This document shows positions 1-64,000 of a stretch of DNA of 64,000 nucleotides, one piece after another; within the stretch, counting starts at the first letter, position 1, and each line of letters starts with the position of its first letter. The position numbers and the translations under genes are program-made. The notes below the pieces were generated by a model. That model worked only from the letters and a program-made list of their open reading frames with translations. It did not search any database and had not been told where the DNA came from. The DNA is taken from positions 124,001 to 188,000 of the forward strand of contig CAMKRZ010000002.1 of the NCBI GenBank assembly GCA_946415315.1. The letters are read 5' to 3'. Source of the DNA: an uncultured Lachnoclostridium sp. (lineage in GTDB: Bacteria > Bacillota > Clostridia > Lachnospirales > Lachnospiraceae).

Positions 1-572
1 GTCATATCGTACTTCTTCGCCGTCTCCGCGAGAAGCGCGAGGATTGCCTTTCCGGTCTTGTAGTCAAGCGCGCCGGTCGGCTCGTCACACAGCAACAGCT
101 TCGGTTTCTTCGCCAAAGCCCGCGCGATCGCCACGCGCTGTTGCTCTCCGCCCGACAACTGTGCCGGAAAATTCTTTGCCCGGTCCGCAAGTCCGACCGC
201 TGCGATCACTTCATTTGCGTCGAGCGGTTCTCGGCAGATCTGCGAGGCAAGTTCGACATTTTCCACGGCGGTGAGATTCTGGATCAGATTGTAAAACTGA
301 AATACGAACCCGATGTCCGCGCGGCGGTATTCGGTCAGTTTCCTGCGGTCGTACGCGGATATCGTCTCGCCGTCCAAAAGGATCGTACCGTCCGTCGCGG
401 TGTCCATCCCACCTAAAATGTTGAGGATCGTCGTCTTGCCGGCGCCGGATGCCCCGACCACCACGCAGATCTCGCCCTTCTCGATCTCAAACGACACACC
501 GTTCAGGGCGGGGATGGTCACCTCGCCCACGCGGTAAATCTTCGTCACATCATGGAATTCCACGTAACTCAT
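1..572 (-). CDS. ABC transporter ATP-binding protein, LolD/MacB type (C-terminus beyond window)
   Basis: This is the ATPase subunit of an ABC transporter of the LolD/MacB/FtsE-like branch, which energises FtsX-type permeases for lipoprotein, peptide or drug export at the membrane. The translation starts [16 protein letters not shown]. It has a Walker A (GASGAGKTT, about residues 40-48), a Q-loop (FVFQFYNL), a signature [15 protein letters not shown] and a Walker [13 protein letters not shown], so all nucleotide-binding motifs are intact. Only about 190 residues are visible; the frame is open to base 1, so the H-loop and C-terminus lie outside. The gene starts 11 bases after the topB stop and is probably read through from it. 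The partner permease should be just beyond the left edge. The family is clear; the substrate is not. Confidence 0.93.
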
Positions 573-583
573 AGCGTTCTCCG

Positions 584-2833
584 TCAACGATAGTACGAAT
601 CCACCACACGGAACTGATTCCGCAGCACGTCATGGTCCTGCTTCGCCTTCGCGTAGTCGGTCCATTTGGTGACGTATGCCTCCAGTTTCTCGAGGTACTC
701 CTTCTCGGTCGTAACACCGTCGGCCACCTGTGTCAGACCCTTCTCCCAGCTCGCAGTGAGCTCCGGGTTGAGGAGTGACCGAATGGACACGAATACCACG
801 TAAAATACAAGCTCCCCGAGTTTCTTCGGCGTGATCACCTGTGTCTTCTTGTTGAGGTTCAGGTAGTTGATCTTGATCAGTTTATTCAGGATCTCGGCGC
901 GCGTTGCGCTCGTTCCGATACCGCTGCCCTTGATCTGCGCGCGGAGCTCCTCGTCCTCGATGAGCTGGCCCGCATTTTCCATCGCAAGGATCAGGGAACC
1001 GGAGGTATAACGCTTCGGCGGCTTGGTCTCGCCCTCGCGCAGCTCGTAACCGGACACATCGATCTTCGCGCCCTTCTTCAGTGCCTTGATCCGGTCAAAC
1101 AGCGCCGTGTCGAGCACTTCCTCGGGCTCTTCCTCGGGCTTGTCGGAGTCCTTGCCGTCCTCCTTGTCCTTGCCCTTCTTCGCCTCCTTCGCCTCGTCCG
1201 CTCCGGCGCGCTTCGCCTCGTCCGTGCCGTACAGCGCAAGGTATCCGGGATTCTCCAGCACCTTGAAACTGCTGAAGAAATGCTCGGATTTTACTTCAAG
1301 TTCCATTGAAATCTTCTGGTATTCTGCCGGCGGGTAGAAAATCGCCAGGAAACGTCGAACGATACGGTCATACACTTTCCGCGCAAGCTCGCCGATCGAA
1401 GCAAGCTCCGACTGGCCTTCGCCTGTCGGTATGATCGCGTAGTGGTCCGTGATCTGCTTATCATTGACGTACCGCGTCTTCGCGATGTTCGCGTACAGTC
1501 CGAACTCCTTGACCTGCCTCGTGTACGGCAGATATGTCTCATTCTTCGAGAGCCCCGCAAGGTTCTTCGTGATCTCCTTCGCAACCGCTGTTGAGAGCAC
1601 GCGCGCGTCGGTTCTGGGGTACGTCACCAGCTTTCGCTCGTAGAGCATCTGCGTGATCTTCAGCGTCTCGTCGGGACTGATCTTAAAAAGCCGCGAGCAC
1701 TCGTTCTGAAGCTCCGCTAAGTTGAACAGCAGCGGAGGATTCTTCTTCTCTTTCTTCTTCTCTATGTTCGTGAGCGTTGCCCGGGAACACTCCGGATCGG
1801 AACCGTCCACGAGAAAATGGTTGTCAGGGTTGTCCGTAACCGCTTTTGCAACGTTATCGGTTGCCGCGGGAACGGTTGCTTCCCCGATAGTATCTGTTGA
1901 CGCGGTCGCTGCTGTCTCTTCTTCACCGGATGGCGGATTTACCGCTTTCGCAGCTTCCTGCAAATCTTCGCTCACCGCAGGCGCTTTCACCCCGCCGAGC
2001 ATCTCGATCAAAGCCTCCGCATCCTCACGCTTGCGGAAGCCATTTTCCTTGTAGAGGAGCGGTGATTCAAAGTACTTCGAGCCTTTCACCGCGCGCCATT
2101 CGCCGTGGAACTGCTCCCCCTCGAGGGAGTACGCACCCATCACGCGGAAGAAAGGCGTCTTTACGAAATTTCGAATGTCCTGCTCCCTGCGCACGACCAT
2201 GCCGAGAACGCAGGTCATCACGCGTCCGACGGAGATCGCTCCGAGTCGGTCCACCTGCATATGACTCCGCAGAAGCGTGCCGTAGTTGATCGTCAGCGCA
2301 CGCGAAAAATTAATGCCCATCAGGTAGTCTTCCTTCGCACGCAGATACGCGGCGTCAGACAGATTGTTGTATGCCGAAAGAGGCTTAGCCTCGCGGATCC
2401 CGCGGAGGATTTCCTCCTCCGTCTGCGAGTCGATCCACACACGGCGCTTGTCCTTGGTTGCCGGCACCTTCGCCATCTGGTCGACCAGCCGGTAGATATA
2501 CTCTCCCTCGCGCCCCGAGTCGGTGCACACATAGATGCGCTCAACATCGTCGCGGTTGAGGAGCCCTTTTACAATATCAAACTGCTTCTTCACATTGCCG
2601 ATGACCTCGTATTTCCAGGTCTTCGGCAGGAACGGCAGCGTGTCAGCCTTCCACTGCTTCAGTTTCGGGTCGTAGACTTCCGGGTAACTCATCGTGACCA
2701 GGTGCCCCACGCACCACGTAACGACGCTTCCGCCGCTCTCGAGATACCCGTCTTTTCTCGAAAAATCCTCATGCAGCGCCTTCGCGAACTCCTGCGCCAC
2801 ACTCGGTTTCTCCGCAATATACAGATTCTTCAT
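584..2833 (-). CDS. topB: DNA topoisomerase III (type IA), TopB-like
   Basis: Type IA topoisomerase that passes single strands to relax or decatenate DNA; 749 residues. The N-terminal TOPRIM domain starts MKNLYIAEKPS and has the acidic motif TDSGREGEY near residue 105. The catalytic tyrosine is in TYPRTD near residue 400, and GIGTSATRAEI follows in the C-terminal part. The start at 2833 is preferred over an upstream in-frame ATG because it has an AAAGGA ribosome site and gives the usual TopB N-terminus. Two low-complexity insertions are odd: an Ala/Thr-rich stretch at about residues 295-360 and a Lys/Glu/Asp-rich linker at about 555-590. They look like solvent-exposed spacers within the toroid. 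Chromosomal Firmicute TopB and plasmid or ICE TopB are similar; no conjugation genes are visible here, so this one looks chromosomal. Confidence 0.93.
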   Translation of the reverse strand: MKNLYIAEKPSVAQEFAKALHEDFSRKDGYLESGGSVVTWCVGHLVTMSYPEVYDPKLKQWKADTLPFLPKTWKYEVIGNVKKQFDIVKGLLNRDDVERIYVCTDSGREGEYIYRLVDQMAKVPATKDKRRVWIDSQTEEEILRGIREAKPLSAYNNLSDAAYLRAKEDYLMGINFSRALTINYGTLLRSHMQVDRLGAISVGRVMTCVLGMVVRREQDIRNFVKTPFFRVMGAYSLEGEQFHGEWRAVKGSKYFESPLLYKENGFRKREDAEALIEMLGGVKAPAVSEDLQEAAKAVNPPSGEEETAATASTDTIGEATVPAATDNVAKAVTDNPDNHFLVDGSDPECSRATLTNIEKKKEKKNPPLLFNLAELQNECSRLFKISPDETLKITQMLYERKLVTYPRTDARVLSTAVAKEITKNLAGLSKNETYLPYTRQVKEFGLYANIAKTRYVNDKQITDHYAIIPTGEGQSELASIGELARKVYDRIVRRFLAIFYPPAEYQKISMELEVKSEHFFSSFKVLENPGYLALYGTDEAKRAGADEAKEAKKGKDKEDGKDSDKPEEEPEEVLDTALFDRIKALKKGAKIDVSGYELREGETKPPKRYTSGSLILAMENAGQLIEDEELRAQIKGSGIGTSATRAEILNKLIKINYLNLNKKTQVITPKKLGELVFYVVFVSIRSLLNPELTASWEKGLTQVADGVTTEKEYLEKLEAYVTKWTDYAKAKQDHDVLRNQFRVVDSYYR

Positions 2834-2897
2834 GTCTGTCCTTTCCCTTTCTCCGAGTGTCCCCATTGTACCACAGTGACTCCGTGAACGCAAGCAA

Positions 2898-2928
2898 GCA
2901 TCCCCTCAGCCTGTCACCGGGGGGATGC
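2898..2928 (-). terminator. hairpin after the membrane-protein gene, weak terminator
   Basis: Inverted repeat GCATCCCC ... GGGGATGC with a 15-base loop lies between the stop at 2963 and the topB start at 2833. On the minus strand only a weak T-containing tail (TTGCTTGC) follows, so it may be a leaky terminator or a processing hairpin. Confidence 0.4.
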
Positions 2929-2962
2929 CTGAAAATGGATTTCAATTTACTATCTTGCCGGA

Positions 2963-4453
2963 TCACCACTCCTCCGGCGTTCCTCGTAAGTCATACACCC
3001 ACTTGCCTTGATACGCGCCTACTGCCTCAACGCGCCAATCGTCAACCGGGACCGCCCAGATTCTTGTGATCTCCGGCAGCGCTGCCAGCTCCTCGACAAG
3101 TTTGTACGGAACATCAAGATACAGCGAGTGCACATACTCATACTCCGGTTTGTATTGCTGATACTGCGGGTATTTTTCGAAAAATGCTGCTTCCTGCTCA
3201 CGCTCCCACACACCGGGAAGCGAGTTCTTCAGATCCCGGCCGGTGAGTCCCAACTCCACGCGGGGATCATCGTTGCTCACGGGATTCTCTTGTTCCATCA
3301 GCCAGTTGTACGCGGCATACTCCTCCGGGTACTGCTCCCGTAACATCCGCTCTCCTTCATCCCAGGCATTGCCGAATTCTACACTGATGGAGACGATCTC
3401 ATCCGCATCACGACATCCCGTCAGCTCCTCGTCAAGCTTTCCGCTCCCATCGCCGCGGATGATATACGGGTTCTGCACCGGTACCGGTTCCTTCGGCGGA
3501 AGTGCAGTGAAGCCCTCCAGCTCCTCCAGTTCGTCGTATGCCCACACGAAGAAGTAGGCATAGTTTTCAGACGGGATAAATCCTTCAATCTGCGATTTCG
3601 TCATCAGCACGATAACGCGATCGGTATCCGAGACGAGGATCGCGCCCATGTCACAGATCCTGTCAATCTCCGGCTGCAGCAACGGTCTGGCAAACTCCCG
3701 CACATACTCGGGGCATCGGCTGATGATGTCCCGGATCTCGCTGATATAATTCCACTCCTCCTCGGTATGGGAAGCACGCCATATACCCTCAAAGATCACC
3801 CACGGATCATGCTGTTCGTAGTACTCATAATCTCTCTCCGCCTCGGGGTATTCCTTATAGTACACGTTTTTCACATAATCGTAGTAGTCTTTCTCGTATT
3901 GCACGATAGCCGGATCTTTCTCGTATTTTGCGACAAATTCATCACGGAACGTGTTGATTTTATACTGGTAATCAGGATAAAACTCGATCTCCACCGCAAA
4001 ATACGTATCGTCGTCCTTGACCATCTGGACTGCTTCCTCCAGAGTCCATGGGTATATCTCCATATGACCGCAACAGGGGATGTATTCTGCACGTATAAAA
4101 GGGTTGTTTGCTTTCATCGAGAACGTCGCCGTGTCCGGGAACACCGGTGTAGGCGTCACAGACTCCGTCGGCTGCGCGGGCTCCGTCGGCTGCACGGGTT
4201 CCCCGGTCGGTACCGAGGTTGCAACTGCTGTCGGAGTTGTTTCCGCTGCAATTGCCGAAGAGTCCCGTTCTGATGTGTTTCTGTTGAGAACCGTTCTGAG
4301 TTTCCATCCTGCAAATCCCAGTACGGCGATGCCGAGCACTGCAATTACGATGGAAAACATCCTTTGATTCCAGAAGCCGCTCTGTTCCATTTCTTTTTCA
4401 TATTGTTCTGTCTTATGCCATATACTGTCAACAACGTCTTTATGATCTCTCAT
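2963..4453 (-). CDS. single-pass membrane protein coupled to an ECF sigma factor (possible anti-sigma/sensor)
   Basis: I do not recognise a named family. The 496-residue protein has a short cytoplasmic N-terminus (about 30 residues), one membrane helix (about 31-50, MFSIVIAVLGIAVLGFAGW), then a Thr/Pro/Glu-rich stalk (about 75-110) and a roughly 380-residue extracellular domain rich in Tyr, Glu and Trp. The extracellular domain has several YxxxYxxYxxxYP-like stretches. Its first 14 bases overlap the end of the sigma-factor gene, with a GGGAGGGG ribosome site inside that gene, so translation is coupled. Known genes in this position next to ECF sigma factors usually encode anti-sigma factors or RsgI-like sensors. 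No zinc anti-sigma HxxxCxxC motif is visible in the short cytoplasmic part, so the anti-sigma role is inference from position and topology only. Confidence 0.7.
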   Translation of the reverse strand: MRDHKDVVDSIWHKTEQYEKEMEQSGFWNQRMFSIVIAVLGIAVLGFAGWKLRTVLNRNTSERDSSAIAAETTPTAVATSVPTGEPVQPTEPAQPTESVTPTPVFPDTATFSMKANNPFIRAEYIPCCGHMEIYPWTLEEAVQMVKDDDTYFAVEIEFYPDYQYKINTFRDEFVAKYEKDPAIVQYEKDYYDYVKNVYYKEYPEAERDYEYYEQHDPWVIFEGIWRASHTEEEWNYISEIRDIISRCPEYVREFARPLLQPEIDRICDMGAILVSDTDRVIVLMTKSQIEGFIPSENYAYFFVWAYDELEELEGFTALPPKEPVPVQNPYIIRGDGSGKLDEELTGCRDADEIVSISVEFGNAWDEGERMLREQYPEEYAAYNWLMEQENPVSNDDPRVELGLTGRDLKNSLPGVWEREQEAAFFEKYPQYQQYKPEYEYVHSLYLDVPYKLVEELAALPEITRIWAVPVDDWRVEAVGAYQGKWVYDLRGTPEEW

Positions 4454-4994
4454 GATACCCCTCCCGATTCATCTCGTCCCGAAGAGCTTCCTTTGCTCTC
4501 GTAACCATGTGGTTGACACTGTGGATCGACTTGTCCATGGCAACCGCGATCTCCTGTGCCGACATGTCTTCGAAATACTTCAGCCACAACACTCTCCGGT
4601 ACTCCGGCTTCATCCTGTGCAGGCAACGGTGAAGCGCCCGTTTTTCCTCATCTTTGAAAAACTCGCGCGCCGAGTCCTGCTCCTGTGAAATCATCAGCGA
4701 AACATCTTCCGGGGATACCGGTACCGTTCGCTGATTCTTCCGAAGGTACTTGCCGGTGACATTGCGGCCGATTGCGAACAACCAGGTTTTGAAGGAGGAT
4801 TTGCCCTTGAATTTCGGTTTCTTCGTGGTTAGAACAAGCATGGTCTCTTCCGCCATATCCTCCGCGTCATGAAGGTTGTTCAGCCACGTGTTCAGGTAGA
4901 GAACAAGACCGTCGTAATACGCATCAACGATCTCCGTGATGCCGTTACGGTCTCCGGACAAAAAACGATGGTAGCTACTTGCACCGTTATCCAT
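4440..4994 (-). CDS. RNA polymerase sigma factor, sigma-70 family, ECF subfamily
   Basis: 184-residue sigma factor with only regions 2 and 4, as expected for ECF (group 4) sigma factors. Region 2 covers about residues 20-85 (NLHDAEDMAEETM, then FKTWLFAIGRNVTGKYLRK). Region 4 covers about 120-175 (YRRVLWLKYFEDMSAQEIAVAMDKSIHSVNHMVTRAKEAL) with a clear helix-turn-helix. It should direct polymerase to a small envelope- or stress-type regulon, released by a membrane partner. The ATG at 4994 follows a GGGAGGGAGA ribosome site at good spacing. The downstream gene overlaps it by 14 bases. No clear autoregulatory promoter was identified in the roughly 160 bases upstream. Confidence 0.93.
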   Translation of the reverse strand: MDNGASSYHRFLSGDRNGITEIVDAYYDGLVLYLNTWLNNLHDAEDMAEETMLVLTTKKPKFKGKSSFKTWLFAIGRNVTGKYLRKNQRTVPVSPEDVSLMISQEQDSAREFFKDEEKRALHRCLHRMKPEYRRVLWLKYFEDMSAQEIAVAMDKSIHSVNHMVTRAKEALRDEMNREGYHERS

Positions 4995-5154
4995 ACTCTC
5001 CCTCCCATGTAAACCGAAGCGGTCGGCTGCTCCGCAAAACCGGGCAACCTCATCCCCTTCTGTCCATTAGTACCGTTTAGGGAACAAAAATCGCCGTTTT
5101 TTCGTTTGGGTGCATCATTTTCCGCGATTTACGCGTTTGACGAACGATTTCCCG

Positions 5155-5192
5155 TGATAAAACTCGTGCCGCCCCCTTTCGGAGACGGCACG
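5155..5192 (-). terminator. glyA intrinsic terminator
   Basis: A 28-base hairpin (5165-5192): outer arms CGTGCC/GGCACG, six further pairs with G-T wobbles, and a GAAA tetraloop. On the minus strand it is followed by AGTTTTATC. It lies 20 bases after the glyA stop. Confidence 0.85.
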
Positions 5193-5212
5193 GTGTTCAC
5201 ATTCGAAAAATA

Positions 5213-6460
5213 TTACTCGTACAGCGGGTACTTGTCGGTCAGCGACTTCACGATCGCGTAAGCCTCTGCCTTTTTTGCCTCATCGCCGGGGTTCTTCACA
5301 ACCAGGGCGATCGCCTCGGCGATCTTGTCCATGTCGGCCTCGTTCATGCCGCGGGACGTAACTGCTGCAGTTCCCAGGCGGATGCCGCTCGTTACGAAAG
5401 GCGACGCGGGATCGTTCGGGATCGTGTTCTTGTTGCAGGTGATATGTACCTCATCAAGGAGCTTCTCAGCGTCCTTGCCGGTGATATTCATGTTGATGAG
5501 GTCAACCAGCATCAGGTGGTTGTCGGTTCCGTCGGAAACAATCTTGAAACCGCGGCTCTGCAGTCCCTTGCAGAGTGCCTGTGCGTTCTTCACGATGTTG
5601 CCTGCATACTCCTTGAAGGAAGGCTCCAGTGCTTCCTTGAAGCAGACTGCCTTCGCTGCGATCACATGCATCAGAGGACCGCCCTGGATTCCCGGGAACA
5701 CGGCTTTGTTGAACTTGTGCTCATCGGCAAATGCCTGGCTTGAAAGGATCATACCGCCTCTCGGTCCGCGGAGCGTCTTGTGCGTCGTCGTGGTGACTAC
5801 ATGTGCGTACGGGATCGGGCTCTCATGGTAACCGCCGGCAACAAGACCTGCGATGTGAGCCATATCAACCATCAGGTAAGCGCCTACCATGTCGGCGATC
5901 TCACGGAAGCGCTTGAAATCGATCTTTCTCGCGTATGCGCTCGCGCCGGCAATGATCAGTTTCGGCTGGCAATCCTTCGCGATGCGCTCCACCTCGTCGT
6001 AATCGATGAAACCGTCATCGTTAACGCCGTAAGGCACGATGTTGAAGTACGTACCGGAGAAGTTCACCGGGCTGCCGTGCGTCAGGTGACCGCCGTGTGC
6101 AAGGTTCATACCCATCACGGTGTCGCCGGGCTTGAGAAGCGCGAACTGCACTGCCATGTTGGCCTGTGCACCGGAGTGCGGCTGAACGTTGACATACTCG
6201 CAACCGAAGAGCTTCTTCGCGCGCTCGATCGCAAGATTTTCCGCGATATCCACGCACTGGCATCCGCCGTAGTAACGCTTGCCGGGATACCCTTCCGCAT
6301 ACTTGTTCGTGAGCACGCTGCCCATCGCTGCCATGACAGCCTTGCTGACAAGGTTCTCGGAGGCGATCAGCTCAATGTTCTCTCTCTGCCGGCCAAGCTC
6401 GAGCTCAATGCTCTCGGCAAGTTCCGGATCAACCGTCTTCACATCATCGAATGAATACAT
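5213..6460 (-). CDS. glyA: serine hydroxymethyltransferase
   Basis: Cytoplasmic PLP enzyme that converts serine and tetrahydrofolate to glycine and 5,10-methylene-THF, the main source of one-carbon units (including for the purine genes of this window). 415 residues, the normal length. Diagnostic stretches are [48 protein letters not shown], the PLP lysine in [16 protein letters not shown] near residue 225, and the C-terminal [15 protein letters not shown]. It appears to be a single-gene unit: it ends at a strong terminator and is separated from degV by 45 bases. Confidence 0.98.
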
Positions 6461-6505
6461 AGGTGGTTTTCCTTTCCCTTGAATTATATTGAAATTAATT
6501 CCGTA

Positions 6506-7393
6506 TCACTGTTTGTCAAACCCGGGTCGCGCTCCACCGAACACCATCGCGCACATACCGTTTCCTACATGACTGCCGATGATCGGTCCGATCGAATACA
6601 TGCGCACATCCGCATCCGGCAATTCCTCCAGGACCATCTGCTTGAGAAGTTCCGCTTTCTCCATGCAGTCCGCATGCGCAATGAGTATCGTCTGCGTCTC
6701 CGGATTCACCGCGTCTGCACGAAGCCGCTTCATCAGGTAAAGAAGCGCATTTCTCGTGCCGCGTTCCTTGGAAACAACCGTGAGTTTGCCTTCCGGATCG
6801 ATCGTCAGCACCGGCTGGATCTTGAGCGCACTACCTACGATCGCCTCGAACGAATTCAGGCGTCCGCCGCGCTTTAAATGCATCAGATTCTCCACTGTGA
6901 ACCACTGGCAGCAGCGCGTGATGTCCTCGCGAACGATCGCTTCCAGTTCCTCGAGCGATGCGCCGTTTCGGTACGCTTTCGCTGCGTTCAGGACAATCCA
7001 GCCCTCGCCTACGGAAGCACACAGCGTGTCGATCACACGGATCGTTCTTCCCGGATACTCCTCCTCAAGCTCACGCGCGATCATCGATGAAGTCGCGCAG
7101 GAACCGCTGAGTCCGGAGGAAAAAGCGAGGTACAGAACGTCCTTTCCGGCTTTGAGGCTCTCCTCGAAATAAGTGCGATATACGAGCGGATTGATCTGCG
7201 CCGTCTTCGGCATCTCTCCGTTTTTCAGTCTCTCGTAAAATACAGGGATTGACATCTCACGCTCATCGGCATGATGCATATACTCCGTATCCCCGAACAT
7301 AAATCCCATCGGAATGCACACTACGCCAAGCTCCTCATATGTGCGAGCGTCAAGGTCCGCGGTGACATCCGTGATCAATGTATAATTGTTCAT
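6506..7393 (-). CDS. DegV family fatty-acid-binding protein
   Basis: 295-residue DegV/FakB-type protein. This family binds a single fatty acid; in several Firmicutes FakB presents it to the kinase FakA for incorporation into lipids. Characteristic stretches are ITDVTADLDARTYEELGV at the N-terminus, the KTAQINPLVY segment (the TSqpsp-like loop), LAFSSGLSGSCATS and NLMHLKRGGRLNS. The ATG at 7393 has a GGAG site. No fakA-like gene is in the window, so the exact partner is unknown. The AT-rich 113 bases upstream probably hold its promoter, but no clean -35/-10 pair stands out. Confidence 0.93.
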   Translation of the reverse strand: MNNYTLITDVTADLDARTYEELGVVCIPMGFMFGDTEYMHHADEREMSIPVFYERLKNGEMPKTAQINPLVYRTYFEESLKAGKDVLYLAFSSGLSGSCATSSMIARELEEEYPGRTIRVIDTLCASVGEGWIVLNAAKAYRNGASLEELEAIVREDITRCCQWFTVENLMHLKRGGRLNSFEAIVGSALKIQPVLTIDPEGKLTVVSKERGTRNALLYLMKRLRADAVNPETQTILIAHADCMEKAELLKQMVLEELPDADVRMYSIGPIIGSHVGNGMCAMVFGGARPGFDKQ

Positions 7394-7506
7394 TCATTTC
7401 TCCACAACATTTTCTATTCTCAACAACGGCCAATAAGCCTATCGAATCATATCATAAACTGTTGTAAAAGAAAACAGGAACTTTCAAGTTTATAAAAATG
7501 TAATGG

Positions 7507-8007
7507 TCAATATACAAAATTGGACAAAAGGCCGTAACTGATGATGTCCACGATGATCGCCGCCATGAAGATCCCGAGCAGAATGGCAATGCTTGCTTTC
7601 TTGATCTTAAAATTGAACAGCGCAGCGATGAGCGACCCCATCCAGGCTCCCGTTCCGGGAATCGGAATTCCTACGAAAAGCAGCAGAAACAAAAACTCCC
7701 CTTTCTCGGCTCCCGCGGACTTCTTCGTCGCGCGTTCCTCGAGCTTTTCCACAAATCCCTTCAGAATATTGTGTTCCTTCATAAAAGCAAATATATGCTT
7801 GATGAACAACAGGATAAACGGAATCGGGATGATATTACCGATGATACAGATGAGGTTCGCCTGCAACAGTGGTATATCAAGCATCGACGAAATCAAAAGG
7901 CCGCCGCGAAGCTCAATGAGTGGAACCATCGATACGAGGAAGACAAACACTTCCTTCGGAAGCCAGCTGCTGAAGTTCGCGTTGTACCAGTTGACAAGAC
8001 TCTCCAT
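7507..8007 (-). CDS. small multidrug export protein family (COG2426)
   Basis: 166-residue integral membrane protein with about four hydrophobic helices. The family signature PLIELRGGLLIS lies near residue 30 and FVGIPIPGTGAWMGSLIAALF near residue 115. The family is annotated as small multidrug exporters, but transport function is poorly established. It follows thrC by 13 bases with a GGAGG site overlapping the gap, so it is almost certainly cotranscribed with thrC. Confidence 0.88.
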   Translation of the reverse strand: MESLVNWYNANFSSWLPKEVFVFLVSMVPLIELRGGLLISSMLDIPLLQANLICIIGNIIPIPFILLFIKHIFAFMKEHNILKGFVEKLEERATKKSAGAEKGEFLFLLLFVGIPIPGTGAWMGSLIAALFNFKIKKASIAILLGIFMAAIIVDIISYGLLSNFVY

Positions 8008-8020
8008 GGAATTCCTCCGA

Positions 8021-9508
8021 TTACAATCCTAGAATTCTGCTCACCGTGAGCTTCATGCCCTCCGTTTTGCATACGGTGTCATGCCGCACGGGCGCCGCGC
8101 GAAGCTCCGTGATCGCCGGCGGAAGTGCCACGTTGGCAATCGCCGAAAGGCGATCGATCAGCGTAAAATCATCCTCCTCCGAAACCTTGCCCTCGATCGC
8201 AGCCATCACGCTGCGCGCAAACTTGAACGGGCTTGCGGTCGAAGCGATTACTGTGCGGGTATTGTCGCGCGAGCCGTTCACATACTCCTTGTAGACGTAA
8301 CTCGCTACTGCCGTATGCGGATCGATCACGTACCCGGTGCGCTCGTAGAGCGTGCGGATGGCCGAGGCCGTATCCTCCTCCGTCGCATAGCCGGACGCAA
8401 AATCGGCGAGACCTTCTCGCATCTTCTCACTGATGTCGTAGATGCCGCCGTCGGTGAGATTCTTCATCAGTTTCGCGGTAACGTCGCTGTTGTCGTCCGC
8501 GATATGGTAGATCAGTCTCTCCAGGTTGCTGGAGATCAGAATGTCCATCGAAGGAGAGCTCGTAAGCACGAACTCACGGTTGCGGTCATACCGTCCGGTC
8601 TCGAAGAAATCGAACAGAACCTTGTTCGTATTAGACGCACAGATCAGCTTGTCGATCGGCACGCCGATTTTCTTCGCGTAGTAAGCGGCAAGAATGTTGC
8701 CGAAGTTGCCGGTAGGAACGGTCACATGGATCTTCTCGCCGTCCTGAATGTGACCCTCTGCAAGAAGCTTGCAGTATGCGTATGTATAGTAAACGATCTG
8801 GGGAACCAGACGTCCGATATTGATCGAGTTGGCCGACGAGAACCGGAAGCCGTGAGCCGCAAGCTCCTTCTTCAGCTCCGCATCGTTGAACATGCGCTTG
8901 ACACCGGTTTGCGCATCGTCGAAGTTGCCGGTGATCCCGATGACCGAAGTATTGTCACCCTTCTGTGTCACCATCTGACGCTCCTGGATCGCGCTCACGC
9001 CGTTCTTCGGATAGAACACGATGATCCTTGTACCGGGAACATCGGCAAATCCCGCGAGCGCCGCCTTGCCGGTATCACCTGACGTCGCCGTCAGGATCAC
9101 GATCTCGTCCGTGATGCCATTCTTCTTCGCCGCCGTCGTCATCAGGTGCGGCAAAATGCTGAGCGCCATATCCTTGAAGGCGATCGTTGCGCCGTGGAAC
9201 AACTCAAGGTAGTATGCTCCGTCTGCCTGTACAAGCGGAGCGATCTCCTCGGTGTCAAATTTGTCATCGTATGCCGCATCGATGCAGGCCTTCAGCTCTT
9301 CCTCCGTGTAATCCGTGAGGAACAGAGAAAGCACCTCATACGCCGTCTCGCGGTACGTCATCTGCGACAGTTCGCGCATCGTACGCGCAAGCTTCGGCAG
9401 CTCGACCGGAACATACAGTCCCCCGTCGGGAGCAAGGCCCTGCAAAATCGCCTGTGAAGCGGTTACTACACCCGCGTCGCCGCGAGTACTTTTGTACAGC
9501 ATCTCCAT
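8021..9508 (-). CDS. thrC: threonine synthase
   Basis: PLP-dependent enzyme for the last step of threonine synthesis (O-phosphohomoserine to threonine). 495 residues, the long form that starts MEMLYKSTRGDAG. The PLP lysine is in LFHGATIAFKDMALS, and the phosphate-binding loop is in TATSGDTGKAALAGF. The ATG at 9508 was chosen over much longer upstream frames because it has a GGAGG site at seven bases and lies just after a consensus promoter. The mRNA leader carries a short hairpin (see 9524-9548). The downstream partner is a small membrane export protein; coupling of an amino-acid biosynthesis gene to an exporter may relate to overflow export, which is inference. Confidence 0.96.
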   Translation of the reverse strand: MEMLYKSTRGDAGVVTASQAILQGLAPDGGLYVPVELPKLARTMRELSQMTYRETAYEVLSLFLTDYTEEELKACIDAAYDDKFDTEEIAPLVQADGAYYLELFHGATIAFKDMALSILPHLMTTAAKKNGITDEIVILTATSGDTGKAALAGFADVPGTRIIVFYPKNGVSAIQERQMVTQKGDNTSVIGITGNFDDAQTGVKRMFNDAELKKELAAHGFRFSSANSINIGRLVPQIVYYTYAYCKLLAEGHIQDGEKIHVTVPTGNFGNILAAYYAKKIGVPIDKLICASNTNKVLFDFFETGRYDRNREFVLTSSPSMDILISSNLERLIYHIADDNSDVTAKLMKNLTDGGIYDISEKMREGLADFASGYATEEDTASAIRTLYERTGYVIDPHTAVASYVYKEYVNGSRDNTRTVIASTASPFKFARSVMAAIEGKVSEEDDFTLIDRLSAIANVALPPAITELRAAPVRHDTVCKTEGMKLTVSRILGL

Positions 9509-9523
9509 ACGACAACCTCCATT

Positions 9524-9548
9524 GCGGTCGTCATTTTGCGCCGACCGC
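9524..9548 (-). promoter_or_regulatory. thrC leader hairpin
   Basis: A 7-bp inverted repeat (GCGGTCG / CGACCGC, 11-base loop) lies in the short thrC leader, between the predicted transcription start (about 9555) and the GGAGG site. It is too short to be a classical leader-peptide attenuator, but is placed to affect initiation or mRNA stability. Confidence 0.4.
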
Positions 9549-9561
9549 ACAATCAGAGAAA

Positions 9562-9590
9562 AGTATAACACAAACCCCGTGTCGTTACAA
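9562..9590 (-). promoter_or_regulatory. thrC promoter
   Basis: Minus-strand -35 TTGTAA (9585-9590), 17-base spacer, -10 TATACT (9562-9567), with an extended TG one base upstream of the -10. Predicted start is near 9555, giving a leader of about 45 bases. Confidence 0.8.
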
Positions 9591-9719
9591 TCGGATTTTT
9601 CGCCAAATCGGAGGGGTTTCGAAAGCCATTTCCCGTTATATTTCCGAGAAGACCGCGCGAACGGTAAACCGTTCCGTCTGCTCCCCGTGCTTTGCCCGTC
9701 CGTGAAACTGTTTTCGTTG

Positions 9720-9755
9720 CAAAGAAACAGGCCGGCGAGAAGACTCTCACCGGCC
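9720..9755 (-). terminator. terminator after the PaaI-type thioesterase gene
   Basis: 26-base hairpin with 11-bp arms (GGCCGG then GAGA on one side, TCTC then CCGGCC on the other). On the minus strand it is followed by a T-rich tract (TGTTTCTTT). It separates the ald/thioesterase transcript from the thrC promoter. Confidence 0.85.
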
Positions 9756-9764
9756 TTAGCCAGA

Positions 9765-10163
9765 TCATAATTTGAAACCGCTTCCGACAAACTGTGCAAT
9801 GTCGCGTCCGGTGTCATCGGTCACATCCACGTTGATGACGGTCGTACTGCGCCCTGTCTTGCGACAGACGGCCTTCGCGGAAAGCTTCGTTCCCTTCGGC
9901 GCGCCGAGGTAGTTGATGCTCACCTGCTGCGCCACCGTCGGCCGGTGGATCTGGTTCGCGCACACGGCAAATGCGAAATCCGCGAGCGTAAACATCACGC
10001 CTCCCATGATGCCTCCGTTGGCGTTTTTATGCCGTTCCGTGAGCGTCATGTCGCAGATCGCGTAGTTATCGCCGAGCTCACGAAGTTCCATTCCGTTCTC
10101 CGTGGCAAACCGGTCTCCCCTGAAATACTCTCTCGCTTCTTCCGTCGATGCAAATGTACCCAT
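9765..10163 (-). CDS. PaaI-family hotdog-fold thioesterase
   Basis: 132-residue single hotdog-domain protein of the PaaI/YigI-like acyl-CoA thioesterase family. The family core is visible as RHKNANGGIMGGVMFTLADFAFAVCAN (Asn, Gly and Asp of the active-site helix) followed by VSINYLGAPKGTKLSAKA. These enzymes hydrolyse CoA thioesters in the cytoplasm; the substrate cannot be told from sequence. It follows ald by 45 bases on the same strand and ends at a strong terminator, so ald and this gene probably form one transcript. Confidence 0.88.
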   Translation of the reverse strand: MGTFASTEEAREYFRGDRFATENGMELRELGDNYAICDMTLTERHKNANGGIMGGVMFTLADFAFAVCANQIHRPTVAQQVSINYLGAPKGTKLSAKAVCRKTGRSTTVINVDVTDDTGRDIAQFVGSGFKL

Positions 10164-10208
10164 ATATCAGTTTCCTGTCTCTTGTATTCTTTTGTTCAGC
10201 CGTGATCC

Positions 10209-11321
10209 TCAGATCAGCGTCATCAGATTCACATACTCGCGTCCCAGGCTTGTCGCAACATTCCTGTTGACGATCTTGCCGTCATAGACGTTCGCGCCGT
10301 TCGCAAGGCCCGCGTTCTTCTTCATCGCTGCCTCAAAACCGAGGTCGGCGATCATTTTCCCGTAACGGAACGTTGCGTTCGCAAGCGCCACCGTCGAGGT
10401 GTACGGAACCGAGCCGGGCATGTTGCCGACACAGTAATGAACGATGCCCTCCTCGATAAATACGGGATCGTCGTGCGTCGTCACGTGCGAGGTCTCGCAG
10501 CAACCGCCCTGGTCGATCGCGATATCGACAATGACAGCGCCCTTCTTCATGAGCTTCAGGTGCTCTCTGCGCACCAGCTTCGGTGTCGTGCCGCCCGGGA
10601 TGAGAACGGAACCGATTACAAGATCCGCGGTCTTCAGGCATTTGCGGATGTTGCCCTCGGTGCTCATCAGCGTCGTGATGGACGAGCCGAAAATGTCGGA
10701 CAGATAGGAAAGGCGGTTGAGATTCACGTCGAGAAGCGTAACATTTGCGCCTACGCCCACTGCCGCTTTCGCAGCGTATGTGCCCGCGATACCGCCGCCG
10801 ATGATGACAACGTTGCCGGGTGCAACGCCCGGAACACCGCTCAGCAGAAGGCCGCGTCCGCCGAACTTCTTCTCAAGGTATTTTGCGCCTTCCTGAATGC
10901 TCAGGCGACCCGCGATCTGGCTCATCGGGCGAAGGCAGGGAAGATTGCCCGCCTCGTCGGTGATCGTCTCAAACGCTACGGCCTTTACCTTGCGCTCCAC
11001 AAGAGCGTCCGTGAGCGCGGGGTTCGGTGCAAGATGCAGATATGTGTAAAGGATCTGTCCCTCTCTCATGCGGTCGTACTCGCACTCCTCCGGCTCCTTG
11101 ACCTTGACGATCATGTCCGCCTGTGCCCATACATCCTCCGCGTTGCCGAGGATCTTCGCACCCGCTTCCTCATACTCCGCATCGGCAAATCCGGCTCCCT
11201 CGCCGGCACCCTGCTCGACAAGCACGGTGTGTCCCCCATTGACAAATGCCGCCACGTTGTCCGGCGTCAAACCTACGCGAAACTCCTGATTCTTCAGTTC
11301 TCTGGTTGTTCCGATGATCAT
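10209..11321 (-). CDS. ald: alanine dehydrogenase
   Basis: NAD-dependent alanine dehydrogenase (L-alanine to pyruvate plus ammonia), 370 residues, the usual length. The N-terminus MIIGTTRELKNQEFRVGLTP is typical. The substrate lysine is in VKVKEP and the catalytic histidine in YTYLHLAPN. The NAD-binding Rossmann motif is VVIIGGGIAGTYAA near residue 170, and HYCVGNMPGSVPYTST near residue 300 is also diagnostic. The ribosome site is GGAGAAGG. The 169-base upstream gap contains one CATTTTCC octamer (11428) and a possible extended -10 (TGGTAAACT), but no convincing -35. Confidence 0.97.
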   Translation of the reverse strand: MIIGTTRELKNQEFRVGLTPDNVAAFVNGGHTVLVEQGAGEGAGFADAEYEEAGAKILGNAEDVWAQADMIVKVKEPEECEYDRMREGQILYTYLHLAPNPALTDALVERKVKAVAFETITDEAGNLPCLRPMSQIAGRLSIQEGAKYLEKKFGGRGLLLSGVPGVAPGNVVIIGGGIAGTYAAKAAVGVGANVTLLDVNLNRLSYLSDIFGSSITTLMSTEGNIRKCLKTADLVIGSVLIPGGTTPKLVRREHLKLMKKGAVIVDIAIDQGGCCETSHVTTHDDPVFIEEGIVHYCVGNMPGSVPYTSTVALANATFRYGKMIADLGFEAAMKKNAGLANGANVYDGKIVNRNVATSLGREYVNLMTLI

Positions 11322-11490
11322 TGATTTCCTTCTCCTTTGTCTGGTTTCTCGGCAAATAAGGCTCGCTTATCGCCGCAGGCGTCCCCGCATTTTCGGTTGC
11401 GACATTCCGGGCTATGCCGGTCAGTCGCATTTTCCGTGGTGCGCCTTGGCAGTTAGTTTACCATAGTTTGCCTGTCTGCGCCACATTTTT

Positions 11491-12603
11491 TTATAACGAA
11501 CGTTGAAATTCATCAATGATCCCGCAAAGTTCGGACATCTGATTTCGAATATCCCGTGCAAAAGCAAGATTCAGTTTTGCCTTCCGAAGGTTCTGAAGCG
11601 GCTCCTCAATCTTGAAGTACACGTCGCCGCTCAGATAGTCCGTCAGATACCTCGCTGCCAGCTCGGCCGTAACCGCGAGTGTGCACGGCGCCATGGCCGC
11701 GACCTCTTCCTCGGTAAGAAAGCTTTTCGTCTCCTCCAGGTACCCCTTCGCGATAATGCGGAACCGGTTCCGGTCAAGCCGTACCTCCGGCTCATCCGCG
11801 GTGCCTTCGATGATCTTCGCAACAGACCGCACGGAGTCCGCAAAATCATACGCGATCATGCCTTCCATCACGGTGTCAAAATCGATGACGACGGCACCGT
11901 ACGGCGGCACATGCCCGGTAAACAGAACGTTGTTGAATTTGGTGTCGTTGTGAACCACGCGGATCGGGAATTCCCCCGCCGCGTAGCGAAGCGAGACATC
12001 GCAGGCTTCCTCCTCCATTTCTTTCAACAGGACAAGTTCCCTGCGCACGTCCGTAGTCCTTCCGCACACGTCCTCATCCGCAGCCTTCCAGAGCTGCCGA
12101 AATCTCGTGTACGTATCATGGAAGCCACGTTCCGCACCGCGCAGCCGTTTCGGCGGCAGGTCGGCAAGCGCCGCGTCAAACTGTCCGAACGCTCTCGCCA
12201 TCGCGTAGAGAACGCCCTCGTCGTTCTGCGAAACCTCCGCAGACTCGAGGTACTCCTCGACTCTCCAGTACTCGGTATGATACTGCGGTGGCTGCGCCGC
12301 CGCGCTGTGTCGCCGGATCTCCAGGAACCGCTCCCCGCTCACACCGACCGGGTACAGCTTTGCGCTGCGAATGCCCTTGCGCAGCAAATGGTCCGTCACA
12401 ACGACCATGTTGCGCAGCATCTGCCGCGGCTGCCGCACCGCCTCCGGGTTCAGTTTCTGCACAAGATACCGTGTCAGCCGCGCACCGTCGCGAACGCTCA
12501 CGCAGTATGTCCGGTTGACATTGCCGCCGTCGAGTTCCCGTTCCGAAACGATGCTGCCGGCGATCCCGTATCGTCGCAGAATTGTTTCCGTAATCCATCC
12601 CAT
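11491..12603 (-). CDS. aminoglycoside-phosphotransferase-fold kinase, N-acetylhexosamine 1-kinase (NahK)-like
   Basis: 370-residue protein kinase-like/APH-fold enzyme. The catalytic loop VHNDTKFNNVLF and the metal-binding VVIDFDTVMEGMIAYDFADSVR closely follow the pattern of NahK, which phosphorylates GlcNAc or GalNAc at C1. Position fits: it lies just downstream of glmM and nagB, so an amino-sugar salvage role is sensible. Start choice: ATG at 12603 (MGWITETILRRYG) has a purine-rich GAGAGAG site; an in-frame ATG at 12642 is possible. Alternative assignments are other APH-type small-molecule kinases such as homoserine or choline kinases, but the DTVM/DFADS pattern favours NahK. Function is inferred. 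Confidence 0.78.
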   Translation of the reverse strand: MGWITETILRRYGIAGSIVSERELDGGNVNRTYCVSVRDGARLTRYLVQKLNPEAVRQPRQMLRNMVVVTDHLLRKGIRSAKLYPVGVSGERFLEIRRHSAAAQPPQYHTEYWRVEEYLESAEVSQNDEGVLYAMARAFGQFDAALADLPPKRLRGAERGFHDTYTRFRQLWKAADEDVCGRTTDVRRELVLLKEMEEEACDVSLRYAAGEFPIRVVHNDTKFNNVLFTGHVPPYGAVVIDFDTVMEGMIAYDFADSVRSVAKIIEGTADEPEVRLDRNRFRIIAKGYLEETKSFLTEEEVAAMAPCTLAVTAELAARYLTDYLSGDVYFKIEEPLQNLRKAKLNLAFARDIRNQMSELCGIIDEFQRSL

Positions 12604-12748
12604 AGGAATTTTCTCTCTCTTGCAAGGAAACGCTGATTCCATCTGTCGATTTCGTCAGCGTTTCCCAAACATCATCTTCATTTGCCGATCACGTATGATC
12701 ACCGTCAGCGTTCCCTGATCGTCCGATCCGTGATCCCTTCAAGCGCAA

Positions 12749-14101
12749 TTACTTGATCTTTACAAGATGTCCGTTCTTCTTCATGGACTCGATGATCGCA
12801 TCCACATGCTTCTCACAGATTTCGTAAGTCTCTGCCTCAGACATGACGCGGAGCACGGGCTCTGTTCCGCTCGGACGAAGAAGCACACGGCCGGAATTGC
12901 CGAGTTCCGCCTTGCAGGCCTCAACCTGAAGGTTTACAGCCGGGTCTTCCATCGTAGCCTTCTTGTCGTCAACCACAACGTTCTTGAGAACCTGCGGATA
13001 CATCTCCACCTCGGACGCCAGCACCGAAAGAGGAAGCTGCGTCTCGATCATGACCATCATGACCATGATCGCCGTGAGGATACCGTCACCGGTGCGCGCG
13101 TATTTGCGGAAAATGACATGGCCGGAGTTCTCGCCGCCGATCAGGTGGTCCTTCTCCTTCATGTTCTCATATACGAAACGGTCGCCGACTGCGGTCTTCT
13201 CGTAGTCGATGCCGATGCGGTCGAGCGCCTTGTACAGGCCGAAGTTCGACATGATCGTCGTGACAACCGTGTTGCTCGGCAGCTGGCCGTTCTTCTTGAG
13301 ATGTTTCGCGCAGATGTACATGATCTGGTCGCCGTTCACGACGTTGCCGTTCTCGTCCACCGCCAGGCAGCGGTCCGCATCACCGTCAAATGCAAAACCG
13401 ACGTCTACATTGTTCGCCTTCACGAACTCCTGCAGTCCCTCAATATGAGTGGAACCGCAGCCGCGGTTGATGTTCGTGCCGTTCGGCTCGTTGTTGATCA
13501 CAAGCGTCTTCGCGCCGAGAGCATCAAATACGGAGCGGGCGATCATCCAGGAGCTGCCGTTTGCGCAGTCAAGCGCAACCTTGCGGTTCTCGAACGACTT
13601 GGTAGCCACGTTGGTGAGGTAACCGATGTAGCGGTTGCGTCCGGTGTAATAGTCCACCGTGCAGCCGATGTTCTCGCCCTTCGCGAACGGGATCTCCTCG
13701 ATCTCACCGTCGATATACTTCTCGATCTCATCCTGAAGCGCATCGTCCATCTTCTCGCCGTCGCCGTTCATCAGCTTGATGCCGTTGTCGGTGTAAGGGT
13801 TGTGGCTCGCGCTGATCATAACGCCGCAGTCAAAGCCGTCCGTTCTCGTGATGTACGATACGCACGGAGTCGTCGTTACATGCAAAAGATACGCATTCGC
13901 GCCGGAGGACGTGATGCCTGCAGCGAGCGCATTTTCATACATGTAGGAGGAACGTCTCGTATCCTTGCCGATCACGATGCGTGCCTGTCCGTTCTTGCTG
14001 TAGTGCCAGCCGAGGTACCGACCGATCTTGAATGCATGCTCCGCCGTCAAAACAACGCCGGACTCACCGCGAAAACCGTCAGTTCCGAAATATTTGCCCA
14101 T
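12749..14101 (-). CDS. glmM: phosphoglucosamine mutase
   Basis: Converts glucosamine-6-phosphate to glucosamine-1-phosphate on the way to UDP-GlcNAc and peptidoglycan. 450 residues, full length. The start MGKYFGTDGFRGESG is diagnostic, the phosphoserine loop is GVMISASHNPYTDNGIK near residue 100, the metal loop is AFDGDADRC near 240, and the C-terminal phosphate loop is RPSGTEPVLRVM. It has a strong GGAGG site. It lies between nagB (upstream, 94-base gap) and the NahK-like gene (downstream), so the three probably form an amino-sugar operon. In many Firmicutes glmM follows ybbR; here a ybbR gene lies about 50 kb away instead. Confidence 0.98.
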   Translation of the reverse strand: MGKYFGTDGFRGESGVVLTAEHAFKIGRYLGWHYSKNGQARIVIGKDTRRSSYMYENALAAGITSSGANAYLLHVTTTPCVSYITRTDGFDCGVMISASHNPYTDNGIKLMNGDGEKMDDALQDEIEKYIDGEIEEIPFAKGENIGCTVDYYTGRNRYIGYLTNVATKSFENRKVALDCANGSSWMIARSVFDALGAKTLVINNEPNGTNINRGCGSTHIEGLQEFVKANNVDVGFAFDGDADRCLAVDENGNVVNGDQIMYICAKHLKKNGQLPSNTVVTTIMSNFGLYKALDRIGIDYEKTAVGDRFVYENMKEKDHLIGGENSGHVIFRKYARTGDGILTAIMVMMVMIETQLPLSVLASEVEMYPQVLKNVVVDDKKATMEDPAVNLQVEACKAELGNSGRVLLRPSGTEPVLRVMSEAETYEICEKHVDAIIESMKKNGHLVKIK

Positions 14102-14195
14102 AGAGTGCCTCCTGAAAGGTGTAATGTATGGTTACGCCCGGAAACCGCCCGAACTCGCGGACGGTTCCGAAACGTCACACTCGTAAAATACGGCA

Positions 14196-14918
14196 TCAGC
14201 CGTTGTAGCATGCCTCATCGCAGACGAGCACAACATCGTCGTGCAGGTTGAGGAAGGATGCCGGGCAGCTCGTGGTAACCGTGCCCTTGAGCATCTGCAT
14301 AACCGCATCATGCTTGCCCTTGCCGTTCGCAAGGATGATGATCTTCTTTGCGGAGAGGATCGTGCCCATGCCCATGGTGAGCGCCTTGGTCGGAACGTCC
14401 GCCGCGCTTGCGAAGAAGCGAGCGTTCGCATCAATCGTATCCTCGGTCAGGCTCGTGATGTGCGTTGCAGGAACAAGCTCCGTGTCGGGCTCGTTAAACG
14501 CGATGTGACCGTTGCGGCCGATACCGAGCACCTGGATGTCAGCGCCGCCGAGGGAACGGACAAACGCCTCGTATCTCTTCGCCTCTGCCTCGCCGTCCGC
14601 TGCACTGCCCTGCGGAACATGCGTGTGCGTCTTGTCAATGTTAACCTTGTCGAACAGGTTCTTATTCATAAAATAGCGATAGCTCTGATCGTTGTCCGGG
14701 CTGATCGGATAGTACTCGTCGAGGTTGACCGTGGTCACCTGCGAAAAATCGATCTCGCCTGCCTTGTTCATCTCGGCAAGCTTTGCGTACATACCCTCAG
14801 GGGTGGAACCCGTAGCCAGACCGAGCACAGCGTTTGGTTTCTTCTTCATAACGTCGGCAACAATCTCCGCGGATTTAGCGGACATCTCAGCATAGTCCTT
14901 GCACACAATTACTTTCAT
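14196..14918 (-). CDS. nagB: glucosamine-6-phosphate deaminase
   Basis: Converts glucosamine-6-phosphate to fructose-6-phosphate plus ammonia, the catabolic exit for amino sugars. 240 residues. Motifs include GLATGSTPEGMYAKL near residue 35, the catalytic VNLDEYYPIS, and LGIGRNGHIAFNEP near 130. It heads the nagB-glmM-kinase unit and has its own near-consensus promoter (14986-15014) plus a leader hairpin. NagB (catabolic) and GlmM (anabolic) compete for glucosamine phosphate, so their joint transcription is somewhat unusual. Confidence 0.97.
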   Translation of the reverse strand: MKVIVCKDYAEMSAKSAEIVADVMKKKPNAVLGLATGSTPEGMYAKLAEMNKAGEIDFSQVTTVNLDEYYPISPDNDQSYRYFMNKNLFDKVNIDKTHTHVPQGSAADGEAEAKRYEAFVRSLGGADIQVLGIGRNGHIAFNEPDTELVPATHITSLTEDTIDANARFFASAADVPTKALTMGMGTILSAKKIIILANGKGKHDAVMQMLKGTVTTSCPASFLNLHDDVVLVCDEACYNG

Positions 14919-14958
14919 TGTTCGTCTCCTTGTTTACTTGTTTGTCTTCATTATCCAG

Positions 14959-14975
14959 GATGCACTTCGTGCATC
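14959..14975 (-). promoter_or_regulatory. nagB leader hairpin
   Basis: Perfect 7-bp inverted repeat GATGCAC / GTGCATC with a 3-base loop, at the very 5' end of the predicted nagB mRNA (start about 14979). There is no T tract, so it is probably a stability element or a protein site rather than a terminator. Confidence 0.45.
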
Positions 14976-14985
14976 ACACAAGGAT

Positions 14986-15014
14986 ATTTTACTGCCTTAA
15001 AGCGATGAAATCAA
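14986..15014 (-). promoter_or_regulatory. nagB promoter
   Basis: Minus-strand -35 TTGATT (15009-15014), 17-base spacer, -10 TAAAAT (14986-14991). Confidence 0.8.
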
Positions 15015-15298
15015 CGAAAAACTGCTGTTTTTCACAAATCTTCATATATCGTTTAATGTTTCTTAGCTTATCATTTAACTGTATTGTTATACGTTCATAT
15101 AACTTCATTTTTGTTTTGAACGAATTCCGGCGAGAATCGCCTGCAATCCGATCAACTTATCTACATTTTTTCCTCATTTTTTCGTTATTTTTCGTTTTTT
15201 CTCTCCATTCCGGCTCTTTGCGTTCAAATTTTTCAAAAATCTCGACGTATTTTTTTGCATTTTTGATTTTTGGCAGATTTTTCGCGTTCTGAAATTCG
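15015..15298. other. AT-rich gap with phased T-tracts (predicted bent DNA upstream of the small-RNA promoter)
   Basis: No gene is seen here. On the plus strand, runs of five to seven T are centred near 15168, 15179, 15190, 15198, 15231, 15253, 15262, 15270 and 15280, many of them spaced by about one helical turn. They end just before a consensus promoter at 15299. Such phased tracts bend DNA and act as UP-like elements at strong promoters. The composition contrasts sharply with the GC-rich neighbours. Short open frames inside it lack ribosome sites and are lysine- or phenylalanine-rich by composition only. Confidence 0.6.
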
Positions 15299-15327
15299 TT
15301 GACACTTTTTCCGCCCGGTTGTAGAAT
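15299..15327 (+). promoter_or_regulatory. strong orphan promoter of a small RNA
   Basis: Plus-strand -35 TTGACA (perfect, 15299-15304), 17-base spacer, -10 TAGAAT (15322-15327). It is the closest match to consensus in the window, and no protein gene follows it on the plus strand. The predicted start is about 15334. Confidence 0.85.
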
Positions 15328-15333
15328 TGCGTC

Positions 15334-15460
15334 GTAAATGCGCGAAAATCTCCGAGCACGCCTTCGCGGCGTAAAGGGTTACCGAACCCGTGAAGGCGTG
15401 CCCTCTCTCAACCAACCGTTACGACGGCTGGCAGATATATAATTCAGACGGTTGTTTTTT
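15334..15460 (+). ncRNA. predicted structured small RNA, family not recognised
   Basis: About 127 nt between the consensus promoter and a T6 tract. Structure seen in the sequence: a perfect 10-bp stem GCACGCCTTC (15356-15365) / GAAGGCGTGC (15392-15401), capped by an inner 5-bp hairpin GGGTT / AACCC with ACCG loop (15376-15389). Segments GTCGTAA (15331-15337) and TTACGAC (15419-15425) could close the whole molecule if transcription starts slightly early. A 3' stem CAACCGT / ACGGTTG (15413-15419, 15448-15454) is followed directly by TTTTTT, so it ends as an intrinsic terminator. It does not show the conserved sequences of SRP RNA, tmRNA, RNase P or common riboswitches, and is shorter than typical 6S RNA. 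The downstream gene is convergent, so it is not a leader. Confidence 0.6.
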
Positions 15461-15488
15461 CATTTTCTCTCTTCTCAATTTTTATCGT

Positions 15489-15520
15489 AAAAAGACCGCT
15501 TCCGACGGAAGCGGCCTTTT
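15489..15520. terminator. bidirectional terminator between the small RNA and the SH3 protein gene
   Basis: Perfect 8-bp stem CCGCTTCC / GGAAGCGG with a GAC loop (15496-15514). It is flanked by AAAAA on the left and TTTT on the right, so it can stop transcription from both directions. It is 17 bases after the stop of the SH3-domain gene. Confidence 0.88.
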
Positions 15521-15536
15521 ACATTTATTTGATTTT

Positions 15537-18422
15537 TTATTTGTATTTTACCGTGATCTTGTAGTTCATCTTCGCTCCGTTCTCAGCGACCGCAGTCACG
15601 ACGAACGTCTCACTCTTCCCGCTCAGGGTCTTCTTCCCGATCCCGGTGATCTTCGTGCCGGCGACGACTGCCTTTGCTTCGATGGTCAGAGACTTCGTCC
15701 CCTTCGGCACCGTCACCGTGTACTCGAACCCGTCGTACTTGAACGACTCCCCAAGCGACAGCTTGCTTCCGTCCGCCGACTTCACCGAGATCGACGAGAG
15801 GTACGGATTCGGGCTCTCACTCTTGACCGGTTCCGGCGATGCGTTGGCTGGCATGTTCTTGTAAACCGGTATGGAAAATGTGATTGCCATCTCCTCGCTT
15901 CCGCCGATCTTCCGGTATGCCTGCGCAACTTTGTACGCCTCGGATTTTGGTGCCTGCGCGTTGGACATGTACTGATGTCCGTACGTATTGTTGCGGGTCA
16001 CATTGTACTTCTGGAGATAGATCGTGTCCTGTCCCTTGTTGATGTACGTGCTTCCGATGTAGTACGCACCGCCCACGATCGCATCGTACCGATTGTTCCA
16101 GGGGATCCTGCATTTGTCGTTAAGGCTCTCGTTGGTGCCGCCGTACTTGGCAAACTTCAGACCGTTGCGGATCGCGCCGAGCGCAGCCGTCGAGTTGTAG
16201 GCTCCGATGTTGTAGAAGTTATAGTAGCCTACAAAACCTTCCACCGTTCCGGTCGCGCTGAGGGAAAATGATCCGCCGGACGTCACTTCCTGCTTGACTC
16301 GCGACGCCAGGTGATACGGACTTACGCCGGAGTATTTCGCGGCGTCCATGAATGCCTGTGCATAGGATATCGTTTTGGTCTTTCCGTTCTCGTCCTTGTA
16401 CGTGAACGATGCGCCGTCCATCGCGGTACCCTTCAAAATCTTCTTCACGCCTTCGATCGTCTGAGTGTCCGGATCATACGTCAGATCTTCAAACATATAG
16501 ATGTAAGTATCATCAAGCCAGTTGCGCGGATCCATGAAGTACTGCAGTCCGGCCGAATTGATCATCATCCATTCCTTACCGTCAAACGACTGGAATTTTC
16601 CGGTCTTCCAGTTGTATGCGCCGGATGCATAGGAAAGCCACTGCGTGCCCTTGTACTGCTCGATCAGGTTGTTCCCGAGCGTGTTCTCTCCCGCGATCAC
16701 CGTGCTCCATTCGAGGCCGGTCTGATACGCTTTGAAAACCCAGGTCGGATGCTGCTCGTGCAGCTTCACGAGATACGGAATATAGCTCTCCGGGAAACCT
16801 TCTTTACGCAGCTGATCCGCGTACGACGACTTCGTGTTCACGTCGGACGAGACTTTCGTGCCGCTTCGGATCGTTCCGCTGTTGTTCGTCTCGTTCAGTG
16901 GATACTTGTCTCCCAGCTCCAGGTACGAACCGTACATATATCCGCGATACTCGATGCCGTTTACCGTGAGAACACCTTCGTACCACAGGGTTCCGCCCTC
17001 CGCGTACGCGTAGGACAAAACTGTCACCTTATGTCCCTGCGACAGAGAAACGACCTTCGCGTACTCCGTTCCGGGACCGGTACGAACATTTAACGATTTC
17101 ACGTTGACCGTTGCGCTCGCAACGGTTCTGCCCTTGTTGTCTTTCACGACCGGCGGATCATTGGACGGAACCTTCGTCGGGACTTCGGTCGGCTCCTTGG
17201 CCTGCGTGTCGGTCGGTCTCGGTGTCGGCGTCAGTTCCCTTGAGGTCTCCGTCGTCGTTCCAGACGTGACACTCACATAACTGCCGAACACATAGCCCTT
17301 CTGTTTCACTCCGTCAAACGTAACTTCCACGAGATACCACGTGCGGTCAGAGGAATCCTTCGCGGAGCCGAGCACCGGGAAGCGGTCTCCCTCATAAACC
17401 TTGCCGAGGATATCACTCGCAGTCGATGCGGACTTGCGCACGTTCAGACGCGTTGCCGTGACAACTGCCGTTTTGGTGACAGCAGGAGTCGGCGTCGCTG
17501 TCGGAGTCGAAGTAGGTGTCGCTGTCGGTTTCGGCGTCGAAGTAGGAGTTGCCGTAGGCTTCGGTGTTACAGTAGGTGTTGCTGTCGGCTTCGGCGTAGA
17601 AGTAGGTGTCGCCGTAGGCTTCGGCGTAACCGTGGGCGTCGCCGCCGGTGTTGCAACAGATTCCGTTACAACCGTCACATAGTTTCCGAACACATATCCC
17701 GTGACTGTCTTCCCATCGATGGAAGCCTGCACGCGATACCATGTTCTTCCCGAAGAATCCTTCGACGAACCGAGAATCGAAAGTCGATCCCCCTCATATA
17801 CTTTTCCGAGAACATCGCTCGCAGTGGTTGCCGACTTCCGGAAATTCATTCTGGCAACGCTGACAACCGCTATACTGTTTGATTGCTGTCCGGGGAAGAC
17901 CGATTTCGTCGGAGTCGGCGTCGCCGTGTTTTGTTTCGTCAGGGTAGGCGTCGCCGTTGCTTTCGCTTCCGGCGTAGGAGTTACGGTAGCCTTCTTCGCG
18001 GGTGTCGGTGTCACCTTCTGCGTCGGAGTCTGCGTTGCCTTCTTCGTCGGCGTCGGTGTCGCTGCAGAGTTTCCGCCTGAGGAATTCGTTCCCGCCGTAC
18101 TGATATACGAGGCATTGACATATCCGGTTATCTTCCTGCCGGATACTGTCGCTTCAATGTTATACCAAAGATCGCCACTTCGGGTACTCGCAGAACCGAT
18201 GATCGTCACTTTCTGTCCCTGCTGCAGAGTTCCCACACAATCGAACTTGGAACCGACGCCGGCGCGGACATTCAGATAGTACGCTGTGACGGTTCCCTCG
18301 GTTTTGGACGAGGCAGATGCCGCGAAGACATCACAAACAGACGGCATTCCTCCGAATCCCGCCATCGTCTGAAGGATCAGTGCCAGCACCAATACCATCG
18401 CGATCTGTCCCGCTCGTTTCAT
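15537..18422 (-). CDS. secreted SH3-repeat cell-wall hydrolase with glucosaminidase-like and cadherin-like beta-sandwich domains
   Basis: 961-residue surface protein. A signal peptide (MKRAGQIAMVLVLALIL...VFAASA) is followed by four bacterial SH3 domains at about residues 43-110, 183-250, 320-390 and 435-505, each with an LNVR or MNFR start and a GYVxxSYV-like end. The first three are separated by Thr-Pro-Thr/Lys linkers. A region at about 540-850 resembles endo-N-acetylglucosaminidase domains (ASRVKQEVTSGGSFS with the likely catalytic Glu, VGYYNFYNIGAYNS). The last 90 residues are a cadherin-like beta-sandwich (YLSSISVKSADG...YKITVKY). The likely role is peptidoglycan binding and cleavage outside the cell. 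The start at 18422 has an AAAGAGGTG site and removes a non-signal N-terminal extension. It is a monocistronic gene with its own promoter and terminator. Confidence 0.9.
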   Translation of the reverse strand: MKRAGQIAMVLVLALILQTMAGFGGMPSVCDVFAASASSKTEGTVTAYYLNVRAGVGSKFDCVGTLQQGQKVTIIGSASTRSGDLWYNIEATVSGRKITGYVNASYISTAGTNSSGGNSAATPTPTKKATQTPTQKVTPTPAKKATVTPTPEAKATATPTLTKQNTATPTPTKSVFPGQQSNSIAVVSVARMNFRKSATTASDVLGKVYEGDRLSILGSSKDSSGRTWYRVQASIDGKTVTGYVFGNYVTVVTESVATPAATPTVTPKPTATPTSTPKPTATPTVTPKPTATPTSTPKPTATPTSTPTATPTPAVTKTAVVTATRLNVRKSASTASDILGKVYEGDRFPVLGSAKDSSDRTWYLVEVTFDGVKQKGYVFGSYVSVTSGTTTETSRELTPTPRPTDTQAKEPTEVPTKVPSNDPPVVKDNKGRTVASATVNVKSLNVRTGPGTEYAKVVSLSQGHKVTVLSYAYAEGGTLWYEGVLTVNGIEYRGYMYGSYLELGDKYPLNETNNSGTIRSGTKVSSDVNTKSSYADQLRKEGFPESYIPYLVKLHEQHPTWVFKAYQTGLEWSTVIAGENTLGNNLIEQYKGTQWLSYASGAYNWKTGKFQSFDGKEWMMINSAGLQYFMDPRNWLDDTYIYMFEDLTYDPDTQTIEGVKKILKGTAMDGASFTYKDENGKTKTISYAQAFMDAAKYSGVSPYHLASRVKQEVTSGGSFSLSATGTVEGFVGYYNFYNIGAYNSTAALGAIRNGLKFAKYGGTNESLNDKCRIPWNNRYDAIVGGAYYIGSTYINKGQDTIYLQKYNVTRNNTYGHQYMSNAQAPKSEAYKVAQAYRKIGGSEEMAITFSIPVYKNMPANASPEPVKSESPNPYLSSISVKSADGSKLSLGESFKYDGFEYTVTVPKGTKSLTIEAKAVVAGTKITGIGKKTLSGKSETFVVTAVAENGAKMNYKITVKYK
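17484..17655 (-). repeat. tandem PKPT/TPT-coding repeat in the SH3 protein gene
   Basis: Degenerate direct repeats of about 36 bases encode alternating TPTVTPKPTA and TPTSTPKPTA units, the linker between SH3 domains 2 and 3. Shorter TPT linkers lie at about 17900-18060. Such tracts change length by slippage or recombination. Confidence 0.8.
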
Positions 18423-18564
18423 GGACACCTCTTTGCTGCAATCATCAGATCCGGTTTCTGCCATCCCCCGTTTGCCTGCAAATTTCTGCATGTTCCGGAG
18501 TTCGAAAAAACCTTCACTGCCCTATACGTAACCCATCGTACACAATACCCATCTTATCATTACT

Positions 18565-18593
18565 ATTTTAATACGACTGTTGTAGAATTGCAA
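18565..18593 (-). promoter_or_regulatory. promoter of the SH3-repeat hydrolase gene
   Basis: Minus-strand -35 TTGCAA (18588-18593), 17-base spacer, -10 TAAAAT (18565-18570). Predicted start is about 18558, leaving a leader of about 135 bases in which no clear riboswitch was recognised. Confidence 0.78.
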
Positions 18594-18627
18594 GCCAAAA
18601 ACCCTTGTAAAATAAGGCTTTTTACGC

Positions 18628-18659
18628 AAAAAAGGCTCATTTTCCGAGGAAAATGAGCC
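18628..18659 (-). terminator. terminator built from an inverted pair of the CATTTTCC octamer
   Basis: Perfect 12-bp palindromic arms GGCTCATTTTCC (18634-18645) and GGAAAATGAGCC (18648-18659) with a 2-base centre. On the minus strand it is followed by TTTTTT. It is the second terminator downstream of the aquaporin gene. Each arm contains the window-wide octamer CATTTTCC, an arrangement like the uptake-sequence terminators of Haemophilus and Neisseria. Confidence 0.85.
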
Positions 18660-18727
18660 AAGTGACGCTGTTTTAGTACTGTTCATTCTTCATATACAGG
18701 TTGATACAACCATATTTCCGTTCCGTC

Positions 18728-18755
18728 AAAAACGCGGTCTGCCGTGGCAGACCGC
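18728..18755 (-). terminator. first terminator after the aquaporin gene
   Basis: Perfect 10-bp arms GCGGTCTGCC / GGCAGACCGC (18734-18755) with a 2-base centre. On the minus strand it is followed by G then TTTTT. Together with the hairpin at 18634-18659 it forms a tandem terminator in the 369-base gap, which otherwise holds only the SH3 gene promoter. Confidence 0.8.
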
Positions 18756-18791
18756 GCCGTAGTTTACGCTGTTATACGGTATCCATTTCCG

Positions 18792-19511
18792 TCACTTCTT
18801 CGGCTCCGCTTCCGCATCGCCCGAGATGAAGCGGTACGCGACTACCGCGAGCAGCGAGCCTGCCAACGGTCCTACGATGAATACCCATACATCGATGATC
18901 GGATCGGTGTTGCCTGCGATCGCTGCAACGATCGCCGGGCCGAGGCTTCTCGCCGGGTTGACGGACGTGCCGGTCAGGCCGATGCCGAGAATATGAACAA
19001 GAACCAGCGTGAGACCGATCACGATGCCGGCTACATGGCCGTGGTTCGCCTTCTTCGAGGTGACGCCGAGGATTGCCATGATGAAAATGAACGTGAGGAA
19101 ACACTCGACGATCAGACCGGCAGCGATGCTGTTATTCACACCACCGAGACCGTTGCTGCCTAAACCGCCGGTCAGATCCGTGCGGTCAGCGAGCGCGAAC
19201 ACACCCTTCAGAATGCCTGCGCCGGCAAGCGCACCGAGCACCTGAGACACGATATATCCGAGAAGATCCTTCGTGTCGAGCTCTCCATTAACCCAGAAAG
19301 CGACTGTCACCGCCGGATTGATGTGGCAACCGGAGACATTGCCGATGCTGTAAGCCATCGCAACGATCACAAGGCCGAACGCAAGCGCGGTCAGAATGTA
19401 GCCGCAGCCATGCTCATATTTGCAGTCAACCGTCATCGCTGTTCCGCAGCCGACAAGCACCAGAACTAAAGTACCGATAAACTCCGCAACATACTTTTTG
19501 ATACTGCCCAT
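18792..19511 (-). CDS. aqpZ: aquaporin (MIP family), AqpZ-like
   Basis: 239-residue membrane channel with six helices and both NPA boxes: SGCHINPAVTVAF near residue 63 and GTSVNPARSLGPAIV near residue 185. The second box (NPARSLGPA) is typical of water-selective AqpZ types rather than glycerol facilitators (NPARDxGPR), so water, and perhaps small gases, is the probable substrate. No glycerol kinase gene is near. The start at 19511 (MGSIKKYVAEFIGT) was chosen for its GGAGG site; upstream in-frame ATGs would add a non-hydrophobic tail. It is a single-gene unit with tandem terminators. Confidence 0.93.
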   Translation of the reverse strand: MGSIKKYVAEFIGTLVLVLVGCGTAMTVDCKYEHGCGYILTALAFGLVIVAMAYSIGNVSGCHINPAVTVAFWVNGELDTKDLLGYIVSQVLGALAGAGILKGVFALADRTDLTGGLGSNGLGGVNNSIAAGLIVECFLTFIFIMAILGVTSKKANHGHVAGIVIGLTLVLVHILGIGLTGTSVNPARSLGPAIVAAIAGNTDPIIDVWVFIVGPLAGSLLAVVAYRFISGDAEAEPKK

Positions 19512-19613
19512 ACGAAATACCCTCCTTTGAAATTGTCGGTCGGACACTGTCGTGTACTGACCGTTGTAAACCCTGCCGACCGTCTGTTTCACAGGCATCC
19601 CGGCACTGCTTCT

Positions 19614-19642
19614 ATCGTACACCGTTCTTCGGAAAATGGCAA
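19614..19642 (-). promoter_or_regulatory. aqpZ promoter candidate, overlapped by a CATTTTCC octamer
   Basis: Minus-strand -35 TTGCCA (19637-19642), 17-base spacer, -10 TACGAT (19614-19619). The octamer at 19631-19638 straddles the -35/spacer boundary. Confidence 0.5.
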
Positions 19643-19662
19643 CCGTACATTGTCATTTTCCG
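19630..19662. repeat. inverted pair of CGGAAAATG / CATTTTCCG
   Basis: CGGAAAATG (19630-19638) and CATTTTCCG (19654-19662) face each other. The pairing extends by three more bases with one G-T wobble, giving a 12-bp stem. It starts 14 bases after the esterase stop codon on the minus strand. There is no T tract, so it is either a 3'-end hairpin or simply a paired recognition site. Confidence 0.75.
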
Positions 19663-19675
19663 TGATTATTTGCTC

Positions 19676-20791
19676 TTACTCGGCGCTGTCAACTCCGATC
19701 GTCGCAAGGAAATTGTAAAGACCCGAATGGATCGCGGTGTTGTCGTGATCCGCGCCCGGAACTTCATACCAGATATGTGCGATCCCGTTCTTCTCGAAGA
19801 GCTCGTGATACCCCTTCGGGAATTTGCCGACGACACTGTCGTTCGTTCCGCAGCAGATGATCACCTTGTCCGCGACCTTCGTGCCGTCCGCGATCACAAC
19901 CTCATCCTCCTGCAGCGTCCCGGGATGCGTCATGATGAAGTCCTTGCCGGGAACAAGGCCCGGTGCAGGCGAGATGGCGCAAACGATCCGGAACAGATCC
20001 GGATAGGAAAGGTACGAGTACAGCGTCTCGCGGCCGCCCATGGAGAACCCGCCGATGTACGTGCCCTCGCGGCCCGTGATCGTCGAGTAAGTCTCATTGA
20101 TATACGGCATCAGGCAGTCGACGAGTTCCTTCGGGAAACGGTCGTACGGCATCAATCCTTCCCCGGTAAATGCCGGTGCCTGAACCGTATCCTCACCCGC
20201 CGCAAACATGGCCGGACAAACCAGGATGAACTCCCTGCACAATCCGTCGGCGAACATGTTTCCGAGCAGGATCGGGATGGAGGAATCCCCGGCAAACGAA
20301 TTCTCATCGCCCATTACGCCATGCAACAGGTACACGACGGGATACTTCTTCTCCGGCGTGTAATCCGCGGGCAGAACGACCGTGTAACCGCGCTCGCGCT
20401 TGCAGTACTCCGAGTAGTACGTGCCGTGCTCGAATTTGCCGTACGTCACGCCGTCGCGTTTCTTCAGGTAATCCGAAGGACATTTTGCGTACATGCCGTT
20501 CTCATCCGGACCCGGAGTGGGCGTCGGTGTGTTCGTCGGCTTGGGCGTTGCCGTTGCCTCGGGTGTAGGAGTAGCCTCCTGCGTGGGAGTTGCCTCCGGT
20601 GTCGCGGTTGCCTCGCCCATCGGTGTTGCCTCCGCCGTAGGTGTAGCTTCTGCAGTCGGTGTCATAGTTGCCTCCTTCGCGGGCTCCGTCACTTTTTTTG
20701 AACTGTTCCCGCCGTCATTGTTGTTGCCGCAGCCGATGCATGCCGCTGCGATCAGTGCCATCACTCCGAGGAGCGCTGCCGTTTTTCTCAT
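19676..20791 (-). CDS. lipoprotein esterase (feruloyl/enterochelin-esterase-like, alpha/beta hydrolase)
   Basis: 371-residue exported esterase. It has a lipoprotein-type signal (MRKTAALLGVMALIAAACIGCG, lipobox Cys at 18 or 21), then a Thr-Pro/Ala-Thr-rich linker to about residue 95, then an esterase-D/Fes-like domain. The domain has the oxyanion region YLLHGVMGDENSF, the nucleophile elbow GGFSMGGRE (Ser near residue 255) and a C-terminal catalytic His in PGADHDNTAIH. Related enzymes cleave feruloyl or acetyl esters from xylan, or siderophore esters; the surface location favours plant-polymer or carbohydrate esters. It follows purD after a hairpin, with a GGGAGG site of its own. The substrate is not known. 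Confidence 0.87.
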   Translation of the reverse strand: MRKTAALLGVMALIAAACIGCGNNNDGGNSSKKVTEPAKEATMTPTAEATPTAEATPMGEATATPEATPTQEATPTPEATATPKPTNTPTPTPGPDENGMYAKCPSDYLKKRDGVTYGKFEHGTYYSEYCKRERGYTVVLPADYTPEKKYPVVYLLHGVMGDENSFAGDSSIPILLGNMFADGLCREFILVCPAMFAAGEDTVQAPAFTGEGLMPYDRFPKELVDCLMPYINETYSTITGREGTYIGGFSMGGRETLYSYLSYPDLFRIVCAISPAPGLVPGKDFIMTHPGTLQEDEVVIADGTKVADKVIICCGTNDSVVGKFPKGYHELFEKNGIAHIWYEVPGADHDNTAIHSGLYNFLATIGVDSAE

Positions 20792-20861
20792 CTCGAATCC
20801 TCCCCGGGACGAAACTCCTCGTCCCTTTCCGTAACCTCTGCGTTATTCTGTAATACAGCAA

Positions 20862-20890
20862 GCCGGCAGCGCGTCTTCCACCCTGCCGGC
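20862..20890 (-). terminator. purD 3' hairpin
   Basis: Perfect 8-bp arms GCCGGCAG / CTGCCGGC with a 13-base loop, 24 bases after the purD stop on the minus strand. The following TTGCTGT tail is only weakly T-rich, so it is a probable but leaky terminator. Confidence 0.55.
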
Positions 20891-20914
20891 GTCATTTCCG
20901 TAAGTCGTCGGGGC

Positions 20915-22192
20915 TTATGCCTCGTCGATCGCCTTGCCGATATCATGTCTCATGTACTTGTTGCCGAAGCTGATCATCTCCGTTGCCGCGTACGCGTTCG
21001 CACGCGCCTCCTTAAGCGTCGCGCCGAGCGCGGTCACGCCGAGCACACGACCTCCGTTCGTGAGAACCGCTCCGTCCTCGCCGAACTTCGTTCCCGCGTG
21101 GAACACGAACTTGTCCGCGCATCCACGGAACGCTTCCAGTCCGGAGATGGGGAAGCCCTTCTCATACTTCTGCGGATAGCCGTCGGAAGCCAGCACGACG
21201 CAGACCGCCGCATTGTCCGCGAAGGACAGTGTGACCTCGTCAAGGCGACCGTCGATGCATGCCTCAAACACGTCGACGATGTCATTTTCCATGCGAGGAA
21301 GAACAACCTGCGTCTCCGGATCGCCGAAGCGGGCGTTGTACTCCAGCACCTTCGGACCTTCCGGCGTCAGCATCAGGCCGCAGAACATCACGCCTGTGAA
21401 CGGACGCCCTTCCTTCGCCATAGCCGCCATTGTGGGCTCGTAAATGTGCCGCACGCAGTATTTGTGGATCTCCTCGGTGTAGAACGGACTCGGGGAAAAT
21501 GTTCCCATTCCGCCGGTGTTGAGTCCCGTGTCGCCGTCGCCCGCGCGCTTATGGTCCTGCGCGCTCGTCATGCAGCGCACGTTCGTCCCGTCGCAGAAGC
21601 ACAGCACGGACACCTCGCGCCCGGTCATGAACTCCTCGACGACCATCTTGTCGCCGGCCTTTCCGAAATGCTTGTCCAGCATGATTTCCTTGACGCCGGC
21701 CATCGCCTCTTCCTCGTTGTTGCAGATGAGCACGCCCTTCCCAAGAGCCAGGCCGTCCGCCTTCAGCACGACCGGGTACTTGTTCTGCAGACGGATGTAC
21801 AGCGAAGCCTCCTCCGCGTCACTGAACGTCTCATAGCCCGCCGTGGGGATGCCGTATTTCTTCATCAGTTCCTTGGAAAATGCTTTGCTTCCCTCAAGGA
21901 TCGCCGCATTCTTCCGCGGTCCGAAGACGCGGAGTCCCGCCTCCTCGAACGCATCCACGATGCCGCCCACGAGCGGATCATCGGGACCGATCACCGTGAG
22001 ATCGATCGCCTCATTTTTCGCAAAATCAACCAGCTTGTCAAACTCCATCACGCCGATCGGCACACACTCCGCGAGCTCCGCGATCCCGGCGTTGCCCGGT
22101 GCGCAATAGATCTTCGAGACACGGCTGCTCTTCGCGATCGCCGCAACGATCGCATGTTCTCTTCCGCCGCCTCCGACTACTAATACTTTCAT
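20915..22192 (-). CDS. purD: phosphoribosylamine-glycine ligase (GAR synthetase)
   Basis: Second step of purine synthesis: 5-phosphoribosylamine plus glycine plus ATP gives GAR. 425 residues. The N-terminal MKVLVVGGGGREHA is diagnostic, the ATP-grasp domain includes PVVLKADGLALGKGV near residue 140, GDGDTGLNTGGMGTFSP and EYNARFGDPETQ. It starts 22 bases after purN with a GGAGG site, as last gene of the purM-purN-purD unit. Confidence 0.98.
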   Translation of the reverse strand: MKVLVVGGGGREHAIVAAIAKSSRVSKIYCAPGNAGIAELAECVPIGVMEFDKLVDFAKNEAIDLTVIGPDDPLVGGIVDAFEEAGLRVFGPRKNAAILEGSKAFSKELMKKYGIPTAGYETFSDAEEASLYIRLQNKYPVVLKADGLALGKGVLICNNEEEAMAGVKEIMLDKHFGKAGDKMVVEEFMTGREVSVLCFCDGTNVRCMTSAQDHKRAGDGDTGLNTGGMGTFSPSPFYTEEIHKYCVRHIYEPTMAAMAKEGRPFTGVMFCGLMLTPEGPKVLEYNARFGDPETQVVLPRMENDIVDVFEACIDGRLDEVTLSFADNAAVCVVLASDGYPQKYEKGFPISGLEAFRGCADKFVFHAGTKFGEDGAVLTNGGRVLGVTALGATLKEARANAYAATEMISFGNKYMRHDIGKAIDEA

Positions 22193-22214
22193 AACACCCT
22201 CCGCATAAATATAA

Positions 22215-22841
22215 TTACAACGTCACGAAATAATTGCCGTTGGTATCCTTGCAGACTCTGTCGTTCGCGATCGCGTTGATCGCCTGCGGCAGTATGATCC
22301 ACTCCGCCTGCTCCATCACGCGTCTCTGCAGAACTTCCGGCGTATCACCGGGCTGAACCGGAACCGCCTGCTGAAGAAGGATCGGCCCCGTGTCCGTGCC
22401 CTCGTCCACGTAATGCACCGTCGCGCCGGTCACCTTCACGCCACGCGCGAGCACTGCCTCATGCACGTGAAGTCCGTAGAAGCCGTCTCCGCAAAATGAC
22501 GGGATCAGGGACGGATGTATGTTGATGATGCGCCGCTCATACTTGCGGATCATCGCCGGCGGAATGATCACCAGGAATCCCGCAAGAACGATCAGGTCGG
22601 GATGCAGCGAATCCACCGCGTCCAACAATGCCTCCTCAAACTCCGCGCGCGTCGCAAAACCCTTGCGCGATACGCAAATGCCGGGTACACCGGCTTTCTC
22701 CGCCCTCTGAAGGGCATATGCATCCGGCCGGTTGCTGATGACGCCGCAGATCTTCACATTCGTGATCCGCCCGTCGCTCACCGCATTCAGGATTGCCTGA
22801 AGGTTTGTCCCGCCGCCGGAGACAAGAACAGCCACTCTCAT
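22215..22841 (-). CDS. purN: phosphoribosylglycinamide formyltransferase
   Basis: Folate-dependent GAR transformylase, third step of purine synthesis. 208 residues starting MRVAVLVSGGGTNLQAIL. The catalytic Asn/His are in INIHPSLIPSF and the Asp in VDEGTDTGPI. The start at 22841 has a GGAGG site; a longer upstream frame overlaps purM and lacks one. A strong hairpin sits in the 74-base gap behind purM. Confidence 0.97.
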   Translation of the reverse strand: MRVAVLVSGGGTNLQAILNAVSDGRITNVKICGVISNRPDAYALQRAEKAGVPGICVSRKGFATRAEFEEALLDAVDSLHPDLIVLAGFLVIIPPAMIRKYERRIINIHPSLIPSFCGDGFYGLHVHEAVLARGVKVTGATVHYVDEGTDTGPILLQQAVPVQPGDTPEVLQRRVMEQAEWIILPQAINAIANDRVCKDTNGNYFVTL

Positions 22842-22867
22842 ACCGTTCCTCCTTTGAAACAAAACCA

Positions 22868-22907
22868 CGCCCGAAGGCGCAGACCCTGCAGTCTGCGCAA
22901 ACGGGCG
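22868..22907 (-). terminator. hairpin between purM and purN, attenuator-like
   Basis: Nested perfect arms: CGCCCG / CGGGCG outside and GCGCAGAC / GTCTGCGC inside, with 3-base internal loops and a 6-base loop. On the minus strand it is followed by TGGTTTTGTTT. It lies within the operon, so it should reduce purN-purD expression relative to purM or mark an mRNA processing point. Confidence 0.6.
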
Positions 22908-22915
22908 CGTAACTG

Positions 22916-23941
22916 TCACTGAATCGTAATGCCCTTCTCGCCGTCCGTGATCTCACCGACGATGTAAGCGCTCTCGCCGGCAGCCTGCAGAATGCGGATC
23001 GCTTCGTCCGCCTTCGCGCTGTCCACAGCGAGCATCATGCCGATACCCATGTTGTACGTGTTGTACATCATATGCTCCTCGATATTGCCCGTCTTTGCGA
23101 GCAGATCGAAGATTGCCGGCACTTCGTAACTGTTCTTTCTGATCACGGCATGCTTGCCATCGGGAAGCATCCGCGGAATATTCTCATAGAAACCGCCGCC
23201 GGTGATGTGGCTGCATGCCTTCACCGTAACGCCGCCGTCCTTCAGCGCGCGCAGCGCCTTCACGTAGATCTTCGTCGGCACCAAAAGCGCCTCACCGAGC
23301 GTGCATCCGAGCGAATCGTTGTATCTCGCAAGTGACGCCTCGCGCATGTCAAACACCTTGCGGACAAGCGAGTAACCGTTGCTGTGGATGCCCGAGGAAG
23401 CGATACCGATGACGGTGTCGCCGGCCTTCACGTTGCTGCCATCCACGATCTCGTCCCTGTCCACAATACCAACGGCAAATCCCGCCAGGTCGTACTCGTC
23501 CACCGGATAGAAGCCCGGCATCTCAGCCGTTTCTCCGCCGATCAGCGCGCATCCGGCCTGCTTGCAGCCTTCCGCAACACCCTTCACGATCGTCGCGATC
23601 TTCTCCGGATAGTTCTTGCCGCAGGCAACATAATCCAGGAAGAAAAGAGGCTCGCCGCCGGCGCACGCAATGTCGTTCACGCACATTGCCACGCAGTCGA
23701 TTCCGATGGTGTCATGCTTGTCCATCAGGAACGCGATCTTCAGCTTCGTTCCCACTCCGTCCGTACCGGACACAAGCGTCGGGTGCTTCATCGTCATGAA
23801 CCGGTCCAGGGAAAATGCTCCCGAGAAACCGCCGAGTCCGCCGAGCACCTCAGGGCGCATCGTCTCCTTCACGTGCTTCTTCATCAACTCTACCGCGCGG
23901 TATCCCGCTTCAATGTCAACACCGGCATTCTTATAATCCAT
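22916..23941 (-). CDS. purM: phosphoribosylformylglycinamidine cyclo-ligase (AIR synthetase)
   Basis: Fifth step of purine synthesis. 341 residues. Typical stretches: [72 protein letters not shown] and [15 protein letters not shown]. The start at 23941 has a GGAGG site. It heads the purM-purN-purD unit, behind a 230-base gap with an extended -10 element and several small hairpins. Confidence 0.98.
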
Positions 23942-24019
23942 GCTGCTGCCTCCTGTGATCGTCTTGTATGATTGTCGCGGGGCCGCCCGTAACCGGCGCC
24001 TTCCGCCCGCTCTTACGCC

Positions 24020-24065
24020 GCACAATGTGCCGCGGTTGTCCCTCCGGGACATCGCTATTGTAGCA
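24020..24065 (-). promoter_or_regulatory. purM promoter (extended -10) and leader hairpins
   Basis: Minus-strand TGCTACAAT (24057-24065) is an extended -10 without a clear -35. The leader holds two small hairpins, GTCCC/GGGAC (24038-24050) and GCAC/GTGC (24020-24030). A CATTTTCC octamer lies upstream at 24097. No purine-riboswitch core was recognised. Confidence 0.5.
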
Positions 24066-24121
24066 CAAAAGAATCACGCCTGCACCTGAAAAAGAGCATT
24101 TTCCGCGTGTTTTCTTTCATC

Positions 24122-24169
24122 GTTTCAATAAGCATTGCTAATGATTGTAACATCAATCATAATTGAAAC
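24122..24169 (-). repeat. AT-rich nested hairpin at the purE 3' end
   Basis: Outer arms GTTTCAAT / ATTGAAAC and inner arms ATGATTG / CAATCAT with a 6-base loop begin 2 bases after the purE stop. There is no T tract. It probably marks the 3' end or protects the purE mRNA, and could form a cruciform. Confidence 0.5.
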
Positions 24170-24171
24170 TT

Positions 24172-24684
24172 TCAGTTTTTCTCCGCATACGCGCGGTAGC
24201 CGACACTCTCCAGGCGCTCTTTCTTCGCCATTACGCCGCTCTTGAGTTCCGCCTTATACGCGATGATCTTGTCGAGCAGTTCTCTGTCGTGCGTCGCGAT
24301 GATCTTCGCCGCAAGGATGCCCGCGTTCGCGCCGCCGTCGATGGCAACCGTCGCCACCGGGATTCCCGAAGGCATCTGCACGATGGAGTACAGCGAGTCA
24401 ACGCCGCCGAGCGCCTTCGTGTGGATCGGCACGCCGATGACCGGCAACGGGAAGATCGCCGCGCACATGCCGGGAAGGTGTGCCGCACCGCCCGCTCCCG
24501 CGATGATCACCTCAAAGCCCTTCTCAACCGCAGTGTTTGCATAGTCGAAAAATACATCGGGCATACGATGCGCCGAGATGATCGTCATCTCGTACTCGAT
24601 GCCGAATTTTTCAAGCATCGCCGCCGCTTTCTCCATAATCGGCAGATCCGAATCGCTTCCCATCACAATACCGACTTTAGCCAT
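24172..24684 (-). CDS. purE: N5-carboxyaminoimidazole ribonucleotide mutase (PurE class I)
   Basis: Converts N5-CAIR to CAIR in purine synthesis. 170 residues. Family motifs: GIVMGSDSDLPIM (phosphate loop), SAHRMPD with the catalytic His, and GAGGAAHLPGM. The start at 24684 has a GGAGG site; the longer upstream frame does not. No purK is adjacent, though class I PurE normally works with PurK. It lies 73 bases after the M29 aminopeptidase gene and may share its transcript. Confidence 0.97.
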   Translation of the reverse strand: MAKVGIVMGSDSDLPIMEKAAAMLEKFGIEYEMTIISAHRMPDVFFDYANTAVEKGFEVIIAGAGGAAHLPGMCAAIFPLPVIGVPIHTKALGGVDSLYSIVQMPSGIPVATVAIDGGANAGILAAKIIATHDRELLDKIIAYKAELKSGVMAKKERLESVGYRAYAEKN

Positions 24685-24757
24685 AATATCCTCCTGATCC
24701 GTCCCGTTGGGACAGTGTAGTTTATTCATTAAAGGGCCTTTCAGACATGCCCTCGGT

Positions 24758-26866
24758 TCACTGCTCTTTCTCAAGCTCATCCAGCGGAATGTTCAGCTCT
24801 TCCGTCCCCGGCACAACGAACCGTCCGTTGCGGATGATCGCGCCGATCACGGTGCCGTCCGCCGCATGCACAAGGATCTCACCGAGCTCGTTGTACGGGA
24901 TCGTGATGTCCGTGTGCGTGTTCGTGTAGGCCTTCACAGGATCTGTGTGACGCTTTGCGGAAAATTCATTCTCCCTGGCGATGATCTCCTTCCCGTCAGG
25001 ATTGTAGAGCGCCTTGTCCTCCGCACGGCTGTAGCACGTGTCACCCACCGCAAAATGAGGTCCGGTCTTCTCCGCGATGAGGATCGGCAGCTGCTCCTGG
25101 ACGTTATAGCGGATGCCCATCGCATACGCCACCGTGTTCGTTCCGATCGCAAACTCGCCGATGGGCAGCGTCTCCTGATCCTTGAGGATAACATCCTTGA
25201 GGAAGGCTCTATTTTCCTCTTCTGTCGGAAAATTCTCACACGAATAGTCGGTGATCATGCCGTTCTCAAAGCGGAACCGCAGGTTCTTATATGTGATGCC
25301 GTCGATGCACACCTTCATCACGTGAAGCAGTCCGCCGGTGCCCGTGAGTAACGGTGACGTGAACACCTCGCCCACCGGAATGTTAACGTCCGCACCGCAG
25401 TTCTCGAAATTTGTCTGCGTTGCGGGATCTGTCAGCGTGTGAAGCATCACCTTCATGTTCGTCTCGTTGTCCCCGCGGCCGGTCACGGTCACATACGCAC
25501 CGAGGTCAAGCAGGTCGATCAGTTTCTGTTGGATCGCCTTATACTTCTTGTTCGGAAGATTGTTGCATTCGATAGTTCCGCGGAAGACTTCCTCAAATCG
25601 ATCGCCGATAGAAGGAACCGGGTATGCGATGATCGCAAAGGTAATATTCTCCTCCGGTTCATACTTCTCGCCCTGATCGGCTACACGATTGCGAAGTTCG
25701 TCGAACAATGCGCCGCCACGGCCCTTGACCAAAGGCACTGCGCGCTTGTTGACAAAGTCGATGTCCGGCACTCCGAACACCTCCTGCGCGGCAATTCCGG
25801 CATAGCCTTCGCACTCTTCTTTATACTTTTCATAGTTCTCCCTGCGGCTCTCCATGATCTCCTCGATCATGGGGCGCTGAAGAACGAGCAGATAGTTCTT
25901 GCGATGGTCGTACGAATACTGGCGGTTAATCGAGGTGCCTCCCATACCGCCCTGCAGGAATGTGCACGCATAAACCAAAAGATTGCTCGTGAGGAACAGT
26001 TTGGGCTCCAATCCCTCTTCGCGGAAGAGATCGATCACACGCGCTGTGACGCGCTCAAATCCGAAATACGTATCGAACGCAACCGTCTTCTTCGACGCGC
26101 GGTCGATGCGCATGGTCTCAAAACTGTCGATAAAGCCGTTCACAAACGTCCGCGCCATCTCATCGATGGTCTTCTGCGGCTGTTTTGCAAGGTACCTATA
26201 GGTGTTGATCACATTTTCCGAAACCGGAAGGCCGTAATCGTACAGCGCGCTCTCGTCGGACGCGGCGCGGCGGATGATATCCTCAACCGGCTTGCCCGCG
26301 GAAATATCATACATCTCATACATGCGGAACTCGACGAACTCGCGGCAGTAATCGTGCGCATAGTAATACAGGCTCTGCTTGATCCCGCGGTCAATTCCGT
26401 CCCGCTCAATATGACCGTAAATCTCCGCGATCAGTTCGCAGGCATACAGAAACGGCTTGCGGATACCGCGCATCAGATACTGTGTTGTCTCAACCAACTC
26501 CCGCCCGAGAGCCGCGATCACCATCGCGTAGGCGTTGCCGTACTCTTTCGCCGAAACGTCGGGGTTGATGATGGATCTCTCATAAGCGTCAACCTCGAGA
26601 GTTCCGAAAATTGCCTTGTTCATCCGGCGTTTTTCTTCCGTGCTCATCGCTGACCAGGAACCGTCCGTGACAGCCTTGTACAGCTTTTCCTGCGCCGCCG
26701 CGATACCTGCCAGCTCGGCAAGCCCCTCGGGCGCATTTTTCTTCTTCGCACTGTTTTTGATCCAGGACAGAACAAGCGAGAGTCTCTCCCTCTCATCCGC
26801 AGACCAGGAGAGCATCGAGGGCACGGCATCGGCCGCGCGTTTTTTCTTATTTTCCGTAATTTTCAA
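24758..26866 (-). CDS. M29-family (AmpS-like) aminopeptidase with a large N-terminal extension
   Basis: 702 residues, nearly twice the usual M29 length (about 370-415). The C-terminal half is an M29 metallopeptidase: metal ligands can be read in NIPVGEVFTSP (Glu), GEFAIGTNTVA (Glu), GPHFAVGDTCYSR (His about 604, Tyr about 612) and NTHTDITI (His 651, Asp 653). The first 330 or so residues are helical, Tyr- and Arg-rich, and not recognised. The start appears to be TTG at 26866, with a GAGGTGG site four bases ahead; no ATG with a ribosome site lies nearby. M29 enzymes are cytoplasmic, cobalt- or zinc-dependent aminopeptidases. It precedes purE but has no obvious purine role. Confidence 0.85.
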   Translation of the reverse strand: MKITENKKKRAADAVPSMLSWSADERERLSLVLSWIKNSAKKKNAPEGLAELAGIAAAQEKLYKAVTDGSWSAMSTEEKRRMNKAIFGTLEVDAYERSIINPDVSAKEYGNAYAMVIAALGRELVETTQYLMRGIRKPFLYACELIAEIYGHIERDGIDRGIKQSLYYYAHDYCREFVEFRMYEMYDISAGKPVEDIIRRAASDESALYDYGLPVSENVINTYRYLAKQPQKTIDEMARTFVNGFIDSFETMRIDRASKKTVAFDTYFGFERVTARVIDLFREEGLEPKLFLTSNLLVYACTFLQGGMGGTSINRQYSYDHRKNYLLVLQRPMIEEIMESRRENYEKYKEECEGYAGIAAQEVFGVPDIDFVNKRAVPLVKGRGGALFDELRNRVADQGEKYEPEENITFAIIAYPVPSIGDRFEEVFRGTIECNNLPNKKYKAIQQKLIDLLDLGAYVTVTGRGDNETNMKVMLHTLTDPATQTNFENCGADVNIPVGEVFTSPLLTGTGGLLHVMKVCIDGITYKNLRFRFENGMITDYSCENFPTEEENRAFLKDVILKDQETLPIGEFAIGTNTVAYAMGIRYNVQEQLPILIAEKTGPHFAVGDTCYSRAEDKALYNPDGKEIIARENEFSAKRHTDPVKAYTNTHTDITIPYNELGEILVHAADGTVIGAIIRNGRFVVPGTEELNIPLDELEKEQ

Positions 26867-26981
26867 AAATCCACCTCATTGATCATCTGTCAGGCGCCCG
26901 CTGTCTCAGCAGATGCCCTGCATCATTCGTTTTTCATTGTCGCTGTGGAACACCGCCACATCCTTCAACCGCGCATTCCGG

Positions 26982-27305
26982 TCACAAAGCCGCCCCCACA
27001 AGGAAAAGCCCCAGCGTCACCACGACCACCGCGAGGTTGAGAACCATCCCGGCGAGCGCGAAGCCGTCTTGGAACGGTGTTTCTCTGCGCGCCGTCGCAG
27101 CGCACATCATTCCCGCGATCGCGAGCAGACCGTTCGTCACGCCGAGTCCGCCCAGCTCCGCATCCTTGTGCAGCCTTCCGTACAGGATCAGGAAAATGAG
27201 GAAAAACACGCAAAGAATGCCCACTGCCAGCGACACTTTCCCCATGATCGACCGATGCCGACCTTTGTAGTGAACCGTGTTTTTCTCTTCCTTCACTCTG
27301 TTCAT
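26982..27305 (-). CDS. small membrane protein, DUF6142-like
   Basis: 107 residues: a basic N-terminus (HYKGRHRSIMGKVSLAVG), then three hydrophobic segments (about residues 24-44, 54-70 and 80-105). It resembles the clostridial DUF6142 family, of unknown function. It overlaps the preceding vanZ-like gene by 4 bases (ATGA), so the two are translationally coupled. Confidence 0.72.
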   Translation of the reverse strand: MNRVKEEKNTVHYKGRHRSIMGKVSLAVGILCVFFLIFLILYGRLHKDAELGGLGVTNGLLAIAGMMCAATARRETPFQDGFALAGMVLNLAVVVVTLGLFLVGAAL

Positions 27306-27772
27306 CGTTTCCTCTTACTCTTCTTCGGTTTCCCGGCAAGCGCTGCCTCCACGGGAACACTGATGAAAATGCCGATCAATCCGCCGACGGTATTGAGTAT
27401 CACATCGTCAATATCAAAGCTTCCGACATTGAACACATACTGAAGCACTTCCGCGACAGCACACGAAAGGTACACAACAGCAAGCGTGAACAGCCATTTC
27501 GGACGTTTCGGCGCCAGCAGTGCGACGAGCAGTCCCATCGGAACAAAAGCGAGAATATTTCCGACGATGTTCCACCAGAACAATCCGTTCATCAGACTTT
27601 CCGGTCCCTTGTAAAACCGCCGGATTTCCTGAAGGGGAACAAGGTTCACACCGTGATCATTACCCTGTGTGCGTCCGAATCTAGGCGAAAAGAACAGCAC
27701 ATAGATCAGCACCGCCAGATACAACACGAAGAGGATACCGATCCATATCTTCTGTTTTTTGTTTAAACTCAT
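27302..27772 (-). CDS. VanZ family membrane protein
   Basis: 156 residues with about four helices. VanZ-type features: a first helix ending in the FFSPRFGRTQG region, VNLVPLQEIRRFYKGPES, NIVGNILAFVPMGLLVALLAP, and the C-terminal SFDIDDVILNTVGGLIG. VanZ proteins contribute to teicoplanin resistance in enterococci, but most chromosomal copies have no known role; there is no vanA/B-type cluster here. Coupled to the DUF6142-like gene. Confidence 0.92.
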   Translation of the reverse strand: MSLNKKQKIWIGILFVLYLAVLIYVLFFSPRFGRTQGNDHGVNLVPLQEIRRFYKGPESLMNGLFWWNIVGNILAFVPMGLLVALLAPKRPKWLFTLAVVYLSCAVAEVLQYVFNVGSFDIDDVILNTVGGLIGIFISVPVEAALAGKPKKSKRKR

Positions 27773-27839
27773 GTCTACATCCGCAGGAGAGCCTGTGGTT
27801 CTCCTGTTCCTTTACTTATTTCACGGCATCGGCGATGGC

Positions 27840-29246
27840 CTATTGGCCGCCCTTCACTTCCTCCATGTACCGGATGAACTCGTCCACCAACCGGGAATCC
27901 ATAGTACAGTCGCACACTCCGCGCCGTTCCACGATATCATTTCCGCTCGGGTCATCATAAATCCGAACGGTAATAGGTTTATTTTTCGAAGGATCAAACG
28001 GTTCGATCTCAAACGTCAGAACCGGCTCAACTGTCGGCGTATCGTTCTGCCGGAAGCCGGAGGTCTTCATCGCCATCACCGCCTGGGCCCATGCGAGCGC
28101 GTCCTTTCCGACAATCTGCGTGCCGTTCAGATAATACACATCCTCTTCAGCTTCGGTGCGCTCATGTGTAAACACCATCGTCAGATCACCGGCCTTCGCG
28201 GTAACCTTGGAAACCACCTGAATTCCCGGGTAAACGATGGAATGATAGGTGCTTGAGAACACGTCAAACTCGCACATATTGCGGATTCGCAACTGCGTCA
28301 TTACCAGCACGGCATCCACGCCCTGAAGTCTCGCGTAATAGTTTCCGGTTTCCGGATCCTGGTCACCGACCATAAGTGTATAGGACATCGACTCCGTCTC
28401 GGTGTCATCCGAGTACCGGACTGTCAGCGTTGCTTTCGGATTGACCAGTCCGTACTGTGCGTACTCATCCGGCTTCACTCTGCGGATTTCCTCGGCATAC
28501 GGATTGATGTACCATTCCAGTTGATCCATCCACGGGCCGTTGATCACATCAGCGTCCCAACTCGCCCTGTACGGCTCCTCAAACCTCCACGGAAAGAGTC
28601 CGGCGCCCGAGTAATCATACGGGTTCTCGGTATCCTTGACTGCATGGAAGGCCGGGAACAGATCTCCCGTGAGAATGACTTCCTGGACATTCTTGATGTC
28701 CGGAATCTTCGGCATGCTGATCGTCTCCGTGTAGTATGCGCGCTCACGAACCATGAGCGAGGCATAACTCGCCGAAACGGTATATACCGTCTTATCTCCG
28801 TTAAACCGGCAATAATAGTACGTCTTGGTAGGCACCTTGTCCCCGAGTTCGATGCGGACCAGACGCTCCTCCCCCGCGTATGCCTCCAGCACCGCGGATG
28901 GATTGTCAAGCCCGTACTCGGAGTCCGCAGCGGGATTATCCACCTTCGCGATCGCGCGCAGGTTGGACAGCAGATTGTCCGGAATCTGCCAGATTACCTT
29001 CTGGCTCAGAATATCTGACTCACAGTTCCAGGAATCTCCCTGCTTTGTGAAAACTCCCGAATAATATTCATTCTGAATACTGATCCGGTCCACACGGTTC
29101 ACATCGATCGTCGTTACCGTGAGATACTTGATCTTCTCTTCTTCTGCCGGGTCATCTGCTTTTTTCTTCAAAAGAACGAAGACTACCGTCAGGATTACTG
29201 CCGCGGCAATCAGAATCGAAAGCCGCACGATATTTGCTCGTTTCAT
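27840..29246 (-). CDS. DUF4340 domain membrane-anchored protein of a Gld-like ABC operon
   Basis: 468 residues: one N-terminal helix (about 8-27), then an extracytoplasmic region with two repeats of the DUF4340 type (IDVNRVDRISIQNEYY..., EYGLDNPSAVLEAYAGEE, then EYAQYGLVNPKATLTVRYSD). The family occurs next to GldG-like and ABC-2 permease genes but has no settled function. It overlaps the upstream GldG-like gene by 4 bases and is the last gene of the four-gene unit. Confidence 0.87.
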   Translation of the reverse strand: MKRANIVRLSILIAAAVILTVVFVLLKKKADDPAEEEKIKYLTVTTIDVNRVDRISIQNEYYSGVFTKQGDSWNCESDILSQKVIWQIPDNLLSNLRAIAKVDNPAADSEYGLDNPSAVLEAYAGEERLVRIELGDKVPTKTYYYCRFNGDKTVYTVSASYASLMVRERAYYTETISMPKIPDIKNVQEVILTGDLFPAFHAVKDTENPYDYSGAGLFPWRFEEPYRASWDADVINGPWMDQLEWYINPYAEEIRRVKPDEYAQYGLVNPKATLTVRYSDDTETESMSYTLMVGDQDPETGNYYARLQGVDAVLVMTQLRIRNMCEFDVFSSTYHSIVYPGIQVVSKVTAKAGDLTMVFTHERTEAEEDVYYLNGTQIVGKDALAWAQAVMAMKTSGFRQNDTPTVEPVLTFEIEPFDPSKNKPITVRIYDDPSGNDIVERRGVCDCTMDSRLVDEFIRYMEEVKGGQ

Positions 29247-30703
29247 TCCTCACCCTTTTCCGTCACAGTAGTCAGTTTCTCGACGCGTCTGCGCAGCATG
29301 ACCACAACACCTGCAAAAAGAATCAATCCCGGCAGAATAAACGACACCGCAGCAATCCTGTTGCGCTGACTTGTAGTCATCCTGAGTGCTTCCTCAAGCG
29401 CGGTCGTGTCCGGGATGGACAGCGTATCCTCCTCAGTTCCCACGGAATCGTTCAAACATTCGATCAACTGTGTCCGGTTGGCGAAAGACGAACTTCCGGT
29501 AAGCATCCGGTCGTCGAAGAAATAGAAGGAGGAAAATACATACATCTGAGCGGTATTGCCTCCGAATGTCTCCTCAATCTTCAACAACAGCGGGAATTTG
29601 CCAACCTCATCCCCCGGTTGAACCTCACTGCTCGAAGCATCGGTCTCCTTGCGATACGCTTTCGACGATGTCTCAACAAGCACCGTTTTCTTCGTTGTAC
29701 TGCGGGTCGTATCGTTCGTGTAGAACGGAACGGCGAGCGGCCACTCGACAGATTTTCCTTCATAATCACTCAGTATCATGGTGCGGTTGTCTCCTGCCGT
29801 GCGGGAGGAATCCCCCTCGAACAACACGCCGCTTCCGTAGTGAACGCCGTAGTACCGCAGCAGTTCCTGCAGATTCGTAAAGGAATCGGTGTTGTACAGC
29901 ACCGAGATGAACACCGTACCGCCGTTCGTCAGGAATTCTTTGACAGCATCGACCTCCACTTCGGTAAAGTCCGACTGCGGAGCGCCGATGAACAGGATAT
30001 CACAGAGTTCCGGAACTCTGCCTTCCTTTGTAAGATCGCAATACTTAATCTCATACGAGTTCAGATTCAGAAGGTCGGAAAATGTAGGTGTTACTTTCCC
30101 CTTCCGCTCTTCTTCGGAATCCGTCGGATTGGTGATTATCTCGCTGTGGTTGTTCGTCGCATAGATGGTCGCTTTCTTTTCCTGCGTCACCTTGATGATC
30201 GCTTTCGCAATCTCAACCTCGGCATCATATCCGTACAATTCCTGCTGGTATGTCTGCATGTTGTACGAGTAGATCTTCATCTGCTCGGAATCGATATACT
30301 CATAACGGTCGGGATCATCCGCATTCACAACGATAATGCTGTTGTTCGTAATGTCCTGCATCTTGTTGTACCGGTACACAAACTGCGGGTACTGGATCGG
30401 GTCCTTGACCGTAAATGTAAATCCGTCATTAGCATCCGCGATCAGCTCGGCGCCCGTCTTGATGATGAGGTCCTCCTCACCTTCCGCCGTCACGTAATAC
30501 AGATCGATCGGCGTCGTCACGGATTTTACGAAGTTGATCGTATCTTCAGCCAGAGAATACTTGCGTGTGGACGTAACGTCAATTCTATCGAAAAGGCTTC
30601 CCGAAACCAGGTTGACGATCACCAGAACAACGATCACCAGGAATGAGACGGCCGTGGCATATGCACCTCCGCGGAATTTGCGGGAACGTATCGTTTTGTT
30701 CAT
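29243..30703 (-). CDS. GldG family ABC transporter accessory protein
   Basis: 486 residues with a helix near each end (about 15-35 and 448-468) around a large extracytoplasmic domain. The start of that domain (IDVTSTRKYSLAEDTINFVKSVTTPIDLYYV) and the ATNNHSE segment are typical of the GldG/ABC_transp_aux family. In Bacteroidetes GldG works with GldA and GldF in gliding; in clostridia homologues occur without gliding motility. One base separates it from the permease stop. Confidence 0.88.
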   Translation of the reverse strand: MNKTIRSRKFRGGAYATAVSFLVIVVLVIVNLVSGSLFDRIDVTSTRKYSLAEDTINFVKSVTTPIDLYYVTAEGEEDLIIKTGAELIADANDGFTFTVKDPIQYPQFVYRYNKMQDITNNSIIVVNADDPDRYEYIDSEQMKIYSYNMQTYQQELYGYDAEVEIAKAIIKVTQEKKATIYATNNHSEIITNPTDSEEERKGKVTPTFSDLLNLNSYEIKYCDLTKEGRVPELCDILFIGAPQSDFTEVEVDAVKEFLTNGGTVFISVLYNTDSFTNLQELLRYYGVHYGSGVLFEGDSSRTAGDNRTMILSDYEGKSVEWPLAVPFYTNDTTRSTTKKTVLVETSSKAYRKETDASSSEVQPGDEVGKFPLLLKIEETFGGNTAQMYVFSSFYFFDDRMLTGSSSFANRTQLIECLNDSVGTEEDTLSIPDTTALEEALRMTTSQRNRIAAVSFILPGLILFAGVVVMLRRRVEKLTTVTEKGEE

Positions 30704-30704
30704 G

Positions 30705-31571
30705 TCACGCCTCCCATCTTCTCTTCTTGATTGCCTGAACCGTCAGGAACACGAAGAGGAAAATCATGCTCAGAAAATAAATGTACGACGAAATATCCAC
30801 GATGCCGTACATAAACAGCGAAAAGCGCGACTGCACGGAAAGCCAGCCGAAGATCCTTGCTAGACTGCCGTCGAAACTCTGACGGTTCACAAGGAATGCA
30901 ACGATCAGTCCTCCCACGGACAGCACAAGGAAAATGCCCGTGACGACCTTACTCTTCATCATCACATACGTGATCACACCGATGATCACGGCAAGAATGA
31001 TCAGAATTGCAAGCGCAAGCTCGTTGCCGGTCGGAAGCATCTGCACCAGCAGATCGATCATCAGCGTAAACAGGATCACGATAAATGTCACAACGGCCGC
31101 AAACACCTGGCTCTCCGTGAGCGCCGAGATGAACATGCCGATTGCCATGTAGGTGCATCCGAGAAGGAAAAAGGCCGCGATGGTCGTATATGCAACCTTA
31201 TAGTTTGTCGCACCGTAGTTGTGCAAAATAATCGGATAAACGCACACGATCGCAACGGCAATGGCGAACACCGTCACGATGGCAAGATATTTGCCGATCA
31301 CGATGCGCTCCACGCTCACGGGGGACGTGAAGATCAGCTGGTCGGTGCGCTGCCGTTTTTCTTCAGCCAGTATTCTCATTGTAACCATCGGCACCAGCAG
31401 CAGGAAGAATGTCGCAGTTCCGTTGACCGCCCGAGCGAAGTTTGCATACCCGAGCCGAAGGTTATACAGATACTGAAAAACTCCGATAAACAAAAGGAAA
31501 AAGGCGATGAACAGATATCCGAGGAACGACGTAAAATACGACTTCAGCTCTCTCTTGTAAATTGCTTTCAT
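30705..31571 (-). CDS. ABC-2 type permease (GldF-like)
   Basis: 288 residues with six predicted membrane helices. Begins MKAIYKRELKSYFTSFLGYLF; the conserved VTMRILAEEKRQRTDQLIFTSPVS after helix 2 is characteristic of ABC-2/GldF/NatB-type permeases. It overlaps the ATPase gene by 4 bases. It forms the membrane channel of the exporter. Confidence 0.93.
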   Translation of the reverse strand: MKAIYKRELKSYFTSFLGYLFIAFFLLFIGVFQYLYNLRLGYANFARAVNGTATFFLLLVPMVTMRILAEEKRQRTDQLIFTSPVSVERIVIGKYLAIVTVFAIAVAIVCVYPIILHNYGATNYKVAYTTIAAFFLLGCTYMAIGMFISALTESQVFAAVVTFIVILFTLMIDLLVQMLPTGNELALAILIILAVIIGVITYVMMKSKVVTGIFLVLSVGGLIVAFLVNRQSFDGSLARIFGWLSVQSRFSLFMYGIVDISSYIYFLSMIFLFVFLTVQAIKKRRWEA

Positions 31572-32518
31572 TTCGTGTCGCCCTCCTTCCCTGTCATCTC
31601 AATGAAGACGTCCTCAAGCGTCTTCTGAATCGCATTCATCTCAAACAGGGCAATACCGCGCTTCGCGCAGGCTGCGGCGATCCGGTCACGGATCTCTCCG
31701 CCGTCCGACGAATACACGGCGTACGCCGTAAGCCCCTCCTCGACCTGCTCATCCAGGGCATCACAGCGGGAAATATTGGAAATTCCGGAAATCGCTGTGC
31801 GGAAGGCCTCCTCGCCCGCGCGCACGACAACGCGCACACCGTTCGTACCGCCGAGCGTGCGGATGATATTGTCCGGTGTGTCGATGATAACCTTCTTACC
31901 GTGGTTGATGATCAGGACACGGTCGCAGACCGCATTTACCTCAAAGAGAATGTGGGAACTCAAAATGACCGTGTGTTCTCTTCCGAGGCTGCGGATCAGT
32001 TTCCGCATCCACGTGATCTGCATCGGGTCGAGACCGACCGTCGGCTCGTCGAGGATCAGCACTTCGGGGTTGCCGATCAGTGCCTGAGCCAGACCGACTC
32101 TCTGCCGGTAGCCCTTGCTCAGATGCTTGATCATCTTGTTCTGCATATGTTTCACATGCAAAAGCTCCATCACGCGCTCGACCTCGGCCTTGCGCTCCTT
32201 CTTCGGAACCTCCTTGAGCTCCGTACAGAAGGAAAGGTACTCCTTCACGCGCATGTCAGGATATACCGGAGGAATCTCCGGAAGATAACCGATGCACCGC
32301 TTTGCCTTCTCCGGCTCATCGTACACGTTGAAACCGTTGATGGTCACATCGCCTTCCGTAGCGGAATTGTACCCGGTAATCATGTTCATGGTCGTCGATT
32401 TACCCGCGCCGTTCGGCCCGAGGAAACCGAGGATCTCACCCTTTTCCACAGTGAAGCTGAGGTCATCCACGGCGCGGAAATCGCCGTACTGCTTCACCAG
32501 ATGTTCTACTGTTATCAC
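31568..32518 (-). CDS. ABC transporter ATP-binding protein (GldA/CcmA-like)
   Basis: 316 residues. Walker A GPNGAGKSTTMNM near residue 33, signature LSKGYRQRVGLAQAL near 133, Walker B VLILDEPTVGLDP near 155, H-loop ILSSHILFEV. The C-terminal domain of about 80 residues is typical for ABC-2 exporters. First gene of the ATPase-permease-GldG-DUF4340 unit; it starts 50 bases after dapB and could be read through from dapB. Confidence 0.94.
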   Translation of the reverse strand: MITVEHLVKQYGDFRAVDDLSFTVEKGEILGFLGPNGAGKSTTMNMITGYNSATEGDVTINGFNVYDEPEKAKRCIGYLPEIPPVYPDMRVKEYLSFCTELKEVPKKERKAEVERVMELLHVKHMQNKMIKHLSKGYRQRVGLAQALIGNPEVLILDEPTVGLDPMQITWMRKLIRSLGREHTVILSSHILFEVNAVCDRVLIINHGKKVIIDTPDNIIRTLGGTNGVRVVVRAGEEAFRTAISGISNISRCDALDEQVEEGLTAYAVYSSDGGEIRDRIAAACAKRGIALFEMNAIQKTLEDVFIEMTGKEGDTK

Positions 32519-32568
32519 ACTGTGCCTCCTGATGTCTTACTTGTCTGTCTCCCCCTGAGAGAACGGTC

Positions 32569-33324
32569 TCAGCCGATCACGTCCTTCATCGTGTACAACC
32601 CGGGTCCCTTGCCGGCAACATACTTCGCCGCAACAACGGCACCCTTGCCGAAGATTGCCTTCGAGTACGCCATGTGCGAAAGCGTGATGACCTCGTCCGT
32701 GCCGCAGAACAGAATCTCATGCTCGCCCACGATCGTACCGCCGCGCACCGCGCTGATCCCGATCTCGCCCTGCGGTCTGGGCTCGCTTCTTCCGCTTCTG
32801 TCATACACGTACGGAAGCGCCTCCGGAAGTGCCTCGTTGATGGCGTCCGCGATCGCAAGCGCCGTTCCGCTCGGAGCATCCTTCTTGAAATGATGGTGCT
32901 TCTCCACGATCTCAATGTCAAAGCCTTCTGCTGCCAGCTTCTTCGCCGCCTCCTGAACAAGCCGGATCAGCACATTGATGCCGAGCGACATGTTGGCCGA
33001 GCGAACAATTGCCGTCTTCTTCGAAGCCTCATCGATCTCCGCAATCTGCTCTTTCGTATAGCCCGTCGTGCACAGCACAAGCGCGATATTTCGCTTCTGT
33101 GCTTCCTCGATCAGCTTCGTGAGAATCTTCGGCGTTGAGAAATCAATGATGACGTCCGCCTCCTCCTTCACATCTGCCACCGACGAATACACCGGATACG
33201 GCGCGAGCGGCGGCGTCACGATATCCACGCCCGCCACGATCTGCGCCTCCTTGTCTGACTCCACGAGTTCCGTGATCACACGACCCATATGGCCGCCACA
33301 ACCGTTCATGATAATCCGTGTCAT
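32569..33324 (-). CDS. dapB: 4-hydroxy-tetrahydrodipicolinate reductase
   Basis: NAD(P)H reductase of the lysine/diaminopimelate pathway. 251 residues. The dinucleotide motif is NGCGGHMGRVI at the N-terminus; the active-site region is EIVEKHHHFKKDAPSGTAL (catalytic His and Lys), and RGGTIVGEHEILFCG follows. Downstream of dapA on the same strand but separated by terminators, so probably independently transcribed. Confidence 0.97.
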   Translation of the reverse strand: MTRIIMNGCGGHMGRVITELVESDKEAQIVAGVDIVTPPLAPYPVYSSVADVKEEADVIIDFSTPKILTKLIEEAQKRNIALVLCTTGYTKEQIAEIDEASKKTAIVRSANMSLGINVLIRLVQEAAKKLAAEGFDIEIVEKHHHFKKDAPSGTALAIADAINEALPEALPYVYDRSGRSEPRPQGEIGISAVRGGTIVGEHEILFCGTDEVITLSHMAYSKAIFGKGAVVAAKYVAGKGPGLYTMKDVIG

Positions 33325-33351
33325 AATTCCCTCTCCTTATACATGAAGATT

Positions 33352-33383
33352 CGGAAAATGCCGTCTGAAACGGTCATTTTCCG
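33352..33383. repeat. inverted pair of CGGAAAATG / CATTTTCCG
   Basis: CGGAAAATG (33352-33360) and CATTTTCCG (33375-33383), extended by inner CCGT/ACGG pairs, form a hairpin with a 5-base loop and one bulge. It lies in the dapA-dapB gap just upstream of dapB, next to another hairpin. Confidence 0.8.
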
Positions 33384-33387
33384 ATGA

Positions 33388-33411
33388 AAAGAGCCGTTCT
33401 GAACGGCTTTT
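33388..33411. terminator. second hairpin in the dapA-dapB gap
   Basis: AGCCGTT / AACGGCT arms with a 3-base loop (33392-33408), A-rich on the left and TTT on the right. It can serve as a backup terminator for dapA. Confidence 0.6.
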
Positions 33412-33474
33412 CTATTGTGCTGCGAAGAACTCGTTTTCAATCCGTGGAACGCCGTTTCAAGTCTCCGCAACAAA

Positions 33475-33524
33475 GCACAAAACGGGCCTCCGGCCGTGCC
33501 ATGGTGGCACAGCCGTAAGACCCG
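33475..33524 (-). terminator. dapA terminator
   Basis: Long imperfect hairpin (33483-33524): outer CGGG/CCCG, middle CGGC/GCCG and inner GTGCC/GGCAC arms with an ACCAT loop. On the minus strand it is followed by TTTTGTGC. It starts 13 bases after the dapA stop. Confidence 0.8.
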
Positions 33525-33536
33525 AACCGGTCAAAG

Positions 33537-34421
33537 TTACAGAATTCCCTGCTTCTCCATCTCTGCTTTGAGGATTGCAAGATTCTGGGGTTCCATGACG
33601 GACAGCGGCATGCGCACGCTTCCGTCGCACTGTCCCATCAGGCAGGTCGCCGCTTTCACCGGTATCGGATTGACCTCGAGGAAGAGGTCCTTCGCAAGCC
33701 GGAAGTACTTAACCTGCAGATCTCGCGCCGTGTCGGTGTCACCGCGCAGGTAGGAAGCAACCATCTCGTGCACCTGCTCCGGGATCACATGGGAAAGGAC
33801 GGAGATCACACCCTTGCCGCCGACGGAGAGGATCGGCACGATCATATCGTCGTTGCCGGAGTAGATATCCATCTTACCGTCCGTAAGAGCTGCGATTTCC
33901 GTAGCGACCGAGATATCTCCCGTCGCCTCCTTCACCGCCACAATGTTTTCAACGTTCTTGTACAGCGTCGCGATCGTCGCGGGTGCCATCTTGCAACCCG
34001 TACGGCTCGGAACATTGTACAGAATGATCGGCTTCTTCGTAGCACCTGCTACCGCCGTAAAATGAGCGATCAAACCGTTCTGCGTCGCCTTGTTGTAGTA
34101 AGGCGTCACCACGAGCATCGCATCCGCTCCGCGCGCATCCGCCTCCTGCGTGAGATAAATCGCCGTCTCCGTGCAGTTGGAACCGGTACCTGCGATCACG
34201 GGAATGCGGCCCGCAACCTGCTTCACACAGAATTCAATGACGTCGAGATGCTCCTCGTGAGAAAGGCAGGATGCCTCGCCCGTCGTGCCGCACACGACAA
34301 TCGCATCCGTCTTGTTCGCAATCTGATATTCAATAATATTGGCAAAACTGTCGTAGTCAACTTCACCGCCGTTTTTGAACGGAGTGATAATAGCCACTGC
34401 GGAACCTGTAAAAATCGACAT
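33537..34421 (-). CDS. dapA: 4-hydroxy-tetrahydrodipicolinate synthase
   Basis: Condenses pyruvate with aspartate semialdehyde, the committed step to lysine and diaminopimelate. 294 residues. Start MSIFTGSAVAIITPF; VCGTTGEASCLSHEEH holds the carboxylate-binding Thr-Thr, ILYNVPSRTGC holds the catalytic Tyr near residue 135, and VAVKEATGD holds the Schiff-base Lys near 163. The start at 34421 has a GGAGG site. Transcribed from a near-consensus promoter about 95 bases upstream. Confidence 0.98.
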   Translation of the reverse strand: MSIFTGSAVAIITPFKNGGEVDYDSFANIIEYQIANKTDAIVVCGTTGEASCLSHEEHLDVIEFCVKQVAGRIPVIAGTGSNCTETAIYLTQEADARGADAMLVVTPYYNKATQNGLIAHFTAVAGATKKPIILYNVPSRTGCKMAPATIATLYKNVENIVAVKEATGDISVATEIAALTDGKMDIYSGNDDMIVPILSVGGKGVISVLSHVIPEQVHEMVASYLRGDTDTARDLQVKYFRLAKDLFLEVNPIPVKAATCLMGQCDGSVRMPLSVMEPQNLAILKAEMEKQGIL

Positions 34422-34514
34422 GGGAAACCTCCGCGAAATCCGAATTCGTACATTTTCCGGACTCGTAAATCCGGTGTTCAACCGTTACGCATTTCCGAAA
34501 ATCATACGGGGATT

Positions 34515-34543
34515 ATTTTAGCATGTCGCGTTGCGTATGTCAA
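34515..34543 (-). promoter_or_regulatory. dapA promoter
   Basis: Minus-strand -35 TTGACA (perfect, 34538-34543), 17-base spacer, -10 TAAAAT (34515-34520). Predicted start is about 34508, with a leader of about 87 bases containing a CCGGA/TCCGG hairpin. It is too short for a lysine riboswitch. Confidence 0.85.
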
Positions 34544-34546
34544 GGG

Positions 34547-34590
34547 AACTCAATGCCGTAATAAGCACAACTCAATGCCGTAACAAGCGC
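34547..34590. repeat. 22-bp tandem direct repeat just upstream of the dapA promoter
   Basis: Two abutting 22-base copies (34547-34568 and 34569-34590) that differ at two positions; the shared core is AACTCAATGCCGTAA. It ends four bases from the -35 box, on the upstream side, where activator or operator sites lie. The rest of the 311-base gap holds the dapA leader and the terminator at 34663-34695. Confidence 0.7.
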
Positions 34591-34662
34591 TATGCCATGT
34601 TTCCGCAATCCCTTCTCTGTTTACAAAGACAATTGGAAAATGAGAATGCATTGTCCGAAAGC

Positions 34663-34695
34663 GAAAAGGCGGCTCCCGTCAAGGGAAAGCCGCCG
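34663..34695 (-). terminator. terminator of the TIM-barrel isomerase gene
   Basis: Arms GGCGGCTCCC (34668-34677) and GGGAAAGCCGCC (34683-34694) pair with a small bulge. On the minus strand it is followed by TTTTCGC. It ends the DXS-like/epimerase/oxidase/isomerase cluster. Confidence 0.82.
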
Positions 34696-34732
34696 CAATC
34701 ACACCTGTATTTTCCTCAACACGACTGCACGG

Positions 34733-35557
34733 TCAGTACAGCCCGTCCAGTTTCTTCTTCAGATACGCCATGTAGTGGAGATACTCCTCGTCCGTCTGAA
34801 GATGCTCAAGGATCATCGGCATGTCCGGATCGAGCTCATGCATTTTCTCCGCGTAATACCGAAGCGGGAACTCCCCGTCTCCGGGGCCGCACTCCTCAAG
34901 GCGAAGCGTGTATCGCGCACCTAAATGCACATCCTTGATGTGGCAGCTGCGGATCTGCCCCCCGAGCAGTTCCGCGCACTCGTCGATCAACTCCTCGGGA
35001 TGAAAGTACCGATCCGCCGAGTTTGTCATGTTGATGATGTCCATGTGCACCGCAAAACAATCTCTGTCCACAGCCTCCAGCAGACGCACATACTCCTTCG
35101 GCCCGGTCGGTACCATCCACGGCATCGGCTCCAACGTAAAATACGTCCGCTTCACGTCGGCGAGGTCAATGATCTCCCGCACCATCGTAACCGTCTCATC
35201 CCACGCTTCCCTCGTAAAATTCTCCCGGAATCCACCGTCCCACCGGGGTCCGAACGCACCGGCGACATTGACCGCGCATCGCGCTCCCAGATAATCGGCG
35301 AGGCGCAACTGCTCCACACAGTAGTCACGGTTTTTCTTCCGTTCCTCCGGGTCCGCTGCCAGAGCGTTTCGCCAGATGCCCACCTCCGCGATGGTCAGTC
35401 CGGCCTTGTCCGCAGCCTCCTTGTACGCGATGATCTTCCGCTCCGGCTCATTGCTCTGAACCGGAAAAACTACCGTGCGGCATCCGAGCGCAATCTGGTT
35501 GGCTGCCCACTCCTCAGGTGAACCGTGCTGAAGCGGTGACGATGTTCCGAGTCTCAT
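34733..35557 (-). CDS. sugar phosphate isomerase/epimerase (xylose-isomerase-like TIM barrel)
   Basis: 274-residue member of the AP-endonuclease-2/xylose-isomerase-like TIM-barrel superfamily (IolE/IolI-like). Metal-ligand positions can be read in FTLEPMPWMV (Glu), VHMDIINMTN (Asp), SCHIKDVHLG (His, Asp) and MILEHLQTDEEY (Glu), so a divalent-metal isomerase or epimerase is expected. The start at 35557 (MRLGTSSPLQHG) has a GGAG site. It is the last gene of the cluster that begins with the DXS-like gene. The substrate is unknown; a sugar or sugar acid is likely. Confidence 0.85.
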   Translation of the reverse strand: MRLGTSSPLQHGSPEEWAANQIALGCRTVVFPVQSNEPERKIIAYKEAADKAGLTIAEVGIWRNALAADPEERKKNRDYCVEQLRLADYLGARCAVNVAGAFGPRWDGGFRENFTREAWDETVTMVREIIDLADVKRTYFTLEPMPWMVPTGPKEYVRLLEAVDRDCFAVHMDIINMTNSADRYFHPEELIDECAELLGGQIRSCHIKDVHLGARYTLRLEECGPGDGEFPLRYYAEKMHELDPDMPMILEHLQTDEEYLHYMAYLKKKLDGLY

Positions 35558-35661
35558 GCTGTCTCCTTCCCGCATCGCAGAGGGCGATCTCATGCCCCCT
35601 GCGATCTCCTCTTGTTCTGCTTTCCTCTTTCGCCGCGCAGGCGGACAAAAAACTGTATCGT

Positions 35662-36558
35662 CTACGGCATCACGAGCGCGCTCCCGTCGATGTCCGAAAC
35701 CTTCTCAAATCCCGTGCAGCTCATGATGAACCGCAATTCTCTTCCGACTGACTGCAGGAACCGGATCACACCCTCCGTGCCGTCCTTCTCCAGGTAAGGC
35801 AGCATCGAGCGGCCGACTGCCGCTGCCCCGGCTCCCAAAGCGATTGACTTATACACATCCGCGCCGCTGCCGATCCCGCAGTCGACGATGATCTCGACTC
35901 CGGTTCCCGCGAGCACCTCGCGAATCTTCGGCAAAACCTTCATCGGCGGCACCGCGTACGGAAGGCGTCCGTGGTGATGGCTCACAATGATGGCCTTCGC
36001 CCCGATCTGCGCACATTTGACGGCATCGGAAACGCCGAGCACGCCCTTCACGACGAACGGCAGTTTCGTGGATTCCACGTACGAACGGAGCATGTCCGTC
36101 GTCTGCGCCGCCATCTCCTCTCCGACACAGATGTCATATCCGTTTTCGCCGAAGATATGATCGATATCCATGCCGACACCGAACGCGCCTGCGTCCTCGG
36201 CGTATTTCAGCTGGTCGCGAACCTTCGCATTGTCCGCGTACGGCTTGACGATCCGCACGGTCTTCGCGCCGGTTGCCGCGATCTCGCGGAACATCTCATT
36301 TTCCATCATACCGCAGAAATTAAGGATGTTGCACTCCCTCGCGGCCAGCGAGTACTCGACCAGACCGTTCTGCGGCCGTCCGTCGTAGTTTTTCAGATGT
36401 GAAAATGCGGGCGTCATCACGGGCATGTCAAATGTCTCCCCCAAAAAAGTCGTCGTGAGATCCGCCTTGACCGAATCGATCAGGCGCTCCTCAAACAAAA
36501 TGGAATCCATGTACCTTGCCGTGATCTCGTTGGCATCGGAAACTCTTGTATAGCTCAT
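35662..36558 (-). CDS. FMN-dependent alpha-hydroxy-acid oxidizing protein
   Basis: 298 residues, shorter than lactate or glycolate oxidases (about 350-370). FMN-dependent TIM barrel with VVKGVLGVSDAVKCA (the FMN-binding Lys), the catalytic-His region SHHHGRLPYAVPPM (in place of the usual SNHGGRQ) and the phosphate-binding end IIVDCGIGSGADVYKSIALGAGAAAVGRSML. It should oxidise a 2-hydroxy acid, probably with an acceptor other than oxygen in an anaerobe. The substituted active-site sequence suggests an altered substrate. It lies between the epimerase and the TIM-barrel isomerase. Confidence 0.87.
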   Translation of the reverse strand: MSYTRVSDANEITARYMDSILFEERLIDSVKADLTTTFLGETFDMPVMTPAFSHLKNYDGRPQNGLVEYSLAARECNILNFCGMMENEMFREIAATGAKTVRIVKPYADNAKVRDQLKYAEDAGAFGVGMDIDHIFGENGYDICVGEEMAAQTTDMLRSYVESTKLPFVVKGVLGVSDAVKCAQIGAKAIIVSHHHGRLPYAVPPMKVLPKIREVLAGTGVEIIVDCGIGSGADVYKSIALGAGAAAVGRSMLPYLEKDGTEGVIRFLQSVGRELRFIMSCTGFEKVSDIDGSALVMP

Positions 36559-36639
36559 CGTAAACTCCTTTCGTTCGTTAACTCCCGTTCACAGACGTTC
36601 CCTCATCCTGTCCTGTCGAAAAATGATCGTTCACCCCTG

Positions 36640-37557
36640 TCAGACATGCGACTTTGCTTCTTCGAGAATCGCGATCACACGGTCACACCACGCATCGAAC
36701 TCCGGGTCCTCCTTCTGGCACTCGGCCGGGTGCGAAAGCACATAGTCAAGTGTGAAGCGAACGCCCATGTCGAACCGCACGTTCGTGCGCATGTCCGGCA
36801 CGACGCGCTTCAGTTTCGTGTTGTCAAACACGACGGATACGGATTTGTCGCCGAGGAGCGAGCCCGTAAAATCATAGCCGTACCGGTCTCCCGCAGCGCG
36901 AAGAAAATCGGTGGACACATGGTAAGCGTTCAGTTTGACGCCAAGCGCATCCGCGTTCCACGTGAGCGTCCAAAGGCTGGATCCGTCGCCCTGGATGATG
37001 ACAGGCTTGCCCTGCTGCATCCGGCGGATCACCTGCCACGGGCCGTTCTTACCGTGCACACCGAGCGGAAGATTCCGCTCATCGTACGTGTGGCTCGGAC
37101 GAACGATCGTCACAGGGAAGCCCTCCTCGCGATACTTTCTCATCAGGAACTCCTCGCACGCGATCTTGTCGCGCGAGTACTGCCAGTAAGGATTGGCAAG
37201 CGTTGTTCCCTCGGTTATGATGTAACCTGCCGCCGGCTTGTTGTACGCCGATGCGGAACTGATGTAGATATACTGTTTCGTGCGCCCCGCGAAGAGCCGG
37301 TAATCACGCTCCACCTGCGAAACGTGAAACCCGATGAACTCGCAGACCGCGTCAAATGTCATGTCTCCGAGTTTCTCCGCAACTGCCTTCTCATCGTTGA
37401 TGTCCGCGATGATCTGATGTACTCCCTCGGGCAGAACGTGCGCGCGATGACCTCGGTTCAACACCCAGACTTCCCAGTCAAGTTCATTCACTAGTCTTCT
37501 TACAACGGCGGTACTGATCGTTCCGGTTCCGCCGATAAACAATGCCTTTTTCTTCAT
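36640..37557 (-). CDS. NAD-dependent epimerase/dehydratase family protein, with an apparent internal deletion
   Basis: 305-residue extended short-chain dehydrogenase. N-terminal Rossmann motif FIGGTGTISTAVVRRL, serine of the active site in YISSASAY, and YSRDKIACEEF for the Tyr-x-x-x-Lys pair. In relatives known to me the segment after SLWTLT continues through a long TD-FAKGF...HITSDE stretch before the ADALGVKL segment. Here SLWTLTWN joins directly to ADALGVKLNAYHV, about 40 residues short and in frame (near bases 36950-36965). The protein may have lost part of its substrate domain. It overlaps the DXS-like gene by 4 bases. Confidence 0.85.
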   Translation of the reverse strand: MKKKALFIGGTGTISTAVVRRLVNELDWEVWVLNRGHRAHVLPEGVHQIIADINDEKAVAEKLGDMTFDAVCEFIGFHVSQVERDYRLFAGRTKQYIYISSASAYNKPAAGYIITEGTTLANPYWQYSRDKIACEEFLMRKYREEGFPVTIVRPSHTYDERNLPLGVHGKNGPWQVIRRMQQGKPVIIQGDGSSLWTLTWNADALGVKLNAYHVSTDFLRAAGDRYGYDFTGSLLGDKSVSVVFDNTKLKRVVPDMRTNVRFDMGVRFTLDYVLSHPAECQKEDPEFDAWCDRVIAILEEAKSHV

Positions 37558-39278
37558 AACAGCCTCCGAATATCCTCCAGTATCTGTTCCTCCGTCAGGC
37601 GGTAGCGCTTCATAACCTCCTGATACGGCTCGTTGGTGACATACTCCTTCGCGGCGCCGTAGGTGAGCACCTTCATGTCGGTCGGGCCGAAATATGCCGC
37701 AATCTTCTCGCCGTAGCCTCCGTCCTTCTGGTTATCCTCGATCGTCACAACGATATCGTGATCCGACCTGAGCGAATCGAGTGTCACCGTGTCGACCGCG
37801 GAATAGATCACGGGATCGATCAGCGTCGCCGTGATGCCGTCTGCACGGAGTCCTTCCGCAACCGCTGCCGCGAGCCGGAACTTGTTTCCGAAACCGATCA
37901 GCGCCACACGCCTTCCGTGTCGCATGATCTGATACGTGTCCGCATGCGCGGGATCGATCGCCGCGTCATCCTTGCAGACCGCTGCCGGAACATGGATGAC
38001 AACCGGATAGTCCGTCTGTTCGATCGCCCAGTCAAGAAGCGCAAAGTAGTCATTGAGATTGCTCGGCGCAAACGCCCTGATATTCGGGATCGTCGCAAGC
38101 ATCGACCCGATCTGCGTGCCGTTGTGTGTCACGTCTCCGGTGCCTATCCCGGCATCCAGCACAAGGATCACCGCCGGCGACATGTTGAGCGCGAATTCCT
38201 GCATCAGCTGGTCGAACGTGCGCTGCAGGAATGTCCCGTAAATCGCATAGACGGGCTTCGCCCCGCCCCTCGCCATGCCGGAGATCATCGCGATCGCGTG
38301 CTCCTCGGCAATACCGACGTCGACAAACTGACTGCCCATTTTCTCACGCCACGCGCGGTTCATCCCGAACGCCGACGGCGTAGCCGCGTTGATCACGCAC
38401 ACCGTCGGATCCGCAGCCATCTTCGCCTCCAGAAAGTCGCGCGTGTACTCGTTGCTGCCCTTGACTCCCGAGGGCTTGAAACTCTTCGGCTGTCCGTAAT
38501 GTCCGGGCTCCTTGTCCTTCACCGCCCAGTCGGATCCGAGGCCTTTCTCCGTATGAATATGAACTACGATCGGATGGTCAATATCCTTCACTTTGGTGAA
38601 CGCATCCACCAGCGCGTCGATGTCGTTTCCGCCCTCCACATACATATAATCGAGCCCGATGGCGCGGAACAGATTCTGCTCGCACGCGCCGTTCGTTCTG
38701 CGAAGTTCACTGAGGTTTCGGTAAATGCCGCCGTGCGGCTCGGCGATGGACATCTCGTTATCGTTGAAGACAACGATGAAGTTCGTCCCGAGTTCCGCCA
38801 CATAGTCGAGTCCCTCGAAGGCGATGCCTCCCGAAAGGGAGCCATCTCCGATAAAGGCAATGACATTTTCCGAAGACCCCCTCAGATCACGCGCCTTGGC
38901 AAGCCCCGAAGCGAGAGACACGGAAGTCGAGGTATGACCGACGCTGAAGTGGTCGTAAACGCTCTCGCGGTAGTCCGTGAAACCCACGTAGTCGCGGTAG
39001 TTTCCCTCCTCGAGGATGCCTCTCCGACCGGTCAGCGCCTTATGGACGTAGCACTGGTGCGAGACGTCGAAGACGATCTTGTCCTTCGGCGCATCAAACA
39101 CATAGTGAAGCGCGATCTCCGCCTCCACCGCGCCGAGGTTGGAGCCAAGGTGGCCTCCGATCGCATCCACACGCGCAACGATCGCGCTGCGCAGTTCCGC
39201 CGCCAGACCTTTCAGTTCCTCCCGCGTCATTCTCTTCAGATCCTGCGGGGAATCGATCCTCTCAAGATAACTTACCAT
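37554..39278 (-). CDS. 1-deoxy-D-xylulose-5-phosphate synthase-like (DXS/transketolase family)
   Basis: 574 residues, shorter than standard DXS (about 620). Thiamine-diphosphate enzyme: GHLGSNLGAVEAEIAL, SVGHTSTSVSLASGLA, the metal/TPP motif GDGSLSGGIAFEGL...NDNEMSI, the transketolase middle domain with DVGIAEEHAIAMISGMARGG, and the C-terminal domain from about 440. Standard DXS joins pyruvate and glyceraldehyde-3-phosphate for isoprenoids. Here it is coupled (ATGA overlap) to an epimerase and sits in a carbohydrate-like cluster, so a paralogue acting in sugar catabolism is possible. The start at 39278 has a GAGGAGG site. Confidence 0.85.
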   Translation of the reverse strand: MVSYLERIDSPQDLKRMTREELKGLAAELRSAIVARVDAIGGHLGSNLGAVEAEIALHYVFDAPKDKIVFDVSHQCYVHKALTGRRGILEEGNYRDYVGFTDYRESVYDHFSVGHTSTSVSLASGLAKARDLRGSSENVIAFIGDGSLSGGIAFEGLDYVAELGTNFIVVFNDNEMSIAEPHGGIYRNLSELRRTNGACEQNLFRAIGLDYMYVEGGNDIDALVDAFTKVKDIDHPIVVHIHTEKGLGSDWAVKDKEPGHYGQPKSFKPSGVKGSNEYTRDFLEAKMAADPTVCVINAATPSAFGMNRAWREKMGSQFVDVGIAEEHAIAMISGMARGGAKPVYAIYGTFLQRTFDQLMQEFALNMSPAVILVLDAGIGTGDVTHNGTQIGSMLATIPNIRAFAPSNLNDYFALLDWAIEQTDYPVVIHVPAAVCKDDAAIDPAHADTYQIMRHGRRVALIGFGNKFRLAAAVAEGLRADGITATLIDPVIYSAVDTVTLDSLRSDHDIVVTIEDNQKDGGYGEKIAAYFGPTDMKVLTYGAAKEYVTNEPYQEVMKRYRLTEEQILEDIRRLL

Positions 39279-39333
39279 ATGAACCTCCTCCGTACCGGCC
39301 GTCAAACCGCCGATCATACCGTGATTTACCTGC

Positions 39334-39362
39334 AGTATAAGGGAGCGCTGAGCGCCATTCAA
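39334..39362 (-). promoter_or_regulatory. promoter of the DXS-like cluster
   Basis: Minus-strand -35 TTGAAT (39357-39362), 17-base spacer, -10 TATACT (39334-39339). The spacer holds a near-palindrome (GGCGCT, CA, GCGCTCC), a possible operator inside the promoter. Confidence 0.75.
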
Positions 39363-39522
39363 TGTACTATTTAATGTATCCTTTGTCATAATTCATTCGG
39401 CGTCTTTCACAGCTGTGCCGTTGCACCTTCCAACACGGCCATCTCCCTTACATTTACACAAAAAATTCACACAATCCCGTAAAATGTTCGTTACCTTATC
39501 TATAGGAAAATCCGGCACTTTA

Positions 39523-39565
39523 TGATACAATACGTGAGGCTGTGTGCTTTCGAACCGGAAAGCAC
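39523..39565 (+). promoter_or_regulatory. typA extended -10 promoter and leader hairpin
   Basis: Plus-strand TGATACAAT (39523-39531) is an extended -10 with no good -35. The predicted start (about 39538) is followed at once by a perfect 8-bp hairpin GTGCTTTC / GAAAGCAC (39544-39565), at the mRNA 5' end. Between this and the divergent DXS promoter (39363-39522) nothing else is recognised. Confidence 0.5.
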
Positions 39566-39598
39566 CGAAATTCCGTACAGAAGAAAAAGGAAATTGGT

Positions 39599-41422
39599 AT
39601 GAAACGAGACGACATAAGAAATATCGCGATCATCGCGCACGTTGACCACGGCAAGACCACACTGGTGGATGAGCTCTTAAAGCAGAGCGGCGTCTTCCGC
39701 ACCGGCCAGGTCGTGGAGGAGCGCGTGATGGACAGTAACGATATCGAGCGTGAGCGCGGTATCACCATTCTTTCGAAAAATACGGCCGTCACCTACAACG
39801 GCGTAAAGATCAACATCATCGACACGCCCGGTCACGCCGATTTCGGTGGCGAGGTGGAGCGCGTTCTCAAGATGGTCAACGGTGTTGTCCTTCTGGTGGA
39901 CGCTTTTGAAGGCCCGATGCCGCAGACGAAATTTGTCCTGAAAAAGGCTCTTGAGCTGCACCTTCCGGTCATCGTGTGCATCAACAAGATCGACCGTCCG
40001 GAGGCTCGCCCGAAGGAAGTCATCGACGAAGTTCTGGAACTTCTGATCGACCTCGACGCCGACGAGGAACAGCTTGACTGTCCCATCGTCTTCGCATCCG
40101 CGAAGAGCGGCGTCGCCATTCTGGAGCTGACGGACAAACCGGTCAGCATGAAACCTCTCTTCGAGACGATCCTCGATTACATCCCTGCTCCGGAGGGCGA
40201 TGAAAACGCCGGCACGCAGGTTCTCATCAGCACCATCGATTACAACGAATACGTAGGCCGCATCGGCGTCGGCAAGGTCGATAACGGCACGATCCGCGTC
40301 AACCAGGACTGCGTCATCGTCAACCACCACGACCCGGACAAGATGCGCCGTGTCAAGATCAGCAAGCTTTATGAGTTTGACGGTCTCAGGAAGGTCGAAG
40401 TGGACGAGGCAACCGTCGGAAGCATCGTTGCGATCTCCGGCATCAGCGACATCCACATCGGCGACACGCTCTGCTCTCCCGAGAATCCGCAGGCGATCCC
40501 GTTCCAGAAGATCTCCGAGCCGACGATCTCGATGCACTTCCTCGTGAACGACAGTCCATTAGCCGGCCAGGAAGGCAAATATGTCACCTCCCGCCATCTG
40601 CGTGAGCGTCTCTTCCGCGAGCTCAACACCGACGTTTCGCTCCGCGTGGAGGAGACTGACACGACCGAGGCGTTCAAGGTTTCCGGCCGCGGTGAGCTCC
40701 ATCTCTCCGTACTGATCGAGAACATGCGCCGCGAGGGCTATGAGTTCGCCGTCAGCAAGGCACAGGTCATTTACCATACGGACGAGAACGGCCGCAAGAC
40801 CGAGCCCATGGAGGAATGCGTTGTCGACGTTCCGGAGGAATATGCCGGAAGCGTCATCGAGAAGCTCTCCGCCCGCAAGGGTGAGCTTCAGGGAATGAGC
40901 TCCTTCGGCGCAGGTTCGACGCGTCTTACGTTCCTCATCCCCGCGCGCGGACTCATCGGATACCGCAACGAGTTCCTCACGGATACAAAGGGTGAGGGCA
41001 TCATGAACACGGTATTTTCCGGATATGCACCCTACAAGGGCGACCTCAGCTACCGTTCGCAGGGCAGCCTGATCGCCTTTGAGAGCGGTGAAGCCGTCAC
41101 ATACGGTCTGTTCAACGCGCAGGAGCGCGGCGATCTCTTCATCAGCCCGGGCGACAAGGTTTACGCGGGCATGGTTGTCGGCGAGCATTGCAAGCCCGAG
41201 GACGTTGAGGTCAACGTGTGCAAACGGAAGCAGCTCACGAACACCCGCTCTTCCGCTGCCGACGAAGCTCTCCGCCTCACACCTCCTCGCATCATGAGCC
41301 TGGAGCAGTGCCTGGAGTTCATCGACAACGACGAGCTTCTCGAGGTCACGCCGAAGAGCCTCCGTATCCGCAAGAAGATCCTCGATTCGCTGGAGCGCAA
41401 GCGCGCTGCCCGCAGAAACTGA
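39599..41422 (+). CDS. typA: translational GTPase TypA/BipA
   Basis: Ribosome-associated GTPase of the EF-G/LepA class, involved in ribosome assembly and stress adaptation. 607 residues, the usual length. G1 is [10 protein letters not shown]2 is in ERERGITI, G3 is [15 protein letters not shown]4 is [10 protein letters not shown]. The C-terminal half has the TypA-specific SRGLIG-like sequence ([23 protein letters not shown]) and the [18 protein letters not shown] segment. The start at 39599 has an AAAAGGAAA site; an upstream in-frame ATG would add a non-family tail. First gene of the plus-strand block. Confidence 0.98.
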
Positions 41423-41513
41423 TCTTCCCGCGACCCGAAACAATTTCACAAAGCATTTTTCGAAAATTTCGTGCAAAGATAACACATTGATTTTCAAAGG
41501 AGAAGGGAACACA

Positions 41514-41993
41514 ATGAAGAACACGAATTATCTGAACTGGGACGAGTATTTTATGGGCATTGCTCTTCTGTCCGCAAAGCGCAGCAAGGACCCCAACACC
41601 TGTGTCGGCGCCTGCATCGTAAGCACCGAGAACCGCATTCTCTCGGTTGGCTACAACGGCATGCCGCGCGGCTGCTCGGACGACGAGTACCCGTGGGAGC
41701 GCGAGGGTGACGAACTGAACACGAAGTACTTCTACGTCTGCCACGCCGAGCTCAACGCGATCCTGAACTACACCGGCACAAACATGAAGGGCGCGCGCGT
41801 CTACACAACGCTCTTCCCCTGCAACGAGTGCACGAAAGCTCTCATCCAGGCCGGTATCAGCGAAGTCATCTACCAGAGCGACAAATACGATCAGACCCCT
41901 TCGAACATCGCAGCAAAGCGTATGTTCACCTCCGCGGGCGTCAAACTTCGCCAGCTGCCTGTGACCGGCAAGGACGTCCTGATCTCGCTGTGA
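41514..41993 (+). CDS. deoxycytidylate (dCMP) deaminase
   Basis: Zinc enzyme converting dCMP to dUMP for thymidylate synthesis; 159 residues, ComEB-like. Zinc and catalytic residues are in CHAELNAIL (His, Glu) and FPCNECTKAL (two Cys). The start region MKNTNYLNWDEYFMGIALLSAKRSKDP is typical. The ATG at 41514 has an AGGAGA site; the gap of 91 bases after typA could allow cotranscription. ComEB homologues sit in competence operons in bacilli, but the enzyme is metabolic. Confidence 0.95.
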   Translation: MKNTNYLNWDEYFMGIALLSAKRSKDPNTCVGACIVSTENRILSVGYNGMPRGCSDDEYPWEREGDELNTKYFYVCHAELNAILNYTGTNMKGARVYTTLFPCNECTKALIQAGISEVIYQSDKYDQTPSNIAAKRMFTSAGVKLRQLPVTGKDVLISL

Positions 41994-42037
41994 TCATTTT
42001 ACGAATGCTCTCACCGTTACAAACATGTAGTATGATA

Positions 42038-42076
42038 CGGAAACGGATCGCGGCAATGCCGAAGTCAGCGTTTCCG
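42038..42076 (+). promoter_or_regulatory. hairpin before the fused ABC transporter gene
   Basis: Perfect 8-bp arms CGGAAACG (42038-42045) / CGTTTCCG (42069-42076) with an inner GGC-AAT-GCC hairpin. A TATGAT (42031-42036) just upstream could be a -10. The element lies ahead of the GAGGAAAA ribosome site and may be a leader structure or an operator. Confidence 0.45.
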
Positions 42077-42102
42077 ATCTTGAGGAAAATGAGGAAAACC
42101 AA

Positions 42103-44850
42103 ATGCTTACACTGAACAACATCAAAAAGGACTACCCGATCGGCGACGGAGTCGTACATGCCCTCAAGGGCATTGACCTCTCGTTCCGCGAAAGCGAGTT
42201 CGTCGCGATCCTCGGTCCTTCCGGATGCGGCAAGACGACGCTTCTCAACATCATCGGAGGTCTGGACCACTACACGTCCGGTGACCTGGTGATCAACGGC
42301 CGCTCCACCAAGCTCTACAAGGATAAGGACTGGGATGCGTACCGCAACCACAGTATCGGTTTCGTGTTCCAGAGCTACAACCTGATCTCCCACCAGACAG
42401 TTTTGCGCAACGTGGAACTTGCTCTTACTATTTCCGGTGTCTCCAAGTCGGAGCGCAGGGAGCGCGCGCGCAAGGCGCTTGAGGATGTCGGTCTCGGCGA
42501 CCAGCTCGAGAAGAAACCGAACCAGCTCTCCGGCGGCCAGATGCAGCGTGTGGCCATCGCCCGCGCATTGGTGAACAACCCCGACATCGTGCTTGCCGAT
42601 GAGCCGACCGGTGCTCTCGACACCGAGACAAGCGTGCAGATTATGGATCTTCTCAAGGACATTGCGAAGGACAAGCTCGTCATCATGGTAACCCACAACC
42701 CGGATCTCGCTGCGACTTACGCGACACGTACGATCTGCCTTCTCGACGGCAAGATCACGTCCGACAGCAAACCGCTCACGGACGAAGAACTCAGCGCAAA
42801 GACCGACCGCAAACCGAACCACACCTCGATGTCGTTCCTGACGGCGCTCTCCCTCTCGCTCACCAACCTGATGACGAAGAAGGCGCGCACGATCCTGACC
42901 GCATTTGCCGGAAGTATCGGTATCATCGGTATCGCGCTCATACTCTCGCTGAGCAACGGTGTCAACAATTACATCACGCGGATTCAGGAGGATACGCTGT
43001 CCTCCTACCCTCTTACGATCCAGAAAATGACCGCCGACTCTTCCGCGATCATCTCAGCCGTACTGGGTATCACCAACGAAGATATTGAACGTCATGAGGA
43101 CGGCCGCATCTACTCGAACAGCATGCTGACCGAGATCGTCAACACGATGATGCAGGAGGTCAAGACCAACGATCTCAAGAAGTTCAAGAATTTCCTGGAT
43201 AACAACAGGGAGATGAAGGATCTCGTCACCGACATCCGCTATTCCTACAACATTGTTCCGCAGATCTACCAGTACGATCTGTCGAAGAACGGTGTCTACC
43301 AGCTGAACCCGAGCAACATTCTCACGGCGTTCTGGGCATCCCTCGGCATCTCCGAGTCGTCCATCTCCGAGATGAGCTCGATGATGAGCGTCGGCGGCTC
43401 GACGAACTCCATGTCCGTGTGGTCGGAGATCATCGACAATCAGGCTCTTCTGGACGAGCAGTACGATCTTCTCGCCGGACGCTGGCCTTCCACATACAAT
43501 GAAGTGATCCTTGTTGTCGACAAGAACAATGAGATGAGCGATTACACGCTCTACTCTCTTGCCCTGAAGGATCCGAACGAGATGACCGCTGCATTTTCCG
43601 CAATGATGAGGCAGGAAACGATCGTGAGTGAGAAGGTTTCCTTCTCCTATCAGGATCTTCTCTCGCTTCAGTTCCGCCTTGTGATTCCCGCCGACTACTA
43701 CGCGTATGACGAGGCAACCCGTACCTGGGTTGACCGTTCCACGGATAACGATTACATGGCTGCCCTTCTTACGGACAACAGCCGTGCCGTGACACTCTCC
43801 GTCGTCGGTATTGTCCGCCCAGGTGAGGAAGCAATGGCTACCTCCGTCAACGGTGCCATGGGCTACACCCACGAGCTCGTGGAATACATCGTAGCCGAGA
43901 CCGCGAAGCGTGACATTGTCAAGCAGCAGATCCGCGACAAGGAACTCGACGTGTTCACCGGTCGCCCCTTCGAAGTTCCGAAGGCATACTCCGCAGAGGA
44001 ACTCCGTGCCATGCTCCTCGTACAGCTCTCGAAAATGAACGAGGAAGAGATTGCACGGATCTCCGGCATGCTGATCTCCTTCTTCCAGACCGACACGTCG
44101 GGTGATTACGATGAGATCATGAAGAAGATTGAAAACGGTGAGACGGTCACTCCCGAGGAGATGCTCAATCTTCTTCCGGACGAAGTGCTGATGACATCGC
44201 TCAAGCAGTATGCGAACTCCGGACAGTCCGTGAGCAACTACGATCTCAACATGGCCAAACTCGGCAGTTATGATATCCAGGATCCCAGTGCGATCAGCAT
44301 TTTCCCGAAGGATTTCAAATCCAAAGACCGGATTGTGAAGATTATTGCAGAATACAACAATGCAGATGAGCGCACTGACGATGAGCGCATCGATTACACC
44401 GACTATGTCGCTCTTCTGATGTCCTCGATCACGCGGATCATCAACTCGATCACGTACATCCTGATCGCATTCGTCGCAATCTCACTTGTCGTATCGTCCA
44501 TCATGATCGGTATCATCACCTACATCTCCGTGCTGGAGCGCACGAAAGAGATCGGTATTCTGCGCGCCATCGGTGCTTCCAAGCGTGATATCGCCCGCGT
44601 ATTCAACGCGGAGACGCTGATCATCGGCTTCGTCGCCGGAGCGCTCGGCATCGCGATCACGCTGCTTCTGAACATACCGATCAACATGATCATTTTCAAA
44701 ATTGCAGAGGTACACAACCTCTCCAAACTTCCCTGGGCAGGCGGTATCATCCTGATCATCATCAGCATGGTCCTCACGCTGATCGCCGGCATCATCCCGT
44801 CGCGCATCGCAGCGCGCAAGGATCCTGTGACAGCGCTCCGCACGGAGTAA
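42103..44850 (+). CDS. ABC transporter, ATPase fused to FtsX-type permease (MacB-like)
   Basis: 915 residues. The N-terminal ATPase (1-225) has Walker [10 protein letters not shown] near residue 38, signature [15 protein letters not shown] near 145 and Walker [13 protein letters not shown] near 165. The permease begins with [22 protein letters not shown] and a first helix at about 268-288, then a roughly 490-residue extracytoplasmic domain, then three helices near 785-810, 840-862 and 880-900. This is the clostridial fused form of MacB/LolCDE-type mechanotransmission exporters, usually for peptides or lipoproteins. No two-component system or resistance gene flanks it. It ends at a strong terminator. 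Confidence 0.93.
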
Positions 44851-44903
44851 TTTCTACGGATAGCTCCTGTTCTGCCGGCTCACAATTGAATCGCACATCA
44901 AAC

Positions 44904-44935
44904 AAGACCCCCGCGGCAAGCCGCGAGGGTCTTAT
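44904..44935 (+). terminator. terminator after the fused ABC transporter
   Basis: Arms AAGACCC-CCGCGG / CCGCGA-GGGTCTT with a CAAG loop (44904-44932), followed by a short T-containing tail. Near-symmetric, so it may also act on the convergent amidase transcript. Confidence 0.8.
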
Positions 44936-45025
44936 TGGTTGTTATAGTTTCATTGTAACCGGACGATCATCCTCCGGAAGATTGTCCTTACAGGACATGT
45001 CCGCAAACTGTCTTGCTCTTCCGTT

Positions 45026-45745
45026 CTACTGAACCACGATCGGGTTCGACGTATCGAACGATTTGCCCTGGATCGCCTTTGCCACGTCATCCCGGAACTG
45101 TGTCCAGGAGTCCGGATTCTTCACGAAATACCTCGGGCAGGCACCTCCGGTGATATCGTAATGGCGCTCCACATTTTTCTCGGTCAGATCAAACTCATCA
45201 CAGAGATACGCGACAAGCTTCACAAGACTCACGTAGGTTTCCCTGCTCATGCCGCCTTCCGCCGTCGTGTTACAGAACTCGATCGACAGGGCGCGTCCGT
45301 TGTCTCCCTTTGACGCGTAAGCCGCCTCGTTGATCGGGATACACTGTACGATCTCGCCCTCGGAGCCGATTATGAAATGCATGCTCTCTCGCGTATCCGT
45401 TTCGTTGCGCGTATCGCGCAGTGCCTCATAGCGGTCACGCTGTGCCATCGCCGTGGAACCGACTTCCCGTGCAGTGTAATGGATGACGATCTTCTCCACC
45501 TTCTCGAGCGTTGTTCCGGGTCTTGTGTTTATATCGATCGTGAGCAGTTTCTGCGTCACGGGGATATTGTCAACCTTCTTCACCAGTCCGTCGTCCGAGC
45601 CGCTGAAAATCCAGGATATCAGCTTGATCAGCAGCAGGACCAGCAAGATCAGAATTACTGCAAACCCCGTCAGGATCGCATACTTTCGGATCTTCTTGCG
45701 GCGACGTTTTCTCCGCCGTAACTCTGCCCTTGTCATTTTCGCCAT
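45026..45745 (-). CDS. membrane-anchored N-acetylmuramoyl-L-alanine amidase (Amidase_2 family)
   Basis: 239 residues: a very basic cytoplasmic start (RRRKRRRKKIRK), one membrane helix (about 23-45), then an Amidase_2/PGRP-like zinc domain. Zinc ligands are in KIVIHYTA (His) and NVERHYDITGGACPRYF (His, Cys). The domain includes MHFIIGSEGEIVQCIP and ALSIEFCN. It should cleave the MurNAc-L-Ala bond on the outer face of the membrane, for wall turnover or sporulation-like processes. GGAGG site at 45745. It follows guaB by 133 bases. Confidence 0.92.
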   Translation of the reverse strand: MAKMTRAELRRRKRRRKKIRKYAILTGFAVILILLVLLLIKLISWIFSGSDDGLVKKVDNIPVTQKLLTIDINTRPGTTLEKVEKIVIHYTAREVGSTAMAQRDRYEALRDTRNETDTRESMHFIIGSEGEIVQCIPINEAAYASKGDNGRALSIEFCNTTAEGGMSRETYVSLVKLVAYLCDEFDLTEKNVERHYDITGGACPRYFVKNPDSWTQFRDDVAKAIQGKSFDTSNPIVVQ

Positions 45746-45878
45746 GGTTTACCTCCTCTCTCCGATACACCTTTCGCAGAATTCCCGCGAAATCCCCCTT
45801 GTGTCAATACTCTTCGCGCAGAATCCATGCTGCCGTCTGATCCCGCGCGAAAAGCGTATTCCCACAGCGCAGTATTGA

Positions 45879-47345
<1,467 letters not shown>

Positions 47346-47445
47346 TTATATTAATTTATTCATACCGTGTGGAAAATGTTCTGAAGCCGTGGAAACTGCA
47401 ACTGCCTGCGCGGGCGTCCTCTCCGCGTACGTCTTTACTTTCCGC

Positions 47446-47952
47446 TCAGAACTCCTGCACCTTGCGCGGTGCCTTCTTCTTCATGAGCGCAACCATCGTC
47501 TCGTCCGGCTCAAAACGAATGATCTCCGTGTCCTTGTCGCCCTTGTTGACGATCACATAGACCTTGCTCTCACGCTCCGGATCCAGTGACGTAAAATCGA
47601 TCGCCTTGCCCTCCAAATGCTTGTAACCGTCCAGCGTATGCGAATTTTTCGGAGCGACGATCGTCACCGTATCCATATCGACCCGCTTGACATGCTTGCG
47701 GGAATTGCCGCCCATAATCTTGTCAAAATCGATCTGTCCGTCGACAAACACATACTCATACACAACCTGAAAGCGTGCCCAGAATGTGATGATCAAATAC
47801 CACGCAACCGCTGCCAGGACAAGCAATACGGAAAGAAACAGTCCCGCGATCGTGATGGAGATCGCAAGCGCGATCAGCAGTCCCTTGATCGCATAGTCCT
47901 TAACCGTCTGCCTTCTGGCAACAACGCATTCGCTATAACTGCCCTCGTTCAT
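47446..47952 (-). CDS. DUF6106-like membrane protein
   Basis: 168 residues: a short N-terminus, one or two hydrophobic helices (about 22-57), then a soluble beta-rich region (YEYVFVDGQIDFDKIMGGNSRKHVKR...) that ends in a basic tail. It resembles the clostridial DUF6106 family; the soluble part recalls PH-like domains found after two helices. Function unknown. The start at 47952 has a GAGAGGA site. Confidence 0.7.
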   Translation of the reverse strand: MNEGSYSECVVARRQTVKDYAIKGLLIALAISITIAGLFLSVLLVLAAVAWYLIITFWARFQVVYEYVFVDGQIDFDKIMGGNSRKHVKRVDMDTVTIVAPKNSHTLDGYKHLEGKAIDFTSLDPERESKVYVIVNKGDKDTEIIRFEPDETMVALMKKKAPRKVQEF

Positions 47953-48000
47953 ATGGAATCCTCTCCCGCTTATATAATTACACCGCAATATCTCACGGAA

Positions 48001-48732
48001 CTACTTCTTCGCCTTCTCCTCCACGGAAATCGCGTTGGTCTTCTGAATTGCCCGGATCAGCGCATCCTTCGAGTTCTTCCACGGAGCATCCGCGTTGCGG
48101 TAATCGAACTTGTCCGTAAACCACTCGAGATCGTCGCGGACACGCCGGAAATTCTCGACCATGATCCGGTTGATGCAGGTGTCAAACTCGTCGAGATTGC
48201 TCTTGCTCAGATGCGACGGTGCCATCTCATGGAGTTCCCCGAAATGCTTCATGCAGAACCCCTTGGAACGGGCGAATTTGTCACGAAACGCCGAGTCTGT
48301 ATTGTACAGATACAGTGTCGTGATCAGATAGCGCTCGTAGGAATGTTTCATGCGGTCGCACACATAGCATGTGCACTGTTGCTCTGCCATGTACTCTGCT
48401 GTCGGATCGCCGCCCGTGTTCTTCGAAAACCAGGACGTCGCTCCGCGCTTCTTCCCCGCTAGTTTCTCCATCTCCTTCAGCTGCTGATCCATATATGTAA
48501 GCATCATCAGCCCCAGACCCAGTCGGTTCTGGTTCTTGTACATGAGCGGCAAATGCTTCGCGCAAAAGCCCTTTTTGTTCGTCTCCATGCGGACATCGTC
48601 CTCCATGTAGCTCGCGCCCATGACAAAGTCGATGGCATCCGACTCCAATTTGTCATACATTGCGCAGACCGGGCACTCCGTGTCCGCATCAAATGCATCG
48701 TTGACAGGAATTGTATATAGCTGTTCTTTCAT
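48001..48732 (-). CDS. cysteine-rich DUF6062-like protein
   Basis: 243 residues, cytoplasmic, no signal or helix. Paired cysteine motifs: ECPVCAMYDKLE near residue 20, GFCAKHLPLM near 55, CTCYVCDRM near 120 and GFCMKHFGEL near 155; two CxxC and two CxxH suggest metal or redox sites in two repeats. It matches my recollection of the clostridial DUF6062 family, of unknown function. ATG at 48732 is favoured by the AGAGGTG site over the in-frame ATG at 48747. It is followed by a 40-base gap from glnS and is probably cotranscribed. Confidence 0.72.
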   Translation of the reverse strand: MKEQLYTIPVNDAFDADTECPVCAMYDKLESDAIDFVMGASYMEDDVRMETNKKGFCAKHLPLMYKNQNRLGLGLMMLTYMDQQLKEMEKLAGKKRGATSWFSKNTGGDPTAEYMAEQQCTCYVCDRMKHSYERYLITTLYLYNTDSAFRDKFARSKGFCMKHFGELHEMAPSHLSKSNLDEFDTCINRIMVENFRRVRDDLEWFTDKFDYRNADAPWKNSKDALIRAIQKTNAISVEEKAKK

Positions 48733-48772
48733 TGGCACCTCTGTCATCGTCCTTCGCGGTGTTGCATGCCGA

Positions 48773-50476
48773 CTAAACCGGCTTGTATCCGCTCTTCATC
48801 GAGCAGATGCGGTTGAACACCAGCGCATCCGGCTTGCTGTCCTTGCAATCTACGCAGAAATATCCGCTGCGCAGGAACTGGAACGTATCGAATTCTTTCG
48901 CGCCGGCAACCGACGGCTCAACAAAACCGTTGCATACCGTGAGCGAGTTCGGATTGACATTGACTTTGCCGGTCTCCTCGTCATACACGCCCTTCTCCTC
49001 ATCCACGAGATTCTCGTAGAGGCGGATCGTCGCAGGAACAGCGGTCTTCGCGTTGACCCAGTGAATCGTTCCCTTGACCTTGCGGTCGGCGCACTCGCCG
49101 CCCTTTGTCGCAGGATCATAGGTGCAGTGAACACATGTTACGTTGCCGTCCGCATCGGTGTCATAACCGGTGCAGCGCACGAAGTACGCGCCCATCAGGC
49201 GGACTTCATTACCCGGGAAGAGGCGGAAATACTTCTTCGGAGGCTCCACCATGAAGTCCTCTCTCTCGATGTACAGCTCGCGTCCGAACGGAACCGTACG
49301 GCTTCCGAGAGATTCATTTTCCGGGTTGTTCGAAACCGTAACATCCTCGGTCTCGTTCTCGGGATAATTGTCGATCACCAGTTTGACCGGATCGATCACC
49401 GCCATGACACGCGGCTTCTTGAGTTTGAGATCCTCGCGGATGCAGTACTCAAGCATCGCGTAGTCCGAGATGGAATTGCTCTTCGAGACGCCGCTCAGCT
49501 CCATGAACAGTTTCAGGGATTCCGGTGTGAATCCGCGGCGGCGCAAGGCCGCGATCGTAACAAGACGGGGATCATCCCAGCCGTCCACCGTTCCCTCCTC
49601 GACAAGGCGCTTGATGTAGCGCTTGCCGGTGACTACATTTTTCAGATACAGCTTGGCAAACTCGATCTGCTTCGGCGTACCGTCGATCGTATCCTTGTAA
49701 CCGCACTCGATCATCACCCAGTCGTAAAGCGGGCGGTGATCCTCGAACTCCAGCGTGCAGATGGAATGCGTGATACCCTCAACCGCATCCTCGATCGGAT
49801 GCGCAAAATCGTACATCGGATAGATGCACCACTGATCTCCCGTGTTGTGATGCGTCATGCGGGCCACACGGTAAATGACGGGGTCGCGCATGTTGATGTT
49901 CGGCGACGCCATATCGATCTTCGCGCGCAGAACCTTCGATCCGTCCGGGAATTCTCCGTTCTTCATGCCCTCAAAGAGACGAAGGTTCTCCTCGATGCTG
50001 CGGTCACGGTACGGGCTGTTCTTGCCGGGCTCCGTGAGCGTGCCGCGGTATTCGCGGATCTCATCGGCCGAAAGATCGCAAACAAACGCCTTGCCCTTCT
50101 TGATCAGGCGCACGGCTGCCTCATACATCTCTCCGAAATAGTTGGAAGCAAAAAACAAACGGTCTTCAAAATCCGCACCGAGCCACCGTACATCCTTCGC
50201 GATGGATTCCACAAACTCCGTCTTCTCCTTCGTCGGATTCGTGTCATCAAAGCGCAGGTTGAACTGACCGCCGTACTTCTTCGCAAGACCGTAGTTTAAA
50301 AGGATTGCCTTCGCATGGCCGATATGAAGATATCCGTTCGGCTCCGGCGGGAACCGTGTGATGACCTTCTCACAGCTGCCCTCTGCAATATCCTTCTCAA
50401 TGATCATCTCAATGAAGTTTTTGGATACCGGCTCCTCGCTCGTACCTGCCGGCATCGTCACATTCGTTAAATCCAT
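48773..50476 (-). CDS. glnS: glutaminyl-tRNA synthetase
   Basis: 567-residue class I synthetase attaching Gln to tRNA-Gln. The HIGH motif is in [16 protein letters not shown] near residue 45, and [20 protein letters not shown]-like and [23 protein letters not shown] follow; the anticodon-binding beta barrels begin near 345. The second signature, VMSKRKL in E. coli, here aligns to [12 protein letters not shown], so the serine-lysine pattern is altered. Most Firmicutes use the Glu-tRNA amidotransferase route; a GlnRS occurs only in some clostridia and is probably an old transfer. GGGAGG site at 50476. Confidence 0.96.
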
Positions 50477-50506
50477 GATTTCCTCCCGGAAAAACAACTT
50501 TTGGCT

Positions 50507-50515
50507 ATTCTACCA
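50507..50515 (-). promoter_or_regulatory. glnS extended -10 promoter
   Basis: Minus-strand TGGTAGAAT (TAGAAT at 50507-50512 with an extended TG). The upstream stretch is AT-rich but has no good -35. No T-box (no GGTGGNACCGCG-like anti-terminator) is present. Confidence 0.6.
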
Positions 50516-50642
50516 CAAAACAATAACAATGAAAAGCACAAAATATAGTTTTTTCAAAATATTTCACCACAATTTCTTCCGTCGTATCGACGCGCCCGGA
50601 GGCGCCTGCATTTTCCGCAAAATCAGAATGTCCGATCCGCCG

Positions 50643-50683
50643 AAAAAACATTGATGAAACGCCGTTGCGGCGGCGTTTCATCA
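50643..50683 (-). terminator. terminator of the HD-GYP-like gene, overlapping its stop codon
   Basis: Perfect 13-bp arms TGATGAAACGCCG / CGGCGTTTCATCA (50652-50664, 50671-50683) with a 6-base loop. On the minus strand it is followed by ATG then TTTTTT. The stop codon lies inside the upstream arm. Confidence 0.88.
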
Positions 50684-52564
50684 GCGATACTTCCGATAAA
50701 TGTGGTAGTAAAGGTCCGATCTTCCTTCTTCGGACGTCATATTCTCAAGTTTCTTCCGCAGTTCCTCGTCCTGCTCGATGAACGAGATGATCTTCGGATT
50801 GTAGTGCGTGCCTGCTGCCTTGCGGAACTCTGCCAGTACCGCGGAAAATCTCTTGCCGCGGGCATAGTTTCGCCCGAACACGTCCGTGGCAGCATCCATG
50901 CAGTCGCAGACGGTCAGAAGATCGATCAGGATGCGGTAGCGGCTTGTGCGGTTGTCGAAGAATTTCGGATAACCGCTGTTGCCGTCGTAGCTGCGATGAT
51001 GTCCGAGCGCGATCTCAGCGTAGTTCTGCAGGTGCGGATTGCGCATCAGAATCTCATAGCTCCACTTCGGATGGTATTTGATATAGGAATACTCCATGTC
51101 GGAGAGGCGACGGATCTGCGTATTGATGATGTTCGCGATCAGGATCTTACCGATGTCGTGGCAGCGCGCCGCATTGTACATGAGCGTCATCAGCTCTTCC
51201 TTGCGCGCGGCAACCTCGCGGAGATCCTCCGTCTCCAGCACCGTCGTAAACAGCTCGGGATGGGCGTCGATCAACCGGTCGAGGATCGTCTTCGACAGCT
51301 CGCCGGTCATAACCGTATGGATCAGGGTGGCCATCTGGCGGCTGATAACCATGCTGTCGATAAACTCGATCGCCACTTCCAGTATGTCGATATAGCCGAT
51401 CAGATCATACAGCAAATGGTACAGCGCCTGGTCAAGATACTCCTTGCATGCGCATTCGCGCGGGATCGTCTCGATGTAGGTCTTCACCTCATAGAGGAGC
51501 TCTGCCTTCATGCGCTTCTTCTTGTCATCATCGCACGAGAACTCGTCGATCATCTCGAACATCGGCTTGGTCGTCGTCGTGATGACGGCAAACCGGCTGT
51601 CATCAGGCTGTTCATACCAGTTCGGATCGTTGAAGTCGTACTCTTTCGTGATCGTGCGGCTGTACGAGCGAAGCAGCGTGAACGTCTGCTCCGGCTTCAG
51701 CAGTCCCGAGTAAAATGCATACACGATGTAACCGACATACACTTTCATGTCGCGCTGTTCCACCGGCAGTTTCGTCTGTTCGATAAATCCGATGGGGTAC
51801 GCCGGTCCGATGATCTCCTTTAGCTGAACATCCACAGCCTCCCAATGCAAGGCAGCCATGAACATCACGTCCGTGCCGACTTCATTTAACGGTTTCTCAA
51901 GCGTCTCCCAGATTTCATCTGGGAAGAGTCTGCGGTACTTGCGTATCTTCGAGAGATTGTTGAAGCATCCGATCATTCGGTTGACGTTCGGCTCGAAGCG
52001 CGAGCGCTCCATCTCATACTGTCCGTGCAGCGTGTCAAACACACGGCGCACATCCGCGTAGAACGCCTCATCGTCGTCCTGATGCATTTTCCGAAGATAA
52101 TCGATCCGGTCGATATAACCGCTGACCCACTCCGCCTGTTCGATCGCATACTTCCGGAGGCGCCCCTCCACGTTGAGGAATGCGTTGTTGGAAAATGCGC
52201 ACCGGCATGCGCGCTCCATGTACTCGTTGCCGGTTGACTGGTAGTACTCCCAGAGCAGTTTGAATATCTGGGATTCCATCACGTCGTCGTACATGGCGCT
52301 GTTGTAGTACTCGCTCGCTCCTTCGAAAAGCTCCATCGCCGTCTTGTCATCAAGCGGCGAAGAACCGTATAGATACGGATTGATCAGATTATTGAGATCC
52401 TGCTCCGTCTTGCTGTAGTAATCGCGCACAAGCTCGGATTTGCGGATCAGGCAGGCATTCCAGGAAGACTGCTCATTGGTCCGAAGCAGTTCCTTCTCAA
52501 TGCGGTCGACGTCCTCAAGACGTTTGCGGTATTCCGCGTACAGTTCCGGTATTGTTCCTGCCAT
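50681..52564 (-). CDS. HD-GYP-like domain protein with long N-terminal region
   Basis: 627 residues, no signal or membrane helix. The C-terminal third is an HD-type phosphohydrolase: RCHDIGK near residue 469, the second histidine region IKYHPKWSYEIL, HHRSYDGNSGYPK near 522, and DCMDAATDVFGRNYARGK. The order and the DGxxGYP motif match HD-GYP cyclic-di-GMP phosphodiesterases, but the usual HHE is HHR, so activity is uncertain. The first 440 residues are helical and not recognised. The ATG at 52564 was chosen because the GGAGG site abuts an ATG six bases earlier. Confidence 0.82.
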   Translation of the reverse strand: MAGTIPELYAEYRKRLEDVDRIEKELLRTNEQSSWNACLIRKSELVRDYYSKTEQDLNNLINPYLYGSSPLDDKTAMELFEGASEYYNSAMYDDVMESQIFKLLWEYYQSTGNEYMERACRCAFSNNAFLNVEGRLRKYAIEQAEWVSGYIDRIDYLRKMHQDDDEAFYADVRRVFDTLHGQYEMERSRFEPNVNRMIGCFNNLSKIRKYRRLFPDEIWETLEKPLNEVGTDVMFMAALHWEAVDVQLKEIIGPAYPIGFIEQTKLPVEQRDMKVYVGYIVYAFYSGLLKPEQTFTLLRSYSRTITKEYDFNDPNWYEQPDDSRFAVITTTTKPMFEMIDEFSCDDDKKKRMKAELLYEVKTYIETIPRECACKEYLDQALYHLLYDLIGYIDILEVAIEFIDSMVISRQMATLIHTVMTGELSKTILDRLIDAHPELFTTVLETEDLREVAARKEELMTLMYNAARCHDIGKILIANIINTQIRRLSDMEYSYIKYHPKWSYEILMRNPHLQNYAEIALGHHRSYDGNSGYPKFFDNRTSRYRILIDLLTVCDCMDAATDVFGRNYARGKRFSAVLAEFRKAAGTHYNPKIISFIEQDEELRKKLENMTSEEGRSDLYYHIYRKYR

Positions 52565-52679
52565 GAGCATCCTCCTTTCCTGTGTTCTTTCGTGAAACAC
52601 CTGATCCCGTTCCGGGATTTTTGTCGCGCACCGGGCATGAACCTTCCCCGGTCATGCCGGACAGTGCGAATTCCGTCCG

Positions 52680-54215
52680 TTACTCTTCTTCCGTTCCGTA
52701 CATAAGCTCGTCGTAAAACTTCGAGTGCATTTCCAGAAGGTCATTGAGCTCGTCCATGCCGTATTTTTCGAGCAGGGTCCTCTCCTCCGAGAAGAGGTTG
52801 ACACCCAGTCCGAGACGGTTACCCGGGATTGTGAATCCCATGGCAGCCAGCGTCGTCGGGTACATGTCAAGCGCCGTAAACTCGCGCATCTCTTTCGTCG
52901 GAAAATACTGTACTGCCGGGTTGATCACAACGCAGTACGTTTTGCGTTTGTAGTCCTTCGTGTTGTACGGTAAGTTGTCCGCATACTTGGTGTCCATCGT
53001 CGGATGATCGCCGACGACGATGATCGTCGTATTGTCGAAGAACGGCTGAATGCTCATCCACTGGAGGAAATGATCCAGCTGCCTTGACGCGCACGCGATC
53101 ACGTTGCTGTACTGCTCGGGATAACGGTCCTCACACAGGTTGCAGCGATATCCGTTCGTATAATGCGTATCCATCGTCATAAACGTGATCGCAAACGGCT
53201 TGTCGCCCGCAGCCAGATTGAGGATCTCCTTCCTCGCAAAATCATAGACCTTCTCGTCCTCGAAGCCCCACCAGACATGATAGTCGGCATCGAGTTCGCC
53301 GATCGCACGATAGTAATCCAGATCCTTGATCGTATAATCGCCGTGCGTTGTCATGTAAATATCCGCTCCGGCGAACTTCTTATCCGATCCGATCAGGTAG
53401 AGAAGCTCATACCCGTTGTCGCGGAGTACCTGACCGATCGTATATACGCCCGGCAGGAAGGTCTTGAAGGCTTTCCGCCCCATGGCGTTATCCCCGAGCG
53501 GGATCGTGAGCGGAACACCTGCCGTCTGGGCAACCAGGGAGCCCATTGTCCACGTCGTACCGATAACCGGCTGCGCTCCGTTTAACTTTACGCTGGTGTC
53601 CGAGAAACTGACGTTGGCAACCGCGATGTCTGCCATCTCCGGGATCAGGTTCTCTTTGGAAGCCCCTCCATGCTCTGCATCCGCATATGAGACCTCCATC
53701 GATTCCATATAGATAAATACGAGATTCCGCTTCTGCTCCGGCGCCGTGATCGCTGCCTTCCGAGGATCCACATACTCATCGTCATAGATCGGAGAATTCC
53801 GGAACTGGTTGACTACGTATTTTACGATGTGCAACTGATATCCGACAAAACTGATTGCGACCACCATCAGGATGACGGCGATCATGCGCCGATGCTCCGT
53901 GATCCACGTGGATATCGTCGCCTTCCTGTCCTTCTGCTTCCTGCTTCGGCTCCACCGCGCGATCAACGCAAAAATGCCGAGTTCAAGCGCCGTTGCTGCC
54001 GGTCCGATCGTGAACAGCAGGATGAAAATCTCATAGAAATTCGTTGCATCCGCGCCGCCGATCGGCACCTTCAGATGAAACAGAATTGTCGTCATGTCGA
54101 CGGTTCCGAACCGAACTGCCAGCCAGACCGCCGTGATCACCAGAAAATTACTCAGCAGAAGAAATACTGCCGTCGCTACATTGCGCCCGTTCATTACGCG
54201 CTTACGTTCACTCAT
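52680..54215 (-). CDS. phosphoglycerol transferase / LTA-synthase-like sulfatase-fold membrane enzyme
   Basis: 511 residues. Three or more helices in the first 150 residues, then an extracellular alkaline-phosphatase/sulfatase-fold domain. The metal and nucleophile region reads FIYMESME and GTTWTMGSLVAQTAGVPL (nucleophile Thr), with MTMDTHYTNG and VVGDHPTMD for the C-terminal ligands. The TTWTM...AGVPL pattern is closer to MdoB/OpgB phosphoglycerol transferase than to LtaS. It would transfer glycerol phosphate from phosphatidylglycerol to an extracytoplasmic glycan or lipid, here probably a cell-wall polymer or glycolipid. The ribosome site is weak. Confidence 0.87.
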   Translation of the reverse strand: MSERKRVMNGRNVATAVFLLLSNFLVITAVWLAVRFGTVDMTTILFHLKVPIGGADATNFYEIFILLFTIGPAATALELGIFALIARWSRSRKQKDRKATISTWITEHRRMIAVILMVVAISFVGYQLHIVKYVVNQFRNSPIYDDEYVDPRKAAITAPEQKRNLVFIYMESMEVSYADAEHGGASKENLIPEMADIAVANVSFSDTSVKLNGAQPVIGTTWTMGSLVAQTAGVPLTIPLGDNAMGRKAFKTFLPGVYTIGQVLRDNGYELLYLIGSDKKFAGADIYMTTHGDYTIKDLDYYRAIGELDADYHVWWGFEDEKVYDFARKEILNLAAGDKPFAITFMTMDTHYTNGYRCNLCEDRYPEQYSNVIACASRQLDHFLQWMSIQPFFDNTTIIVVGDHPTMDTKYADNLPYNTKDYKRKTYCVVINPAVQYFPTKEMREFTALDMYPTTLAAMGFTIPGNRLGLGVNLFSEERTLLEKYGMDELNDLLEMHSKFYDELMYGTEEE

Positions 54216-54276
54216 TACCGATCCGACGCCCCCACAGCGTCCTGCCTTTCTGAATTTTCCGATACGCCATATTACG

Positions 54277-54306
54277 AAAGACCAGCACGATTAAGCACTG
54301 GTCTTT
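54277..54306 (-). terminator. terminator of the zinc-ribbon gene
   Basis: Perfect 9-bp arms AAAGACCAG / CTGGTCTTT with a 12-base loop that also pairs partly. It lies between the zinc-ribbon gene stop (54361) and the phosphoglycerol transferase gene. Confidence 0.65.
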
Positions 54307-54360
54307 GTGTTGTTTTCGTAACCTGGCCGTTCGGCCGCTTACCTCATCACCGCGACTCGA

Positions 54361-55812
54361 TCAGTCGAGGCCGAGATCCTTCAAATGATCCTTCTCCATC
54401 AGTACCAAAGACCAGGAATCACCGATTTTCATAAATACATAGTTATCGCTTATGGTCTTCGAACCTTCGCTTCCCTTGTATGTGCTCACGCACTCAACAA
54501 GATAAGCTTCCGAGATGTCAAACGAAGTGCCGCATTGCTTCTCAAGATCAGCAGCAAGCGCTTTGCAATCCTTGATCTCATACCGCAGATATGCTTTCGC
54601 TTTCGCGCTGATACCGCTGCCGCAGCTGTCAAGCTCCTCGCCGCAGAAGTCAATGAAAACATCTGCGTCCTGGCAGTTGAAGGAATCGCACACATAACCA
54701 AGAGCATCGTTGTTAATTCCCTTGCGAAGCGATCTTGTACTGCCGTTGATTATACCCGTATTCACATAACCGACAAGTTTCAGGAATTCCTTTTCCTGAT
54801 CCTTGGACAGATTCGTAAAATCGGCAAAGTTCATATCCAGACCGAACAGAGTCTTGTTTCCGGCCTTGCTGATGAAGGAGAAGTACGCAACGCATGCTCC
54901 GGCAAGGATAACCAGGATCAGGACGATGGTGATTATGATGGCCGGCGCTTTGGACTTCTTCTTTTTCTCCGGAACTGCCGCCTGCGGCTGCTGGTAAACC
55001 GGCTGCGCATAGATCGGCTGCTGCATCGGTTGCTGCATAGGCTGCTGCATCGGTTGCTGATACTGCTGCTGCATCGGCTGCTGATACTGTTGCTGTGCAG
55101 GCTGCTGATATTGCTGCATCGGCTGCTGGAACTGCTGAACCGGCTGCTGGTATTGCTGCATCGGCTGCTCATACTGCTGTGCAGGCTGCTGAACCGGCTG
55201 TCCGGGATTCATATATACCGTCTGATCCATCTGCTGATACTGCGGCTGCTGTACGGGCTGCTGATATACTGCCTGCTCCGGCTGCTGAACCGGCTGTACA
55301 GGCTGCTCAAACACAGGCTGAGGCACAGCCTGCTGAATCGGTGCTTCCGCAGCCGCTGCTACCTGCTCCGGAATGGCTTCTGCTGCCTCAACGGTCTGCT
55401 GAACCGGTGCCTCCACAGCTGCTACCTGCTGTATCGGTGCTTCGACTGCTTCGACCACCTGCTGTACAGGTTCCTCAACTGCTGCAACGACCTGCTCCGG
55501 AACGGCTTCCACTGCCTCAACGGTCTGCTGTACAGGCGCTTCCACAGCTTCGACCGCCTGCTGTACAGGCGCTTCCACAGCTTCAACCGCCTGCTGTACG
55601 GGCTCCTCAACTGCTGCAACGACCTGCTCCGGAACGGCTTCCACTGCCTCTATGGTCTGCTGAACCGGCGCTTCCACAGTTGCCGCCTGCTGCACAGGCT
55701 GCTCTACCGCTGCCGCAACGGCTTCCACCACATCCGTATCAACTTTTGTTCCGCAAACGCCGCAAAAAACGGAACCGGGCATTAAACTATTTCCACAGTT
55801 TTTGCAAAACAT
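54361..55812 (-). CDS. zinc-ribbon membrane protein with long Val/Glu/Ala-Gln and Gln-Pro repeats
   Basis: 483 residues. N-terminal zinc ribbon (MFCKNCGNSLMPGSVFCGVCGTK, two CxxC). Then about 140 residues of near-tandem VEAVEAPVQQ/VPEQVVAAVEEPVQQ units, then about 120 residues of QQYQQPMQQ-type Gln/Pro repeats, one membrane helix (about 300-325, APAIIITIVLILVILAGACVAYF), and a roughly 155-residue C-terminal domain with DUF4878-like features. The repeat region is cytoplasmic if the ribbon is inside. Similar zinc_ribbon_2 plus Q/P plus helix proteins occur in clostridia with unknown roles. It has its own consensus promoter and terminator. Confidence 0.8.
   Translation of the reverse strand: MFCKNCGNSLMPGSVFCGVCGTKVDTDVVEAVAAAVEQPVQQAATVEAPVQQTIEAVEAVPEQVVAAVEEPVQQAVEAVEAPVQQAVEAVEAPVQQTVEAVEAVPEQVVAAVEEPVQQVVEAVEAPIQQVAAVEAPVQQTVEAAEAIPEQVAAAAEAPIQQAVPQPVFEQPVQPVQQPEQAVYQQPVQQPQYQQMDQTVYMNPGQPVQQPAQQYEQPMQQYQQPVQQFQQPMQQYQQPAQQQYQQPMQQQYQQPMQQPMQQPMQQPIYAQPVYQQPQAAVPEKKKKSKAPAIIITIVLILVILAGACVAYFSFISKAGNKTLFGLDMNFADFTNLSKDQEKEFLKLVGYVNTGIINGSTRSLRKGINNDALGYVCDSFNCQDADVFIDFCGEELDSCGSGISAKAKAYLRYEIKDCKALAADLEKQCGTSFDISEAYLVECVSTYKGSEGSKTISDNYVFMKIGDSWSLVLMEKDHLKDLGLD
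54980..55740 (-). repeat. coding repeats of the zinc-ribbon protein
   Basis: Two repeat blocks: about 54990-55300 (CTGCTG-rich, encoding QQP/QQY units) and about 55330-55740 (30- to 90-base units encoding EAVEAPVQQ and VPEQVVAAVEE). Unit copies differ by a few bases, so they were duplicated in steps; length variation between strains is expected. Confidence 0.8.
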
Positions 55813-55999
55813 GTTACCCTTCTTTCTGCGCCGAAGCGCTTGTTCCTTCTCCTTATAGAGGATGGCATTCCGAAAACACAGGATCAACTGCATTTACGGA
55901 CCGTCACACATCTCTGAAAATGCTGCTGTTATCAAGGATGTATGGCCATTTTCCGCGTCCGTTACCCCAGGGAAACGACACGTATTCTATAATAAAATA

Positions 56000-56028
56000 A
56001 TTATATTGCATAATCCTTGTTCTATCAA
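56000..56028 (-). promoter_or_regulatory. promoter of the zinc-ribbon protein gene
   Basis: Minus-strand -35 TTGATA (56023-56028), 17-base spacer, -10 TATAAT (perfect, 56000-56005). Predicted start is about 55993, giving a leader of about 180 bases that contains a CATTTTCC octamer (55947). Confidence 0.85.
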
Positions 56029-56066
56029 GCATTTTTTTGTGTTATCCGTCACCAAAAATGCGTCGC

Positions 56067-57767
56067 TCAGGCGCGCATCTCGATGATCGGCGCACCCTTC
56101 TTCCGGATGTAGTCTCCCGTGATGGTCACCGTGCCGATCGTGTCATCCTTCGGAATCTCAAACATGATATCCAGCATGAATTCCTCAATGATGGAGCGAA
56201 GCGCGCGCGCACCGGTGTCGCGCGAAACGGCTTCCTCCGCGATGACATCAAGCGCGGACTCATCAAACAGAAGTTTCACCTCGTCCATCGCAAGAAGCTT
56301 CTGGTACTGCTTGAGGATCGCGTTTTTCGGCTCTGTGAGGATGCGCTTCATCGCCTCCTTATCAAGCCCGCGAAGCGCGAAGATCATCGGCAGACGCCCG
56401 ATAAACTCGGGAATCATGCCATACTCGCGCAGATCCTCGGTCGTGGTCTTCGTGAGAAGGTCCGGATCCTTGTCGTAAGTATCTTTCAAATTGGCGTTAA
56501 AGCCCATGGTAAATGACTTCGTCAGACGCGTCTTGACGATCTCATCGAGGCCCGGGAACGCTCCGCCGCAGATAAACAGGATGTTCTTCGTGTTGATCAT
56601 CGTCTGCGGAACCATCGCGCTCTTGCTGGAGGCACCGACCGGCACTTCCACCTCGGCGCCCTCGAGAAGTTTCAGAAGCCCCTGCTGCACACTCTCACCG
56701 CTGACATCACGGCTTGTCGTATTTTTCTTCTTGGCGATCTTGTCGATCTCATCGATAAACACGATACCGTGCTCCGCGCGCTCCACGTCGTTGTCCGCGT
56801 TGGCGAGCAGCTTGGACAGCACGCTCTCCACGTCATCACCGATATAGCCGGCCTCCGTCAGAGAAGTCGCATCAGTGATCGCCAGCGGAACATTCAGAAG
56901 CCTCGCAAGCGTCTGTACAAGATAGGTCTTGCCGCAGCCGGTCGGTCCGATCATCAGCATGTTGGATTTTTCGATGGTCACGTCATCGCGGAACGCATCC
57001 TCCTCCTGGCGGCGGACACGCTTGTAATGATTGTAAACTGCCACGCTGATGACTTTCTTCGCATAATCCTGACCGATCACATACTCGTCAAGGCGCGCTT
57101 TGATCTCGTGCGGCGCAGGAAGCGCAGCGATGTCCATGATATCCTTGTCTGCCTCTCCTGCCTCAGCTGCCTCTTCTTCCTTCGTTTTCTTCTTCGGACG
57201 CGGGCGCACATTTTCCCCCTGCATCATCTCGGGGAAAACAAATTTCACGCCGGCGAGCGGCATTCCGCCGAACAGCTTTTTGAACAGCTGGCCCGGATCG
57301 ATCCCCCCTTCCACACCGTCCTTACGTTCCGGTTTCTCCTGATCGTCGGTATCGTCTTCCGGAATGACGTTGCTCTCGATCGTGATCGTCACATTCGAAT
57401 CATCCGCATCGTCTTCCGGGTCGGAATGGATCTCGAAAGAGTCCGTTTTCTTCGTGTTCGCATCGTCTGCCCGCGCTGCATCCCTGCCGGTTGTCCGCGT
57501 TGCGGGATCGTCTTTTTTCCCCTCTCCGGAGGACGGTTTGTTCTGTTCCGCGTTCTTCGAGGAAGCCAGTTTCTGCGCCTGCGCAGCCATCGCGCTCGCC
57601 TGATCCAGAAGTCTCTGCATGCAATTGCTGCACACAGGCATTCCCGGAGGAACCGTCACCATGTTTCCGACGTCCTTTTCGCTCTTTCCGCAAAGCATAC
57701 AGAACTTCGGCTTTCTCTTGTTCTCATCATTTCTGTTATCGTTATTGTTTGTATCGTTTGTACTCAT
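56067..57767 (-). CDS. clpX: ATP-dependent Clp protease ATP-binding subunit ClpX with acidic insertion
   Basis: 566 residues against about 420 for typical ClpX. N-terminal zinc-binding dimerisation domain with CMLC (Cys 23, 26) and CSNC (Cys 46, 49). AAA+ core from about 210: Walker [10 protein letters not shown] near 275, pore loop GYIGDD, Walker [11 protein letters not shown], and [10 protein letters not shown]. The ClpP-docking loop reads MGF where IGF is usual. Between them, about residues 60-205 form a disordered Asp/Glu/Lys-rich insertion, including a conserved-looking [19 protein letters not shown] patch. The unfoldase function should be intact. ATG at 57767 has a GGAAA site. No clpP is adjacent. 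Confidence 0.95.
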
Positions 57768-57814
57768 AGTTTCCTTTCCGGTATTCACGCCCGTTGCGCT
57801 TTCTCACCCACTGC

Positions 57815-57843
57815 ATTGTACTATGAAACCGCTCTGATTGCAA
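57815..57843 (-). promoter_or_regulatory. clpX promoter
   Basis: Minus-strand -35 TTGCAA (57838-57843), 17-base spacer, -10 TACAAT (57815-57820). Predicted leader of about 40 bases. No CtsR- or CIRCE-like repeat was seen. Confidence 0.8.
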
Positions 57844-57866
57844 GCGTCACGACCCTCCCGCCACCC

Positions 57867-57886
57867 GGTTTCACAATGGTTTCACA
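57867..57886 (+). promoter_or_regulatory. direct repeat upstream of htrA
   Basis: Two copies of GGTTTCACA (57867-57875, 57878-57886) spaced one helical turn (11 bases) apart, with TTCACA again near 57923. A TATAGT at about 57952 could be the htrA -10. Repeated TTTTCAYA octamers are known upstream of htrA-type genes of Bacillus subtilis; resemblance here is suggestive only. Confidence 0.45.
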
Positions 57887-58060
57887 TTCGTTTTTCCACA
57901 CTGTACAAGAATTTGCAAAGCCTTCACAAAAGCGACACAGTATCTCGGTATAGTAAAACCATCCGAAATACGAAGTCCGGGGGACTTGTCATGCTGACCT
58001 CTGTTGTTTCATGTAAACAGAAGTCCGGCAGATTTGCTATATCATACGGGGGAACCTGAC

Positions 58061-59281
58061 ATGAAATTTCTGAAAAATCTGACTCTCGTCCTTTGTTTCC
58101 TGCTCATTGCGGCCGGAACCTGCTATGGCGCGATTCATTTCCTGACGAACGAAAAAGATGCGACGAAGGATGGCAAATCCAACGCAAACATAACCGTAAC
58201 GTCCTCGGTGACGAAGGCTCCGACTTCATCCGAACCGCAGCCGACGCCTTCCGTCGTGCTGAAGAAGACGGATTCGGTGAAAGTCGAGAACGTATCCGAT
58301 GTCATCATCAGCGATTTGGCGAAAAATGTACTTCCTTCCGTTGTGCAGATCAACTGCAAGGTCGCTATGAGCGATTTCTGGGGGCGCACACAGACCGGTA
58401 CATCACAGGGTTCGGGAATCATTCTGGATTCCGGTGAGGGTCTTCTGTACATTGCCACCAACCACCATGTGATCGAGGATGCCACGGCCATCACCGTCAT
58501 TTTCCCGGACAGTTCCGAGGCTGAGGCAGAGCTCCTCGGTTCCGATGCCGCTGGCGATCTCGCGATCCTGACAGTCGCCACTGACAAACTCAGTGACGAT
58601 GCCCTCGCATCCTGCCGCGTGGCTTCTCTCGCCACCGAAACTCCGACCGAAGTCGGTGATATGGTTGTTGCTCTCGGAAACGCGCTCGGCTACGGTACTT
58701 CCGTCACGGTCGGCTACGTGAGCGCTCTCGACCGCGAGGTGTCCGGTGACTACGGCGAGTTTCTTCTGATCCAGACGGACGCCGCCATCAATCCCGGAAA
58801 CAGCGGCGGCGCGCTGGTCAACATGAAGGGTGAGGTCATCGGCATTAACTCCATGAAATACGCCGAAAGCTACTCCCGCATTGAGGGCATGGGCTTTGCC
58901 ATTCCGATCACGCAAGCTCTCCCGATCCTCAACGAACTGAAAAAGCAGAAATCCTTCCCTGCGGAGGAAGCAGGTTATCTCGGCGTCTACATCACAACCG
59001 TGACATCCGAGATGCAGCAGACATTCGGATGGCCGAAGGGCGTCTATGTCTCATCGGTTATGGAGAACAGTGCCGCTGCTTCCGCAGGTCTGATCTCCGG
59101 CGATATCGTCCTCTCCGTCAACGGCATTCGCGTGTATGATACGGAACAACTGATCTCGCGCGTTACCTCGTATCAGGCCGGCACCGAGATCAATCTCGTC
59201 GTGAGTCGGGAAAATGATTCCGGCCGCTCGGAGATCACCGTCCCCGTCACACTGATGGTGCGCGACGACATCAAAGACTGA
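58061..59281 (+). CDS. htrA: HtrA/DegP-like membrane-anchored serine protease
   Basis: 406 residues. N-terminal signal anchor (about 6-27), a Ser/Thr/Pro-rich stalk, a trypsin-like domain with the catalytic triad in ATNHHVIED (His), GDLAILTV (Asp) and INPGNSGGALVN (Ser), then one PDZ domain (from about 300, EAGYLGVYITTV, ASAGLISGDIVLSVNG). It degrades or refolds misfolded exported proteins outside the membrane. The start at 58061 has a GGGGGA site. Monocistronic and divergent from clpX, so two protein-quality-control genes share one intergenic region of 293 bases. Confidence 0.95.
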   Translation: MKFLKNLTLVLCFLLIAAGTCYGAIHFLTNEKDATKDGKSNANITVTSSVTKAPTSSEPQPTPSVVLKKTDSVKVENVSDVIISDLAKNVLPSVVQINCKVAMSDFWGRTQTGTSQGSGIILDSGEGLLYIATNHHVIEDATAITVIFPDSSEAEAELLGSDAAGDLAILTVATDKLSDDALASCRVASLATETPTEVGDMVVALGNALGYGTSVTVGYVSALDREVSGDYGEFLLIQTDAAINPGNSGGALVNMKGEVIGINSMKYAESYSRIEGMGFAIPITQALPILNELKKQKSFPAEEAGYLGVYITTVTSEMQQTFGWPKGVYVSSVMENSAAASAGLISGDIVLSVNGIRVYDTEQLISRVTSYQAGTEINLVVSRENDSGRSEITVPVTLMVRDDIKD

Positions 59282-59305
59282 TCGTCATTCAAAACATGAA
59301 GAAAA

Positions 59306-59338
59306 CGCGATTCCGCACTTTTCGGAATCGCGTTTTTT
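59306..59338. terminator. bidirectional terminator between htrA and glf
   Basis: Perfect 10-bp arms CGCGATTCCG / CGGAATCGCG with a 7-base loop, followed by TTTTTT on the plus strand and by TTTT on the minus strand. Confidence 0.92.
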
Positions 59339-59380
59339 GTTACTCATACAATAGTGTCAATCTCCTGCCGTCTCCGCTGA

Positions 59381-60475
59381 TCACAGCACCTCCGCGCACT
59401 TCGCAAGCGCGGAAGCGATCACCTTGTCCATGTCGTAGTACTTGTACTCGCCGAGACGTCCGCCGAAGATCACTTTCGTCTGCTCGTCCGCGAGCGCACG
59501 ATACCGCGCATAGAGCGCCCGGTTGGCTTCGTCTCCGACCGGATAGTACGGCTCCTCGCCGGGCTTCCACTCGGTCGGATACTCCTTCGAGATCACGGTC
59601 TTCGGCTGCTTGCCGAACACAAAATGCTTGTGCTCGATTATGCGCGTGTACGGGATCTCACGCTCCGTGTAGTTGACAACGGCGTTGCCCTGATAGTTGT
59701 CCGTATCAAGCAACTCGTGCTCGAACGTCACCTTTCTGTAGGCGAGATTTCCGTAACAGTATCCGAAGAACTCATCGATCGCACCGGTATAGATCACCTT
59801 CTCTGCCTGCGCGTCCCAGCTCTCGCGATCCGCGAGATAATCGACTCCCAGCCGCACCTCAACGCCGTCGAGCATGCGCTCGACCATCTTCGTGTATCCT
59901 TCCGTGGGAATGCCCTGGAACCGGTCGTTGAAGTAGTTGTTATCATACGTAAAACGAAGCGGCAGCCGCTTGATGATCGAGGCCGGAAGGTCCTTGCAGT
60001 CGCGTCCCCACTGCTTCTCCGTGTAGCCCTTCACGAGCTTGACGAAGACGTCGCGACCGACCATGGAGATCGCCTGCTCCTCGAGGTTCTTCGGCTCGGT
60101 AATGCCCTCCTTGGCAATCTGAGCAGCGATGATATCCTTCGCCTCCTGCGGCGTCTTGATGTTCCACAGGCGACTGAACGTGTTCATGTTGAACGGCAGA
60201 TTGTACAGCTCGTCCTTATAGACCGCAACCGGCGAATTGATGTAGTTGTTGAACTCCGCGAACTGATTCACGAAATCCCACACCGCACGATCCGATGTAT
60301 GGAAAATGTGCGCTCCGTACCAGTGTACCGGAATCCCTTCCACGTCCTTGCAGTACGCGTTGCCGGCGATATGATCCCTCCGGTCGATGACAAGCACGCT
60401 TTTCCCCTTTTTCTTCGCTTCATAGGCAAATGTCGCACCGTACAGACCGGCGCCGACGATCAGATAATCATACAT
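59381..60475 (-). CDS. glf: UDP-galactopyranose mutase
   Basis: Flavoenzyme converting UDP-galactopyranose to UDP-galactofuranose, for surface glycans. 364 residues. FAD motif DYLIVGAGLYGATFAYEAKKKG, GNAYCKDVEGIPVHWYGAHIFHT, KLVKGYTEKQWGRDCKDLP (the conserved Trp and Lys), and the C-terminal FGGRLGEYKYYDMDKVI. It follows the IspD/TarI-type gene on the same strand, which suggests a role in cell-wall polymer precursor supply; no galactofuranosyltransferase is in the window. Confidence 0.97.
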   Translation of the reverse strand: MYDYLIVGAGLYGATFAYEAKKKGKSVLVIDRRDHIAGNAYCKDVEGIPVHWYGAHIFHTSDRAVWDFVNQFAEFNNYINSPVAVYKDELYNLPFNMNTFSRLWNIKTPQEAKDIIAAQIAKEGITEPKNLEEQAISMVGRDVFVKLVKGYTEKQWGRDCKDLPASIIKRLPLRFTYDNNYFNDRFQGIPTEGYTKMVERMLDGVEVRLGVDYLADRESWDAQAEKVIYTGAIDEFFGYCYGNLAYRKVTFEHELLDTDNYQGNAVVNYTEREIPYTRIIEHKHFVFGKQPKTVISKEYPTEWKPGEEPYYPVGDEANRALYARYRALADEQTKVIFGGRLGEYKYYDMDKVIASALAKCAEVL

Positions 60476-60567
60476 TTCGCAACCTTTCTCCCATTTTCCG
60501 ACGATATCTCACACCCGGAAAGGAATCTTTATTCGGACTCTCTTACTGTCTGTTTGTTCGGAGTTGA

Positions 60568-61314
60568 TCACTCTCCGTCCGCATCACTGTCCGGCTTCTC
60601 CTCGTCGAGGACTCTTCTCTTCGCGGCCTCCAGATCCTCCGGCGTTGTGATCTTGCTATTGCCGACGGCACCATCCACTACTTTCACGCGAAGTCCGGCG
60701 CTGATATACATGCCGCTGATATCCGTGCGGAATTCCCGGTCGGCAACAGAGAGTCTTTTGTAAACCCGTCGCCACATTCCGAGGTAAACCGTCTGCGGCG
60801 TCTGCGCATGCATCATATTGATCCGTTTCGGAGCTTCCACCACCTCGGAATTCGCTCCGATCCTCAGGATCGTGTCCGACGCCGGGATTGCCGCCGTCAC
60901 GCCGGTCTTTTCATCCGCCGACTGCAGCATTTTGATGGTTCTCCGGATGATGTCTCCCGTGACAAACGGCCGCACCGCATCATGTGTCACCATGATGGTC
61001 GAGTCCGGTGCTTTCAGCCTCGTCACCGCATACTCCGTGATGCTCCACATCGTCTCGTTGCGGTTCGCGCCACCTTCGGTCACGCGCACTTTCTTTCGGA
61101 GATCCCCGTAACCTGCCTCATCCAGCAGCTGCTTCGTATAGGTGACCCATTCCTTCGGCACGCCGATGATCACGGTATCGATCTCCTCACAAGCAAGAAA
61201 TGCATCCACCGAGCGAAGAAGAATCGTCCGGTTGCCGAGTTTCAGAAACTGTTTCGGTACTGCCGTCCCCATACGGCGTCCCGTACCGCCTGCTACAATT
61301 GCCCCGATGATCAT
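60568..61314 (-). CDS. IspD/TarI-family cytidylyltransferase
   Basis: 248 residues. Nucleotide-binding start IGAIVAGGTGRRMGTAVPKQFL, GGANRNETMW, the metal/substrate region VTHDAVRPFVTGDII, and QTPQTVYLGMWRR. IspD (MEP pathway, 4-diphosphocytidyl-methylerythritol) and TarI (CDP-ribitol for teichoic acid) share these motifs. The ANRNETMW segment and the following glf gene lean towards a polyol-phosphate cytidylyltransferase, whereas no other isoprenoid gene is adjacent. I leave it as family-level. It starts 15 bases after leuA with a GGGAGG site. Confidence 0.88.
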   Translation of the reverse strand: MIIGAIVAGGTGRRMGTAVPKQFLKLGNRTILLRSVDAFLACEEIDTVIIGVPKEWVTYTKQLLDEAGYGDLRKKVRVTEGGANRNETMWSITEYAVTRLKAPDSTIMVTHDAVRPFVTGDIIRRTIKMLQSADEKTGVTAAIPASDTILRIGANSEVVEAPKRINMMHAQTPQTVYLGMWRRVYKRLSVADREFRTDISGMYISAGLRVKVVDGAVGNSKITTPEDLEAAKRRVLDEEKPDSDADGE

Positions 61315-61329
61315 AGCAACAAACCTCCC

Positions 61330-63009
61330 TTATGCTTCCTTCCCCAGTAAGCGGTTGACCGCGCAGAACATGGCGCGGATCGATGCACGCGTGATGTTGG
61401 AGCTGATCCCGACGCCGAAGGTCGTCCGACCTGTTACATTGTCCTGCATCTGCACGTACGCGGCTGCCTGCGCCTCGGAACCCGAGTTGAGCGCGTGCTC
61501 CGTGTAGTCCAGAATGCGGATGTCGAAGCCGAGTTCCTGCTGAAGCCCCTTCTTCACCGCGTCGATCGGTCCGTTGCCGTAGCAGTCCATCTCCGCATCG
61601 GTTCCGCGGTAGTTGTACCACAGATGCGCGTGCGTCGTGTACTCCTCCTCCGTATCGGTGCGGTCGTCGATGCTGCACCGCAGAAAATGAAGCGGCTTCT
61701 TACGCTCAAGATACTCGCTCCGGAACACTCCGAAAATGTCCTCACGCGTAAGCTCGCTGCCGAGCGTCTCCGCGAAACGCTGTACGCGCGCGGCGAACTC
61801 CCGGTGCATTTCCTTCGGCAGATTGAAGCCGTAATAGTTCTTTAAAACATACGCGACGCCGCCCTTGCCGGACTGCGAATTGATGCGCACAACCGTCTCG
61901 TACGTGCGGCCGATATCCTCCGGGTCGATCAGGAGATACGGCACTTTCCACTCTCCGTCCCCGTCCTTCGCCATCGTCTGGAAGCCCTTGCTGATCGCGT
62001 CCTGATGACCTCCGGAAAATGCAGTGAACGCGAAGCGTCCCGCATAGGGATGCCTCGGGGAGATCGGCATTTTCACGAGTTCCTCGTAACTCTCCATGAT
62101 CGAGTCGATATCCGACAGTGCAAGCTCGGGGTCGATCCCGACCGCATACAGATTATAGGCGAGCGTAATAATATCCATGTTGCCGGTGCGCTCTCCGTTG
62201 CCGAACAACGTGCCCTCCACGCGCTGTGCCCCCGCCATGAGCGCGAGTTCCGCACTGGCGATGCCTGTCCCGCGGTCATTGTGCGTATGTACGCTTACCG
62301 TAACGAACTCGCGGTATTTCAGCCGGTCGGACACCCATTCCACCTGGTCGGCATAAACATTGGGCGTGTTCAGCTCCACAGTCTCCGGCAGGTTGATGAT
62401 CGCGCGGCGTTCCGCGCACGGCTCCCACGCATCGAGTACTGCGTTGCAGATTGCCACGGCGTACTCCGGCTCCGTTCCGCTGAAACTCTCCGGGGAATAT
62501 TCGAGCACAAGCTCTCCGTCAAACCGGTCCGCAAACTCCCGCACTTTCCTCGCAGCGCGGACTGCAATCTCCGTGACCTCGGCTTTTGATTTGCCGAAGA
62601 CCACTTCTCTCTGCAGCACAGACGTGGGATTGTAGATGTGGAAAATGACTTTGGGCAGTCCCGAAACCGCCTGACATGTCTCCTCGATCTGTTCCGGGCG
62701 GCACTGTGCTAGCACCTGGATGTAGACGTCGTCCGGCACCAGACCGTTCTCCGCCAGCGCCCTCACAAACTCCCGCTCCGTGCTCGATGCCGCAGGGAAT
62801 CCGACCTCGATCTCGCGGATCCCGAGGTCACAGAGAATGCGGAACAGACGCAGTTTCTCCTCCACCGTCATGGGCTCCACGAGCGCCTGATTGCCGTCCC
62901 GAAGATCTACACTGCACCACACCGGCGCCTTTGTGATCTGTGCCGACGGCCAGCGGCGCTCCGGATAGTCCGGCACCGGAAATTTGTGATATTTTCCTGG
63001 CTGTAACAT
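61330..63009 (-). CDS. leuA: 2-isopropylmalate synthase (LeuA type 2)
   Basis: First committed step of leucine synthesis: acetyl-CoA plus 2-oxoisovalerate. 559 residues, the longer actinobacterial/clostridial LeuA type. Opening KYHKFPVPDYPERRWPSAQITKAPVWCSVDLRDGNQAL, catalytic TIM barrel to about 340 with SVHTHNDRGTGIASAELAL and GNGERTGNMDI, and a C-terminal leucine-feedback domain after about 430. GGGGAG site six bases ahead. No other leu genes are here. A hairpin in its leader lacks the features of a T-box. Confidence 0.96.
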   Translation of the reverse strand: MLQPGKYHKFPVPDYPERRWPSAQITKAPVWCSVDLRDGNQALVEPMTVEEKLRLFRILCDLGIREIEVGFPAASSTEREFVRALAENGLVPDDVYIQVLAQCRPEQIEETCQAVSGLPKVIFHIYNPTSVLQREVVFGKSKAEVTEIAVRAARKVREFADRFDGELVLEYSPESFSGTEPEYAVAICNAVLDAWEPCAERRAIINLPETVELNTPNVYADQVEWVSDRLKYREFVTVSVHTHNDRGTGIASAELALMAGAQRVEGTLFGNGERTGNMDIITLAYNLYAVGIDPELALSDIDSIMESYEELVKMPISPRHPYAGRFAFTAFSGGHQDAISKGFQTMAKDGDGEWKVPYLLIDPEDIGRTYETVVRINSQSGKGGVAYVLKNYYGFNLPKEMHREFAARVQRFAETLGSELTREDIFGVFRSEYLERKKPLHFLRCSIDDRTDTEEEYTTHAHLWYNYRGTDAEMDCYGNGPIDAVKKGLQQELGFDIRILDYTEHALNSGSEAQAAAYVQMQDNVTGRTTFGVGISSNITRASIRAMFCAVNRLLGKEA

Positions 63010-63030
63010 AAAAAACTCCCCGTAAACTAA

Positions 63031-63068
63031 CGAAGTGCTCCATACAACGCATCATATAAAGCACTTCG
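63031..63068 (-). promoter_or_regulatory. leuA leader hairpin
   Basis: Perfect 9-bp arms CGAAGTGCT / AGCACTTCG with a 20-base loop between the HPr-like gene and leuA. No T tract follows, so it is not a simple terminator. An in-frame leader peptide with leucine codons was not found. Confidence 0.45.
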
Positions 63069-63100
63069 GTTTGTTGTTTCTCTTGTCTTAACTGCGCAGA

Positions 63101-63367
63101 TCAAAGAAGCCCGAAGCCGGTCTCAACGCCCTCGATCAGCTCGCGGAGAGCATCCTCCTCGCCCTCACCGTCGCAGACGATCTCGATCTCTTCATCCTTC
63201 TTCACCTGTGCGCTCAGAATACCAAGAACGCTCTTCGCGTTGACACGGTACTCCCGGATCACAAGATACGCCATACACGGGTATGTGAGCGCTATGCTGC
63301 TCATTTTCCCGGCGGGCTTAATGTGTAATCCCTTCTCGTTTCGTACAGTTGCCTTCCCCGTTACCAT
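63101..63367 (-). CDS. HPr-family phosphocarrier protein
   Basis: 88 residues. The phosphoacceptor region is NEKGLHIKPAGKM, so His15 is kept while the usual Arg17 is Lys (GLHARPA in standard HPr). The regulatory Ser46 region is NAKSVLGILSAQV, also kept. It may be a true HPr or a Crh-like/variant HPr for regulation; a ptsI gene is not adjacent, which favours a secondary copy. GGAGG site at 63367. It lies 91 bases ahead of leuA. Confidence 0.88.
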   Translation of the reverse strand: MVTGKATVRNEKGLHIKPAGKMSSIALTYPCMAYLVIREYRVNAKSVLGILSAQVKKDEEIEIVCDGEGEEDALRELIEGVETGFGLL

Positions 63368-63443
63368 AGTTCCTCCTTCTCCGACGGCACACCCCGTACC
63401 GTCGCTACGCTCATTATGCGGATATCAAATCCGCGGTTACTCA

Positions 63444-64000
63444 TTAGGTTTCGCCGTTGTCTCCTCCCGGCTGATTGTCGCCGCCCTGATTGTCGTTGCC
63501 GCCCGGATTGTCGTTGCCGCCCGGATTGTTCTCCGTCTCATCGGGGATCAGCTCCACTAGGATCGGCACCTTCACACCGTCCTCCCTGAGGTCGTCGTCA
63601 ACGTTGGGCAGCTGGGACCGCAGCTGAATCTCCACAAGCCCCGGTTCCGTAATATCGCTGAGGTCGACATACAGGTTCAGGTCGGATTCGGTGATCTCCT
63701 GCAGGATGTCACTCAGATCACGCGCACTGAAGGAAACCGTTTCATTGGAAAATGTATATTTCAGCGTCTCCGCAAGGTTGCGGACGGTGATGGTCGCCGT
63801 GCGTACCTCAAACGGCTTGTCGCCTTCCTTCTCGACCGGAATCAGGATCGATATTGTGTCCGTAGCGGCAGCCACATACACGTTATCCGGCAGGAATCTG
63901 CCAATGGAGAATGCGCTCTCGACGACATCCTCATACAGGTCGGTCTTCTTGTATGTGACGACGATCTGATCGATCCTGTCAAGCACTTCGCGTTCCGCTG
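63444..64000 (-). CDS. YbbR-domain protein (N-terminal part beyond window)
   Basis: C-terminal 185 residues; the frame is open to base 64000. It shows YbbR-type repeats (VYVAAATDTISILIPVEK, ILQEITESDLNLYVDLSDITEPGLVEIQLRSQLP) and ends in a Gly/Asn/Asp/Gln-rich tail (PGGNDNPGGNDNQGGDN), encoded by short tandem repeats at 63450-63530. YbbR proteins are membrane-anchored and often act with the diadenylate cyclase CdaA and GlmM; glmM here is about 50 kb away, so cdaA may lie just outside the right edge. Confidence 0.88.
   Translation of the reverse strand, partial: AEREVLDRIDQIVVTYKKTDLYEDVVESAFSIGRFLPDNVYVAAATDTISILIPVEKEGDKPFEVRTATITVRNLAETLKYTFSNETVSFSARDLSDILQEITESDLNLYVDLSDITEPGLVEIQLRSQLPNVDDDLREDGVKVPILVELIPDETENNPGGNDNPGGNDNQGGDNQPGGDNGET

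Follow-up and report, generated by a model that had tools for sequence, protein, structure and literature searches.

A Putative DNA Uptake Sequence in a Genus of the Lachnospiraceae

The octamer CATTTTCC, which is spread in high copy number over the genome of a bacterium in the family Lachnospiraceae, is probably a DNA uptake sequence of its genus, as judged from genome sequence. Uptake words serve as "self" tags for DNA choice in two groups of Gram-negative bacteria, and the octamer is laid out in a similar manner. In 2025 such words were stated to be known only in the Neisseriaceae and Pasteurellaceae, and CATTTTCC, if it is an uptake tag, may be the first in a Gram-positive bacterium. An uptake function had been proposed in a sequence-only reading of the 64-kb stretch of DNA analyzed here (the window), and it gains support from a genome-wide excess, independence from codon use, and the presence of genes for uptake machinery. 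The host is a bacterium of the Clostridia and is kin to rumen species.

The window contained 46 copies of CATTTTCC/GGAAAATG, 25 on the plus and 21 on the minus strand (Table 1), matching the earlier count at every coordinate and strand. This was the most frequent octamer of the window (runner-up, GATCATCG, 35 copies), compared to a mean of 2.7 and a maximum of 8 copies in 100 dinucleotide shuffles. Order k-2 models fitted to the window alone absorb the octamer because such models contain it. The base 3' of the octamer was G in 20 of the 46 copies, the same number as counted before. The earlier reading placed 16 copies between genes in ∼10% of the window; the intergenic preference stands, with the figures now at 15 of 46 copies in 7.7% of the window according to our gene calls.

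Table 1. Copies and inverted pairs of the octamer CATTTTCC in the window (window coordinates)
Feature	Position	Strand	Remarks
CATTTTCC copy	257..264	+	
CATTTTCC copy	973..980	+	
CATTTTCC copy	2041..2048	+	
CATTTTCC copy	5116..5123	+	intergenic
CATTTTCC copy	10353..10360	+	
CATTTTCC copy	11428..11435	+	intergenic
CATTTTCC copy	13108..13115	-	
CATTTTCC copy	15873..15880	-	
CATTTTCC copy	16263..16270	-	
Inverted pair, predicted intrinsic terminator	18634..18659	-	copies 18638 + and 18648 -, 2 bases apart
Inverted pair, predicted hairpin	19630..19662	.	intergenic; copies 19631 - and 19654 +; z -3.04
CATTTTCC copy	21283..21290	+	
CATTTTCC copy	21494..21501	-	
CATTTTCC copy	21875..21882	-	
CATTTTCC copy	23810..23817	-	intact in same-genus G014
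CATTTTCC copy	24097..24104	+	intergenic
CATTTTCC copy	26212..26219	+	
CATTTTCC copy	27191..27198	-	
CATTTTCC copy	30077..30084	-	
CATTTTCC copy	30929..30936	-	
Inverted pair, strong predicted hairpin	33353..33382	.	copies 33353 - and 33375 +; z -4.21
CATTTTCC copy	34451..34458	+	intact in G005
CATTTTCC copy	34635..34642	-	intergenic
CATTTTCC copy	36297..36304	+	
CATTTTCC copy	38864..38871	+	
CATTTTCC copy	42084..42091	-	intergenic
CATTTTCC copy	43592..43599	+	intact in G014
CATTTTCC copy	44298..44305	+	intact in G014
CATTTTCC copy	47371..47378	-	intergenic
CATTTTCC copy	49315..49322	+	intact in G014
CATTTTCC copy	50609..50616	+	intergenic
CATTTTCC copy	52085..52092	+	
CATTTTCC copy	52190..52197	-	intact in G014
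CATTTTCC copy	55947..55954	+	intergenic
CATTTTCC copy	57209..57216	+	intact in G014
CATTTTCC copy	58498..58505	+	
CATTTTCC copy	59209..59216	-	
CATTTTCC copy	60301..60308	-	intact in G014
CATTTTCC copy	60492..60499	+	intergenic
CATTTTCC copy	62014..62021	-	intact in G014
CATTTTCC copy	62640..62647	-	
CATTTTCC copy	63302..63309	+	
CATTTTCC copy	63747..63754	-	

The enrichment extended to the whole genome (G000), in which there were 1,763 copies of CATTTTCC, one per 1.7 kb, compared to 35 of the reversed word. Tetranucleotide composition, raised earlier as a possible cause, leaves the octamer unexplained, with 502 copies versus 55 expected under a masked third-order model in an 835-kb sample (28% of the genome). 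The lack of strand bias seen in the window also held for the genome (873/890), and the split was 92/85 in the C2 stretches (264 kb) despite a one-signed GC skew there. Spacing along the chromosome was near-random to slightly even (CV, 0.91). The longest word-free gap in the 835-kb sample (14.2 kb) was located within a glycosyltransferase/sugar-export stretch, the G+C content of which is atypical (44%). When genes were divided into fifths from least to most typical, there were 0.44, 0.59, 0.61, 0.53, and 0.45 octamers per kb.

Neighboring copies less than 60 bases apart in the 835-kb sample were inverted in 25 cases and direct in 1 (binomial, 8e-7). Among the 21 inverted pairs within 30 bases, 3 had at least 6 T and 7 had at least 5 T in the 8 adjoining bases, and 9 were inside predicted genes. 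The pair at 18634..18659, downstream of an aquaporin-like gene (18792-19622, minus strand), is by its predicted RNA fold a textbook terminator (-21.6 kcal/mol; z, -4.56), with an 11-bp stem formed by the two octamers and a T6 tail. The pair at 33353..33382 is located between dapA (33537-34481, minus strand) and dapB (32569-33324, minus strand). An arrangement of inverted pairs at terminators is described for the uptake words of Neisseria and Pasteurellaceae in PMC1852404.

Some individual sites were intact in relatives, but conservation was not clearly above background. Aligned window sites were intact in 8 of 20 cases in G014 (control octamers, 82/251, 33%) and in 1 of 7 in G005 (22/106, 21%). 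At the pilus locus the values were 2 of 12 in the host's own clade (596/2,046, 29%), 6 of 19 in a second clade (966/3,762, 26%), and 2 of 5 in a third (101/1,032, 10%).

Searches of 18 relatives in the same genus showed the octamer to be more frequent than its reverse in every one. A Markov comparison covered three sampled relatives of the genus, among them G006 and G017, in which the word was scarcely enriched (19 copies versus 12.1 and 18 versus 13.2, respectively); both carry the pilus operon and ComEC. Three genomes from other genera had large excesses that were also present between genes: G119 with CATTTTCC itself (1,616 versus 82 reversed), and G103 and G184 with the variant CATTGNCC (2,302 versus 162 and 1,171 versus 83, respectively). 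G169 was dropped as a word-bearing genus, as its excess was confined to coding DNA (4 versus 3.2 between genes).

Genes for uptake machinery, which the earlier reading had proposed to look for, were present in the host genome: an operon encoding a type IV pilus (PilB, PilT, PilC, PilD, PilM, and pilins), together with ComEC and ComEA. Within the family, PilB was found in 93 of 200 genomes (threshold, E 1e-70), and CATTTTCC exceeded its reverse at least 15-fold in 4 of 200 (G000, G002, G103, and G119); therefore, the pilus is not sufficient. PilB occurred in 3 of 4 word-bearing genera and in 89 of 195 others (Fisher P, 0.34), so that its association with the word in the family is not significant; no PilB was detected at E 1e-70 in G184, the genome of which is 87% complete.

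An alternative is that the octamer is the site of an abundant protein that organizes or recombines the chromosome, such as a nucleoid protein, a Chi-like stimulator, or a domain organizer, and is needed every 1 to 2 kb. The near-random to slightly even coverage and the turnover of sites between relatives would fit such a protein, which would also account for G184 lacking PilB. However, the Chi, KOPS, and SRS octamers, although likewise over-represented along whole chromosomes, are strand-polar, and CATTTTCC is not, as the sequence-only reading had argued from the window. Inverted pairs within terminators typify uptake words, and a nucleoid protein would hardly explain the near-absence of the word from relatives as close as G006 and G017. 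We consider this alternative unlikely.

The form of the word bears on a less probable alternative, that it has risen to abundance as a DNA methylase or restriction-modification site or as a repeat of the HIP1 kind. The 8-base core is exact, and type I, III, and IIG methylases ordinarily recognize nonpalindromic sequences. However, restriction sites are as a rule depleted rather than enriched, and HIP1 is a palindrome. One-base variants were scarce in the window, as noted earlier (7, 7, and 5 copies of the three variants counted), but the 835-kb sample revealed a graded enrichment: variants at base 1 and bases 6 to 8 were 1.8 to 3.5 times more frequent than the masked third-order expectation, and variants at bases 2 to 5 were not enriched. 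The fuller form, clearest between genes, is a position at which C is rare, then CATTTTCC, G, not-G, A/G, A/G, A, A; the flank is rich in purines and A 3' of the core, and the flank signal fades within about 6 bases. This gradient and extended flank are unlike an all-or-none enzyme site, making an origin of this kind quite improbable.

It is very improbable that the word arises secondarily from bias in codon pairs, amino acids, or oligonucleotides. In the 835-kb sample there were 381 coding copies, compared to 46 when synonymous codons were shuffled (maximum in 60 shuffles, 56), in agreement with the earlier claim that codon use fails to explain the octamer, and the excess was found in all six reading frames. 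The excess was largest between genes (110 versus 9.5 expected from an order-2 model of intergenic DNA), where 115 of 502 copies lay in 11.6% of the bases. The absence of excess among variants in bases 2 to 5 also speaks against bias. In its favor, CATTTTCC is weakly enriched relative to its reverse in many of the family genomes drawn, the excess in G169 was coding only, and so was that in G144, a genome without a full-length PilB, in which codon shuffling gave 13 versus 3.0. The codon-shuffle test thus has a background of its own. For the host genome, bias is largely refuted as an explanation.

A transcription factor half-site or a part of start sites is similarly improbable: the intergenic preference, the likeness of facing octamer pairs to the palindromic CodY box (AATTTTCNGAAAATT), and the ATG at the end of GGAAAATG are outweighed by the 387 of 502 copies within genes (sense, 173; antisense, 214, and therefore no RNA signal), by a distribution in the 835-kb sample with neither an excess in divergent intergenic regions (14% of the length, containing 14 of the 110 placed copies) nor a peak at start codons, and by the use in other genera of CATTGNCC, which does not fit the CodY box.

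If CATTTTCC is an uptake sequence, a retractile type IV pilus would bind double-stranded DNA bearing the word outside the cell via a minor pilin, retraction by PilT would carry it across the wall to ComEA, and ComEC would import one strand. Recombination would then swap the resident allele for the incoming one. Alleles bearing the word would enter more often, and the word would accumulate through biased gene transfer (molecular drive), with single sites continually gained and lost. The most speculative step is the receptor, which may be a basic minor pilin of the FimT/FimU/GspH fold from the pilus operon. The candidate (L035:8755-9264 = G000:C5:78755-79264) had N_methyl as its sole Pfam domain above the cut-off. 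Its nine best matches among solved structures were to EpsH, FimU, and one chain of the pseudopilus XcpGHIJK; all were weak, with E values from 4e-3 to 2e-2 and none reaching 1e-3. The pI of its head was 6.9 to 9.9 in 14 genus members, and in the dialect genus G103 a basic pilin (head pI, 8.6) occupies the same place.

The proposed system resembles the Neisseriaceae DUS, with its receptor ComP, in having many copies in and between genes (nonpolar in the octamer host), in its inverted pairs at terminators, and in its dialects differing between taxa. A type IV pilus and ComEC are also common to both, known in the octamer host from their genes. In contrast, the words are unrelated (GCCGTCTGAA versus the 8- to 9-base CATTTTCC(G)), and the octamer host belongs to a Gram-positive family. 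The USS of the Pasteurellaceae, the receptor of which is predicted to be ComN/PpdA (PMC12616744), also has a core of about 9 bases with a weaker flank and near-misses, and the candidate receptor here is likewise a minor pilin of predicted FimT/FimU/GspH fold. However, the USS is a different word, in Gram-negative hosts, and its two AT tracts extend to about 32 bases. Legionella FimT bound every DNA probe tested, irrespective of its sequence (PMC8897410); like DNA-binding pilins of this type, the candidate is small, mostly basic, and predicted to have a GspH-like fold, but the C-terminal GRxR motif of FimT is missing from it, the ends being mostly TGKVTY-like.

It is reasonably likely that self-recognizing DNA uptake has here a third independent origin, the first in a Gram-positive phylum, in which several Lachnospiraceae genera mark their genomes with variants of a single word (CATT, T or G, N, CC) that a minor pilin of the type IV pilus recognizes, and in which these thick-walled anaerobes of the gut exchange DNA mainly with their relatives. 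If so, self-selection of DNA arose again in a Gram-positive lineage, and the gut Lachnospiraceae that carry the word would be naturally competent. The several related dialects would help to find what the receptor reads, and the word could be placed as a tag on DNA for laboratory transformation of Lachnospiraceae.

The sequence-only reading had counted 46 copies of the octamer in the window, and every one was found at its position (25 on the plus strand and 21 on the minus strand). No other octamer in the window is as common, and 100 dinucleotide shuffles of the window yielded a mean of 2.7 and a maximum of 8 copies. Throughout the organism's own genome (2.93 Mb in 42 contigs) the octamer occurs once per 1.7 kb, compared to 17 forward and 18 reverse occurrences of the reversed word, which served as the control. 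The 873 forward and 890 reverse copies confirm the absence of strand bias that had been claimed, as does the balance of 92 to 85 over 264 kb of C2, the contig that holds the window at 124001-188000, where GC skew was negative in each stretch read. A suspected strand polarity on contig C1 was rejected; the stretches read directly mix both strands. In a genome sample of 835 kb that included the window (28% of the genome), the comparison with a Markov background proposed earlier gave 502 copies versus 55 expected from a third-order model with the copies masked. With the model unmasked, the excess of the octamer was the largest of all octamers (z, 53). Other octamers were also enriched in this sample, including CTTGCCGA (152 versus 61), CTTGCGGA (159 versus 66), CCTTGCCG (162 versus 71), and CAGTTTCT (103 versus 38).

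The argument that codon use does not explain the octamer was borne out. The 569 predicted genes of the sample (718 kb) contain 381 copies, and shuffling codons at synonymous positions within each gene left a mean of 46 and a maximum of 56 copies in 60 runs. All six frames were above the shuffled expectation (16 versus 4, 86 versus 3.4, 70 versus 8, 19 versus 3.5, 49 versus 8.5, and 141 versus 18.5). When the same control was run on seven other octamers, the one-base variant GATTTTCC (112 versus 34) and CCATTTTC (73 versus 37) were in excess, and the remaining five were at 0.4 to 1.5 times expectation. The control is imperfect, as a family member without a full-length PilB (G144) gave 13 octamer copies versus 3.0. 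Because of this background, more weight was given to enrichment between genes. Intergenic DNA of the 835-kb sample contains 110 copies, and an order-2 model of that DNA predicts 9.5; the corresponding values in G144 were 2 versus 1.5. The concentration of copies between genes of the window held with adjusted figures: present gene calls place 15 of the 46 copies in the 7.7% of the window that is intergenic, rather than 16 copies in about 10%.

Within genes of the sample, 173 copies of the octamer read CATTTTCC and 214 read GGAAAATG. It occurs in genes in both senses and would therefore act, if at all, as DNA. The intergenic consensus extends beyond the octamer on both sides, with C preceding it in only 10% of cases and G following it in 76%, then not-G, A/G, A/G, A, A. 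One-base variants at base 1 and bases 6 to 8 were present at 1.8 to 3.5 times the expected number in the 835 kb (for example, CATTTTTC, 188 versus 56), and variants at bases 2 to 5 were not enriched, except for one of twelve at 1.6 times. In intergenic DNA alone, variants at bases 7 and 8 were enriched in the same way, whereas those at base 6 and the T variant of base 1 were enriched more weakly. This graded profile of near-misses is like that of a binding protein.

Neighboring copies less than 60 bases apart were inverted in 25 cases and direct in 1 (binomial P = 8e-7; 835 kb). One inverted pair in the window forms a terminator stem, and two further pairs form hairpins, one of which sits between dapA and dapB. 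Inverted pairs with copies no more than 30 bases apart numbered 21; 9 of them are inside predicted genes, and the 8 bases beside the pair included at least six T's in 3 pairs and at least five in 7. Beyond 60 bases, spacing was near random and slightly even (CV, 0.91; KS P = 0.08). At one inverted pair, the spacer plus a few bases of the first copy make up ATGCCGTCTGAA, the uptake word of 12 bases from Neisseria. The 835 kb contain no second copy of it (expected naively, 0.10), and the 10-mer is present 6 times versus 1.6; the match most likely reflects chance. Elsewhere in the window, a long protein whose middle weakly resembles SH3/cell-wall-binding models (best score, 56 bits; cut-off, 720) is probably cell-wall-associated.

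Positions of individual features in the window and in other sequence stretches (L-numbers)
Stretch	Coordinates	Strand	Feature
Window	15537-18491	-	984-residue protein
Window	18638-18655		Inverted pair; 11-bp terminator stem with T6 tail, below aquaporin-like gene
Window	33353-33382		Inverted pair with Neisseria 12-base word
L035 (pilus locus)	8755-9264		Candidate minor pilin, own copy; head pI 9.2
L118 (G103)	7573-8100		Basic pilin; head pI 8.6
L035 to L036	L035:16116 to about L036:10300 (G000:C5, about 86-100 kb)		Octamer-free stretch, 14.2 kb; G+C 44%
L206 (G215)	2-4290		Tandem arrays of 36- and 48-base units

Octamer density is maintained while individual sites are gained and lost. In the same-genus genome G014, which is 82% identical to the window over 34.9 kb, 8 of 20 aligned sites were intact compared to 82 of 251 composition-matched control octamers, and 7 sites were found in G014 only and are absent from the window. 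In G005, 1 of 7 sites was intact versus 22 of 106 control octamers. Pairs of pilus loci within three clades had 2 of 12, 6 of 19, and 2 of 5 sites intact versus 596 of 2,046, 966 of 3,762, and 101 of 1,032 controls. These comparisons give little support for selection on individual sites. The turnover fits drive via biased uptake, and also any function that needs density alone. The octamer-free stretch of 14.2 kb has atypical codon use, and the four proteins scanned there comprise two glycosyltransferases of family 2 and a pair of ABC transporter proteins of the sugar-export type; the stretch was probably acquired.

Each of the 18 genomes of the genus that were searched had more copies of the octamer (221 to 1,672) than of the reversed word (10 to 99). 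Octamer copies ranged from 47 to 288 in twelve genomes belonging to other families within the order. In Markov tests on samples from three same-genus genomes, counts were high in G009 (42 versus 5.1) and barely exceeded expectation in G006 (19 versus 12.1) and G017 (18 versus 13.2), the latter still with some intergenic excess (11 versus 2.9). In a draw of 200 family genomes representing 199 genera, the octamer was at least 15-fold more abundant than the reversed word only in the own genome, G002 of the same genus, and two genomes of other genera, G119 (1,616 versus 82) and G103 (783 versus 41); the next was below 9-fold.

One-base variants of the word, or dialects, are abundant in other genera. 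In the draw, CATTGNCC exceeded its reversed form in G103 (2,302 versus 162) and G184 (1,171 versus 83), and when stretches were read, G103 was enriched in CATTGCCC (35 versus 3.4), CATTGACC (36 versus 4.7), and CATTGGCC (23 versus 2.4), and G184 in CATTGCCC (39 versus 2.0 in 120 kb). The common part of the word and its dialects is CATT..CC, with the fifth base the dialect base. Intergenic excess persisted in the three other genera, with small counts (G119, 5 versus 0.6; G103, 8 versus 1.5; G184, 12 versus 0.6). Density per kb was higher between genes than within them in G184 and slightly so in G119, with the reverse in G103 (0.49 intergenic versus 0.82 genic). Close inverted and direct pairs numbered 6 to 1 in G103 and 0 to 1 in G184, with none in G119. 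In G184 (L200-L205), the octamer CGGCATTG/CAATGCCG was also enriched (36 versus 4.3) and yields the near-palindrome GGCATTGCC.

Two candidate dialect genera were dropped: G169 (CATTTACC, 28 versus 5.8), in which the excess was coding only (intergenic, 4 versus 3.2), and G215 (CATTGNCC, 631 versus 62), which had 1 copy versus 0.7 in a single 20-kb stretch, a limited sample with many tandem repeats. The tandem arrays of G215 occupy 4 kb at the start of its single-contig genome and are perhaps a repetitive surface-protein gene. Ratios for CATTGNCC were about 6-fold in G102, G092, and G156, and no word of the type was strong in samples of 40 to 80 kb from G144, G179, G208, G160, G174, and G054. 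In G077 (L207-L211, L185), a family member of 33% G+C with a pilus operon, another word, CAAGTGCA (27 versus 7.3), was a weak candidate; together with CACTTGCA (26 versus 7.2) and GCACTTGA (21 versus 5.0), it is possibly another dialect.

A search for the pilus and competence genes suggested earlier found a type IV pilus operon in the own genome as well as comEC (745 residues) and comEA. The operon encodes PilB (T2SSE and MshEN domains), PilT, PilC (T2SSF), a prepilin peptidase, PilM, two short pilins, and minor pilins, three of which have an N_methyl motif. ComEA, a 222-residue protein with a helix-hairpin-helix repeat, scored 100 bits on the NCBIfam comE model, under the cut-off of 152, and was above the cut-off of the repeat-region model. 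The nearest PilB loci (92 to 95% identical) are in Lachnospiraceae or Lachnoclostridium MAGs, several from rumen, reticulum, or omasum, which places the genome in Lachnospiraceae. Every one of 13 genus relatives that were read, including G006 and G017, had matches to 10 or 11 of the 11 operon proteins queried.

Across the family the pilus is common and the words are rare. PilB was detected in 93 of the 200 genomes, including the own genus, G119, and G103; it was not found in G184, a genome that is 87% complete. The association of PilB with the word was not significant (3 of 4 word-bearing genera versus 89 of 195 others; Fisher P = 0.34). PilM as detected by Pfam was discarded as a presence marker; it is too divergent, with none in G119 though PilB is there. 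The stretches read from G119 had no pilus genes apart from PilB and PilT. G103 has two separate clusters (L117 and L118) with PilM, PilN/O-like, and pilin genes. ComEC was uninformative as a correlate because it was present in all 34 genomes searched. The ComEC matches on contig C63 of G015 and C57 of G016 each span two reading frames, and both parts in G016 contain an internal stop; these are broken genes or assembly errors.

A small minor pilin of the operon is a lead for a putative receptor of the word; its candidacy rests on pI, gene order, and fold. It was matched in all 13 genus relatives read, and its head pI ranged from 6.9 to 9.9 across 14 genus members. The basic pilin of G103 occupies the equivalent position in one of the two pilin clusters, flanked by matches to the minor pilins on either side of the own candidate, and itself had no sequence match to that candidate there. 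When a structure model of the orthologue in L059 (12 sequences; pLDDT, 84.5) was compared with solved structures, the top nine hits consisted solely of EpsH, FimU, and a chain of the XcpGHIJK pseudopilus (E values, 4e-3 to 2e-2; probability, 1.00). This is the family of FimT, which according to PMC8897410 binds DNA in Legionella, and of ComN/PpdA, the predicted USS receptor in PMC12616744. The GRxR motif of FimT was absent from the candidate pilin sequences.

PMC1852404 and PMC3630211 describe uptake words of Haemophilus and Neisseria with inverted pairs in terminators, genic and intergenic copies, and dialects that follow taxa. The layout of the octamer agrees with these descriptions; its sequence is unrelated to those words. 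According to PMC12616744, uptake sequences are known from Neisseriaceae and Pasteurellaceae alone, and none from Firmicutes or Lachnospiraceae was found among the matches listed from open-licence papers. The best reading of the genomic signature and the accompanying genes is that the octamer is probably a DNA uptake sequence of Lachnospiraceae, whose cells would be competent and would take up DNA carrying the word by way of a putative receptor.
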